This document shows, in pieces, positions 1-41,908 of a stretch of 41,908 nucleotides of DNA. Both the position numbers and the translations under genes were made by a program. Source of the stretch: a virus; IMG/VR virus record IMGVR_UViG_3300033553_000007, positions 1 to 41,908 of that record. One strand, 5' to 3'. Every line of letters starts with the position of its first letter. The first letter of the stretch is position 1. The notes under the pieces were generated by a model. The model saw nothing but the letters and a program-made list of their open reading frames with translations. It was not told the origin of the DNA and made no database searches.

Positions 1-141
1 AGCTTCCGTTAATGGTGATTTTCAAACTGTCGGCAATTGTCTTCCAGTGCTTCGCGCCTTTGCGGTCGCCGTCTTTCTTGCACTTCGCCGCCATTGCCTT
101 AGCATGAATACGGGTGTTTACGATTTTTTCGTAAACAATCA
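1..141. repeat. Terminal direct repeat, left copy (assembly overlap)
   Basis: These 141 bases are identical to the last 141 bases of the window. The repeat lies inside the DNA polymerase gene, and reading across the joined ends keeps that gene in frame, which supports a circular or circularly permuted molecule. A length of 141 matches a common maximum assembly k-mer, so I read it as an assembly overlap and not a biological terminal repeat. Confidence 0.95.
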
Positions 142-1273
142 AAAACGCTTCGCCTAAGTGCGGCGGGCAAAGTCTTTGGTTTAGGATTGTTCGCGGGTAA
201 AACGATTCTACGTCGTTGTCTGCTAAAATTATTTCTTCGGTCGTGTAATGCGCTGTTTTCTTTTCGCTAGAATGAAGCCCGCCCATCCCTAACTTGTACG
301 TCGAACCGCCGATAGTTACTTTAAGCTTTTCAAGTTCTTTCGGCATAATGGGCGAACCCAAAGCGTCCAAATAGAACCGGGCACCTTGCACAACTTCCAA
401 CATTTCGCGAAGCTGCGGCGTCTGGTAAGAAATGAAGTCGGGCGTTTTATAAGCCAAGACAGTATCGCCCGCTAGTGTGGGCTTTCTTGGGTAATAGCCA
501 AGCACTTTTTGAAGTTCGCTATTAATCACGGCTTCGGCTACTTGGGCGTCTGATTTGCTGCGAAGGTCTACCCCGTATTCTTCCGACATTTCGGCCCGCA
601 ATTTTAATTCGGGCGCAAGTTCATTAAATAAAAGTTCGGTATTTTGAAGGTCATTGCAGCAATACGGACGCACTACCGCCGCGTCTTCTGCGGTTAAAAT
701 ATGATCTTCTGGAAATGGCAAGTCTTGCATTCGTTCGCAGTGCATACGCCCGGCGTAAAGCTTCAACGAACCTTGAAGCGGCGCAACTTCGATTAAATCA
801 ACATGATTGTATTGCCCGATTTTAATTCCATAGCGTTTGGCAAATGCGAACGGCGTTACCTTTTCGGTTCCGTGATTCGGCCCGCTTTTAATGATATAGT
901 CGGAAGCTTCTTTAAGCGTTTCGCAGCTTGCGCCAGTCATTGCAAGTTCAATAATTGGCAAATCATAGTTTCGGCTATTGAAGCCCACAATACAGAACCG
1001 CCAAAGCATCCAACGCAATTTAGTTTCGTTAAAGTTGAAGTCGGGCGACCTTTCAAACGCGATAAACTTTCCGTTGTCAAGGCATTTAAACGCGACGTAC
1101 CAAAAGTTTCTATACGTTTCAACGTCGAATATAAATACGCTTCCGGCTGGCAACGACATTAATTTTTCGTCTGTCATAAATTCGACAGGACGCAAAGCCA
1201 GCCCAATGCTTGCGGCCAGCTTATCAACGACGCGGCTTTTCTTGGCTACTATAAAGCCTTCTTCGTTTAACAT
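1..1273 (-). CDS. Family B DNA polymerase, N-terminal part (exonuclease domain and motif A)
   Basis: Replicative DNA polymerase with a 3'-5' proofreading domain. Joined across the window ends (1273 down to 1, then 41767 down to 40992) it is 682 residues. In this part I see Exo I (D50-V-E52), Exo II (N99 to D104, in FNSRNYD), Exo III (Y204xxxD208) and polymerase motif A (D354-V-E-S-F-Y-P). ATG at 1273 is chosen because AAGGGG lies 6 bases upstream; it overlaps the stop of the clamp-like gene, which ends 10 bases away. This is the last gene of the minus-strand replication block. At about 680 residues it is short for family B, without the protein-priming insertions I would expect in a phi29-type enzyme, though I did not align it. 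Family assignment is from the motifs. Confidence 0.9.
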   Translation of the reverse strand, partial: MLNEEGFIVAKKSRVVDKLAASIGLALRPVEFMTDEKLMSLPAGSVFIFDVETYRNFWYVAFKCLDNGKFIAFERSPDFNFNETKLRWMLWRFCIVGFNSRNYDLPIIELAMTGASCETLKEASDYIIKSGPNHGTEKVTPFAFAKRYGIKIGQYNHVDLIEVAPLQGSLKLYAGRMHCERMQDLPFPEDHILTAEDAAVVRPYCCNDLQNTELLFNELAPELKLRAEMSEEYGVDLRSKSDAQVAEAVINSELQKVLGYYPRKPTLAGDTVLAYKTPDFISYQTPQLREMLEVVQGARFYLDALGSPIMPKELEKLKVTIGGSTYKLGMGGLHSSEKKTAHYTTEEIILADNDVESFYPRTILNQRLCPPHLGEAFLIVYEKIVNTRIHAKAMAAKCKKDGDRKGAKHWKTIADSLKITINGS

Positions 1274-1283
1274 TCAACGCCCC

Positions 1284-2429
1284 TTAAACCGATATGTCGT
1301 CCGAATAATCTTCGTCGTTTCCATTCTGCGGAATTTCGGTGCCAAGGTCAAGACCCATAAGCGCGCCGCGTATGTTTTCGCCGAAGAATACGACTTTGTT
1401 TGCTTCCGGTACGAAGTGCGCTTTTTGCATTGCGTGTTCGACAGCTAAAAGCATTTTAACGCTAAAGCCCATTCGTTCGGGCAAGCCTTCGATTTTATAC
1501 GTCGAAGCTTCTTCTTTGTGCATCTTCGACAAAACCGCGCCGTCTTCGAAGAATACGTTTCCGTTCGGGCTGAAAGATTCAATTGCGCGAACGCCTTTAA
1601 AGAAGTCTTCGGGAATCGCCCAAGGGTTCAAGTTTTCGACTTCAAGGACGACGGAATAATTCGGGTAACGTTCGCCGTAAAGCTGCGTTTTAATAAACGC
1701 CCCGTTTTCGAAATAGAACGTCGCCGAAGACTGCGAAAAACCGAAGCCGGTTAGCGCCTGCGGTGCCTTCGATATGGCAACCGCTGCGGCCCTTGGAAGC
1801 ATCATGCCGGGCGGAAGGTCTATGCCGTGCCACGCTTCCAGCAAAGCCGCCCCGTTGGTCGCTACCGCGCTTCCAGCCTGCAACAAAACCGCCGCATAGG
1901 TGGCAACGGGTGCGCTTTCAGTCGCAAGCCCTAGAACAGCGGCTAAGGCCGTTTTAACCCGGTCGTCGATTGCCGCGCATTGCGGGTCGGGCGCAGTAAT
2001 CGGCACTTCGTCAAAAGATACACAAGGAACAAGCGCCCGGAACACGCCAGACGAAACGGCAAGCGTATTCGCCGAAAGCTGCGTAATTGAAAGTTCGTCG
2101 GAAGCTTTCGACAATGCGCCGATAAACTGCAACGTATTCGGGCACGCCTGCAAGTCTTCTTCGATTGGGTGCGCTATAGTCAACACGCCGTCGAACGCCG
2201 CCGCCCAATTGTGCGTAATGTGGGCAAATTGAACGCCGGTCGGCCCGGCCTTTTTCTGCGCCGCTGCAATGAACTTCAAAGCAACGATAAGCGACGCGGC
2301 GGGGTTTGCTTGCGCACCCTTCGGCGTCTTCGAAGCGGCTTGCCTGCGGGCGCGCGGTTTCTTCTTGGCCGGTTCCTTTTGGGGTTCGTCGGTTGGAAGC
2401 GGTATATTATTTTCGATTTGGGTCGTCAT
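1284..2429 (-). CDS. Sliding-clamp-like protein (DnaN-like, divergent)
   Basis: A 381-residue protein whose middle and C-terminal parts resemble bacterial beta clamps: a segment VATNGAALLEAWHGIDLPPG recalls the 'ATDGHRLA' region of DnaN, and KTQLYGERYPNYSVVL recalls the 'G.YPDY..V' region. The first 45 residues are rich in Lys, Arg, Pro and Ala and are probably disordered. It would encircle DNA and tether the polymerase encoded next to it (10 bases apart). Start ATG at 2429 has GGTGA 5 bases upstream. It lies 4 bases after the helicase stop, so these genes are probably co-transcribed. Similarity is weak and judged by eye; another DNA-binding fold is possible. Confidence 0.55.
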   Translation of the reverse strand: MTTQIENNIPLPTDEPQKEPAKKKPRARRQAASKTPKGAQANPAASLIVALKFIAAAQKKAGPTGVQFAHITHNWAAAFDGVLTIAHPIEEDLQACPNTLQFIGALSKASDELSITQLSANTLAVSSGVFRALVPCVSFDEVPITAPDPQCAAIDDRVKTALAAVLGLATESAPVATYAAVLLQAGSAVATNGAALLEAWHGIDLPPGMMLPRAAAVAISKAPQALTGFGFSQSSATFYFENGAFIKTQLYGERYPNYSVVLEVENLNPWAIPEDFFKGVRAIESFSPNGNVFFEDGAVLSKMHKEEASTYKIEGLPERMGFSVKMLLAVEHAMQKAHFVPEANKVVFFGENIRGALMGLDLGTEIPQNGNDEDYSDDISV

Positions 2430-2433
2430 AGTT

Positions 2434-4089
2434 TCACCATTCAGCGGAAAGAACTTCGGGGTATTTCTTGTTTACCCATACGCGAAGACGGGCGGGCGTG
2501 CGAAGTTCGGAAACACGCCGCAAGGCTTCGCAAGTTGTAGGCGGCGGGTCTTCGTTGTGCCGTTGTTTCCACCAGTCCCGCGACCGTTTCGCCGCAAAGC
2601 CCGGATGCTCTAACGTTACGAATTCGTTAAACATTTGAAAGCCGCAAAAGTAACTAACTTTAATCATTGGCGGTTTCGTTAACACGCCGTTAGCGTCGCG
2701 CTTTTCGTGTAAATTGTAAAGCACTTTTTGAACGTCGAAATATTCGACTATCGGTGCGTCGCTTCGTAGCGGTTCCAATATACCAGCGGTTGCAAATATT
2801 TTTGTTTCAAAGCTAAATTCTGACCCACAATTAATACACTGTCGGGCGGCTGCGTGATTGTATACGCCGCAAACTTCGCAAATACGAACCGGGGCGTCGC
2901 CGCCGCCTTTGCCGGGTTTGTTAGGAATGCGCGGGTCGTTTATTGGCCCAAGTCTACGAACGTTCCCGGCAAAGTCGCTATATAAGCAATTTAATTTGTT
3001 CGTTCCCGGCGAAGGTCGCGTGCCACGGCCCAACTTTTGAACGTGCTTGCCCGGCGAAAGCGTCGGGTTCAAGTCCGCTATGTAATCAATAGGCGGATGG
3101 TCAAAACCTGTTGTTAACTTTTGCCCGGAAACTATGCCGCGAAGTTCGCCCGCTTTATATGCCCGCAAGCGTTCGGTATTAACCTTCGCGGGTAATTTCG
3201 AATGAACCGGCAAAACTTCTAAGCCGTAACTTTGAATTACGCTTGCGACGTGTTCCGTATTATTAATACCTGTTGCAAAAATTAGCCAACAATTGCGGTC
3301 GTATGCAGTTTCCATCATTTCGCGAACCGCAGAAAAAACAATTTCGTCGGTATCTGCGGCGGCTTCTAACTGTTTGTTGTTGAATTCGCCAGCGGTAAGA
3401 CCTACCGAAGAAAGGTCTATTTCTGTTCGGGTTGGCTTCGCAATAAGTGGTGACAAGAAGCCTTCGGCGATAAGACGATTAAACGAATCAACGCCGGTTA
3501 TGTCGTAACAAATATCGGTAAAAATTCCGCCGTCGGTTATCATGCCTTGTTTCATTCGATACGCAGTTGCAGTAAAACCAATTACTTTTAAGTTCGGGTT
3601 AATCTTCAAAAGTTCGGCAATAATATATTGATACTGTGAATCTTCTTTAGGGCTTAACAAATGGCATTCGTCAATTAACAGCAAATCGCGCCAGCCGAAA
3701 TGCTGCAAATGCGTCGGGCGTCCGTCGTCTTCGCGCAAAGCCTTTTCGATAGCTGGCGCGACAGATTGAACCCCGCCGAATATGATTGGCATGATTACTT
3801 CGCGCGAATTTAAACCCGCCGAATAAACGCCAAGCGGCGCAGTCGGCCAAACCGACATAAGCTTTTCGGCGTTTTGTTCGATAAGTTCTTTAACGTGCGT
3901 AAGCATCATAATTCGCTGATTCGGCCAAAGACCAAAAACCCGCCGAATAAAGTTGGCAATAACTACCGACTTTCCGGTTCCCGTCGGCATAGCGACGACC
4001 GGGTTTCCGACTTGGCCGCGTTGGAAATAGTCGAATATATGGTATTCGGCTTCGTCCTGATACCAACGCGGAACGTAAATGCTAGACAT
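2434..4089 (-). CDS. SF2 DEAD/DEAH-family helicase with zinc finger
   Basis: ATP-dependent DNA/RNA helicase of superfamily 2, 551 residues from the ATG at 4089. Motifs in order: Walker A MPTGTGKS (34-41), DECH box in LLIDECHLL, motif III-like GFTATAYR, and motif VI in QKLGRGTRPSPG. After the second RecA lobe there is a CxxC...CxxC zinc knuckle (CEVCG and CINCG). It resembles RecG/Rad25-like phage helicases used in replication or recombination. An in-frame TTG at 4098 is an alternative start, but ATG at 4089 is preferred; it overlaps the end of the upstream nuclease gene by 8 bases, suggesting translational coupling. The nuclease-helicase adjacency recalls RecB/Cas4-type processing pairs (inference). 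Confidence 0.9.
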   Translation of the reverse strand: MSSIYVPRWYQDEAEYHIFDYFQRGQVGNPVVAMPTGTGKSVVIANFIRRVFGLWPNQRIMMLTHVKELIEQNAEKLMSVWPTAPLGVYSAGLNSREVIMPIIFGGVQSVAPAIEKALREDDGRPTHLQHFGWRDLLLIDECHLLSPKEDSQYQYIIAELLKINPNLKVIGFTATAYRMKQGMITDGGIFTDICYDITGVDSFNRLIAEGFLSPLIAKPTRTEIDLSSVGLTAGEFNNKQLEAAADTDEIVFSAVREMMETAYDRNCWLIFATGINNTEHVASVIQSYGLEVLPVHSKLPAKVNTERLRAYKAGELRGIVSGQKLTTGFDHPPIDYIADLNPTLSPGKHVQKLGRGTRPSPGTNKLNCLYSDFAGNVRRLGPINDPRIPNKPGKGGGDAPVRICEVCGVYNHAAARQCINCGSEFSFETKIFATAGILEPLRSDAPIVEYFDVQKVLYNLHEKRDANGVLTKPPMIKVSYFCGFQMFNEFVTLEHPGFAAKRSRDWWKQRHNEDPPPTTCEALRRVSELRTPARLRVWVNKKYPEVLSAEW

Positions 4090-5179
4090 TTTTTGCAATC
4101 GCCGTAATTGATTCGTAAGACGGGCAAGCCTGCGGTATAAAGTCTTTCGGAATTACGCCGTTGTGAACGTCGCAAAACCATTCGGCGTTTTCTACCGGGT
4201 GCGCGTGTTTGCAGCTTCGGCAATTGCGTTCGGGGATTGCGCCCTTGTGGCAAATGTCTTTCATTGCGCAATAACCGCACTTATAAAACGTCGGATTATC
4301 CGAAATACGCGGCGGCGCTTCTTGCGAACAAATAATTCGTTCGGCCTTCGCTATCATTTGTTCGCCTAACTTATGGTCAAGCTTTGCGACTTCAACATGC
4401 AACGAATCGTCGTTTTTATTAATGTTCAAATAAACAACGTATTTAAAATCGTACTTCTTGCCATACGTTGAAACTTGCGCGAAATGCTCGGGCTTGGCTA
4501 CCGGCATTCCGCTTTCGCCTAGCTTGTTAAAGCCTGCGCCGGTTCCGTTGGTTTTAAATTCCAGCAAGACGGGTTCGACTATGCCGTAGCGTTCCGGCAA
4601 AATTGCGATACCGTCAAGCGACCCGCCGAAGTGCCCCATAACGTCGGAAATTCGATATTGCGGGAACGACAGGCCGTCGGCCTTAGCGCGGGCAACGTGG
4701 GCACGAAATAAAGGATCGTCGTTGGTAATGAACCGACAGCCCAACGGCAATTCTTCGCCCGGCTTCAATAGTCCGTAACTGTTCGCTTCGTCTTGATAAA
4801 AGAAACCTTCGTAGTTTTCGAACCAGATTTTAAAGCCGATACCTTCCAGCCATTCTATAAAGCGGTCTTCTTCACGGTGCCCACGATTAAACAAGCGTTG
4901 TTGCCGCCCGGTGTGCTTTTCGTGCAAGCACCAGCGGAAGACGTACCACAAGAAGCGCGAACAGTCGCGACCGATTAACGACGCGCCAAGGTGCGAACGG
5001 TGCCCGTCGTCGTAAGTCGTCGCGCAATATTCGTCTATATCTTCAAGAACGCGTTTCGACAGCGCAGCGGCTACGCCTGGCGAACTAAGTTCGACGCTTT
5101 GTTTTCCTGCGTCTTGCTTCGTCGCTGTTTCGCTTATCAATTGCGCTTGCGCGTTCGTTTCTTCTTTCTTGCTTGGCAT
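4082..5179 (-). CDS. Cas4/RecB-like PD-(D/E)XK nuclease with probable Fe-S cluster
   Basis: A 365-residue nuclease. The catalytic core shows D189 in GGSLDG and E207-F-K209 in LLEFKT, the PD-(D/E)XK pattern; H101 sits in RGHREED. C73 near the N-terminus, together with C301, C304 and C310 (CGYCxxxxxC), matches the four-cysteine iron-sulfur 'staple' of Cas4 and AddB. Further Cys at 320, 323 and 336 could form a second metal site. Likely role: exonuclease in phage recombination or DNA processing, working with the downstream helicase and the Sak4-like ATPase. Start ATG 5179 follows AAGGTGA at good spacing even though the first 32 codons overlap the upstream gene in another frame. Confidence 0.85.
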   Translation of the reverse strand: MPSKKEETNAQAQLISETATKQDAGKQSVELSSPGVAAALSKRVLEDIDEYCATTYDDGHRSHLGASLIGRDCSRFLWYVFRWCLHEKHTGRQQRLFNRGHREEDRFIEWLEGIGFKIWFENYEGFFYQDEANSYGLLKPGEELPLGCRFITNDDPLFRAHVARAKADGLSFPQYRISDVMGHFGGSLDGIAILPERYGIVEPVLLEFKTNGTGAGFNKLGESGMPVAKPEHFAQVSTYGKKYDFKYVVYLNINKNDDSLHVEVAKLDHKLGEQMIAKAERIICSQEAPPRISDNPTFYKCGYCAMKDICHKGAIPERNCRSCKHAHPVENAEWFCDVHNGVIPKDFIPQACPSYESITAIAKNV

Positions 5180-5612
5180 CGTTCTTCACCTTACGCTTTA
5201 ACAGCGCGTTGTAATTGCTTGCTAAGTAATCCGCCGAAAGTGTCGCAACGTCTTTAAGTTGGTCTTTCGACAGCCACGAAATATGGCATTGGCTTTCGTC
5301 TATTCCAAGTTCGGACGCAAGCCAGTTATAAGCTTTGCGCCTTGACATTAAACCGCTTTGCCAAAGCCTGTCGAACTCGTTATGGGCTTTCGTTCTAAGT
5401 CGCCGTGTCGAACGGTCGGCCATTCGGCCAAGCGGAATAAAGGTGCCCGGATGGCAACCGACAGCCGCTTTACAATCGTTGCAGTAAAAAACATGCGGCC
5501 AATCGCCGTAAGTTCGCCCGTATATCTTGTCGTTCGTCGTTAATTCTATGTTGAACGAACAACAAGTGTCACATTGTTCCGGGGTAGGCAATGCGTCTTT
5601 TATCTTCGACAT
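5085..5612 (-). CDS. DUF3268-type zinc-finger protein
   Basis: A 175-residue basic protein. The N-terminal half has CDTCC and CNDC, two metal-binding Cys pairs about 30 residues apart, followed by VGCHPGTFIPLG and an R..AH..FD.LW stretch, a pattern I associate with the phage DUF3268 family. The C-terminal 40 residues are very rich in Arg and Lys, suggesting nucleic acid binding. Function is unknown; its place between the probable SSB and the nuclease implies a role in replication or recombination. It starts just after a terminator, with GGGGAA 9 bases before the ATG. The last 95 bases overlap the next gene in a different frame, unusually long for this genome. Confidence 0.75.
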   Translation of the reverse strand: MSKIKDALPTPEQCDTCCSFNIELTTNDKIYGRTYGDWPHVFYCNDCKAAVGCHPGTFIPLGRMADRSTRRLRTKAHNEFDRLWQSGLMSRRKAYNWLASELGIDESQCHISWLSKDQLKDVATLSADYLASNYNALLKRKVKNDAKQERRNERASAIDKRNSDEARRRKTKRRT

Positions 5613-5632
5613 AGAATGCGATTCCCCATAAT

Positions 5633-5664
5633 AAAAAGCCGGGGCCGGTTAAAGCCCCGGCTAA
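5633..5664 (-). terminator. Rho-independent terminator inside the replication block
   Basis: On the minus strand a 9-bp GC-rich perfect stem (5654-5662 pairing with 5637-5645), an 8-base loop, then a run of T (complement of 5633-5637). It lies after the probable SSB gene and before the zinc-finger gene. It should reduce transcription of the nuclease, helicase, clamp and polymerase genes relative to SSB and the ATPase. Confidence 0.85.
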
Positions 5665-5685
5665 TTTGCCGTTGTTGCTTACGAC

Positions 5686-6450
5686 TTAACGTGCGCCCCA
5701 AGGTGCCGCGCCGCCCGGTGCCGCTTGACCGCCGCCGTTTGGTTGCTGTTGCCAGCCGCCGCCATTGTTGGCCGGGGCTTGGTTCTGCGCTGGCTGTTCC
5801 TGCGCCGGTTGCTGGTTTTGCGCTGGCTGTTGCTGCGCTGGCTGTTGGTTCTGTGCCGGTTGCTGCTGACCGCCCCAAGCTGCGCCGCCTTGTGCTGGCT
5901 GTTCCTGCGCCGGTTGCTGGTTTTGGGCTGGCTGTTGACCCCAAGCCCCGCCCTGCGCCGGTTGACCGCCGAAAGCGTCGTTGCCCTGCGGCTGTTGCTG
6001 CGCTGGCTGTTGCTGCGGTTGTGCTGCGGCTTGGCCTGCGCCAGCTTTGCCCGGTTCGTTGCCGTTAACGTCGAACACCTTTTTAACTTCGGTGTATTGG
6101 GCGTCGTTTTTCTGCGGCCCAACTTCGATAATAAACGGGATATTGTGCAACTGCGACGAATCCGCTACTTGGAACACGCCGACAACGTGACAAACTGCGG
6201 AAAGTTGACGGTGCGCGATTTCGACGGTCTGTTGGCTTGAATGGTACAGGTTCAAGCGGTAAGCGCCGGTTGTGCCTTGCTGCGGGCCGTCAATGATTTT
6301 CAAATTAAGTTGAAGGTATCCGCCGTCGTTGTTTTTGTTCGATTTCACTTCCGAAGAAGCAATTACGACCGGGTGCCGACCAATCGGTAAACTTCCCGCG
6401 CCTTGGCTTGGGTCGAACTGTTGTGCGTTGAACGCCTGAATCAATTGCAT
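5686..6450 (-). CDS. DUF669-type protein, probable single-stranded DNA-binding protein
   Basis: 254 residues. The first about 130 form a compact domain (MQLIQAFNAQQFDPSQGAG..., GGYLQLNLKIIDGPQQG, NLYHSS...A..QLSAVC.VVG) matching what I know of DUF669 proteins, which lie beside recombinases in many phages and are thought to bind ssDNA. The rest is a disordered tail of about 120 residues built from PAQNQQ/PAQEQ repeats, ending in GAAPWGAR. It lacks the acidic tip of bacterial SSB. Start ATG 6450 follows AAGGTGA. It sits directly downstream of the Sak4-like ATPase, the usual partner. Confidence 0.75.
   Translation of the reverse strand: MQLIQAFNAQQFDPSQGAGSLPIGRHPVVIASSEVKSNKNNDGGYLQLNLKIIDGPQQGTTGAYRLNLYHSSQQTVEIAHRQLSAVCHVVGVFQVADSSQLHNIPFIIEVGPQKNDAQYTEVKKVFDVNGNEPGKAGAGQAAAQPQQQPAQQQPQGNDAFGGQPAQGGAWGQQPAQNQQPAQEQPAQGGAAWGGQQQPAQNQQPAQQQPAQNQQPAQEQPAQNQAPANNGGGWQQQPNGGGQAAPGGAAPWGAR
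5789..5937. repeat. Direct repeat in the coding sequence of the SSB-like tail
   Basis: A 32-bp perfect direct repeat (5789-5820 and 5894-5925, 105 bases apart) extends to 43 bp with one mismatch. It lies within a longer run of degenerate PAQ-coding units from about 5750 to 6020. The repeat suggests growth by slippage or unequal recombination and may vary in copy number among relatives. Confidence 0.85.
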
Positions 6451-6506
6451 GATTTCACCTTTTCGAAAAGTCCTTGCCGTTTGTTACGGTCGGCAAAGTA
6501 AACCGT

Positions 6507-7223
6507 TTATTGCATTGCCTTTGCAAAAAGCGCCGACAAATCGGGCGGTTCAAGTTCGCCCAAGTTCCCCAAGCGGTCGCGCGCGAATACTTCGGGAATT
6601 TCTTTAGTACGCAATGCGCGAACCGGCTTCGGTTGGCCGGGCATAACTACTTCGCCCAAGTGCATTACGTTATCGAATAAATGCGGAACCTTTACGTTTA
6701 AATCTTTGCCCGGAAAAAACGGGCGCTTTTGCATAATAGGTTCGTAAATAATTTCGCCGCCCTGCAAGATTGTTTGGCGTCCGTTTTCGACTATGGCTTG
6801 CTTTGCAACCATTGCGATATGTTTTTGCGGCATGTAATAAAGGTCGTTGCAAATCTTCATTACGCGTTCGGACATATTACCGTAAGCTTTCATACCGTGC
6901 TTAACTTTCGCCAGTTCGTCGGCCAAGATAAGTTCGGCAATATTCGAAACACTGTCAATACAAAGCGTATCGAAGTTCGTTGCTTCGCGGGACTTCATAA
7001 ACCATTCGAAGAATTCTACGATAAGCGCAGGCGAATAGGCTTCCCAAGCTGGAATCGTCGAACCGCGCATAGACAGCATACCGGGTTCGGTCACAAGCAA
7101 AACCGGGCGCGGTGCGGTATTCATTAGCGGGGTTTTGCCGGAACCCGGCCCGCCGAAAATGGTTGCCTTTACGCCGTAGCGTCGGGCCAATTGCGAAGCC
7201 GGTTTTAATTGCGACATTTGCAT
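6507..7223 (-). CDS. Sak4-like RecA-fold ATPase (single-strand annealing / recombination)
   Basis: 238 residues with Walker A GGPGSGKT (24-31) near the N-terminus, a Walker B-like strand in FDTLCIDSVSNIAEL, and a KHIAMVAKQ strand. This is the layout of phage AAA_24/Sak4 ATPases, which promote strand annealing with a partner SSB. The DUF669-type gene 56 bases downstream fits that partnership. Start ATG 7223 is preferred over ATG 7217 because AAAGGTGA lies 6-7 bases upstream. It may act in recombination-dependent replication (inference). Confidence 0.8.
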   Translation of the reverse strand: MQMSQLKPASQLARRYGVKATIFGGPGSGKTPLMNTAPRPVLLVTEPGMLSMRGSTIPAWEAYSPALIVEFFEWFMKSREATNFDTLCIDSVSNIAELILADELAKVKHGMKAYGNMSERVMKICNDLYYMPQKHIAMVAKQAIVENGRQTILQGGEIIYEPIMQKRPFFPGKDLNVKVPHLFDNVMHLGEVVMPGQPKPVRALRTKEIPEVFARDRLGNLGELEPPDLSALFAKAMQ

Positions 7224-7245
7224 AACTGTTCACCTTTTGAAAGTA

Positions 7246-7274
7246 CGCCCCGGCCTAGTGTGGGCACCGGGGCG
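7246..7274 (-). other. GC-rich intercistronic hairpin
   Basis: An 8-bp perfect stem (7246-7253 with 7267-7274) and 13-base loop between two minus-strand genes. No T run follows, so it is more likely an RNA processing or stability element, or a weak attenuator, than a full terminator. Confidence 0.45.
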
Positions 7275-7280
7275 CGTTGG

Positions 7281-7790
7281 TTACTTCTTGGCTTTCGGTT
7301 CGACGATTTCAAGCGTCGGCGTACCTTCGGACGTAATAACAACGTCGTCGATAATTTTACGGTACTTGTCCGAAAGCTGTTTGTATTCGGTAAGCGAAAG
7401 CGAAGGTTTCCAGTCTACCAGACGTTCGGCTATAAGTTCGCCCGCTTCGCCGTCTTTTTCAATCTTCGACAAAGCCTTTTCAATTCGCGCTTTGTCTACG
7501 CGGCCCGCGTCATTCTTAACGAAGCCGTAATTAACCGGAACTTTCATCTTCGATTTATAGCCGTTGCCAAGTTCGACGTTTTCAGTCGAACCGGATTTGG
7601 CCGGGTCGTGCATGAACATTACGGAGTTCTTGCGGGCCACCAATTCGGCTTCTTTGGCAAATTCAAGGGCAACTTTCGCCGCTTGCCATTCTACCAACAA
7701 ACGGTCGCGTTCTGCAACGTAGTCGGCTTCGGAAAAATTGCGAACTTCGCCGGTATCGGGGTTAGTTACTTGGATAGTTAGCGGGGTCAT
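7281..7790 (-). CDS. Conserved phage protein of unknown function, replication block
   Basis: 169 residues, soluble, mixed alpha/beta composition, no transmembrane segment and no motif I can name. The middle has alternating charged stretches (KNDAGRVDKARIEKALSKIEKDG) and the C-terminus predicts helix then strand. The pattern 'VNYGFVKN' and position next to a Sak4-like ATPase and DUF669 protein recall small unknown proteins in many phage recombination modules. It is the first gene after the promoter at 7841-7869; AAAGGTG precedes the ATG. Confidence 0.75.
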   Translation of the reverse strand: MTPLTIQVTNPDTGEVRNFSEADYVAERDRLLVEWQAAKVALEFAKEAELVARKNSVMFMHDPAKSGSTENVELGNGYKSKMKVPVNYGFVKNDAGRVDKARIEKALSKIEKDGEAGELIAERLVDWKPSLSLTEYKQLSDKYRKIIDDVVITSEGTPTLEIVEPKAKK

Positions 7791-7840
7791 TTCTGCACCT
7801 TTCTTTGTTAGGCCGTCGCGTTGTGCGCCGGTATGTACGA

Positions 7841-7869
7841 ACTATACGACGGGCCTTCGTTGGTGTCAA
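7841..7869 (-). promoter_or_regulatory. Sigma70-type promoter for the replication block
   Basis: On the minus strand TTGACA (7869-7864), a 17-base spacer, then TATAGT (7846-7841): six and five matches to consensus. The -35 box contains the TGA stop of the MazG-like gene. It should drive the unknown protein, ATPase and SSB genes. Confidence 0.85.
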
Positions 7870-8456
7870 GGGGTGTTCGAAGAAATTTCGGAACTTTTTT
7901 CGCCAGCTTCCAAAATTTCACGTTCGCCGAACAAATCCCGGTTGTTCGCGTCGTATTCTGTAAATGCGTTTGGGAAACGATGCCGAAGCTTTGCAATATT
8001 TACCGCTTGCGCTTCGCCGAAGTTCGACCCCAAAGCACGAAGCAAAATAGCGTCGTACCAAAAGCCGTCGCCTACTTCTTCGACTGCGTTTACATTGTCG
8101 AACGGCTGGCCTTCGTTTGCAGTAGCGGCCAAAGCTTCCAGCAATTCGCCCGCTTCGGTTGCTTTGCCGATAATGCCGTGAATAATGTTTATCGAATCTT
8201 GGTCGTTGTTGGCTATCCATTTCGGAAGCTTCGCCAAAGTTTCGGCGTAATGTTGGGCGTTGGCGGCTGCGGGTACGTTAATTTCACGGCCATAGAAAAG
8301 CGCCTTTTTGATTTCGTCAAGCTTTGCAAGCGCGTCGATTGCTTGGCCTACGACGTGCGCGAAGTACGCAAGCGGGATTCGTTCGCCGTAATACTTGCCG
8401 GACGCGGTAACGTGCGCTTCTTCGATATAGTCGAAGGTTTTTACTTGGTCGTTCAT
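7866..8456 (-). CDS. MazG-like nucleoside triphosphate pyrophosphohydrolase
   Basis: 196 residues from ATG 8456, chosen because AAAGGTGA sits just upstream; an upstream alternative at 8534 lacks support. The helical core carries the metal-binding pattern of all-alpha NTP pyrophosphatases: E101-AG-E104 and E126-E-VG-D130. The C-terminal KLRHRFPNAFTEYDANNRD resembles the end of phage MazG-like proteins. It would hydrolyse nucleoside triphosphates, or (p)ppGpp-like nucleotides as proposed for phage MazG, altering host nucleotide pools. It is the first gene from the divergent control region and ends inside the next promoter. Confidence 0.8.
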   Translation of the reverse strand: MNDQVKTFDYIEEAHVTASGKYYGERIPLAYFAHVVGQAIDALAKLDEIKKALFYGREINVPAAANAQHYAETLAKLPKWIANNDQDSINIIHGIIGKATEAGELLEALAATANEGQPFDNVNAVEEVGDGFWYDAILLRALGSNFGEAQAVNIAKLRHRFPNAFTEYDANNRDLFGEREILEAGEKSSEISSNTP

Positions 8457-8505
8457 GGGTTCACCTTTAAAGAAGGGCCGGGGCACCACGCGCCAGCGTT
8501 CCGAC

Positions 8506-8534
8506 ACTGTAGCGGCTGCGATGTTGCCTGTCAA
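8506..8534 (-). promoter_or_regulatory. Sigma70-type promoter, leftward
   Basis: Minus strand TTGACA (8534-8529), 17-base spacer, TACAGT (8511-8506). It drives the MazG-like gene and probably the whole leftward block. Its -35 lies 12 bases from the -35 of the rightward promoter, so the two divergent promoters may compete or share control. Confidence 0.85.
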
Positions 8535-8546
8535 GTATCTTAGCTA

Positions 8547-8575
8547 TTGACCAAAATTCTAACGCCTGCTAAAGT
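8547..8575 (+). promoter_or_regulatory. Sigma70-type promoter, rightward
   Basis: TTGACC (8547-8552), 17-base spacer, TAAAGT (8570-8575). It is placed 34 bases before the start of the GIY-YIG gene and should drive that gene and the primase-helicase. Confidence 0.7.
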
Positions 8576-8608
8576 GTTGGCAAATGAACGAAAAGCAAAG
8601 GTTCCCGA

Positions 8609-9121
8609 ATGCAACAAATCAAATACGAAGACCGGCGTAACTTGCCGAACGTGTCGGCGGTTTACGTTGTTCGAAGCGAAAGCCAAGTTCTTTACGTCGG
8701 TTCGTCTTGGACGTTGCGCCAACGTTTTATAAGCCACCATAGGCGCGACGCGTTTTTAGCCCACAATGCAACCTTTATTGAATGGGAAGAATGTCCCGAC
8801 GACCAAATGGCCGACATTGAACGCAAGTTGGTTCGTAAGCTTTCGCCGTTGTTGAACATTGCGGCAAGCCGACCAAAGGAAAAGAAGATTAGGCAAAAGG
8901 TTTCGACAGCAACGCCGCAGCTTACAAGCTGGCGCGACGCCTGTATTTCTGCGCTTTCTTCTTATGTTGAAGGCAAGCCAAAAGAAAAAACATTGGTTGA
9001 AATTTCGGAAGCAACCGGCGTTAGCGTTGGTTGGTTAAAACAGCTTCTTGCTGGTAATATTGACAACCCCGGAATTCTTTACATTGAATCCGTGTCGGGC
9101 TATTTAAAGAAGGCTAACTAA
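8609..9121 (+). CDS. GIY-YIG nuclease-like protein with C-terminal helix-turn-helix-like region
   Basis: 170 residues. Residues 15-85 match GIY-YIG: SAVYVV for GIY, Y29-V-G for YIG, an Arg in TLRQRF (37 or 39), E71 in IERKL and N83 in SPLLN. Residues 105-170 (TLVEISEATGVSVGWLKQLL) look like a helix-turn-helix, so the nuclease may carry its own DNA-recognition or dimerization module. It is the first rightward gene, and its TAA directly abuts the primase start. It could be a replication-linked or host-DNA-cutting endonuclease, or a homing-type enzyme; no intron or repeat supports homing. Start ATG 8609 has AAAGG upstream. Confidence 0.75.
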   Translation: MQQIKYEDRRNLPNVSAVYVVRSESQVLYVGSSWTLRQRFISHHRRDAFLAHNATFIEWEECPDDQMADIERKLVRKLSPLLNIAASRPKEKKIRQKVSTATPQLTSWRDACISALSSYVEGKPKEKTLVEISEATGVSVGWLKQLLAGNIDNPGILYIESVSGYLKKAN

Positions 9122-11440
9122 ATGTATCAAAACATACCTAACGAAATGCGGACTTATCCGCAATGGGTAATGTGGCGATACGAAGACACCGATTCGAAGA
9201 AACCTACAAAGGTTCCGTATTCGGCCCGTACTGCCAGACTTGCCAGCGTAACAGACCCGACAACATGGGGAACGTTCGACGAATGCGTTAACGCTATGTC
9301 ATCCGGTTGGTATAGCGGAATCGGCTTCGTATTGACCGAAAACGACCCATACGCATTTATTGACCTTGACGACACCAAAGGCGACCAAACTTCGCTTGAC
9401 CGTCAAGTAAAGATTTTTAACGAATTCGCAAGCTATGCCGAAAAGTCGCCGTCTGGTTACGGCTTGCACATTATCGTAAAAGGCGCGATACCTGCGGGCC
9501 GTCGCCGTTCCTTTATCGAAATTTATTCTTCGGCCCGTTATATGACAATGACGGGCGACGTTTACCGCGACGCGCCTATTAAAGAACAAGGCGAATTGTT
9601 GAACATTCTTTGGGGCCAAATGGGCGAAGGTTCCATAGCTGTTGCCCATTATGCCGGATTGGCCGAAGCCAAGGAAACCGACGAAGAAGTTTATAAACGC
9701 GCTGTCGAAGCTGCGAACGGCGATAAATTCGCGGAACTGTTCGCGGGCAAATGGGAAGGCATGTACGCTTCGCAATCGGAAGCCGACTTTGCTTTGGTCG
9801 ATATTATCGCATTTTATACGCAGAACCGGGCGCAGATTAAGCGAATGTTTCGGGCGTCTGGTTTAGGCAAACGCGACAAAGCACAACGCGACGATTACGT
9901 TTCGTATATGCTTAATAAGTGCTTCGACCGCATGTTACCGCCCGTTGATATTGACGGCTTGCGCAACAAGTTAGACGAAGCCATAGCCAACAAACAAGCG
10001 CAACACGACGCCGAAGTTATGTCGCGCAATTCCGCAGCGTTGCCGCACCAAGAAGCACAACCGCCCAAGCTGTCGGAAACTTCCAGCGTATACAGCGTGC
10101 CGCCCGGATTAGTTGGCGAAATCGCCCAATATATCTACGCACAAGCGCCGCGCCCTGTACCTGAAATTTCCTTAGCCGGTGCGTTGGGTTTGGTCGCTGG
10201 CATTGTGGGCCGGGCGTACAACATATCGGGAACGGGTTTAAACCAATACGTCTTATTGTTGGCACCTACCGGAACAGGTAAAGAAGCAATCGCAAGCGGC
10301 ATTGATAAACTAATGGCGCAAGTTATCCGAACGGTTCCGGCTGCGGCTGAATTTATCGGCCCCGGCGAAATTGCGTCGTCGCAAGCAATTATCAAGTATA
10401 TGTCGCGCGGGCCAAATTCTTTCGTATCATTGGTCGGCGAGTTCGGCATTTACCTTCAACAAATGGCAAGCGTTAACGCACCGCCGCACCTTACCGGGCT
10501 TCGTCGCTTTCTGTTGGACGCTTACAACAAGTCGGGCGAAAACAAAGTTCTTCGGCCTTCCATTTATTCGGACAAGGACAAGAACACAAGCGCCGTTCTT
10601 TCGCCGTCGTTTACCATGCTTGGCGAATCAACGCCCGAAAAGTTTTACGAAGGCTTGCACGAAGGTTTGATTTCCGAAGGTTTGTTGCCGCGTTTTACCA
10701 TGATTGAATACCACGGCGAACGGCCACCATTGAACCCGGCGCACTTGTCGGCCCAACCATCGTTCGAACTAATCGACAGGCTTTCGACTATCTGCGCGCA
10801 TGCGTTAATGTTGAACAGCCAGAACAAAGCGATACACGTTCAAACCGACCCGGACGCGAAAGCGTTGTTCGATAAGTTCGACGCACATTGCGACGCAAAT
10901 ATAAACACAAGCGACCGCGAAATTCGCCGCCATTTATGGAACCGGGCGCACGTTAAGGCGTTGAAGCTTGCCGCAATTATTGCCGTTGGCTGCAACCCAT
11001 ACGACCCGAACATAAATAGCGACGTTGCATCATGGGCGATTAACCTTGTTGTAGCCGACGTTCGAAATTTGCTTGCACGCTTCGACGCTGGCGAAATCGG
11101 CATAGACAACGACGAAACGAAACAGCTTGCAAAGGTAATCGGAACGGTAAAAGATTTCGTCGTTTCACCTTGGCCGGACGTTGCGAAGTATGCAGGCGAA
11201 GGCGCGGGCGTGTTGCATTCGAATCGTATTATTCCTTACAGCTATGTACAAAGAAGACTTGCCGCCGTTGCCGTATTCCGTAAAGACCGCATAGGGGCAA
11301 GCGGTGCAATTAAAAAGGCGTTGAAGACCTTATGCGAACGCGGCGACCTTCAAGAAGTAAGCCGGGCCACACTGTCGAAAGAATACAATACGACCGCCGT
11401 TGCGTACATGGTCGCGCATCCGGGCGTATTCGGCTTATGA
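9122..11440 (+). CDS. Primase-polymerase / DUF3987-type helicase fusion
   Basis: 772 residues. The N-terminal 170 match phage and plasmid PrimPol (archaeo-eukaryotic primase) domains: MRTYPQWVMWRYED, KKPTKVPYS, the metal site D81-L-D83, and S109...H116 in SPSGYGLHIIVKG. A middle helical region links to an ATPase domain with Walker A APTGTGKE (381-388), resembling DUF3987 helicase-like domains. It would prime DNA synthesis and unwind at the fork, feeding the family B polymerase. The start codon follows the upstream stop with no gap, implying coupled translation. A strong terminator follows. Confidence 0.85.
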   Translation: MYQNIPNEMRTYPQWVMWRYEDTDSKKPTKVPYSARTARLASVTDPTTWGTFDECVNAMSSGWYSGIGFVLTENDPYAFIDLDDTKGDQTSLDRQVKIFNEFASYAEKSPSGYGLHIIVKGAIPAGRRRSFIEIYSSARYMTMTGDVYRDAPIKEQGELLNILWGQMGEGSIAVAHYAGLAEAKETDEEVYKRAVEAANGDKFAELFAGKWEGMYASQSEADFALVDIIAFYTQNRAQIKRMFRASGLGKRDKAQRDDYVSYMLNKCFDRMLPPVDIDGLRNKLDEAIANKQAQHDAEVMSRNSAALPHQEAQPPKLSETSSVYSVPPGLVGEIAQYIYAQAPRPVPEISLAGALGLVAGIVGRAYNISGTGLNQYVLLLAPTGTGKEAIASGIDKLMAQVIRTVPAAAEFIGPGEIASSQAIIKYMSRGPNSFVSLVGEFGIYLQQMASVNAPPHLTGLRRFLLDAYNKSGENKVLRPSIYSDKDKNTSAVLSPSFTMLGESTPEKFYEGLHEGLISEGLLPRFTMIEYHGERPPLNPAHLSAQPSFELIDRLSTICAHALMLNSQNKAIHVQTDPDAKALFDKFDAHCDANINTSDREIRRHLWNRAHVKALKLAAIIAVGCNPYDPNINSDVASWAINLVVADVRNLLARFDAGEIGIDNDETKQLAKVIGTVKDFVVSPWPDVAKYAGEGAGVLHSNRIIPYSYVQRRLAAVAVFRKDRIGASGAIKKALKTLCERGDLQEVSRATLSKEYNTTAVAYMVAHPGVFGL

Positions 11441-11463
11441 CGCGCCGGGCCATTGTGGGAACC

Positions 11464-11488
11464 AAGCCGCCTTCGGGCGGTTTTTTTT
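11464..11488 (+). terminator. Rho-independent terminator after primase-helicase
   Basis: GC-rich stem (11466-11471 with 11476-11481, extended by A-T pairs), TTCG tetraloop, then eight T. It ends the GIY-YIG/primase transcript. Confidence 0.95.
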
Positions 11489-11514
11489 ATTTCGAAAATA
11501 ATTCGTCGTATGTC

Positions 11515-11543
11515 TTGACGTAGTTTTGAACGTAGCGTATATT
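11515..11543 (+). promoter_or_regulatory. Sigma70-type promoter for the first small-gene unit
   Basis: TTGACG (11515-11520), 17-base spacer, TATATT (11538-11543), 36 bases before the ATG at 11579. Confidence 0.85.
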
Positions 11544-11578
11544 TAAACCATCGAAGCACACAACGAAGGGTTAACGAA

Positions 11579-11791
11579 ATGAACGCACTTAACAATATTC
11601 AACGGGCTATCGGCTGGAACAGCACCAAGAACGCCGACGGCACCTTTACCGCCACGGCTTACAGCTTTGACTATCAAGCAACACCAGTCGTTCACGCCAG
11701 CTACACGCGCGCCAGCCGCGCCCAAGCTGTAACCGCAGCCAAGAAGGCGGTTCGCTACCTGAAAGCCCAACAGCGCGCCGCCACGGCGTAA
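11579..11791 (+). CDS. Small basic protein, unknown
   Basis: 70 residues, rich in Ala, Arg and Lys, no Cys and no hydrophobic segment. A predicted beta-rich N-terminal half (GTFTATAYSFDYQ) is followed by a basic helix (RAQAVTAAKKAVRYLKAQQR). I do not recognise a family. It stands alone behind a strong promoter and is followed by AAGGAG for the next gene, as expected for an early phage protein that may bind nucleic acid or a host factor (inference). Confidence 0.75.
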   Translation: MNALNNIQRAIGWNSTKNADGTFTATAYSFDYQATPVVHASYTRASRAQAVTAAKKAVRYLKAQQRAATA

Positions 11792-11803
11792 GGAGTGCCA
11801 GCA

Positions 11804-12127
11804 ATGCACATTATCGTAAACGGTTCGCGTCGAAAGGTGCCCACAATGAAGCGCCAGCCATTCAGCAACGCCACCATGCGCGAACCAACGCCCGGCAAGC
11901 CGCATATTGCGCTAATCGACGGCCTTTGGCGGGTGTCGCCTTGGAAGCGCGGAACCGGGCCGCTGTATTACCAAGCGCACGCATTCACAAACCATTTAAA
12001 CCAACGTATTTTATTTAAGGAGTCGGAACAACGAACGCATTTAGTATCGCACTTTTCGCCGCGTTGGGCCTTGCCTTCTTGCGCATGGCTGCAACCCAAT
12101 TCGAAACCGGCTTGTTTCATTTCGTAA
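11804..12127 (+). CDS. Small protein with two possible starts, unknown
   Basis: 107 residues from ATG 11804, which has AAGGAG 8 bases upstream. A second in-frame ATG at 11846 has its own AAAGGTG 6 bases upstream, so two protein forms differing by 14 residues are possible. The core PGKPHIALIDGLWRVSP recalls small unknown phage proteins. The last 32 codons overlap another open frame (12031-12300) with better coding character and use codons unusual here, so the true C-terminus may be shorter if there is a frameshift near 12000. No function known. Confidence 0.55.
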   Translation: MHIIVNGSRRKVPTMKRQPFSNATMREPTPGKPHIALIDGLWRVSPWKRGTGPLYYQAHAFTNHLNQRILFKESEQRTHLVSHFSPRWALPSCAWLQPNSKPACFIS

Positions 12128-12300
12128 ACGGCGAAGTTCGTAAAGCACTTCGAAGCCTTGGTTTTGCATTCTTCTTCGTTATGCGCTCAACAACGACGCT
12201 TCGGCATGTTGTTGATTTCTTCGACAGCTTCGAAATACTTACTATTGACGAATCGCCGCCTATGGTAGCGCCGAAAGCTTCGAACAATGTTCGCGTATAA
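12031..12300 (+). CDS. Small membrane protein with apparent ACG start
   Basis: The frame encodes about 89 residues beginning T/M-NAFSIALFAALGLAFLRM, a clear N-terminal transmembrane helix, with a second hydrophobic stretch (LGFAFFFV) and an acidic end. A perfect AAGGAG (12017-12022) lies 8 bases before codon ACG at 12031, the same spacing seen before genuine ATG starts here, and there is no ATG, GTG or TTG at that position. Either ACG is used, or an ATG has mutated or been misread. A TTG at 12064 or ATG at 12082 would cut into the helix. Codon use matches neighbouring real genes. Confidence 0.5.
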   Translation, partial: TNAFSIALFAALGLAFLRMAATQFETGLFHFVNGEVRKALRSLGFAFFFVMRSTTTLRHVVDFFDSFEILTIDESPPMVAPKASNNVRV

Positions 12301-12327
12301 TAGCCGATGGGAAATATAAGGGCTATT
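12299..12327. repeat. Inverted repeat after the small membrane-protein gene
   Basis: Arms AATAGCC (12299-12305) and GGCTATT (12321-12327) flank 15 bases. The left arm overlaps the preceding stop codon. It could fold as a weak hairpin or be a binding site; no T run directly follows. Confidence 0.5.
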
Positions 12328-12551
12328 TATAATGGTGTTTTCCTTTATATTCAACGACTTACACGGATTCATAACAAGTATAACGTTTAATGGGTAAACA
12401 GGGGAAACCCTAGCCTAGTGTTATAACTTTACATTCCTTATATAGTTACTTTATTACTATTATATTTTATTATATTATTATATATCCTTTAGAATCAAGG
12501 ACTTAGCCATTAGAAAACCCCTTATATCTGTATAATGGGCAAATTCCTTCC

Positions 12552-12565
12552 TTATAACGTTATAA
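12552..12565. promoter_or_regulatory. Palindrome TTATAACGTTATAA, possible operator
   Basis: A 14-base perfect palindrome just upstream of the -35 box at 12571. A near-copy (TTATAACGTTAA, 12585-12596) lies inside the spacer and -10 of the same promoter, the arrangement expected for a repressor or activator pair. The TAACGTTA core recurs at 16620-16633. Confidence 0.55.
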
Positions 12566-12570
12566 AGTGC

Positions 12571-12599
12571 TTGACTTGTAAAGTTTATAACGTTAAGAT
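12571..12599 (+). promoter_or_regulatory. Sigma70-type promoter overlapped by palindromes
   Basis: TTGACT (12571-12576), 17-base spacer, TAAGAT (12594-12599), 36 bases before the ATG at 12635. The second TAACGTTA-type site overlaps its spacer and -10. Confidence 0.75.
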
Positions 12600-12634
12600 T
12601 CCGGCCATAGTCAACGAACAAACGGGGTTTTAAA

Positions 12635-12910
12635 ATGAATTACGAAATCGTCGAATCTTCGCCGAAGGCAAAGGAAAAAATTAAAAGCTACGAAGACGCA
12701 CTAGGCGTCGAAGACGTGCCCGAACACCAGCGCGCGAAGTACCCTTGGCCGTGCTTGGCTATCGGTCAATCGTTTACCGTGCCGCTGTCGGAAGGTAACG
12801 AAGCTTCGTTGCGCAACGGTGCGTCGCAGTATTCCAAGAAGACCGGCAAGAAATTTACAGTTCTTAGGCACGCGCAATATTCATGCTTTGAAGTCGCGCG
12901 CATTCTTTAA
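12635..12910 (+). CDS. Small protein with 'YPW...GQSF.VP' domain, unknown
   Basis: 91 residues. After an N-terminal charged helix comes YPWPCLAIGQSFTVPLSEG, then SLRNGASQYSKKTGKKFTV and a final strand with FEVARIL. This compact domain recurs in many phage hypothetical proteins and in a second gene here (16644-17237), where the equivalent stretch is YPFAQLEAGQSFFVP. Function unknown; the basic segment could contact DNA or RNA. Expression should start at 12571-12599 under possible control of the TAACGTTA sites. Confidence 0.8.
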   Translation: MNYEIVESSPKAKEKIKSYEDALGVEDVPEHQRAKYPWPCLAIGQSFTVPLSEGNEASLRNGASQYSKKTGKKFTVLRHAQYSCFEVARIL

Positions 12911-12939
12911 CGGCCCAATGTGGGCAACAGGGGTTTAAT

Positions 12940-13179
12940 ATGACCAAAATCGAATCGGGCGTAGCTATGCCGAAGCAACGTCGCAAGGCTGGCGCAATAC
13001 CCGCTAACGTAGCTAAGGCAATTAAAACGTATAAGGACGAATACCGCGCACTTTATGGCGTGAACGTACTTTCAATCGAATACAAAGACGGCTATATTTA
13101 CGTTGAACAACAAGCGGGGGTTTCCTTGAAGATTTTTAAGGTGCGCATAAGTCAACTTAAATTTAGGAACAATTGGTAA
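12940..13179 (+). CDS. Small basic protein, unknown
   Basis: 79 residues, Lys/Arg-rich at the start, then a helix (ANVAKAIKTYKDEYRALYG) and strands (VLSIEYKDGYIYVEQQ, LKIFKVRI). No Cys or transmembrane segment. An alternative internal start (ATG 12967) would remove nine residues, but AGGGG is placed before 12940. Its stop overlaps the start of the next gene by one base. I do not recognise the family. Confidence 0.7.
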   Translation: MTKIESGVAMPKQRRKAGAIPANVAKAIKTYKDEYRALYGVNVLSIEYKDGYIYVEQQAGVSLKIFKVRISQLKFRNNW

Positions 13180-13349
13180 TGAACAAGCCGCAAGAACAAA
13201 TCGTAGAACGTCGCAACATTGAACGCCGGGCATTCGTTGGCGCATTTGTAGCCCAACAGGCGAAGGCCGGAACGTGGCCCGATTCGGATATTAAGCGAAT
13301 GGTTATGCTTAACGAACTTATCGAAGCTTGGGAAAATCGGGCGAAGTAA
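13179..13349 (+). CDS. 56-residue protein, unknown
   Basis: The start ATG overlaps the previous stop as TAATG. The product begins MNKPQEQIVERRNIERRAFV and ends with an acidic helix (LNELIEAWENRAK); mostly helical and charged. Tight coupling and normal codon use support it as real. Confidence 0.65.
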   Translation: MNKPQEQIVERRNIERRAFVGAFVAQQAKAGTWPDSDIKRMVMLNELIEAWENRAK

Positions 13350-13368
13350 AAAAGTTTCGTCGTAGGTG

Positions 13369-13396
13369 TTGACACGCTGTCGAAGTAGCGTATACT
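13369..13396 (+). promoter_or_regulatory. Sigma70-type promoter
   Basis: TTGACA (13369-13374), 16-base spacer, TATACT (13391-13396). It lies before the very short gene at 13431 and probably drives the group through the VRR-NUC gene to 14635. Confidence 0.8.
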
Positions 13397-13430
13397 TAAC
13401 CCATACCAACCAAGAACAGGAAACGCCGCC

Positions 13431-13541
13431 ATGACTTACACCGCCGAAAACTTCGTAGCTTCGCCAGCCTTCGTAAAAATTGCAGTAAACGCACGCTTGA
13501 AGGCAACCAACCAACGAAGCATTAACCGGGGCGGGTCGTAG
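13431..13541 (+). CDS. 36-residue peptide, unknown
   Basis: Starts MTYTAENFVASPAFVKIAVN and ends in a basic stretch. AGGAAA lies 7 bases before the ATG and a promoter 35 bases upstream. It is the first frame of its unit, so it could be a leader peptide or a small host-interaction peptide. Too short for family assignment. Confidence 0.5.
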   Translation: MTYTAENFVASPAFVKIAVNARLKATNQRSINRGGS

Positions 13542-13543
13542 CA

Positions 13544-13777
13544 ATGCGGCCCGTTTGTCGTATGAAGCAAGAAGACTTCTTAGAAGGCGCACATTTTGCG
13601 CTTAAAGTTGGCAAATTTGCGATAACCGCCGAATCAGGCGGCGAAGTACGTTTAACGGTAGTCGAACGCGGTACGACGAAGGTTTTTAACGTAACGCCAG
13701 ACGTTGCAATTAAGATTGCAGCCGCGTTACAATCTGTCGCTATATGCGCGAAACATTCTAAGGAGTTCAACGAATGA
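13544..13777 (+). CDS. Small protein, unknown
   Basis: 77 residues (or 71 from ATG 13562). A beta-rich middle (FALKVGKFAITAES, EVRLTVVERGTTKVFNV) is followed by a helix (PDVAIKIAAALQSVAI). No membrane segment. Its end overlaps the VRR-NUC start by 4 bases (ATGA), so the two are probably translated together and it may assist or regulate that nuclease (inference). Confidence 0.7.
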   Translation: MRPVCRMKQEDFLEGAHFALKVGKFAITAESGGEVRLTVVERGTTKVFNVTPDVAIKIAAALQSVAICAKHSKEFNE

Positions 13778-14295
13778 CCCCGGATAAACTAGCGAAGTCG
13801 GGCACCGAACACGGCCACCAAACGGCCTTATTCGCTTATGTGGCCGTCGCGTACTTGCACGGCTTCGACGTAGCCGACCAATGGTCGAAGACTGGCAAGC
13901 TTCCAGAACGTCGCCCAATCAACCACGGCGAACACGCGCCCGCAGTCCCGGCCCTTGAATGGTTCCACGCCATACACAACCAAGGGCACGGCGACAAGGT
14001 GCGCGGGGCCAACGCCAAGGCCGAAGGCGTGCGCAAGGGCATAGCCGACACATTCTTACCGTGGCCCGTATGGACGCAAAGCCGCGAAGAAGTCGTTATA
14101 GCGTATTGCGGACTTTATATCGAAATGAAGAAGCCGACCGAACGACCGAAGACAGACAAAGGCAAAGGCGGCGTATCGGACGAACAAGCGCAGTTCGGCG
14201 AATATGCGAAAGGTGTTGGTTATGGGTTTATGGTGTGCTATGGTTGGGAACATGCAGCAAGCGTTCTTCGTAGTTATATCGAATGGAAGGGGTAA
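13774..14295 (+). CDS. VRR-NUC-type endonuclease
   Basis: 173 residues with the VRR-NUC arrangement: E62 and H65 in ALEWFHAIHNQG, D92 in RKGIADTFLP, E117-M-K119 in LYIEMKKP, and Q in SDEQAQFGEYAKGVGYGFMVCYGWEHA. Standalone phage VRR-NUC enzymes act on branched DNA such as Holliday junctions and replication flaps, so it probably resolves recombination or replication intermediates before packaging. AAGGAG precedes the ATG, and the start overlaps the previous gene. It is the only clearly enzymatic gene within the small-gene block. Confidence 0.85.
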   Translation: MTPDKLAKSGTEHGHQTALFAYVAVAYLHGFDVADQWSKTGKLPERRPINHGEHAPAVPALEWFHAIHNQGHGDKVRGANAKAEGVRKGIADTFLPWPVWTQSREEVVIAYCGLYIEMKKPTERPKTDKGKGGVSDEQAQFGEYAKGVGYGFMVCYGWEHAASVLRSYIEWKG

Positions 14296-14300
14296 ACAAA

Positions 14301-14459
14301 ATGCGCTTGTCTGTCGAAGATATGACCGGGCCAGACCCGGACAAAGCCGGGCTATGCGTTCGCGCTGTTATCACGCTTGACGGCCAGCGGGTCGAACGCC
14401 TTAACAAGCTTCCGCCGTATGAACCGTTTATAATTCTTAAAAAGGAGTTGTTGAAATGA
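14301..14459 (+). CDS. 52-residue protein, unknown
   Basis: Begins MRLSVEDMTGPDPDKAGLC and ends LPPYEPFIILKKELLK. Soluble, one Cys. The stop overlaps the next start as ATGA. The AAGGAG for the next gene lies inside its last codons, typical of compact phage units. No family recognised. Confidence 0.65.
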   Translation: MRLSVEDMTGPDPDKAGLCVRAVITLDGQRVERLNKLPPYEPFIILKKELLK

Positions 14460-14635
14460 AGAAAACAGACGACGAACTAATAGACGAAGCCCGCGACATT
14501 GCGCGCGGTAAACGTTGTTTTGTAGTAACAAAGCCGGGTTACTGGCTGTTGTATCGCGAAAGCGTGCCGCGTAACGTATGCATCGGCAAACGGTCGAAGG
14601 CGTCGGGTTTGCTAGCACTTGCAAAAAAAGCTTGA
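14456..14635 (+). CDS. 59-residue basic protein, unknown
   Basis: Starts MKKTDDELIDEARDIARGKR; the middle KPGYWLLYRES and C-terminal KRSKASGLLALAKKA suggest a small alpha/beta fold with a basic tail. AAGGAG lies 7 bases upstream. The TGA stop sits inside the -35 box of the following promoter. No family recognised. Confidence 0.65.
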   Translation: MKKTDDELIDEARDIARGKRCFVVTKPGYWLLYRESVPRNVCIGKRSKASGLLALAKKA

Positions 14636-14660
14636 CGTACTGTCGAACTTGCCGTATTCT
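14632..14660 (+). promoter_or_regulatory. Sigma70-type promoter
   Basis: TTGACG (14632-14637), 17-base spacer beginning TACTGTCGAAC, then TATTCT (14655-14660). The TGTCGAA segment of the spacer is shared with the promoters at 13369 and 16566. Confidence 0.8.
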
Positions 14661-14695
14661 TCTTCGTAAGTTGAACGAACACGAAGGGGCAAGAA

Positions 14696-14998
14696 ATGGG
14701 AACTTACAACGTAACAACCAAATTCGAAATGCAAGACGGGCGCGTTCTGTCGTGTGAATATGGTATATCGTATACGCCCGCATGCATTAGCGGCCCGCCC
14801 GAAGATTGCTACCCCGCAGAAAGCGAAGCGGGCGAAGCAACGTACTTTATCGACGGCGACGAAATCAAATACGACGATTTGCCGAAGGGTCTTTGCGCCA
14901 TAGCCGACAAGCTTTACGAAGCCGGTTCGGGCGAATACAATTACTGCGAAAGCGAAGACGAACCGGATTACGAACCGGATTATTACGACGATTATTAA
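14696..14998 (+). CDS. Small highly acidic protein, unknown
   Basis: 100 residues with many Asp and Glu, ending CESEDEPDYEPDYYDDY. A strand-rich start (YNVTTKFEMQDGRVLSCEYG) and TYFIDGDEIKYDDLPKG suggest a small folded domain before the acidic tail. Strong acidity behind its own promoter is reminiscent of phage DNA-mimic or host-inhibitor proteins, but no fold match can be claimed. AAGGGGC precedes the ATG. It starts a chain of tightly spaced genes that runs to 16311. Confidence 0.75.
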   Translation: MGTYNVTTKFEMQDGRVLSCEYGISYTPACISGPPEDCYPAESEAGEATYFIDGDEIKYDDLPKGLCAIADKLYEAGSGEYNYCESEDEPDYEPDYYDDY

Positions 14999-15010
14999 GG
15001 AGTTATTGAA

Positions 15011-15307
15011 ATGGCAACTTTCTTTATCGCATGGGCCGCGCTTTGCGTCGGCTTTCTTATGGGCTACGTTCTTTCCGCAGTCTTCAAGCGCAACGCCGAC
15101 GCTTACCCGGAAGTGCCTTCGGTTGAAGCGCAACGCATTTCGCCGCAGGCAATGGCGCGCATGGACGAAGCCTTGGCCCAAGCCGGGGCCATGATGAAAA
15201 GCGGCGACTTCGAATACCTGTCGGGCGGGCTTATGGTGCAAGACTTGGGGCACGGCGTCGTAACCATCCGGGGCGACGTATCGTTGCGGGCGGTTGAAGA
15301 TGAATAA
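15011..15307 (+). CDS. Small membrane-anchored protein, unknown
   Basis: 98 residues. Residues 3-25 (TFFIAWAALCVGFLMGYVL) form a transmembrane helix; the rest is soluble and mixed, with a C-terminal strand-rich part (GGLMVQDLGHGVVTIRGDV). AAGGAG precedes the ATG. Its end overlaps the next start by 8 bases. Inner-membrane location is inferred; function unknown. Confidence 0.75.
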   Translation: MATFFIAWAALCVGFLMGYVLSAVFKRNADAYPEVPSVEAQRISPQAMARMDEALAQAGAMMKSGDFEYLSGGLMVQDLGHGVVTIRGDVSLRAVEDE

Positions 15308-15524
15308 CGGCGAATTATTGGCGAAGGTTAGGGCGAACCAAAATCGCCTTGACGCGTGCCCGAAACATTTTTTCGACATAGGCGAGCCGCCGTATAAGTT
15401 CGGCATGAAGCTTACTTGCCAGAACTGCGGCGGCGAAATGGACGCCGTAAAAGCTTTCGTATATGTGCAAGGATACGAAGCCGCAGGCGGTAATGCAAAC
15501 GACGTAATACCGGGCTTTCGGTAA
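15300..15524 (+). CDS. Small CxxC zinc-binding protein, unknown
   Basis: 74 residues from ATG 15300; an in-frame TTG at 15294 is less likely. It has C-P-K-H near residue 20 and CQNC at about 40, which together could bind zinc. Small phage proteins of this kind sometimes bind nucleic acid or host polymerase, but I cannot assign it. Overlaps genes on both sides by a few bases (its last base is the first base of the next ATG). Confidence 0.7.
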   Translation: MNNGELLAKVRANQNRLDACPKHFFDIGEPPYKFGMKLTCQNCGGEMDAVKAFVYVQGYEAAGGNANDVIPGFR

Positions 15525-15707
15525 TGGAACTTTCGACCCTTGAAGTCGTCTTAATCGTTGTAAGCGTAGCCGAAACAATTATTTCGGCGATTCTTTATCG
15601 AAAGATGAAAAAAAAGGCTTGACGCCGAACGCATATTGTACGAAACTAAGCGCAACGAACACGAACGGCTTATAGAAGCCTTGCCGATAGGACGAAACTT
15701 ATTATGA
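15524..15707 (+). CDS. Small membrane protein split by an A8 run (frameshift or sequence error)
   Basis: From ATG 15524, frame 0 gives 32 residues (MELSTLEVVLIVVSVAETII..., one transmembrane helix) and stops at 15620-15622 just after eight A (15608-15615). With one A fewer, or a +1 shift, the frame continues as RLDAERILYETKRNEHERL to a TGA at 15705-15707 that overlaps the next start as ATGA. The restored product would be 60 residues: one transmembrane helix plus a charged helix. The coding look of the second half and the ATGA overlap both support a single gene. Function unknown. Confidence 0.6.
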
Positions 15708-15934
15708 ACGTTGACCCGCTTTTTATGACAATTGCGCTTCTTGCACTGGCCAACGCCGTTCGCTTGAAGCTTAACCAAATCAAGGCCAAACGTCGCGAAC
15801 GTGAAATGTTCGAACGCGCCGCAGTTATCGCCGCACGTCGTCAAGTCGTAGAAAAGCGCGGGTCCGTTCTTGCAGGCGAACGCGAATGGATTAACAACAA
15901 AGCCCCGGTTAACGCCGGTAAAGTGTGGGAATAA
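15704..15934 (+). CDS. Small membrane protein, unknown
   Basis: 76 residues. N-terminal hydrophobic helix (PLFMTIALLALANAVRL) followed by a very basic helix (KLNQIKAKRREREMFERAA) and a soluble tail. The layout resembles the preceding split gene, so the two could be partners. The start overlaps the shifted-frame stop of the upstream gene. Confidence 0.7.
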   Translation: MNVDPLFMTIALLALANAVRLKLNQIKAKRREREMFERAAVIAARRQVVEKRGSVLAGEREWINNKAPVNAGKVWE

Positions 15935-15936
15935 TT

Positions 15937-16311
15937 ATGCTTAATCATAACCAAATCGAAAACCTTATGTTGTATGTTGACGCGGAAACGAACAACGCGG
16001 TCGGCACCAGCAAACAAGAACCGCGCAACATGGCCGGACAATTTATCGCATTCGGGCCGCGTGTAACGCACGACCCGGCGTTGTTTAACCTTCTTGTCGC
16101 TGCGCCCATGCTTTACCAGCAATTAACGTTGCAGTACCAAGCATTGCAAGGGCTTATAGACCTTATCGAACGTTTTCCGCAACCAACGGACGACGGCACG
16201 AAATTAACGAAAGCTTTTATCGAACTGCAAAATGGCTGTTTGTTGGCGCAGCGTGTCGCGCAAGTAGGCATCGAAGAAGTTTCAAAAACACTTGACGGCG
16301 GTTCTAAGTAG
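15937..16311 (+). CDS. Soluble protein, unknown
   Basis: 124 residues from ATG 15937; a GTG at 15925 is an alternative, but GTGGGA lies before 15937. The middle 'GQFIAFGPRVTHDPALFNLLVAAPMLYQQL' recalls small phage proteins with an 'AAPELL..L' helix seen in many genomes, function unknown. The C-terminal half is helical. Last gene of the 14696-16311 chain; the next promoter lies within its 3' end. Confidence 0.75.
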   Translation: MLNHNQIENLMLYVDAETNNAVGTSKQEPRNMAGQFIAFGPRVTHDPALFNLLVAAPMLYQQLTLQYQALQGLIDLIERFPQPTDDGTKLTKAFIELQNGCLLAQRVAQVGIEEVSKTLDGGSK

Positions 16312-16320
16312 TCGTAGAAT
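16292..16320 (+). promoter_or_regulatory. Sigma70-type promoter inside the end of the upstream gene
   Basis: TTGACG (16292-16297), 17-base spacer, TAGAAT (16315-16320), 32 bases before the ATG at 16352. Confidence 0.75.
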
Positions 16321-16351
16321 CTAACCATCGAAACGAACATAGGTGCCCATA

Positions 16352-16561
16352 ATGAACAAAAATACTTTAGCAGTCCTTGGCGTTATCGCCGCTTTGGCAA
16401 CGTTGGGCTTTGTCGGTTCAATGGATTACACCGACGAAGTACGCGAACAAGTGTTGTATTGCGACAAAGTAGCGGCTGAAGTTTGGCCCGATTACGAAGG
16501 TTCGTACAATGAACAATGCACCGCCGAAAAGCTGAAAGAATATCAAGAAATTTTGCGTTGA
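16352..16561 (+). CDS. Small exported or membrane-anchored protein with two cysteines
   Basis: 69 residues. The N-terminal hydrophobic segment (LAVLGVIAALATLGFVG) could be an anchor or uncleaved signal; the rest is acidic with two Cys that could form a disulfide in the periplasm. ATG 16352 is preferred to an upstream GTG because AGGTG lies 7 bases before it. It could be a superinfection-exclusion or envelope protein, but this is only inference from topology. Confidence 0.7.
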   Translation: MNKNTLAVLGVIAALATLGFVGSMDYTDEVREQVLYCDKVAAEVWPDYEGSYNEQCTAEKLKEYQEILR

Positions 16562-16565
16562 CCGC

Positions 16566-16593
16566 TTGACATGTCGAACGGTCGGCGCAAAAT
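16566..16593 (+). promoter_or_regulatory. Probable sigma70-type promoter
   Basis: TTGACA (16566-16571), 16-base spacer starting TGTCGAAC, then a weak -10 CAAAAT (16588-16593). The spacer resembles those at 13369 and 14632. Confidence 0.5.
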
Positions 16594-16619
16594 AAACCCG
16601 TCGCAATCCTGCGGCAATA

Positions 16620-16633
16620 CCTTAACGTTAAGG
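16620..16633. promoter_or_regulatory. Palindrome CCTTAACGTTAAGG over the ribosome binding site
   Basis: A 14-base perfect palindrome containing TAACGTTA and the start of AAGGAG for the gene at 16644. The same core flanks the promoter of the related gene at 12635, suggesting one regulator for both, or an RNA hairpin masking the ribosome binding site. Confidence 0.5.
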
Positions 16634-16643
16634 AGTTTTACAA

Positions 16644-17237
16644 ATGGCTAATAAGAAATCCACCGCGAAGAAATCCACCGCCGCCGAAACTGTTGCAGTA
16701 ATCGGCCTTGCCGAAATTGTTGCAGCCGGTGCAAATGGCCTGTATACTTCACCGGACATTCACGCTTCGCTTGTTGAAGCGGGCTTGGTTGAAGTAAACC
16801 CCGACATGGCAACCGAAGCGGGCGAAATCGCAACCCGCGCAACCCAAAAAGGAATCGAAAGCATGAATACCCCGAACACTGATACCGGCACCGCAGCCGC
16901 CCCCAAAGTCGCAACTTCGTTCGTAATCGAAGACGCCGTACCAATGCCGACCATTTCCGGTCGTGGCCGTGGCGGTAACGTATACCCCTTCGCCCAACTG
17001 GAAGCGGGCCAAAGCTTCTTCGTACCGAACAGCGAAGATAAGCCGAACGCCGCTAAGTCGCTGGCTTCTACCGTTTCCAGCGCGACCTCCCGTTATTCGG
17101 TGCCTTCCGAAGACGGCGCAACCAAGACCAACAAGCAAGGCGAAACCGTGCCGGTTATGGTCGAAGTTCGCAAGTTCGTTGTTCGCAGCGTAGAAGAAAA
17201 CGGCGTTAAGGGTGCCCGCGTCTGGCGCACCAAGTAA
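16644..17237 (+). CDS. Two-part protein: winged-helix-like start and 'YPF...GQSFFVP' domain
   Basis: 197 residues. A Lys-rich start is followed by a helical domain (residues about 18-75: LVEAGLVEVNPDMATEAGEIATRATQKG), a pattern known from other phage unknowns, then a linker rich in Thr/Pro/Ala. The C-terminal domain (from about 110) has YPFAQLEAGQSFFVP, ATSRYSV, VRKFVVRSVEE and ends GARVWRTK, related to the gene at 12635. No enzymatic motif. Its own promoter, strong AAGGAG and following terminator suggest it is made in quantity. A nucleic-acid-binding role is a guess. Confidence 0.8.
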   Translation: MANKKSTAKKSTAAETVAVIGLAEIVAAGANGLYTSPDIHASLVEAGLVEVNPDMATEAGEIATRATQKGIESMNTPNTDTGTAAAPKVATSFVIEDAVPMPTISGRGRGGNVYPFAQLEAGQSFFVPNSEDKPNAAKSLASTVSSATSRYSVPSEDGATKTNKQGETVPVMVEVRKFVVRSVEENGVKGARVWRTK

Positions 17238-17273
17238 GCACGGCGCGGCCTTCGGGCCGCTTCGTTGACTTCG

Positions 17274-17305
17274 GAAACCCCGTCTTAATGGCGGGGTTTT
17301 CTTTT
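17274..17305 (+). terminator. Rho-independent terminator before the lysis cassette
   Basis: An 8-bp stem (17275-17282 with 17292-17299), 9-base loop, then TTTT-C-TTTT. A second perfect 6-bp GC hairpin with TTCG loop lies just upstream (17245-17260) but lacks a T run. The rest of the 148-base gap holds no gene; AAGGGGC near 17376 serves the next gene. Confidence 0.9.
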
Positions 17306-17385
17306 GCCTAAAATTCGGCTATTATTTCTTGCAATTCACGGGCGTTCCCGCCTTGCGATAAACAGACAAAACCAAGGGGCGGGTT

Positions 17386-17640
17386 TTGAGCGAACAACAA
17401 ATTTTTAACATAGCAGTCGCAATTATCGGGGCGCTAGGCGGCTGGCTTATGCGTATTATGTGGCAATCGTTGAAAGACCTTCAAACGCGCGACGACAAGT
17501 TGGCCGATAAGGTCGGTTCAATCGAAGTTTTGGTAGCCGGTCAATACGCCAAACGAAGCGACGTTGATACAATGGCGACGGCGCTTTTCGCGAAGCTTGA
17601 CCGAATAGAAGACAAGTTGGACAAAAAGGCCGACAAATGA
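17386..17640 (+). CDS. Membrane protein with coiled coil, lysis cassette
   Basis: 84 residues from a TTG start at 17386 (AAGGGGCG just upstream; no ATG available). Residues 6-25 form a transmembrane helix (FNIAVAIIGALGGWLMRI), followed by a long heptad-like charged segment ending KLDRIEDKLDKKADK. Similar proteins precede holins in many phages; it could be an antiholin, a second holin or a lysis accessory protein. The stop overlaps the holin start (ATGA). Confidence 0.75.
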   Translation: MSEQQIFNIAVAIIGALGGWLMRIMWQSLKDLQTRDDKLADKVGSIEVLVAGQYAKRSDVDTMATALFAKLDRIEDKLDKKADK

Positions 17641-17900
17641 ATAAGCCCGAACTTATCGAAGATTGGCGCAAGTGCTGGCGTTTTTGGTCGGTTCGTCTTT
17701 CGCTTTTTGGTTCCGCAATGCTTGCCGCTTTCTTTGCGTACCCCGACGCAATGTTGCATATTTGGTCGCTAATACCCGACGACCTTAAAGCGCATATACC
17801 GGCGAAGCATGCGCCGTTTATTCCGCTTTCTATCATATTCGCAGGCGTTGCCGCGCGTATCTTCAAACAAACGAAAATTTCACAAAGGGCCGAACGATGA
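17637..17900 (+). CDS. Holin
   Basis: 87 residues. Charged N-terminus (ELIEDWRKCWRFWSVRL), then hydrophobic segments around 20-38 and 62-75 separated by an acidic loop with YPDAMLHIWSLIPDDLK, a common phage holin pattern. It accumulates in the inner membrane and triggers release or activation of the endolysin. Position between the coiled-coil protein and endolysin, with 4-base overlaps on both sides, supports the call. An antiholin/holin swap with its neighbour is possible. Confidence 0.75.
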   Translation: MNKPELIEDWRKCWRFWSVRLSLFGSAMLAAFFAYPDAMLHIWSLIPDDLKAHIPAKHAPFIPLSIIFAGVAARIFKQTKISQRAER

Positions 17901-18442
17901 ACAACGAACTTCCTTGGATTGAAGAAGCCCGAAAGTATATTGGTCTTCGCGAAGACACTTCGAAGACTTCGCACAATTCGACCCTTCTTGCAATGCTTGC
18001 CCGAATGGGCGAATTTTCCAACGAATCCCGGCCTTGGTGGCAAGACGACGAAACGCCTTGGTGCGGTTTGTTCGTCGGCTATTGCTTGGGCGTCACCGGT
18101 CGCTTCGTAGTTAAGGAATGGTACAGGGCGAAGGAATGGCAGTCGCCGCAGCTTACAAAGCTTGACCATCCGGCATACGGCTCGCTTGTCACGTTCACGC
18201 GCGAAGGCGGCGGGCATGTTGGTTTTATTGTGGGCACCGACGCGCGCGGAAATCTTATGGTTCTTGGCGGCAATCAATCGAACGCCGTTAGTATCGCGAC
18301 TTTTGCGGGGTCCCGCGTAACCGGCTTTTATTGGCCGTCGTTCTATCGCAACAAAGCCGCAGTTAAAAGCGTTCCTTTCGAAGAACGCTATATTTTGCCG
18401 CTGTTGAAGTCGAACGGCCAACTTTCAACGAATGAAGCGTAA
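17897..18442 (+). CDS. Endolysin, TIGR02594-type cysteine amidase/peptidase
   Basis: 181 residues, single domain with an NlpC/P60-CHAP-like active site: C56 in TPWCGLFVGYCL, H107 in GGGHVGFIVG and N126 in GGNQSN. The EARKYIGLRED start is typical of TIGR02594 proteins, which cleave peptidoglycan cross-links or the amide bond. There is no signal peptide and no cell-wall-binding domain, as usual for Gram-negative phages relying on a holin. Confidence 0.9.
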   Translation: MNNELPWIEEARKYIGLREDTSKTSHNSTLLAMLARMGEFSNESRPWWQDDETPWCGLFVGYCLGVTGRFVVKEWYRAKEWQSPQLTKLDHPAYGSLVTFTREGGGHVGFIVGTDARGNLMVLGGNQSNAVSIATFAGSRVTGFYWPSFYRNKAAVKSVPFEERYILPLLKSNGQLSTNEA

Positions 18443-18453
18443 AGGGGCAACGT

Positions 18454-18759
18454 ATGTTTTCCGTAATTTGGGCCGAGTTTGGCAAATGGTTTGTAGCGAT
18501 TGCGGCTTTTGCCGTAATGCTGGCAAGCGTATTTTATGCGGGCCGAAAAGCTGGCGGAACCAAGGCCGAAGCGAACGCAGCCAACGAACGGGCAAACGAC
18601 CGCGAAGCTATCGCAACCCGTCAAGTAAACGAAGCCCGCGAAGCTTCACAACGCGAAGTCGAAGCAATCAAAGGGGCACACAATGTTAAAAAAGACAATT
18701 CTACTATTGACGACGACGGCGTTAATCAGCGGTTGCGGGACGATTGGTCGCGGGACTAA
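18454..18759 (+). CDS. i-spanin (Rz-like)
   Basis: 101 residues: N-terminal transmembrane helix (WFVAIAAFAVMLASVFYAG, about 12-30) and a long Ala/Glu/Arg helix (EANAANERANDREAIATRQV...). This is the layout of Rz-type inner-membrane spanins, which join the outer-membrane lipoprotein to fuse the two membranes in the last step of lysis. The o-spanin gene starts inside it in another frame. Confidence 0.85.
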   Translation: MFSVIWAEFGKWFVAIAAFAVMLASVFYAGRKAGGTKAEANAANERANDREAIATRQVNEAREASQREVEAIKGAHNVKKDNSTIDDDGVNQRLRDDWSRD

Positions 18760-18940
18760 ACCGCCGCAGTCAATCGCCGAAACGGTGCAAACAAAACCCG
18801 TCGTAATCGACACGGCTTGCAAATGGGTTTCGCCTATCTGGATTTCGAAGGCCGACGTTCTGTCGCCCGGAACAGCCCGGCAAATCCTAAACCATAACGA
18901 AACGGTCGTTAAAAACTGCGGAAAGCAAAACGCGCCTTAA
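18683..18940 (+). CDS. o-spanin (Rz1-like lipoprotein)
   Basis: 85 residues with a lipoprotein signal: MLKKTILLLTTTALISGC, lipobox LISG/C18. The mature part has KPVVIDTACKWVSPIW and ends NHNETVVKNCGKQNAP, with two further Cys. It overlaps the last 77 bases of the i-spanin in a different frame, the overlapped Rz/Rz1 arrangement. The stop codon lies in the -35 of the late promoter. Confidence 0.85.
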   Translation: MLKKTILLLTTTALISGCGTIGRGTKPPQSIAETVQTKPVVIDTACKWVSPIWISKADVLSPGTARQILNHNETVVKNCGKQNAP

Positions 18941-18965
18941 CAGAACGCAGGGCTTACGGTATAGT
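18937..18965 (+). promoter_or_regulatory. Sigma70-type promoter for packaging and virion genes
   Basis: TTAACA (18937-18942), 17-base spacer, TATAGT (18960-18965), 34 bases before the small terminase ATG. The TAA inside the -35 is the o-spanin stop. It is the only good promoter I see on the plus strand beyond 17 kb. Confidence 0.75.
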
Positions 18966-18998
18966 GTTGTTAACGAACGTATACACTAGGCCCACACT

Positions 18999-19487
18999 AT
19001 GACCGAAGAACAGAACGAAAGCCAAGAAAAGGTCGCTTATGCTGGCCTTCTATTGAAAGAACGCGACCCCTTCAAGGCTGCGTTATCCCTATTCCCAAAC
19101 AATACGAACCGGGCGCTATGGGTTGCGAACCATTGGTCGGTTGACCCCGAAGTAAAAGCCGCGCAAGCGAAGCTAACCGCCGAAGGTGGCGAAATGGGGT
19201 TTCTTCCAGATAAAGCCGAACTAGCGCGCGATATTTGGGAACGTATGCAAGGCACGAAGACCGCAGACGGTCGCACCATTCCGCCAACAGCCGACGAATA
19301 TTCAAAGCTTGCGAAGCTATACGCGGACGTTCGCGGGTTCATTGAAAAGCCGCAGAATAACCAAAACGTAACCGTTGTAATTCCGAAAGCTATTGAAGTT
19401 CCAACGCACGGAACGAACGAAGAATGGGAACAGGCCGCAGCTAAACAGCAACAGGATTTATTGAATGTTAGCCGAAGCCGCCATTAA
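18999..19487 (+). CDS. Terminase small subunit (probable)
   Basis: 162 residues directly before the large terminase, overlapping it by 23 bases. The N-terminal half (DPFKAALSLFPNNTNRALWVANHW) could be a DNA-binding helical region, the middle a coiled helix (ELARDIWERMQGTK...ADEYSKLAKLYADVRGFI), as in other small terminases that recognise the packaging site. Assigned mainly from position and architecture. Confidence 0.75.
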   Translation: MTEEQNESQEKVAYAGLLLKERDPFKAALSLFPNNTNRALWVANHWSVDPEVKAAQAKLTAEGGEMGFLPDKAELARDIWERMQGTKTADGRTIPPTADEYSKLAKLYADVRGFIEKPQNNQNVTVVIPKAIEVPTHGTNEEWEQAAAKQQQDLLNVSRSRH

Positions 19488-21066
19488 ACAAACGGCGCTT
19501 TCGGTCGCAGTATCTAACGCACCGGAACCCGAAATAGTTTGGCGACCCTTGCCGGGGTCTCAGACTATCGCCCTTGATTCCCGTTGCGACCACACGCTAT
19601 ACGAAGGCGCACGCGGCCCCGGTAAGACAGTTACGCAGCTAATGCGCTTCCTGCGGCACGTTGGGAAGGGCTACGGCCAGTTCTGGCGCGGGGTTATCTT
19701 TGATTTGGAATTTGACCACCTGTCGGGCCTTGTAACCGAATCGAAAAAATGGTTCGGCAAGTTCGGCGACGGGGCGAAGTTCTACGAATCAACGTCGGCT
19801 TATAAATGGGTCTGGCCGACAGGCGAAGAACTTTTATTTCGGCACGTTAAAAAGATTGCCGACTATGAAGGCTTCCACGGCCACGAATACCCGTTTCTTG
19901 GTTGGAACGAACTTACCAAGCACGCTTCGTCGGACTTGTACGACAAGTTTATGTCGGTTAACCGTTCGTCGTTTGACCCGGTGTTAAATACGCCGCACCT
20001 TAAAGCGGTTGACGGAACAATAACGAAATATTCAACGCCGAACGGCCTTCCGCTTCCGCCAATACCTTTGGAAGTATTCAGCACAACGAACCCGAATGGC
20101 CCCGGTCATAATTGGGTTAAACGTCGTTTTATTAACGTTGCGCCGCGCGGTACTGTTGTTCGAACTAAAGTCGAAATCTTCAACCCGCAGACGCAAGAAA
20201 ACGAAACAATCGAAAGAACGCAAGTTGCTATCTTCGGTTCGTATCGCGAAAACAAATATTTGCCGCCCGGCTATGTTGCCGAACTAGAAAGCATTAAAGA
20301 CCCGAACTTGCGCAAGGCTTGGCTTTACGGCGATTGGGACGTAACAGCGGGCGGCGCGCTTGACGATGTTTGGCAATCGCATATGCATATCGTACCGCGC
20401 TTCGTGATTCCATCAAGCTGGCGAATCGACAGGGCTTACGACGACGGGTCTTCGCATCCGTTTAGTGTGGGCTGGTGGGCTGAATCCGACGGAACCGAAG
20501 CGACCATAGTTCTTGGCGACGGCACCGAATTTACGTTTTGCCCGCAACCCGGTTCGCTTGTTCAAATATTCGAATGGTACGGAACCGAAGAAATCGGAAC
20601 GAACAAAGGTCTTAAAATGTCGGCGACGAACATTGCCCAAGGCATTATCGACCGCGAAATTTCAATGATGGCTAACGGCTGGATTCATTCGCAGCCGTGG
20701 CCCGGCCCCGCCGACAATCGCATTCGCCAAACTATCGACAGCGAACTAGACACAATCGAAAAGCTTATGTCAACGAAGGGCGTTCGTTGGACGGAATCGG
20801 ACAAATCGCCGGGTTCGCGTATCATTGGTTTGCAGCTTGTGCGCGACCGATTAGAAGCGGCTGTTAAAAAAGAAGGGCCGGGTTTATACTTTATGTCGAA
20901 CTGTCTTGCGTCTATTGAAATTTTGCCCACATTGCCGCGCGACCAAAAGAAAATCGACGACGTAGACACGACAGCCGAAGACCATTGTTACGATATGGTG
21001 CGTTATCGCGCGTTGAAAGGTGCGAACAAAGCGGCGACGAAATTTAAACTTGTAATGCCAAATTAA
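19465..21066 (+). CDS. Terminase large subunit
   Basis: 533 residues. Packaging ATPase: Walker A-type GARGPGKT (48-55) and Walker B ending in FLGWNE149. The nuclease half has acidic clusters in RAYDDGSSHPFSVGWWAE and a late acidic motif in DTTAEDHCYDMVRY. It pumps DNA into the prohead and cuts concatemers. The ATG at 19465 overlaps the small subunit; a later start would still keep the ATPase. Whether packaging is headful or site-specific cannot be read from the sequence; an apparently circular assembly favours headful. Confidence 0.95.
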   Translation: MLAEAAIKQTALSVAVSNAPEPEIVWRPLPGSQTIALDSRCDHTLYEGARGPGKTVTQLMRFLRHVGKGYGQFWRGVIFDLEFDHLSGLVTESKKWFGKFGDGAKFYESTSAYKWVWPTGEELLFRHVKKIADYEGFHGHEYPFLGWNELTKHASSDLYDKFMSVNRSSFDPVLNTPHLKAVDGTITKYSTPNGLPLPPIPLEVFSTTNPNGPGHNWVKRRFINVAPRGTVVRTKVEIFNPQTQENETIERTQVAIFGSYRENKYLPPGYVAELESIKDPNLRKAWLYGDWDVTAGGALDDVWQSHMHIVPRFVIPSSWRIDRAYDDGSSHPFSVGWWAESDGTEATIVLGDGTEFTFCPQPGSLVQIFEWYGTEEIGTNKGLKMSATNIAQGIIDREISMMANGWIHSQPWPGPADNRIRQTIDSELDTIEKLMSTKGVRWTESDKSPGSRIIGLQLVRDRLEAAVKKEGPGLYFMSNCLASIEILPTLPRDQKKIDDVDTTAEDHCYDMVRYRALKGANKAATKFKLVMPN

Positions 21067-21078
21067 GGAACCCATAAA

Positions 21079-22587
21079 ATGCCGAACGTATCTTTCGCCC
21101 GCCCCGAACTTGCAAAACTTTTGCCGCTTTATTATTTAATTCGCGACGCAATCGCAGGCGAACCAACTATTAAAGCAGCGCGTACTAATTACCTTCCAAT
21201 GCCAAACGCGGAAGATACGTCGAAAGAAAACAAAGCGCGCTATGAAGCTTATTTGAAACGCGCCGTATTCTATAACGTAGCCCGTCGAACTTTGCTTGGT
21301 TTAGTCGGTCAAGTCTTTATGCGTGACCCGGTTGTTGAAGTTCCGTCGTTGCTTAACCCGCTTGTCGCTAATGCAACGGGTTCGGGTATCAACCTTACGC
21401 AGCTTGCGAAAAAGGCCGTTTCGTTGAACTTGGCTTATTCGCGCGGCGGAATCTTCGTAGACTACCCAACGACCGACGGCAAAGGCGCAACAATTGCAGA
21501 CCTTGAAGCCGGAAAGGTTCGCCCGACTTTATACGTTTATGCGCCGACTGAAATTATTAATTGGCGAACTATTGACAGGGGCGCGGAAGAAGTTTTAGCC
21601 CTTGTTGTTATCTTCGAAACTTGGTGCGCACAAGACGACGGTTTTGAAATGAAAAATTCGGGGCAATTCCGCGTTTTGCGTTTGGACGAAGAAGGTTATT
21701 GCGTCCACGAAATTTGGCGCGAACCGCAGCCAACAAGGGCCGACGGCACGAAGATTCCGAAGGGCAATTACGCACCTTACGAAATCTTTAAACCAGCCGA
21801 CGCGCAAGGCAACCGGCTTTCAGAAATTCCGTTTATGTTCTTCGGTTCTGAAAACAACGACAGTAACCCGGACAACCCAAACTTTTACGACCTTGCTTCG
21901 TTGAACTTGGCGCACTATCGCAATTCAGCCGATTACGAAGAAAGTTGTTTTATCGTAGGCCAGCCGACGCCCGTTCTTACCGGCCTTACGGAAGAATGGG
22001 TAGCTAATGTTTTGAAAGGAACGGTTGCCTTCGGTTCGCGCGGCGGCATTCCGCTTCCGCCCGGTGCCGACGCTAAGTTGTTGCAGGCCGAACCGAACAC
22101 CATGTTAAAAGAAGCCATGGATTCGAAAGAACGCCAAATGGTCGCACTTGGCGCGCGCCTTGTCGAACAAAAGGAAGTGCAACGCACGGCGACCGAAGCC
22201 GAATTAGAAGCCGCTTCCGAAGGTTCTTCGCTGGCAAGCGCAACCAAGAACGTATCGGCGGCGTTTGAATGGGCCTTAAAATGGGCGGCGCGCTTGGTAG
22301 GCCAGCCCGACAGCGGCGTTAAATTCGAACTTAACACCGACTTCAACATAACCAGAATGTCGCCCGAAGAACAAGCAAAGCTTATTGATAGTTGGATGAA
22401 AGGCGCAATTACCTTCGAAGAAATGCGGGTACCTTTGAAAAAAGCTGGTATTGCTACCGAAGACGACGCAGTAGCAAAAGCCAAGATTGCCAAAGATACC
22501 GCCGAAGCAATGGCCCTTGCCCCTGTTGAAAACACGCCCGGCGAACCCGGTTCTAATGTGGGCAACAATAACAACACGGGGTCTTAA
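21079..22587 (+). CDS. Portal protein (DUF4055-type)
   Basis: 502 residues. The N-terminal ARTNYLPMPN...KENKARYEAYLKRAVFYNVARRTLLGLVGQVFMRDP is the typical start of DUF4055 portals; the central part has SEIPFMFFGSENND and a long helix (ERQMVALGARLVEQKEVQRTATEAE), then a Pro/Asn-rich tail. It forms the dodecameric DNA gate of the capsid and binds terminase. Follows the terminase by 12 bases with AAGGAA before the ATG. Confidence 0.9.
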   Translation: MPNVSFARPELAKLLPLYYLIRDAIAGEPTIKAARTNYLPMPNAEDTSKENKARYEAYLKRAVFYNVARRTLLGLVGQVFMRDPVVEVPSLLNPLVANATGSGINLTQLAKKAVSLNLAYSRGGIFVDYPTTDGKGATIADLEAGKVRPTLYVYAPTEIINWRTIDRGAEEVLALVVIFETWCAQDDGFEMKNSGQFRVLRLDEEGYCVHEIWREPQPTRADGTKIPKGNYAPYEIFKPADAQGNRLSEIPFMFFGSENNDSNPDNPNFYDLASLNLAHYRNSADYEESCFIVGQPTPVLTGLTEEWVANVLKGTVAFGSRGGIPLPPGADAKLLQAEPNTMLKEAMDSKERQMVALGARLVEQKEVQRTATEAELEAASEGSSLASATKNVSAAFEWALKWAARLVGQPDSGVKFELNTDFNITRMSPEEQAKLIDSWMKGAITFEEMRVPLKKAGIATEDDAVAKAKIAKDTAEAMALAPVENTPGEPGSNVGNNNNTGS

Positions 22588-22589
22588 TC

Positions 22590-23684
22590 ATGGCCCTGTC
22601 GGACAATATGCGATTATACGACATTGCGACGCGCCTTGCCGTATATACCGAAGACGTTAAAGTAGGTCAAGCGAAACAATTTGCGTTTGTGCTTCGCGAA
22701 GTAAACGAAACTTTAACCGACCTTTTGGGGCGAATTCGCTATAAGACTTTAGACGGTCTTTCGAAAGCGCAGCTTAATAAACTTATTGTCGAACTTCGGC
22801 AATCACAATCGAAGATTTATACGGCATACACCGAACAGCTAATTAAACAGCTTAAAGACTTTATGTTAGCCGATTTGGAAGTAAACCGGCGCGCATGGGT
22901 AACGGGCTATATTGAATTAGACGGCGAAGAATCCGACGAAATTATTTCGGACGAAGAAGCAATACAATTCATTTTAGAAAATCCGAACAACGAAGCGAAC
23001 CCGCTTTTCGGCATTGCTGCGGTAACTGGCGCAATCGACCGTATTTGGTCGCAAGTAACGAATTCGCCGATTCCTGCAAACGGGCTTTATCTTTTGCCGT
23101 TTATAAAGACGTTTTCGAATTCAGCGCAAGCCGGTATCGAAAACATAATTCGCAAAGCATGGGCGAATAAACTTACGGTTGAAGAAACGTTGACGCAGCT
23201 TGTCGGCGACGGCGAAAGCGTGCAAGGTACGCCGTCGCAGTTGCACCGGGTAAACGCGCAAGCGTCGGCGGTAATAGCTACGGCAACGGCGCACGTTGCG
23301 GCAATCGTTGCGGCTGGCGTTATGTCTGCTGTCTTCGGTCGGTACGCTTGGCATTCGGTAATGGACGGCAAGACGACCGACATTTGCATAAAGCGAAACT
23401 TGAAAGTTTATCGCTTCGGCGAAGGCCCGTTGCCGCCTGCGCATATTCGCTGTCGTTCGCATGTTGCGCCCTATATAACAGGAAGTGACATAGCCGAAGA
23501 AACGTTTTATACTTGGGTTGCGCGCCAGCCTATCCAAGTTCAAGACGACGTTTTGGGCGCAGACGGCGGGGCGGCGATTCGCGAAGGTCGTTTGAAAGCG
23601 TCGGATATTCCGAAATATGAAACGAAAGACCCGCTTACTTACGACCAATTTAGAAAGAAGATTAAAGAAATACTTTCCCGCTGA
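22590..23684 (+). CDS. Minor head protein, Mu gpF-like
   Basis: 364 residues. The C-terminal region (about 250-300) has WHSVMDGKTTDICIKRNLK...PLPPAHIRCRSHVAPY, with paired Cys and His, the hallmark of the Mu F/SPP1 gp7 head morphogenesis family. The N-terminal part is helical. It associates with the portal and is packed in a few copies. Order portal, F-like, scaffold, capsid is standard. Confidence 0.9.
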   Translation: MALSDNMRLYDIATRLAVYTEDVKVGQAKQFAFVLREVNETLTDLLGRIRYKTLDGLSKAQLNKLIVELRQSQSKIYTAYTEQLIKQLKDFMLADLEVNRRAWVTGYIELDGEESDEIISDEEAIQFILENPNNEANPLFGIAAVTGAIDRIWSQVTNSPIPANGLYLLPFIKTFSNSAQAGIENIIRKAWANKLTVEETLTQLVGDGESVQGTPSQLHRVNAQASAVIATATAHVAAIVAAGVMSAVFGRYAWHSVMDGKTTDICIKRNLKVYRFGEGPLPPAHIRCRSHVAPYITGSDIAEETFYTWVARQPIQVQDDVLGADGGAAIREGRLKASDIPKYETKDPLTYDQFRKKIKEILSR

Positions 23685-23720
23685 TTCGGTGAATCGGCAT
23701 AATCCCAAGGAGTCCTTGAA

Positions 23721-24437
23721 ATGGCACTTAAAAAGAAACTTACCAAAGAAGAACACGCGAAGCTTTCCGACGCAATCAAAGGCGAATATATCGAAGACGG
23801 CGACGGCTTCCGGCTTGACCTTGACGGCGACGAAGACACCGGGGCGCTAAAGCGTGCTAAAGACCGCGAATCGCAGTTGCGCAAAGAAGCCGAAGCGAAG
23901 TTGAAAGAAGCGCAAGAACAGCTAGACGCGCTTGGCACAGACGACGCCCGCAAAAAGGGCGATATTGCAACGCTCGAAAAGTCTTGGCAATCGAAGCTTG
24001 AAACGCAGCGCGAAGAATACGAAGGCAAGTTGGGTAAGCTTACCGGCCACACAACGAAAAACCTTGTCGATAACGTAGCGATTCAACTTGCGAACGACCT
24101 TAGCAAGTCTTCGCCGAAGGTTATTCTTCCCCACATTCGGGCGCGCCTGCAAGCGGATTTCGAAGGCGACGAACCGAAAACCCGCATTCTTGATAAAGAC
24201 GGCAAGCCGTCCGCAATGACAATCGACGAATTAAAAGCCGAATTTGTTGCAGACAAGGATTTTTCTGGTATCATTACCGCTAGTAAGGCGTCCGGCGGTG
24301 CCGGTAAGCCTTCGCAAAACGGCGGCGGTGCCCCGAACTTTAACGGTCAATCCGACAAACCCGCCGACCTTTCCAAGATGAACGCGAAAGAACTTGCGAA
24401 CCATCTTACGGAAGCGAAGGCCAACCAAGATACATAA
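23721..24437 (+). CDS. Scaffolding protein
   Basis: 238 residues, rich in Lys, Glu and Asp, with a coiled coil at about 45-115 (KRAKDRESQLRKEAEAKLKE...) and a Gly/Asn-rich linker before a charged helical end. This matches internal scaffolds that guide capsid assembly and are then removed. It lies directly before the major capsid gene, with AAGGAG 8 bases before the ATG. No protease gene is seen in the head cluster. Confidence 0.85.
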   Translation: MALKKKLTKEEHAKLSDAIKGEYIEDGDGFRLDLDGDEDTGALKRAKDRESQLRKEAEAKLKEAQEQLDALGTDDARKKGDIATLEKSWQSKLETQREEYEGKLGKLTGHTTKNLVDNVAIQLANDLSKSSPKVILPHIRARLQADFEGDEPKTRILDKDGKPSAMTIDELKAEFVADKDFSGIITASKASGGAGKPSQNGGGAPNFNGQSDKPADLSKMNAKELANHLTEAKANQDT

Positions 24438-24449
24438 GGACGCCCAATC

Positions 24450-25424
24450 ATGGCACTTTCAGACCTATCGGTATACTCCGAATACGCGTATTCTTCGTTT
24501 ACCGAAGTTCTACGCCAGCAAATCGACTTGTTCAATGGTGCCACTGGTGGCGCGATTGTTCTTCAAGGTGCGGCGCACCAAGGCGATTTTTCCGACGCTG
24601 CATTTTTCGCCAAGGTAACAGGCGGGCTTGTTCGCCGTCGTAACGCCTACGGTTCCGGCGCGGTCGCCGAAAAGGTAATGAAGCACCTTGTCGATACGTC
24701 CGTTAAGGTCGCAGCCGGTACGCCGCCCGTTCGCCTTGACCCCGGCCAATTCAAATGGATTCAACAGAACCCCGAAGTCGCAGGCGCGGCAATGGGTCAA
24801 CAGTTGGCTATTGATACGATGGCCGATATGTTGAACGTTGGCCTTGGTTCCGTTTATTCGGCCCTGTCGCAAGTTGCGGGCGTTGTTTACGACGCTACCG
24901 GCAATATTGCGCCAGCCAATAAGCCGACTTGGGATAACTTCAACAACGGCCAAGCGAAGTTCGGCGACGCTTCTTCGCAAATCGGCGTGTGGATTATGCA
25001 CAGTACGCCGATGCACGCCCTTTACGCCAACAACTTGAACAACAGCGAACGCTTGTTTACTTACGGTACGGTGAACGTTATTCGCGACCCGTTCGGCAAG
25101 TTGCTTGTTATGACCGATTCGCAAAACCTTGTCGAAGCCGGTGCGCCAAACATTTATCACATGCTTGGCCTTGTGCCGGGTGCGGTAATGATTGGTCAAA
25201 ACAACGACTTCGACGCAGCCGAAGAAACCAAGACCGGCGACGAAAACATTATTCGGACTTACCAAGCCGAATGGTCGTACAACGTCGGTATCAAGGGATT
25301 CGCTTGGGACAAGGCGAACGGCGGCAAATCGCCAACCGACGCGGCGTTGTTTACTTCGACCAATTGGGACAAGTACGCAACTTCCGACAAGGACTTGGCG
25401 GGCGTTGTGGTCGAAACCAACTAA
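24450..25424 (+). CDS. Major capsid protein
   Basis: 324 residues. Gly/Ala/Asn-rich, soluble and abundant-looking, with regular codon use. ASSQIGVWIMHSTPMHALY and ERLFTYGTVNVIRDPFGKLLVMTDSQNLVEAG resemble HK97-fold capsid proteins of many siphoviruses. No delta-domain or protease site is obvious, which agrees with the separate scaffold. A GC hairpin follows the stop. Confidence 0.9.
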   Translation: MALSDLSVYSEYAYSSFTEVLRQQIDLFNGATGGAIVLQGAAHQGDFSDAAFFAKVTGGLVRRRNAYGSGAVAEKVMKHLVDTSVKVAAGTPPVRLDPGQFKWIQQNPEVAGAAMGQQLAIDTMADMLNVGLGSVYSALSQVAGVVYDATGNIAPANKPTWDNFNNGQAKFGDASSQIGVWIMHSTPMHALYANNLNNSERLFTYGTVNVIRDPFGKLLVMTDSQNLVEAGAPNIYHMLGLVPGAVMIGQNNDFDAAEETKTGDENIIRTYQAEWSYNVGIKGFAWDKANGGKSPTDAALFTSTNWDKYATSDKDLAGVVVETN

Positions 25425-25435
25425 GACGACCAACG

Positions 25436-25460
25436 GACGGGGCTTCGGCCCCGTTCTGTC
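25436..25460 (+). terminator. Hairpin after the major capsid gene, possible attenuator
   Basis: A 7-bp stem (25437-25443 with 25448-25454) and TTCG loop followed by a mixed pyrimidine tract. It probably reduces read-through or protects the capsid mRNA end; the T run is too broken for a strong terminator. Confidence 0.55.
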
Positions 25461-25489
25461 TATCCGAACCAAGTTAAGGAGTTTCAAAC

Positions 25490-25882
25490 ATGAAACCTGC
25501 AAAAATCCTGTATTTCGTTGACGGCCACGCACCAAAGCCCGAAGACTTCCAAGCCGCCGCCGAAATGGCCGCGACTGTCGCATTCCGCAACGCCCGCGCC
25601 GTACCTTCCGAACCGCATTCGCTGGAAATCTGCGACGGCGTAGCGGGTAAAGTACCGGCGCTTTACGCCGAAAAGTTCCCGACCGCCGAAGAAGCCATTT
25701 CCAAAAAGAAGAAAGAACTTAAAGAACTTTCTTCGAAGGTAGGCGACAGCCCGGCACCGAAGGCAAGCGGCAAGGGCGCAGCGGCCAAGACGGACGACAC
25801 CAAAGCCCCGGCAAGCGGCAACGCCCCGGCACCGGCTGCGACTGGTCAAGCGCCCGGCTGGGACCCTAACCCGGCGCAGTAA
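25490..25882 (+). CDS. Virion-region protein related to its neighbour, possible capsid decoration
   Basis: 130 residues: a folded first half (AKILYFVDGHAPKPEDFQAA...EICDGVAGKVPALY) and a flexible tail rich in Pro, Ala, Lys and Gly (from about residue 85). The first half matches the next gene's product at several positions (D.VAG.(I/V)P.(V/L)Y), suggesting an old duplication. Position after the capsid gene suggests a head decoration or stabilising protein, not shown. AAGGAG precedes the ATG. Confidence 0.7.
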   Translation: MKPAKILYFVDGHAPKPEDFQAAAEMAATVAFRNARAVPSEPHSLEICDGVAGKVPALYAEKFPTAEEAISKKKKELKELSSKVGDSPAPKASGKGAAAKTDDTKAPASGNAPAPAATGQAPGWDPNPAQ

Positions 25883-25947
25883 TAAAGCCCGGCTTGTCGC
25901 TTATTGTGGGCAAGCCGTCTTTTAACGAACAATAAGGAACCTTCGCA

Positions 25948-26319
25948 ATGGCGACCAAAAAAGTAATTTTCTTTACCGCAGGCAAAACCGCAACCGCTGG
26001 CGAAATTGCCGACATTGCGAAGCTTAACGCCGTAGCCGAAGCGCAATACAGCGTTTCCGTTATGAACGGCGCAGCCGATACCAAATACGGCGAAACGAAC
26101 CGCCTTGCGCCTTGTGACTTCGTAGCGGGCACAATCCCGACGGTTTACAACGCAAAAGACACAATCGACCCCGACGCAATCCCGAATCAGGCGCTTACGG
26201 CAACGCAAGCAATTGTCGAAGACGCGCAAGCTTTGGCGGTTCCGGTTACTGGCACTTACGCGACGACCGCAACCGTTAGCGTTGTTGACGGTGTTGTTAC
26301 CGGTATAGTTCTTTCGTAA
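25948..26319 (+). CDS. Virion-region protein, paralogue of the preceding one
   Basis: 123 residues. VIFFTAGKTATAGEIADIAKL...CDFVAGTIPTVYNAKD mirrors the preceding protein, then comes a Thr/Val-rich strand region (VPVTGTYATTATVSVVDGVVTGIVLS) that looks like a small beta domain in place of the flexible tail. Possibly a decoration or head-fibre-type protein (inference). AAGGA precedes the ATG. Confidence 0.7.
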   Translation: MATKKVIFFTAGKTATAGEIADIAKLNAVAEAQYSVSVMNGAADTKYGETNRLAPCDFVAGTIPTVYNAKDTIDPDAIPNQALTATQAIVEDAQALAVPVTGTYATTATVSVVDGVVTGIVLS

Positions 26320-26331
26320 GGACGGCGACAA

Positions 26332-26850
26332 ATGGCAATTACAATTGTTGTCGAAGATGGAACAGGCGTAGCGAACGCAAGTAGCTTTGTAAGCATTGCG
26401 GACGCGCGCACCTATGCCAGCAATCGCGGCATTTCGCTTCCGACCGACGAAGACGAATTGGCCGCAATGCTTATTCAAGCTTCGGACTACTTGGAAGCGC
26501 AAGAATGCCGCTACCAAGGCGAACGCACTTCTTCGACGCAGGCGTTAACGTGGCCCCGTAAAGGGGTTTTCTTGCATTGCGACGAAGTGCCTTCGAACGT
26601 TATTCCGAAATCGTTAATCGGCGCACAAGTGCAACTTGTAATCGCAATTAATGACGGCTTCGACCTTCAACCGAACGTTTCGCCGCAAGATTACGTTATT
26701 CGTGAAAAGGTCGGCCCAATCGACACCGAATACGCGGACCCGACAGCGGTTGGCATTATGCCCACATTTACCGGCGTTAATGCGCTGTTGACCCCTTTGT
26801 TTGGCGAATGCGCTTCGAATAAGCTTGCGCTTTGTACTATAAGGGTTTAA
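26332..26850 (+). CDS. Head-tail adaptor, DnaT-like domain family (probable)
   Basis: 172 residues. The start ITIVVEDGTGVANASSFVSIADARTYASNRG and the AAMLIQASDYLEAQE...LTWPRKGV block match a family of phage neck proteins annotated as 'DnaT-like ssDNA binding', which occupy the adaptor position under the portal. It would form the first ring below the portal. Context (after the capsid genes, before closure and terminator proteins) agrees. Confidence 0.75.
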   Translation: MAITIVVEDGTGVANASSFVSIADARTYASNRGISLPTDEDELAAMLIQASDYLEAQECRYQGERTSSTQALTWPRKGVFLHCDEVPSNVIPKSLIGAQVQLVIAINDGFDLQPNVSPQDYVIREKVGPIDTEYADPTAVGIMPTFTGVNALLTPLFGECASNKLALCTIRV

Positions 26851-26853
26851 CGA

Positions 26854-27234
26854 ATGGCACGCTTCGACAGGCAAATAGCAACAGCAAAACGCCTTATCGC
26901 GAAGAATGGCGAACTTGCGAAGTGGCGCGTTATCAACGACCCGGCGCCGACAGACCCGAACAAGCCTTGGGAACCCGGCGCAGCTACGCCAGACGACAAA
27001 GACGTAACCATTTGTTTTTTGCCAATTGACCGGCAAACAATGGAAGCTTTCAACTTCATAAAAGGCACCGAAGTTCCGAAAGGTTCCGTAATGGGTCTTA
27101 TGGGCCAAGTTAATTTTGAACCGAATTTGAAAGACGTTGTTATTCGTGACGGCAAAGAACTTCGCATAGCAAGCCTTGACGTTCTTTCGCCGAATGGGCA
27201 AAAAATACTTTATACGGTAGTGTTTAAAGAATGA
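26854..27234 (+). CDS. Head closure / neck protein (probable)
   Basis: 126 residues, beta-rich: KWRVINDP...DKDVTICFLP, GSVMGLMGQVNFEPNLKDVVIRDGKELRIASLDVLSPNGQK. Small beta-barrel proteins of this size with 'PNG' turns near the end follow the adaptor in many siphoviruses and seal the head. Assigned from position and composition. Ends in an ATGA overlap with the tail terminator gene. Confidence 0.65.
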   Translation: MARFDRQIATAKRLIAKNGELAKWRVINDPAPTDPNKPWEPGAATPDDKDVTICFLPIDRQTMEAFNFIKGTEVPKGSVMGLMGQVNFEPNLKDVVIRDGKELRIASLDVLSPNGQKILYTVVFKE

Positions 27235-27686
27235 TTGAATTCGACGACGTAAACGACGAAATAAATTCGCTGTTCTTTTCGGCTTGGAACGCCGGAAGCG
27301 CGGCTATTGTCGGTTATGTTCCCGAAATGCGTTGGCAAGGCGTGCAATATCGCGATTTGCCCGACGGTTCGAAGTTTTGGGGTCGTCTGTCGAAGCAAAC
27401 AGTTTTTGAAGAACAAGCGTCGCTTTCTAATTGCGAAGGCTTGCCGGGTAAAAAGAAGTATACGGCTTCGGGGCTTGTGTTCTTGCAGTTGTTTTGTCCG
27501 AAGTCAAATACCCAAGCTTTCGAACTTGGGCAACAGTTGGCGAAGCTAGGCCGCAACGCTTTTCGGGGCAAGACAACGCCGGGTAAGATTTGGTTTCGCA
27601 ACGTAAGGATAAACGAACTTGACCCCGAAGAACTTTACGAACGGTTTAACGTCGTTACCGAATTTAAATACGACGAACTTGGTTAA
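27231..27686 (+). CDS. Tail terminator protein (probable)
   Basis: 151 residues with alpha/beta content. INSLFFSAWNAGSAAIVGYVPEMRWQG and FELGQQLAKLGRNAFRG...WFRNVRINEL...ERFNVVTEFKYDEL resemble phage tail terminators (DUF4128-like), which cap the tube and join the head. It directly precedes the tail tube gene. Confidence 0.75.
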   Translation: MIEFDDVNDEINSLFFSAWNAGSAAIVGYVPEMRWQGVQYRDLPDGSKFWGRLSKQTVFEEQASLSNCEGLPGKKKYTASGLVFLQLFCPKSNTQAFELGQQLAKLGRNAFRGKTTPGKIWFRNVRINELDPEELYERFNVVTEFKYDELG

Positions 27687-27698
27687 GGAATTCTAATC

Positions 27699-29249
27699 AT
27701 GCCATGCGCAATTAACAAAATCGACAGCAATATTACAGGACTGGCATTCGCGGAAGAAGAATGCTTGAAACAACTTCCCGGCGTTGCCGGTGCCGACGCC
27801 GTTTGGTTCGGACTTGAACCAAACAGCTATTCGGACTTCGGCGGCGACCTTTCGACCGTAGCGCGCGCCCCTATTGACCCTTCGCGCCAGAACAAGAAAG
27901 GGGCTATTACAGACCTTGACGCTTCGGGCGGATTCAATAGCGATTTTACGAAGTCGAACCTTACCCGCATTTTGCAAGGTTTCTTCTTCGCAGACGCCCG
28001 GCAATTGCCTTCGACTGCGCCGCTTAACGGTGCCGCTGTCGCAACTTCCGCCGTTGATTCTATGACGAAGACTTACAACGTAGCAAGCGGCGGCGCTGCG
28101 TTTGTTGCCGGGCAACTTGTCTTCGCAAGCGGCTTTGTGAATGCTTCAAACAACGGCCTTAAAACCGTGGCGTCTTCTACTGCAACAACCGTCGTTACTG
28201 TTGAAGCATTGGCCGACGAAGCGTCGCCGCCAGCCGGGGCGAAGTTTGAAACGGTCGGTTTTGAATTCGATTCCGCCGACATTAGTTACGCGGTCGTTGA
28301 TGGGGTCGGTTCTATTGTTTCAACTGTCGCCGACTTTACCGCGCTTCCGGGCCTGTTCGCCGGTCAATGGGTGTTCATTGGCGGCGACCTTGTTGCAAAC
28401 CGCTTCGCTAATAATGTGGGCTACGGTCGGGTTAAGTCGATTTCGGCAAACGCAATTGTTTTCGATGATACGACTTTCGCAGGCGTCAACGAAGCAGGAA
28501 CCGCCAAGTCGATTCGTTTGTTCGTCGGCGTTGTCGTAAAGAATGAAAAAACCCCGTCGCTTATCAAGCGTCGTTCTTACAACATTGAACGCCAGTTGGG
28601 CGAAGGCGAAACTTCGACGCAAGCCGAATACCTAGAAGGTGCGGTAGCGAATGAATTTACGTTGAACGTTCCGCAGGCCGACAAGTTGAACGCCGACCTT
28701 GGCTTTATTGCTTGCGACAACACTTACCGCAGCGGCGAAGCCGACGACGAAATTAAAGTAGGTACGCGCATTTCGGCACCGGGCGAAGATGCTTACAACA
28801 CTTCGTCGGACATTTACCGAATTAAAATGGCAGTTCACGACGCCGCGTCTTCGAACCCCGCCGCTTTGTTTGGTTATGTTTCCGAAGCTACGGTTTCGAT
28901 TAGCAACAGCGTAACGCCGAATAAAGCGGTCGGCGTTTTGGGTGCTTTCGACACTTCGGCGGGTAACTTTGAAGTCGGCGGGTCGATTACCGCTTACTTT
29001 ACGACTGTTGCCGCAGTTAAAGCCGTTCGCGCAAATGCCGACGTTGGTTTGTCGGTTATTAGTGCGGCCAAGAATTCCGGGTTTATCTTTGACATTCCTT
29101 TGCTTGGTTTGGGCGGCGGTCGTTTGAACGTTGAAAAAGACGCGCCTATTACGGTTCCACTTGAACCAGCGGGCGCAGAAAACGCCAACGGGTATACGAT
29201 GCTGTACGAAGTGTTCCCATATCTTCCAACAGTAGCCATGCCCGATTAA
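27699..29249 (+). CDS. Major tail tube protein
   Basis: 516 residues, long for a tube protein. The N- and C-terminal parts look like tube-core beta domains (EDAYNTSSDIYRIKMAVHD, ATVSISNSVTPNKAVGVLG...FEVGGSITAYFTT), while about 110-270 is a Ala/Val/Thr-rich insertion likely exposed as a surface domain. It polymerises around the tape measure to form the tail. A strong terminator follows, fitting high expression. An annotated sheath is absent, supporting a non-contractile tail. Confidence 0.85.
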   Translation: MPCAINKIDSNITGLAFAEEECLKQLPGVAGADAVWFGLEPNSYSDFGGDLSTVARAPIDPSRQNKKGAITDLDASGGFNSDFTKSNLTRILQGFFFADARQLPSTAPLNGAAVATSAVDSMTKTYNVASGGAAFVAGQLVFASGFVNASNNGLKTVASSTATTVVTVEALADEASPPAGAKFETVGFEFDSADISYAVVDGVGSIVSTVADFTALPGLFAGQWVFIGGDLVANRFANNVGYGRVKSISANAIVFDDTTFAGVNEAGTAKSIRLFVGVVVKNEKTPSLIKRRSYNIERQLGEGETSTQAEYLEGAVANEFTLNVPQADKLNADLGFIACDNTYRSGEADDEIKVGTRISAPGEDAYNTSSDIYRIKMAVHDAASSNPAALFGYVSEATVSISNSVTPNKAVGVLGAFDTSAGNFEVGGSITAYFTTVAAVKAVRANADVGLSVISAAKNSGFIFDIPLLGLGGGRLNVEKDAPITVPLEPAGAENANGYTMLYEVFPYLPTVAMPD

Positions 29250-29263
29250 TTGGGCTATGATAG

Positions 29264-29291
29264 AAGGGCCGGAATTCACCGGCCCTTTTTT
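29264..29291 (+). terminator. Rho-independent terminator after the tail tube gene
   Basis: A 9-bp stem (29264-29272 with 29279-29287), 6-base loop and six T (29286-29291). It should lower transcription of chaperone, tape measure and tip genes relative to capsid and tube. Confidence 0.95.
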
Positions 29292-29311
29292 CATTAAACA
29301 GGATTGATAAA

Positions 29312-29740
29312 ATGTCTGGACTACACAAACAGTTTAAAACGAATTCGGCAAAAGAAACCGAAGGCGTAAAGATTGAATTTCCCGAAGCGCAGAACGACGA
29401 CGGTACTATCCCGACGTTTATCATTTCGCGCATGGGCAAATCGAACAAAGCTTATTCGAAGGCGCTGGAAGCTGCGACCCGTCCTTACCGTCGCCAAGTC
29501 GAACTTGGTACGATGAAAAACGACGTAGCCGAAAAGCTGTTTTTGAACGTTTTTGCCGATACCATTTTGCGCGGTTGGGAAAACGTGCAAGACGAAAACG
29601 GCGAAGCTATCCCGTATTCGAAAGATTCGGCGATTTCGCTTCTTGAAGAATTGGGCGACGTTTACGACCGCTTGCAAGAAGAAGCCAAAATTTCTTCGAA
29701 CTTCCGCGATTCCGCGTTGGAAGACGAAGCAAAAAACTAA
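29312..29740 (+). CDS. Tail assembly chaperone, G-like
   Basis: 142 residues. Begins SGLHKQFKTNSAKETEGV; the middle has AYSKALEAATRPYRRQVELGTM and NVFADTILRGWENV, typical of siphovirus gpG-type chaperones that coat the tape measure during assembly. The last codons contain the slippery heptamer A-AAA-AAC just before the stop TAA, for making the longer GT product. Confidence 0.85.
   Translation: MSGLHKQFKTNSAKETEGVKIEFPEAQNDDGTIPTFIISRMGKSNKAYSKALEAATRPYRRQVELGTMKNDVAEKLFLNVFADTILRGWENVQDENGEAIPYSKDSAISLLEELGDVYDRLQEEAKISSNFRDSALEDEAKN
29731..29737 (+). promoter_or_regulatory. Programmed -1 frameshift site A-AAA-AAC
   Basis: A textbook X-XXY-YYZ heptamer in register with the G frame, directly followed by the TAA and TAG of frame 0. 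After a -1 shift the frame runs open to 30072, giving a fusion of about 253 residues. I did not find a clear downstream stem or pseudoknot. Confidence 0.85.
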
Positions 29741-30072
29741 TAGAAGTTCTGGCGCACCTGTTTGAACTTGGCCCACACGAACAGGCGATAGCTAAACAAG
29801 CAATGCGGGCCGGGCAACCATTACCCGACCGCATTGCAAACGCGCCAGAACTTGAAATGGGCTTACAAGTTTATCTGCAAGCTTTCTTCGATTTGGATTC
29901 GGAAAGGTCGCACGGAAACGGGTTAACGTCGATACCTTGGACAAGTATTGCAGCGTATGCAATGGCGTTCGAATTCGACGAAGAACAAACCGAAGACCTT
30001 TACTTTTTTGTTAGGCGGCTTGATTCCGAACATTTGAAGAAACTTGCAGCGAAACAAAAGGCGGCTAAGTAA
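29737..30072 (+). CDS. Tail assembly chaperone, T-like extension made by frameshift
   Basis: About 111 residues read after the -1 shift: LIEVLAHLFELGPHEQAIAK..., then PLPDRIANAPELEMGLQVYLQAFFDLDSER and FVRRLDSEHLKKLAAK. The open frame has no well-placed ribosome binding site of its own (the first ATG is 29803), so it is probably made only as the C-terminal part of the GT fusion. The fusion recruits tube subunits to the tape measure. Its stop overlaps the next ATG. Confidence 0.8.
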   Translation, partial: LIEVLAHLFELGPHEQAIAKQAMRAGQPLPDRIANAPELEMGLQVYLQAFFDLDSERSHGNGLTSIPWTSIAAYAMAFEFDEEQTEDLYFFVRRLDSEHLKKLAAKQKAAK

Positions 30073-30506
30073 TGGCGAAAAACCTTTTAGACTTGGCCGC
30101 AAGGCTGGAAAAGAAAGCAAAAGCTATCGACGAAGCCGCTTCCCAAACCGCAGTCGATACAAGCTTGGCTATTGTGGGCGACCTTGCTTACAAAACGCCC
30201 GTAGACACTTCGCAAGCTTTGTCGGGTTGGCAAGTTAGTTTAGAAGACCCGGCGTCGGGTCGCATAGGGCCGCATTATCCGGGCTTGCAAGGTTCGACGC
30301 ATAACGCAAGCGCAGCCGAAACGCTAAACCTTGCGAAAGCTGTTTTAAAGAATAAAAGACCGGGGCAAGCGATTTATATTACGAATAACGAACCGTATAT
30401 TCGCCGCTTGAACGATGGTTATTCCGGGCAAACCCCGGCGGGTTTTGTGGAACGGTCTGTTTTAATCGGTCGCAAAATGTTATCGAAGTTTAAGATTAAG
30501 GACTAG
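30072..30506 (+). CDS. HK97 gp10-like minor tail / tail completion protein
   Basis: 144 residues. LAYKTPVDTSQALSGWQVSL, GPHYPGLQGSTHNAS and YITNNEPYIRRLNDGYSGQT...FVERSV are typical of HK97 gp10-like proteins that act in neck or tail completion. These usually sit between the head closure and terminator genes; here the gene lies between chaperones and tape measure, an unusual order. Start overlaps the upstream stop by one base. Confidence 0.75.
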   Translation: MAKNLLDLAARLEKKAKAIDEAASQTAVDTSLAIVGDLAYKTPVDTSQALSGWQVSLEDPASGRIGPHYPGLQGSTHNASAAETLNLAKAVLKNKRPGQAIYITNNEPYIRRLNDGYSGQTPAGFVERSVLIGRKMLSKFKIKD

Positions 30507-30511
30507 GCGAA

Positions 30512-33500
30512 ATGTCAGACGAAAATATCGAAATTAAGGTACAAGACAAAGTTTCGCCTTCCATTTCGAACAAGCTTCGTACAATCGCGACCGAATCCCG
30601 AAACGCCGACGCCGCAGTTAAAAACCTTCAATTGCAACTTAACGCATTGAACGGCAATAACCTTAACGTAATTTTGAAAAATGCTTCGCAGGCGTCCCGC
30701 GCTTTGCAGCAAACAACCATTGCCGCGCAAAGGCTGGCAACCGAACAACAGCGCACCGCTTCCGCAGCCGCTAATGCCGCCGCAGCGCAGACACGCGCCA
30801 CCACGGCCACAACCCAAGGGGCAACAGCGCAACAGCGCCTAGCAGCCGCCACGGCACGCACAAGCGCGGCGCAGGCCCAAGGCCAGACAGCCGCCCAACG
30901 CCTAGCCACGGAACAGCAACGCACCGCAGCCGCCGCAGCGCGCACCGCCGCAGCCAATGACCGGGCGGCAATCGCGGCCCTACGCCTACAGCAAGCCCAA
31001 GACCGGCAAGCCCAATCAAGCCGCAACGCAGCTTCGGCAATGGGCAGATATATTCGCACGGCTGCGGGAATCGCTGGCGTAACGCTTTCGGCTGGCGCAA
31101 TTATCGGAAGCGCCGACGCTTACGTTACGTTGCAAAACAAATTGCAGAACGTCGCCGAATCGCAAGCGCAAGTAAACAAGCTTACCGAAGAACTGTTTTC
31201 GCTTGCTAACGAAACGCGCGCAAGTGTTACCGAAACAGCGACGGCGTTTACCCGGTTCGACCGTGCTTTGCGTGTTATGGGCAAATCGCAAGAAGATTCG
31301 TTGCGTTTAACCGAAACAGTAAACAAGGCTTTGATTGTAGGCGGCGCAACAGCGCAAGAAGCTTCGTCGGCCTTGTTGCAGCTTTCGCAGGCATTCAACG
31401 CCGGGCGTTTGCAGGGCGACGAGTTCCGGGCCGTATCTGAAAACATGCCAATCGTTTTGGACGCAGTAGCGCAAGCAACAGGGCGACCAATTACCGAAAT
31501 TAAAAAGCTTGCAAGCGAAGGCAAGATTACAAGCGCCGTTTTGTTCGAAGCTTTTTCTTTGATACAAGACAAAGTAGACGAAACGTTTAACAAGACGTTG
31601 CCCACAATTGGGCAAAGCTTCAAAGTGCTGAAAAATAGCACTATTCAGTTTTTCGGGCAATTGAACGAAGCGACAGGCTTTACCCGCGCGCTTTCTTCGA
31701 TAATGCTTACGCTTGCCGAAAATATTAAACTTGTCGCCGTAGTTCTTGCGGGCGTTGGCGCTGCAATGTTGCTTGCTTTCGGCCCCGCTATTGTTGCCGG
31801 TGTGGTCGCAGCAACGACCGCCGTTAAGGCGTTTACAATCGCGCTTGCGACAAACCCAATCGGTTTAATTATCGTTGCATTGGCAAGCGCAATCGCTTAT
31901 CTAACATTGTTCCGCGACGAAATCGACGCAGGTATAGACGGCGTAACGACATTGGGCGATTTGTTCCGGGCCGTGTTTGAAAGTATCGGGCAAGCAATCG
32001 ACGACGTTAAATCTATTGCCGGTGAATTGTGGGCAAGCCTGTTCGACGATGCTTCCGCAAGTTTGGCCGACACTTCGACCGCAGTTACCGACGCGACCGG
32101 GGCTTGGTACGACGATTACGCCGCATTCTTTGAAACAAACCGTACAGGTTGGGCCGCTGCGCTTGAATGGGCGGCAAAGACATTCGACGCAATCGGCGGG
32201 CTTTTAACCGGGCTTGGTATCTTCGCAGGCCGTGCGCTTGCGCAAATTGTAATTAGCGTACAAAACGCAATTGCGAACGCTTATGACTTTATCGTCAGGT
32301 ATATCGAACGGGTTACGAATCTTGCAATTGAAGCGGCGAACAAACTTCGCGCAATGGTTGGTAAAGCCGGTTACGAACTTGTTAACTTCGAACGCATGGG
32401 TCAAGCTGGACAAACGGAATTCGAAGGCTTCGGCAAGCTTTGGGCGGAATCGCTAGAAGACGGCTTTTCTTCCCAAGGCGGCGCGCTACAAAAGGTTTTA
32501 GACAACACCTTTAACCGTGCCGCAGAAATCGGCGCAGGACGCCGCAGCGGGGCCGTTACGCAGCTTCGCGGGGCTGGTGTTGACCAGACAGGCGGCACGA
32601 CAGACGACAAGGCGGCAAAGGCTGCGGAACGTCGCGGGCTGGCGCTGGAAAAAATAAATACGCAGCTTGACAACGAAATAAGCCGCATGTTCCAGCTTCA
32701 ACCGCAGCGCGAAGCCCAAGCGAAGTTCGACCAAATCGAAGAAAGCTTGATTCAAAAGAAAATCAAGCTTACCAACGAAGAAGCCGATTCGATTAAAGCT
32801 AAAATTAAAGCAATTCAAGAAGCGACCGAAGTTCAAAAGCAATTCGATTCGATTTATAACGAAGCGGTCGGGCCTGCAAAAGAATACAATTCAACTTTAG
32901 CCGCAGCGAATCAACTTCTTGAAATGGGCGCAATTACCCAAGAACAATATTCGCGGTCTATTTTGAAGTCTTCCGAAGCTTACGCTAATTCGGAAGACCC
33001 AATGCGGCAATATAACAAAGATTTGCAACAGCAATTCGATTTGCTTAATTTGCTTCCGAAACAGCGCGAAATTGAACAGCAAATTATGCAAGTTCAAAAC
33101 GATTTGCTTTCAAAAGGCATTGAACTTAACGAAACAGAATTGGCGCAACTTCGCGAACGATTGACCTTGCTTCAACAAGTAAACGCAGTTTCGCAACAAG
33201 AAGCTTCATTATTAGACGCAAGCGTAGGAAAGCGGCAAGCTTATATTGACCAACTTGCGGCAATAAATCGGCTTAGCGCCGACCAATCGTCGGGCTTTAC
33301 TGCGGGCGACCAAGCCGGGGCAACAAACGGCTTATTGCAAGGTATGGGCGTTGACACGACAAACTTTCAAACAGCAATTGACGCGCAATTAGCTTCGTAT
33401 CAAACATATACCGAACAGTTGAAAATGCTTAACGACCAAAAGTTAATAAGCGACCAAGAATACGCAGCCGCTTCCATGCAAGTAGAACTAGGCCGACAAA

Positions 33501-34117
33501 ATGTTTATTTGAATTCGGCAAGCCAGTTTTTCGGAAGCTTGACCGCACTTCAAAAAAGTGAACACAAGAAACTTGCCGCAGTAGGCAAAGCCGCAGCTAT
33601 TGCACAAGCAACGATAAGCACTTATCAAAGCGCAACAAGTGCTTACGCCGCAATGGCCGGTATTCCATACGTCGGCCCGGCGTTGGGCGCGGCTGCGGCT
33701 GCGGCTGCGATTGTCGCAGGCTTGGCTAACGTCCAACAAATCAGGGCGCAAAATACGGGCTTTCAGTCGGGCGGCTATACGGGTTCAATGGGCGTAAGCG
33801 AAGTCGCGGGCGTTGTTCACGGTCAAGAATATGTAATGAACGCCGCAGCAACGAACCGCATTGGCGTTAACGACCTTCAAGCTTTGCAGTCTGGCGCGGC
33901 AAGTGTTCAACGCAACGACGACCAAGCCGGAAAGGGCAATGTGGGCACACAAGCCCCGGCCCCGGCCCCTGTCGTAAATATGCCTTTTAGCGCAGTTGTT
34001 GTACAATCAAAAGAAGCCGCATTGGGCGCGCTGAAATCTTCGGAAGGCCGGGCCTTCATTCTCGAAACAATCGAAGAAAACGGAAGCACTGTCGCAAAAG
34101 TTATCGGGGTTAAATAA
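30512..34117 (+). CDS. Tape measure protein
   Basis: 1201 residues. An N-terminal helical part, about 75-175, is an Ala/Gln/Arg/Thr-rich repetitive helix containing two QRLATEQQRTA copies. The tape-measure domain follows (about 195-360: NKLQNVAESQAQVNKLTEEL, ETATAFTRFDRALRVMG, FRAVSENMPIVLDAVAQATG), then hydrophobic segments (about 405-470), coiled coils (about 720-880) and a Gly-rich end (GGYTGSMGVSEVAGVVHGQEYVMN). It sets tail length: about 180 nm if 0.15 nm per residue applies. The end may enter the host membrane during DNA ejection. Confidence 0.95.
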   Translation: MSDENIEIKVQDKVSPSISNKLRTIATESRNADAAVKNLQLQLNALNGNNLNVILKNASQASRALQQTTIAAQRLATEQQRTASAAANAAAAQTRATTATTQGATAQQRLAAATARTSAAQAQGQTAAQRLATEQQRTAAAAARTAAANDRAAIAALRLQQAQDRQAQSSRNAASAMGRYIRTAAGIAGVTLSAGAIIGSADAYVTLQNKLQNVAESQAQVNKLTEELFSLANETRASVTETATAFTRFDRALRVMGKSQEDSLRLTETVNKALIVGGATAQEASSALLQLSQAFNAGRLQGDEFRAVSENMPIVLDAVAQATGRPITEIKKLASEGKITSAVLFEAFSLIQDKVDETFNKTLPTIGQSFKVLKNSTIQFFGQLNEATGFTRALSSIMLTLAENIKLVAVVLAGVGAAMLLAFGPAIVAGVVAATTAVKAFTIALATNPIGLIIVALASAIAYLTLFRDEIDAGIDGVTTLGDLFRAVFESIGQAIDDVKSIAGELWASLFDDASASLADTSTAVTDATGAWYDDYAAFFETNRTGWAAALEWAAKTFDAIGGLLTGLGIFAGRALAQIVISVQNAIANAYDFIVRYIERVTNLAIEAANKLRAMVGKAGYELVNFERMGQAGQTEFEGFGKLWAESLEDGFSSQGGALQKVLDNTFNRAAEIGAGRRSGAVTQLRGAGVDQTGGTTDDKAAKAAERRGLALEKINTQLDNEISRMFQLQPQREAQAKFDQIEESLIQKKIKLTNEEADSIKAKIKAIQEATEVQKQFDSIYNEAVGPAKEYNSTLAAANQLLEMGAITQEQYSRSILKSSEAYANSEDPMRQYNKDLQQQFDLLNLLPKQREIEQQIMQVQNDLLSKGIELNETELAQLRERLTLLQQVNAVSQQEASLLDASVGKRQAYIDQLAAINRLSADQSSGFTAGDQAGATNGLLQGMGVDTTNFQTAIDAQLASYQTYTEQLKMLNDQKLISDQEYAAASMQVELGRQNVYLNSASQFFGSLTALQKSEHKKLAAVGKAAAIAQATISTYQSATSAYAAMAGIPYVGPALGAAAAAAAIVAGLANVQQIRAQNTGFQSGGYTGSMGVSEVAGVVHGQEYVMNAAATNRIGVNDLQALQSGAASVQRNDDQAGKGNVGTQAPAPAPVVNMPFSAVVVQSKEAALGALKSSEGRAFILETIEENGSTVAKVIGVK

Positions 34118-35079
34118 TGGGATACGCAATAGGAACGGTATTAAAAGAAGGCGGCGACGATTGCCATTATCGGGTTTTGGCAATTATAAAAACGCTTGCC
34201 GAAGCTAACGGATGGGCAACCCTTCGTTATGTATCAACCGGGCTTGACCGCGAATTAATTTTAAAAGGCGTCGGGCTGTCAGGCGTCGAAGAAATTTTTG
34301 TAGGTTTCAAGTGCTACCAAAGCATTTCGGGCGATTACTACAACATAAATTGCGGCGTGTTTGTCGGATATATCGCCGGACATAGTTTCGAAAGCCAACC
34401 GGGCGCGCAGTTTAGCGCAGTACAAGCCCACAATAATGCGGTTACATATTTTATAACAGCTAACGCACAACGAATTGTCGGGTGTTTTAAAGTAGGTACG
34501 CCGGTATACGAACATTTTTACGTCGGCAAATTCTTTCCTTACGCGCGCCCCGGCGAATACCCGTCGCCGCTTGCTTGCGGTGCTATGCTAAACGGCGCCG
34601 AAGCAACAAGATTTGACAATACGTCGCAAGTTTTCCCGTATCCGGGCTATTATTATTCAACCGCTCAAAATCGGCTATACCAGCGCGATCAAGCCGGTAA
34701 TTGGGCTCGTCCTTATTGCTACCCTTTCACACAAGGATACCAAAGTACAAACGCGCTTGCAGGCCCGCAGGGTTCGAACACTATGGTTCCGGCTGGTGCT
34801 TATTACCAGTTGGAACCGGTTATTTTGGCGCAGCAAACATCGGATGTTAACCCTTCTAACGTATGGGGCGAATTCGACGGTGTTTATTTTTGTTCCGGCT
34901 TTAACAACGGCGTAGAAAACGTTGTTCAAGAAGGCGGAAGTTCTGTCGTAGACCAAACCGGCTTAACTGTGTTGCAAGCGGTTGACGCAATTTTGGCAAT
35001 AGGCGGGCGGGCGTTTGTTATGTTACAAAACGTCTACCGCACTTCTTGGAGCGACTTTATAGCTATGGAAATGAAATAA
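34117..35079 (+). CDS. Tail-tip virion protein, unknown role
   Basis: 320 residues, rich in Tyr, Gly and Phe. TLAEANGWATLRYVSTGLDRELILKGVGLSGVEEIFVGF is a pattern seen in virion proteins after the tape measure of many phages; the centre has FPYARPGEYPSPLACGAML and an aromatic, surface-like segment. It shares its N-terminal 'ANGW' plan and C-terminal shape with the next gene. Possible distal tail or receptor-contacting protein. Local base use is less GAG/CTC-poor than the rest of the genome. Confidence 0.7.
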   Translation: MGYAIGTVLKEGGDDCHYRVLAIIKTLAEANGWATLRYVSTGLDRELILKGVGLSGVEEIFVGFKCYQSISGDYYNINCGVFVGYIAGHSFESQPGAQFSAVQAHNNAVTYFITANAQRIVGCFKVGTPVYEHFYVGKFFPYARPGEYPSPLACGAMLNGAEATRFDNTSQVFPYPGYYYSTAQNRLYQRDQAGNWARPYCYPFTQGYQSTNALAGPQGSNTMVPAGAYYQLEPVILAQQTSDVNPSNVWGEFDGVYFCSGFNNGVENVVQEGGSSVVDQTGLTVLQAVDAILAIGGRAFVMLQNVYRTSWSDFIAMEMK

Positions 35080-36035
35080 TGGCATACATTACAGGAAGCG
35101 CCGCAAGCTTTGCGGATTTAAAAACAGCAATTGAAAACGCATGCACCGCGAACGGTTGGGCACTTGCCGACGGCATTTTGTCGAAAAGCGGGGCGTTCTT
35201 CAAACTTAGCATTCTTGAAGGAACTTACTCGGCGCTTGTTTTAAACGGCGGTACAAGCAAAACAGGAAGCACTTTAAACGGGCAACCAACGCTGCCGCAA
35301 AACGGCGCGGGTGCTATGATTTCAAATTCAAACGGGGGTATAATTTCTTTTCCAATAAATTACGAAATTCATGTTTTTACAAACCCCGATGAAGTTTATT
35401 GCGTAATTAATTATAACTCAGATTTTTATCAACAACTTTCGTTCGGAAAGTCCGACATTCCGGGCGTAGGCGGTGCCGAAGCTTGGTTTACAGGCAGTAG
35501 TGGCAGTAATGTCCCCACTGGAAGCTCTTCCGCAAGCCTTGTTTACATGAGGTCTTCGAACGCTTTTTGCGGGTCAACGTCTTATAACGGCATTGCTTGC
35601 GGCCTTTGGTTCGAAAAGGAAGTGGAGGGTTCGTACCAGTCTTCGTTTGTGCATTCTAATTTAGACGGAATTTCGAATTGGCGTTGTTCTAGCAACTCAG
35701 TTGTAGGAACTGGCGGTTACGGTATTTCTTACGCGGCGTCGTTGCTTGGTGCTTTGCCCAATATTTCCAACCAAGCAACTATTTTAATTCCTGTAAAAGC
35801 AATTATTTTTAGAAATGACGCAGGTCTAACAATTGCGGCAAACCCTAAAAACGTTCGTTATTTGCGAATCGACAACCATGTTCCCGGTGAAATTATTACA
35901 TTCGGGGCCGAACAATGGAAAGTTTACCCAATGCTTCGCAAAGATTTGACCCAACGAGACGGCGTTAAATACCCAAAAGGCGGCGCGACGCATTCGGGAA
36001 CTTGGGGCTACGCAATTAAATATACAGGGGCTTGA
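35079..36035 (+). CDS. Tail-tip virion protein, relative of its neighbour
   Basis: 318 residues from ATG 35079, which overlaps the previous stop by one base; an upstream TTG-type start at 35046 lies inside the previous gene and is unlikely. The start ADLKTAIENACTANGWALADG matches common phage tip proteins. The body is Ser/Gly/Asn-rich (GSSGSNVPTGSSSASL) like receptor-binding or fibre-attachment proteins. The end (QWKVYPMLRKD...GTWGYAIKYTG) resembles related tip proteins. It has the highest local density of GAG/CTC in the genome. Confidence 0.7.
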   Translation: MAYITGSAASFADLKTAIENACTANGWALADGILSKSGAFFKLSILEGTYSALVLNGGTSKTGSTLNGQPTLPQNGAGAMISNSNGGIISFPINYEIHVFTNPDEVYCVINYNSDFYQQLSFGKSDIPGVGGAEAWFTGSSGSNVPTGSSSASLVYMRSSNAFCGSTSYNGIACGLWFEKEVEGSYQSSFVHSNLDGISNWRCSSNSVVGTGGYGISYAASLLGALPNISNQATILIPVKAIIFRNDAGLTIAANPKNVRYLRIDNHVPGEIITFGAEQWKVYPMLRKDLTQRDGVKYPKGGATHSGTWGYAIKYTGA

Positions 36036-36038
36036 TTA

Positions 36039-37748
36039 ATGGCCGGTCGGTTGGGAACTTTATTATCGGCGCAAAGCTTCGTATACGGCGACGTAAACCC
36101 CAATATTTCAAACGAGCTTAGCCGATTTACGCCAGCCGAATACACGCTGACCATTTACGACCCGCGCGATATGTTTTTGCGCGGCGGTTATTCGGCGTAT
36201 AAAATAGCGCCTTCTAATACTTGGCCTATTGTGGGCAATGAACAACCAAACTTTTTTCGCGATTATTATTTTCGAATTCACGTTGACCCGCATGTATTGG
36301 ATTTGCAAACGGTCGCGTCTTCGCAAACGCGCGAATTTACAGTTTGGAACGCATACCCGTACACAACGGCGAATCTTGACGATATTTTAATAAGCAACCC
36401 GCTTGGTATTGAAATTACAGGCCAAGCGGTGCCGTATGCCATGCCGCCACTTCAAGAACTTGTTTACGCAATAAATATTGGGGTATCCGGGCCGCCGAAC
36501 ATTAACGTCGAAATTCAATTTGATTTTTCAAACGTTGAAAACCCGTTGCCAATTCTTATTGCAGGTACGCGGGCGATTAAGTTTGATATTGTACCCGAAG
36601 TTCCATTAACGGAAGTTTGGGAATGGTTGTCGGACAATATAGTAGCAACGGACGGAACAGAACAGCGCATAGCACTTCGCGGCGAAGTTCCGCGCGTTGA
36701 AAATCAGTTGAAAGTTGTTTTCGATACAGTAGAAGAAATTAGACGTTTTTATTCTACTTTAATTTCAGCACAAGGCCGTTTGTGGTTGCCCGAATTTCAA
36801 TACGCAACGCGAATAACTGCGCCTAGTTTAGCCGGCGAACTAACTATTTATTTCGACGAAACCGAAACAGATATTCGCGCCGCCGAATACGTTTTAGTTC
36901 AAACGCCTTTGACGTCCGCACTTATTGAAATAGAAACTGTGTCGTCTGGAAGTGCTACGATAACGGCGCCGCTTTCTTTTGATATTCCCACAGGTTCTTT
37001 AATAATGCCGGGTTCGCCCGCATTAATTAACGACAATTCGTCTTTAAGCCGTTACGCGCCAAACGAAGTTGCCCAAATAAATTTAACGGCAAAGCTTATT
37101 CGTCAACGTTCGCAAATTAAACGGCCCGGTTCTAGCGTAGTTTTGCCCGAATTCGCAGGTTCGCCAGTTATTGAAAAACGACCGCTTGCCGACGATATGG
37201 TAAACGACAGCGTATCAACCGGCCAAATATCAATCGACAATCAAACAGGCTTGGCCGACATTATTTCACGTTGGGATTATAGCCGCGTAGGTGGCCCGCG
37301 AAGCTTTAAAGTAAACAGAATGAAAGCGCCCGAAGAAATGGACTATTGGAGGGCTGTGTTTTCTTATGCGCGCGGTCAAGCCCGCAAGTTTTGGATGCCC
37401 ACATACCGAACCGACTTGGCCTTGGCTGTTCAACCTTCCGACGGCACTTCAACTTATACGGTCGAAGGCGTCGAATATGCCGAAAAAATTTGGCCTATTG
37501 TTACGCATAGATTTGTTGAAATTGAAACAGCAGGCGGAACACACCGAACCGAAATATTAGGCGCAAGTGTTGCAGGCGCTTCGACAATTCTTCTTTTTCA
37601 AACGCCTTTGCCAGCCGGTGCCGAATGGATGCAGGTTAAACGAATATCTTACTTGTTACCTGTTCGTTTCAACGACGATAAAGTAGAATGGCGGCATTAT
37701 GGGTTAGAATCAATTTTGAACGTTTCAATTAGGACGGCGGAAGTATGA
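36039..37748 (+). CDS. Tail/baseplate assembly protein with duplicated modules
   Basis: 569 residues. Two stretches follow the same plan, an FW/LW-P module: about 188-262 (EQRIALRGEVPR...FYSTLISAQGRLWLPEF) and about 410-470 (SRVGGPRSFKVNRM...AVFSYARGQARKFWMPTYRTD), resembling distal-tail proteins of the DUF2460/gp53-like type. The N-terminal 170 residues are beta-rich and I do not recognise them. Probably part of the ring between the tail tube and hub. Stop overlaps the next ATG (ATGA). Confidence 0.7.
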   Translation: MAGRLGTLLSAQSFVYGDVNPNISNELSRFTPAEYTLTIYDPRDMFLRGGYSAYKIAPSNTWPIVGNEQPNFFRDYYFRIHVDPHVLDLQTVASSQTREFTVWNAYPYTTANLDDILISNPLGIEITGQAVPYAMPPLQELVYAINIGVSGPPNINVEIQFDFSNVENPLPILIAGTRAIKFDIVPEVPLTEVWEWLSDNIVATDGTEQRIALRGEVPRVENQLKVVFDTVEEIRRFYSTLISAQGRLWLPEFQYATRITAPSLAGELTIYFDETETDIRAAEYVLVQTPLTSALIEIETVSSGSATITAPLSFDIPTGSLIMPGSPALINDNSSLSRYAPNEVAQINLTAKLIRQRSQIKRPGSSVVLPEFAGSPVIEKRPLADDMVNDSVSTGQISIDNQTGLADIISRWDYSRVGGPRSFKVNRMKAPEEMDYWRAVFSYARGQARKFWMPTYRTDLALAVQPSDGTSTYTVEGVEYAEKIWPIVTHRFVEIETAGGTHRTEILGASVAGASTILLFQTPLPAGAEWMQVKRISYLLPVRFNDDKVEWRHYGLESILNVSIRTAEV

Positions 37749-38569
37749 CAGATTACGACGTAAAAGAAGAAAGCCAACAAGATAGCGCCCCGGTCGAACT
37801 TTACGAATTCGTCGGAACTTATCGAAGCTATTACATGACTTCGGATTCTATCGCGCGCGTTTTCAATAGCGCTGTATATAACCCGACGCCGGGTTTACAG
37901 CGAAGCGCGCTTAAAGTAGGAACGCACGAAGACGATAACGTAGATATTACGGTAAATCTTCCAATTACCGAACAGCTTATTAGAGATTACGGCTTTCAAA
38001 CTACGCCGCCTTCTTTAATTCTAACGGTGTACCGCTTGCAGCGCGACGCCGCAAATTGGGTTGCTTACTGGAAAGGGCCGGTCGCTTCTATTGTGGTAAA
38101 TGATGAATTTGCAACGCTTCGCGTGCCAAGCAAATTCGGTTCTATGTTATCCGGCAATATACCTAACATATACGTTCAACCGCCGTGCAATAACGTTTTG
38201 TTCGACGAACTTTGCAAGGTAAGCCGCGCCGCTAATTCTTTAGACACTGTTGTTTCGGCAATTAGCGGGCGTACGATTTCTATTCCGTCACTTGGCGGTT
38301 TTCCTAACGGTTGGTTTCTAGGCGGCGAAATTGCAGTACCGGCGCGCAATGAACGTCGAATGATTGTCGCCCAAGCCGGGGCAATTCTAACGGTAAACTA
38401 CGAATTCGCGAAAATGTCGGTCGGAACTTCGGTGCAAGTTACCGCAGGTTGCGACCATTCATACGGCGGCGCGAACGGTTGCCCTAAATTTAACAACCAA
38501 CCAAACTTCGGCGGTTGTCCTTTTGTGCCCGGCGAATCCAACAACGTATTTCAAACAGGGGTTAACTGA
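37745..38569 (+). CDS. Cysteine-rich hub-like tail protein (BR0599/DUF2163-like)
   Basis: 274 residues. VELYEFVGTYRSYYMTSDSI and VNLPITEQLIRDY give a beta-rich first half; the second half carries Cys in PPCNNVLFDELC and in a C-terminal AGCDHSYGGANGCPKFNN...FGGCPFVPG cluster. Similar clusters occur in hub proteins such as gp13 of the Rhodobacter gene transfer agent and phage BR0599 proteins, where an iron-sulfur cluster has been reported or proposed. Expected at the tail tip beside the large tip protein that follows. Confidence 0.75.
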   Translation: MTDYDVKEESQQDSAPVELYEFVGTYRSYYMTSDSIARVFNSAVYNPTPGLQRSALKVGTHEDDNVDITVNLPITEQLIRDYGFQTTPPSLILTVYRLQRDAANWVAYWKGPVASIVVNDEFATLRVPSKFGSMLSGNIPNIYVQPPCNNVLFDELCKVSRAANSLDTVVSAISGRTISIPSLGGFPNGWFLGGEIAVPARNERRMIVAQAGAILTVNYEFAKMSVGTSVQVTAGCDHSYGGANGCPKFNNQPNFGGCPFVPGESNNVFQTGVN

Positions 38570-38571
38570 TT

Positions 38572-40995
38572 ATGTGGCTTGCATTTGCCTTTGTTATTGC
38601 GGTTTTGCTTGTCGCAGTTCTTACACCAAAGCCGAACATTGAAAACGCCCGCGCTGCGAAGCTTGGCGACTTCCAGTTTCCAAGATCGAAGCACGGCGAC
38701 CCTATGCCTTTAGTGTGGGGAACAGTTCGCCAAAAGTCGCCGATTACCGCTTGGCATGGTGACTTTCGCCCGGTTCCTATTAAAAAGAAAGTTTCAAGCG
38801 GTCTTTTTAGTTCGAAGAAAGTTACGGTCGGTTATAAAAATTATCTTGGCATTGATTGCATTTTATGTCTTGGCCCCGGCGTTAAGCTTAAAAAGTTTTG
38901 GGCCGGTACTTACCTTGTTTGGTCTGGCGAACTTGCTTCGTCTGGAAGTATCTATATAAACAAACCGAACTTGTTTGGCGGCGAAGAAGAACGCGGCGGT
39001 TTGCAAGGAACTTTGCAATTTTACGACGGACGCTTTGACCCGCCGCAAGATTCTTATTTGGTTTCGAAATTGGGCGCAAATGTCCCGGCTTACAACGGCT
39101 TCGCGCGTGCGCTGTTCAAGTCCTTTTATATTGGAACTTCGACAACCCCGGACGCTTTCAGCTTTGAAGTTTCGCGCATGACTTCGGGGCTTCACCCTAT
39201 TTATTCAATAATGCCGAACGGGTTAGACGCTAACCCAATGGAAATTATATACGACGCAGTTACTCAAAAATGGGGCCGCTTCGGCAATCTTTCTTCCGAG
39301 CTTGACTTACCGTCATTTGTTGATTGTGCCCACACTTTATACGACGAAGGCTTGGGAATGTCTTTGCTTGTTCAATCTGCAATAACTGGAAAGGACTTGC
39401 TAGAAGAAGTTATGCGCGTTGCCGACGGTGTTTTGTATCAAGACCCCGCAACTTCGAAAATAGTCGCCAAGCTAATTCGAAAAGATTACGTCATAGGCGA
39501 TTTAATAGTTCTTAACGAATCTTCGGTCAAGACTTTGAAGAATTTTCAGAAAACAACTTGGGAAAATACTTTTAACCAATGTCGGGTAACGTTCAAAGAG
39601 CGAAGCAACGGCTACGACACAAGCGTAGCGATTACCCAAGATTTCGCAAACATAAACTTTCAACAGCGCGTAAAGTCTACCGAAATTTCTTCGCCCGGTT
39701 GCACGCAAGCGGCTGTTGCAAGCGTGCTTGCAGCCCGACAACTTTCTTTGCTAAACGTTCCGCTTTACAAATGCGACCTTGTTGTAAACCGCAAAGCGCA
39801 AAGCCTGCTCCCCGGAAGCGTGTTCGTTTTGAATTGGGGGCCGTTCGGTATTTTAAATATGGTCATGCGTATTACGAAAATTGATTTCGGCGACCTTACT
39901 TCAAACGAAATTAAGTTGTCGTGCATTCAAGACCGCTTTTCGACGGCAACGCCTACGTTCGCCGATTCGGAAGCTTCGAACTGGACTCCGATTAACACAA
40001 ACCCAAACCCTGTTCCGCTGCGGCTTCTTTTTACGCCACCCGCTTTCCTGACTGCCAACGATTTAAACGAAGCGGTTTCGACTTTTGATAGTGCGGGCCG
40101 ATTGTACGTTGCAGCCGTTGCGCCGGGGCCTGCGTCTTATGCTGTCAACGTTATGACTTCTTCGGATAACTTCGCGACAGGGGGCGTTAGTTCTATTGAA
40201 AGCGCGCCATATAACGGCGGCGGGGTAATGCAAGCCGCTTATTCGGCAACTGTTGCAGCAACAACGCGCAACGACACAACGGGCTTTACTGTTGGCGGTG
40301 TTTCGCAAAATAGCATCGACAATTTGCAGCAATTAGCAAACATAACGCAAGCCCGCGACGGTTCGGCATTCTTGCTTATAAACAATGAATTGTTTATATA
40401 TGTGGGCTTTGTTGACAACGGTAACGGCACGGTTACTTTTCCCAATGTGTATCGCGGCGTTTTAGACACGATACCGGGAACCCATGCGGCAAACGACCGG
40501 GTTTGGTTTATTAGTGGAACAGACGGCCTTGTTCCTGAATTAGTGCCGGTTGGTTCAACGCGCTATGTAAAATTGCTTGATAAAACACCGGGCGGGGTTC
40601 TTGATATTTCCTTGGCCCCTACGTTTAGCGCTGCCCCGACCAACCGCGCCGGGCTACCGTTGCCGCCGCAGAACCTAACCCTTAACGGAAGTCGCACGCC
40701 TGCGCCTGTCGTAGCCGCCACAAGCGTTTCGGTTGCTTGGGTAAACCGTAGTCGCACCGATACCACTTTGCGCGTCTACAACGACACGGCAAACAACCGG
40801 GAAGCGGGAACGCAAACCCGGTTGCGCTGGCGCGTAGGTGGCGGCGGTTACACGACCGTGCTTACTACTTCCAACAGTTCGACGCTTGACGTCACGGGCC
40901 TTGCTGGAACTTTAGAAGTTATTGTAGATTCGCAAATAATTTCGAATAGTAAATATTCGACTTACACCGACACGCTTACAATGACACTAAGCTAA
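38572..40995 (+). CDS. Large tail-tip protein (megatron / host-specificity-like)
   Basis: 807 residues. A hydrophobic N-terminal segment (LAFAFVIAVLLVAVL) precedes KLGDFQFPRSKHGDPMPLVWGTVRQKSP, typical of tail-tip 'phage tail' proteins. The middle (ETTWENTFNQCRVTFKERSNGYDTS-type region, with D..RYFS...) resembles tip-hub domains, and the C-terminal 100-120 residues look like a fibronectin-III-type domain (VAATSVSVAWVNRSRTDTTL). It probably contacts the host and closes the tube. No separate long fibre gene follows. Its TAA overlaps the polymerase stop on the other strand. Confidence 0.8.
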   Translation: MWLAFAFVIAVLLVAVLTPKPNIENARAAKLGDFQFPRSKHGDPMPLVWGTVRQKSPITAWHGDFRPVPIKKKVSSGLFSSKKVTVGYKNYLGIDCILCLGPGVKLKKFWAGTYLVWSGELASSGSIYINKPNLFGGEEERGGLQGTLQFYDGRFDPPQDSYLVSKLGANVPAYNGFARALFKSFYIGTSTTPDAFSFEVSRMTSGLHPIYSIMPNGLDANPMEIIYDAVTQKWGRFGNLSSELDLPSFVDCAHTLYDEGLGMSLLVQSAITGKDLLEEVMRVADGVLYQDPATSKIVAKLIRKDYVIGDLIVLNESSVKTLKNFQKTTWENTFNQCRVTFKERSNGYDTSVAITQDFANINFQQRVKSTEISSPGCTQAAVASVLAARQLSLLNVPLYKCDLVVNRKAQSLLPGSVFVLNWGPFGILNMVMRITKIDFGDLTSNEIKLSCIQDRFSTATPTFADSEASNWTPINTNPNPVPLRLLFTPPAFLTANDLNEAVSTFDSAGRLYVAAVAPGPASYAVNVMTSSDNFATGGVSSIESAPYNGGGVMQAAYSATVAATTRNDTTGFTVGGVSQNSIDNLQQLANITQARDGSAFLLINNELFIYVGFVDNGNGTVTFPNVYRGVLDTIPGTHAANDRVWFISGTDGLVPELVPVGSTRYVKLLDKTPGGVLDISLAPTFSAAPTNRAGLPLPPQNLTLNGSRTPAPVVAATSVSVAWVNRSRTDTTLRVYNDTANNREAGTQTRLRWRVGGGGYTTVLTTSNSSTLDVTGLAGTLEVIVDSQIISNSKYSTYTDTLTMTLS

Positions 40996-41908
40996 AAGAA
41001 TGACAGTGTGGCGGTTGTTGCCTTTTTCAACCGCCCGCAGTCGTACAACATGCTTATAGCTTCTTCTATGTACCAATCGTAATTAATGTCGTCTGGAAAT
41101 TCGGTCGGCAAATCCATTAAAGGCCGTGCGCCGTCTGTCTTGCCTACTTTGTTTCCGCTTGTAACGTATGCAATATGCCCGGCTTCGTTCTTCGGGTAAT
41201 ACCAGCGAACAACCTTGCCTAAATATTTTCCGTTCTTTTCGCCGCCGCCGCGAACGTTTTTAACTGCGACAAAGCGGCGAATGTCTTTGCATTCCTTTAC
41301 GGTCTTTTCGACGGGTACGTTATTTACAAGGTACTGCAAAACAGCGTCGGCGCAAATCAAGGTTTCGGGGTTCTTCGACAAAATCGAATTAAGCGCCGAC
41401 CCGCGTTCGCAATAAGCGCCTTTAGTCTTCGCCCCTAGCCTGTCGTCTAAAAAGCGGGCTTCTTCGTCGCCTTCTTCTTTAATTGCAACGTATGAATTCA
41501 CGTCGCGGCTATGGACGGCCTTGTAGCGGGTTTCTTCGGTCTTGTATCCGGTGTACGCTTCCCATGCTGCAATAAGCGCCCTTACTTCGTCGTGCCGGTC
41601 TTTGTGATACTTTGAAATAACGCCGTCGGTGTTGCCCGACACTACGTCGATTCCAATTGCTTCTAAAGCTTCAATAAGCATAAGCAAGACAAGTTGCCCG
41701 GTTATCGTTACTTGCAACATAAGTTGCGGCGCGTAAAGCGTTGAATACTTGTTGCCAAGTTTACCGAAGCTTCCGTTAATGGTGATTTTCAAACTGTCGG
41801 CAATTGTCTTCCAGTGCTTCGCGCCTTTGCGGTCGCCGTCTTTCTTGCACTTCGCCGCCATTGCCTTAGCATGAATACGGGTGTTTACGATTTTTTCGTA
41901 AACAATCA
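40992..41908 (-). CDS. Family B DNA polymerase, C-terminal part (motifs B and C)
   Basis: Continues the gene that begins at 1273. Motif B is K418-ITI-N422-G-S-F-G and motif C is G-N470-T-D472-G, where most family B enzymes have DTDS; the essential second Asp is kept and the first is Asn. The last residues KKATTATLSFF look like a clamp-binding tail (hydrophobic-FF end), and a clamp-like gene lies just upstream. The 5' end is cut only by the window. It converges with the tail-tip gene, stops overlapping. Confidence 0.9.
   Translation of the reverse strand, partial: IVYEKIVNTRIHAKAMAAKCKKDGDRKGAKHWKTIADSLKITINGSFGKLGNKYSTLYAPQLMLQVTITGQLVLLMLIEALEAIGIDVVSGNTDGVISKYHKDRHDEVRALIAAWEAYTGYKTEETRYKAVHSRDVNSYVAIKEEGDEEARFLDDRLGAKTKGAYCERGSALNSILSKNPETLICADAVLQYLVNNVPVEKTVKECKDIRRFVAVKNVRGGGEKNGKYLGKVVRWYYPKNEAGHIAYVTSGNKVGKTDGARPLMDLPTEFPDDINYDWYIEEAISMLYDCGRLKKATTATLSFF
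41010..41035. terminator. Hairpin at the convergent gene end, possible terminator
   Basis: An 8-bp perfect stem (41010-41017 with 41028-41035) whose loop contains five T, inside the last codons of the polymerase gene. It may stop rightward transcription from the tail genes and prevent antisense RNA. It lacks a trailing T run, so efficiency is uncertain. Confidence 0.4.
41768..41908. repeat. Terminal direct repeat, right copy (assembly overlap)
   Basis: Identical to 1-141 over all 141 bases. Remove one copy when closing the genome. Confidence 0.95.

Follow-up and report, generated by a model that had tools for sequence, protein, structure and literature searches.

Near-absence of GAG/CTC from a Septimatrevirus-like siphophage follows phage lineage and points to ongoing selection at the DNA level

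Avoidance of short motifs in phages is already known for restriction sites and PAMs. T4-like phages degrade host DNA while the modified phage DNA is spared, and Vsr, the endonuclease of very-short-patch repair, shapes the frequencies of short motifs. Primases read trinucleotides, in phage T7 by means of a zinc-binding domain. PAM depletion has been documented in P. aeruginosa phages, and the P. aeruginosa PAMs named there are CC, AAG and TTC, none of which is GAG (PMC12174588). Here, we analyzed the virus record IMGVR_UViG_3300033553_000007 (41,908 nt; referred to as the window, meaning the whole stretch of DNA), from which GAG/CTC is nearly absent. As in restriction-site avoidance and PAM depletion, selection strips a short motif genome-wide from both strands, but here the motif is nonpalindromic and only three bases long, 94-99% of it has been removed and the loss is lineage-wide across alpha-, beta- and gamma-proteobacterial hosts. 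A parallel with the Vsr system lies in the Vsr-annotated gene of this lineage; unlike in Vsr repair, however, the gene occurs equally in undepleted relatives, and selection accounts for the pattern better than a bias in repair. The activity that we infer below would resemble T4-type degradation in harming host and not phage DNA, but immunity would rest on missing sites instead of a modified base.

The window represents a Septimatrevirus-like siphophage. It is collinear with Pseudomonas phages 73 and Ab26 (primase, 88% identical), and its 15 kb structural module matches both at ~79% identity and 96% coverage (megablast); given this identity, the window may belong to a sister genus of Septimatrevirus and not to the same genus. 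The early module runs in the order clamp, SF2 helicase, Cas4-like exonuclease, DUF3268, SSB, Sak4-like ATPase, DUF7173, MazG and primase, followed downstream by small early genes and then by the lysis, terminase, head and tail genes, and the polymerase is apparently divided between both window ends, as for a circularly permuted record (Table 1). The Cas4-like gene, which overlaps the DUF3268 gene, has counterparts annotated as Cas4-domain exonucleases in KL1 and PaMx42, and its family was found in 54 of the 56 genomes compared. The VRR-NUC-like nuclease, annotated as Vsr in KL1, is probably a Holliday-junction resolvase. Just 5′ of the primase, at 8609-9121, a GIY-YIG nuclease domain is fused to a weak helix-turn-helix match, and relatives carry a short helix-turn-helix protein at this position instead. 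Several relatives encode a distinct accessory protein (~210-240 aa), part of which corresponds to the final ~100 residues of the primase-helicase (RcTitan (G010) at 39321-39629, G001, G005-G007 and G009). An Rfam scan of the window returned no match.

Table 1. Principal features of the window, with their positions and the evidence for each
Feature	Position	Strand	Evidence
Near-absence of GAG/CTC (42 sites)	1..41908	both strands, all codon phases	direct counts and shuffles
SF2 (ResIII-type) helicase, early module	2434..4098	-	Pfam ResIII E=2.9e-18; in 55/56 genomes
Cas4-like/RecB-family exonuclease	4082..5179	-	weak Pfam Cas_Cas4 match, under cut-off
DUF3268 (PF11672, phrog_1934) zinc-ribbon protein, 175 aa	5085..5612	-	Pfam E=7.9e-34
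DUF669 single-strand DNA-binding protein, early module	5686..6450	-	domain match; annotated in relatives
Primase-helicase, lineage marker	9122..11440	+	core to phage family
VRR-NUC-like nuclease	13774..14295	+	in depleted and undepleted relatives alike
Residual GAG/CTC cluster, poorly conserved tail region	34061..36114	.	11/42 window sites; among least conserved segments

The + strand of the window holds exactly 23 GAG and 19 CTC, whereas 1310 sites are expected from base composition and 701 from a first-order Markov model, and 200 dinucleotide-preserving shuffles gave 678 ± 19 with a minimum of 621. The first-pass annotation of this DNA had reported the near-absence correctly, but with a count of about 36, which is too low, and its expectation of well over 1,000 sites holds for base composition but not when dinucleotides are kept (~680). 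The observed/expected ratios of CTC (0.058) and GAG (0.062) are the lowest two of the 64 trinucleotides, and the next-lowest, 0.57, is about nine-fold higher. The strongest over-representation is seen for AAG and GAA, each a single transition from GAG. In the window, CAC/GTG and GGA/TCC show a secondary avoidance (standing frequency, 0.57-0.63), and in relatives they are the main next-lowest trinucleotides among those newly created by substitution (0.3-0.6 of expectation), as if recognition were graded around GAG.

Codon usage was evaluated over 29,265 bases of called genes, in which synonymous codons were reshuffled within each gene so that the protein and its codon usage were kept. In frame, Glu is encoded by GAA in 576 of 583 cases and by GAG in 7, and Leu is encoded by CTC three times, much as the first-pass annotation had noted. 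Off frame on the sense strand, the genes contain 3 GAG against 93 expected and 8 CTC against 211, or 11 against 304 combined; as codon usage was fixed in this comparison, it is not the cause. The same annotation had argued that codon choice alone is insufficient, because GAG is also missing across codon boundaries, and had named a codon-preserving shuffle as a potential refutation; the shuffle does not reproduce the low counts and refutes codon usage or translation as the sole cause. Moreover, GAG and CTC are similarly depleted on the sense strand, which makes the depletion a feature of double-stranded DNA and not of mRNA.

About 10 of the 42 window sites are GGAG ribosome-binding sites before a start codon, comparable in number to the roughly eight AAGGAG sites claimed previously. 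In the 23 genomes with the strongest depletion, GGAG shortly upstream of a start codon likewise accounts for 228 of the 873 remaining sites, the ribosome-binding site being the principal position at which GAG persists. Nothing in the flanking context of residual sites was spared beyond GGAG, which is enriched, and a longer hidden motif around GAG was rejected, there being no consistent context apart from the ribosome-binding site. The cluster of residual sites at 34-36 kb, about eight of which fall within 1 kb of a poorly conserved tail gene region (35046-36035), is probably a recent import that has not yet been purged.

A primase-alignment search of viral contigs yielded 80 relatives, and 56 mostly near-complete genomes were compared. 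Their observed/expected GAG/CTC ratios form a continuum from 0.002 to 1.12. RcSpartan (Rhodobacter) contains 5 sites in 44 kb, PmaS-R3 (Paracoccus) 12, Ab26 (Pseudomonas) 28, KL1 (Burkholderia) 29, PaMx42 38, BAPIC_0004 (Variovorax) 41, Halfdan (E. coli) 66 and KP1 206, and depletion of the same triplet spans phages of alpha-, beta- and gamma-proteobacterial hosts. Intermediate genomes have an even, intermediate GAG/CTC density without a hidden longer motif, which fits weaker selection or decay and not mosaicism. Unrelated control phages are not comparably depleted (YuA of P. aeruginosa, 0.81; T7, 0.94; RcapMu of R. capsulatus, 0.69), each host species being represented by one such phage and isolation hosts possibly differing from natural ones. 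Kimi (1.12) and Birtae (0.27) were both isolated on Sphingomonas LR55, and Kharn, from another Sphingomonas strain, has a ratio of 0.04. GAG/CTC avoidance therefore follows the phage lineage and not the host of isolation. Where GAG depletion is not strong, the lowest trinucleotide is CAG/CTG in Kimi (L028; 0.44) and GGA/TCC in the viral contigs L066 and L067 (0.40-0.42), as if the avoided triplet had shifted in these three; in Kharn and Birtae, the most avoided triplet is GAG and not CAG.

Present-day substitutions were examined in close pairs of relatives, the window itself having no relative close enough. For each pair, the expected number of GAG/CTC-creating differences was derived from each substitution class and the sites where the triplet would arise. 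Ab26 and PSV3, at ~1% divergence of compared sites, show 1 such difference against 72 expected. The pairs of BAPIC_0004 with Ab26 and with PSV3 show 2 against 166 and 4 against 118, those of RcSpartan with RcTitan and with G009 show 2 against 110 and 14 against 321, and G005 and G006 show 21 against 230. A merely hypermutable motif would leave young GAGs at 1% divergence; as few are seen, the pattern reflects selection and not mutation. GAG/CTC is thus under purifying selection at the level of double-stranded DNA, and new GAG-creating substitutions are rejected today. The strength of this selection (2Ns) would amount to a few units for each site, and a slight cost of each site would be enough to produce it. 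Overall, we consider it highly probable that selection on the DNA is ongoing and linked to the phage lineage. Two nonhomologous DNA polymerases occupy the same locus, the Kimi type in PmaS-R3 and G024 and the Ab26 type in the other depleted genomes, so polymerase bias was ruled out as unlikely; at the family locus, the types were compared between L028, L026 and G024 on the one side and L016 and L024 on the other. RcSpartan and RcTitan have no GAG site in common within their aligned half, and the idea that some GAG site is indispensable, for example as an origin, was rejected on this basis.

To look for genes that track the depletion, we clustered every ORF from the 56 genomes and tested the 313 families represented in at least five genomes for association. 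DUF3268 was the best-associated family and the only real gene tracking depletion after phylogenetic correction: 22 of the 23 genomes with a ratio below 0.2 carry it, as do 5 of the 13 with a ratio of 0.2-0.45, whereas all 20 with a higher ratio lack it. It also ranked first in phylogenetic least squares on the primase tree (t=-4.92, or -4.01 with GC content, which itself correlates with depletion). When Kharn, Birtae and Kmi2C were added (59 genomes), its p value was 1.8e-5, or 2.4e-4 with GC content as a covariate, the latter failing strict correction for 313 families; about 3.9 independent contrasts agree and 0 are opposed, of only 5. The remaining high-scoring families are mostly ORFs antisense to conserved genes, by-products that would be predicted if the lack of GAG/CTC in itself alters shadow reading frames. 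DUF3268 is, however, missing from the strongly depleted Kharn and G030, and it is carried by the weakly depleted KP1, G007, G014 and Kmi2C; the Pfam DUF3268 model gave no match in the tested DUF3268-negative genomes, including G030, Kharn and Birtae. Unrelated DUF3268-bearing phages are almost all undepleted, with the exception of L277. DUF3268 is therefore not required for depletion (Kharn and G030 lack it) and does not suffice for it (as unrelated carriers show), and we regard it as the best candidate, not as a proven determinant. In L277, represented by 20 kb from a viral contig of 82 kb (GC, 0.33), GAG/CTC is the lowest trinucleotide at 0.35 of expectation (120 sites), and this contig, seemingly outside the clade, is a possible independent case of GAG avoidance.

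The DUF3268 protein has four zinc-ligand cysteines, and its AlphaFold2 model (pLDDT 88.5, confident) predicts a zinc ribbon, helices and a long basic C-terminal helix. A fold search with this model gave no useful structural match, a profile search of PDB sequences gave weak zinc-finger matches only, and no solved structure was found that backs a nuclease or triplet-reading fold. Other determinants were rejected: the VRR-NUC/Vsr-annotated nuclease is equally present, with an intact active site, in depleted and undepleted genomes, and single residues in core proteins (all but the last two structural proteins were scanned) reached a best |t| of about 3.5-4 over thousands of tests, with no replication protein enriched. 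No primase residue tracks depletion. A dCMP deaminase is encoded by many relatives and is absent from the most depleted ones.

Several other explanations for the selection pressure should be considered. A defence common in natural hosts, such as restriction, nicking or a CRISPR PAM, might target GAG/CTC, and the phages would escape by site loss. Motif avoidance under host defence is well known, PAM depletion is described for P. aeruginosa phages (PMC12174588), and depletion varies among the relatives. Nevertheless, this explanation, which was among those raised by the first-pass annotation, is unlikely as a general cause, since the same triplet is avoided across three classes of proteobacterial hosts, the unrelated phages infecting these species have ordinary ratios and the two phages of Sphingomonas LR55 differ strongly. 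Moreover, GAG differs from the P. aeruginosa PAMs, and AAG and GAA are over-represented in the window, although the host of the window may be another species. No host restriction enzyme matching GAG/CTC was identified, and the unrelated phages of three host species (one phage each) lack comparable depletion. It is also quite unlikely that a phage replication factor with a three-base site, namely the primase-helicase with DUF3268 serving as its zinc-binding domain in detached form, initiates or pauses at GAG/CTC and that sites are purged to prevent misplaced initiation. The primase belongs to the core of the family, the replication module includes DUF3268 as a zinc protein, the T7 enzyme sets a precedent for trinucleotide reading and the avoided triplet seems shifted in relatives (CAG in Kimi, GGA in L066 and L067). 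However, the triplet read by the T7 primase, GTC/GAC, is not avoided in T7 itself (0.98). Genomes with 1-6 sites are viable, and no site is common to RcSpartan and RcTitan within their aligned half, which makes every single site dispensable, and depletion is tracked by no residue of the primase.

A mutational process that destroys GAG/CTC, such as context-dependent deamination, an error-prone polymerase or Vsr-type biased mismatch repair, would agree with the excess of AAG and GAA, with the Vsr annotation in some relatives and with the dCMP deaminase in many. Mutational bias had likewise been proposed previously, but we consider it very unlikely: GAG-creating differences are 70-fold too few at ~1% divergence, which would need implausibly fast decay, GGAG ribosome-binding sites persist in both compared genomes, depleted genomes use two unrelated polymerase types, undepleted genomes carry the VRR-NUC gene equally often and the most depleted genomes lack the deaminase. 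Least probable, and in our view hardly tenable, is that the depletion merely accompanies codon usage or the avoidance of Shine-Dalgarno-like sequences inside genes. The dominance of GAA among Glu codons and the retention of GGAG at ribosome-binding sites might suggest it, but on the sense strand CTC is depleted to the same degree as GAG, the two remain scarce off frame when codon usage is fixed, and no flanking context is spared except GGAG, which is enriched among residual sites.

Our best reading, which we put forward tentatively, is selection from a phage-encoded activity directed at GAG/CTC that would cut or nick. The pressure appears to be phage-encoded because the depletion is tied to the phage clade and not to its hosts. 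Nicking at a very short recognition element, as suggested in the first-pass annotation, is plausible, although the activity would be encoded by the phage and not by the host. In the putative mechanism, the early replication/recombination module (Cas4-like exonuclease, SF2 helicase, SSB and DUF3268) would act preferentially at GAG/CTC. The zinc ribbon of DUF3268 would be the usual triplet reader, steering a nuclease or nickase to GAG, and the neighbouring Cas4-like nuclease and helicase would be its partners. Host or competitor DNA, in which GAG/CTC occurs every few tens of bp, would be processed, and the phage genome would be spared through site absence, so that self would be marked by missing sites and not by base modification. 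We speculate that the phage would benefit from the breakdown of host DNA or the exclusion of other phages. It is conceivable, and we suggest it with more caution, that these phages discriminate self by sequence absence, encoding GAG/CTC-directed processing and keeping a genome near-free of the triplet with no need for modification, and that related lineages have moved to another triplet (CAG, GGA) or have lost or relaxed the system.

Consistent with the earlier observation that no methyltransferase or base-modification gene is visible, no such domain was found among the window proteins scanned, and no 7-deazaguanine (queuosine/DpdA) genes were found in the 56 genomes, including the window. According to two reports, DNA of the Septimatrevirus relatives DLP1 and DLP2 is cut by EcoRI (PMC4559383) and Loki DNA digests as predicted (PMC5313236); cutting by EcoRI speaks against bulk modification at that site. 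The Queuovirinae (VpKK5, Iggy) have a replication module similar to that of this lineage, and VpKK5 carries a DUF3268-type gene in the same place, between SSB and the Cas4 exonuclease, together with 7-deazaguanine genes. Unlike this lineage, however, Vibrio phage VpKK5 (L304; 0.75) and Pseudomonas phage Iggy (L305; 0.80) show no strong GAG depletion. It is tempting to regard DNA modification and the removal of sites as two routes by which a phage genome may be spared.

Most restriction sites are much longer than a trinucleotide, of which hundreds of copies are expected per 42-kb genome, and a loss of 94-99% requires sustained selection at nearly every position. In the open-access literature, as far as the portions consulted extend, we found no report of GAG avoidance or of any phage lineage that avoids a trinucleotide irrespective of its hosts. 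The depletion is easy to score, graded across relatives and present in phages that grow on laboratory strains (E. coli MG1655 for Halfdan, and P. aeruginosa PAO1), so its cause should be findable by gene removal and biochemistry. If a phage nuclease indeed spares its own DNA by missing sites, these phages would be a possible source of enzymes with three-base specificity and would use a self/non-self strategy that is undescribed in the literature searched.
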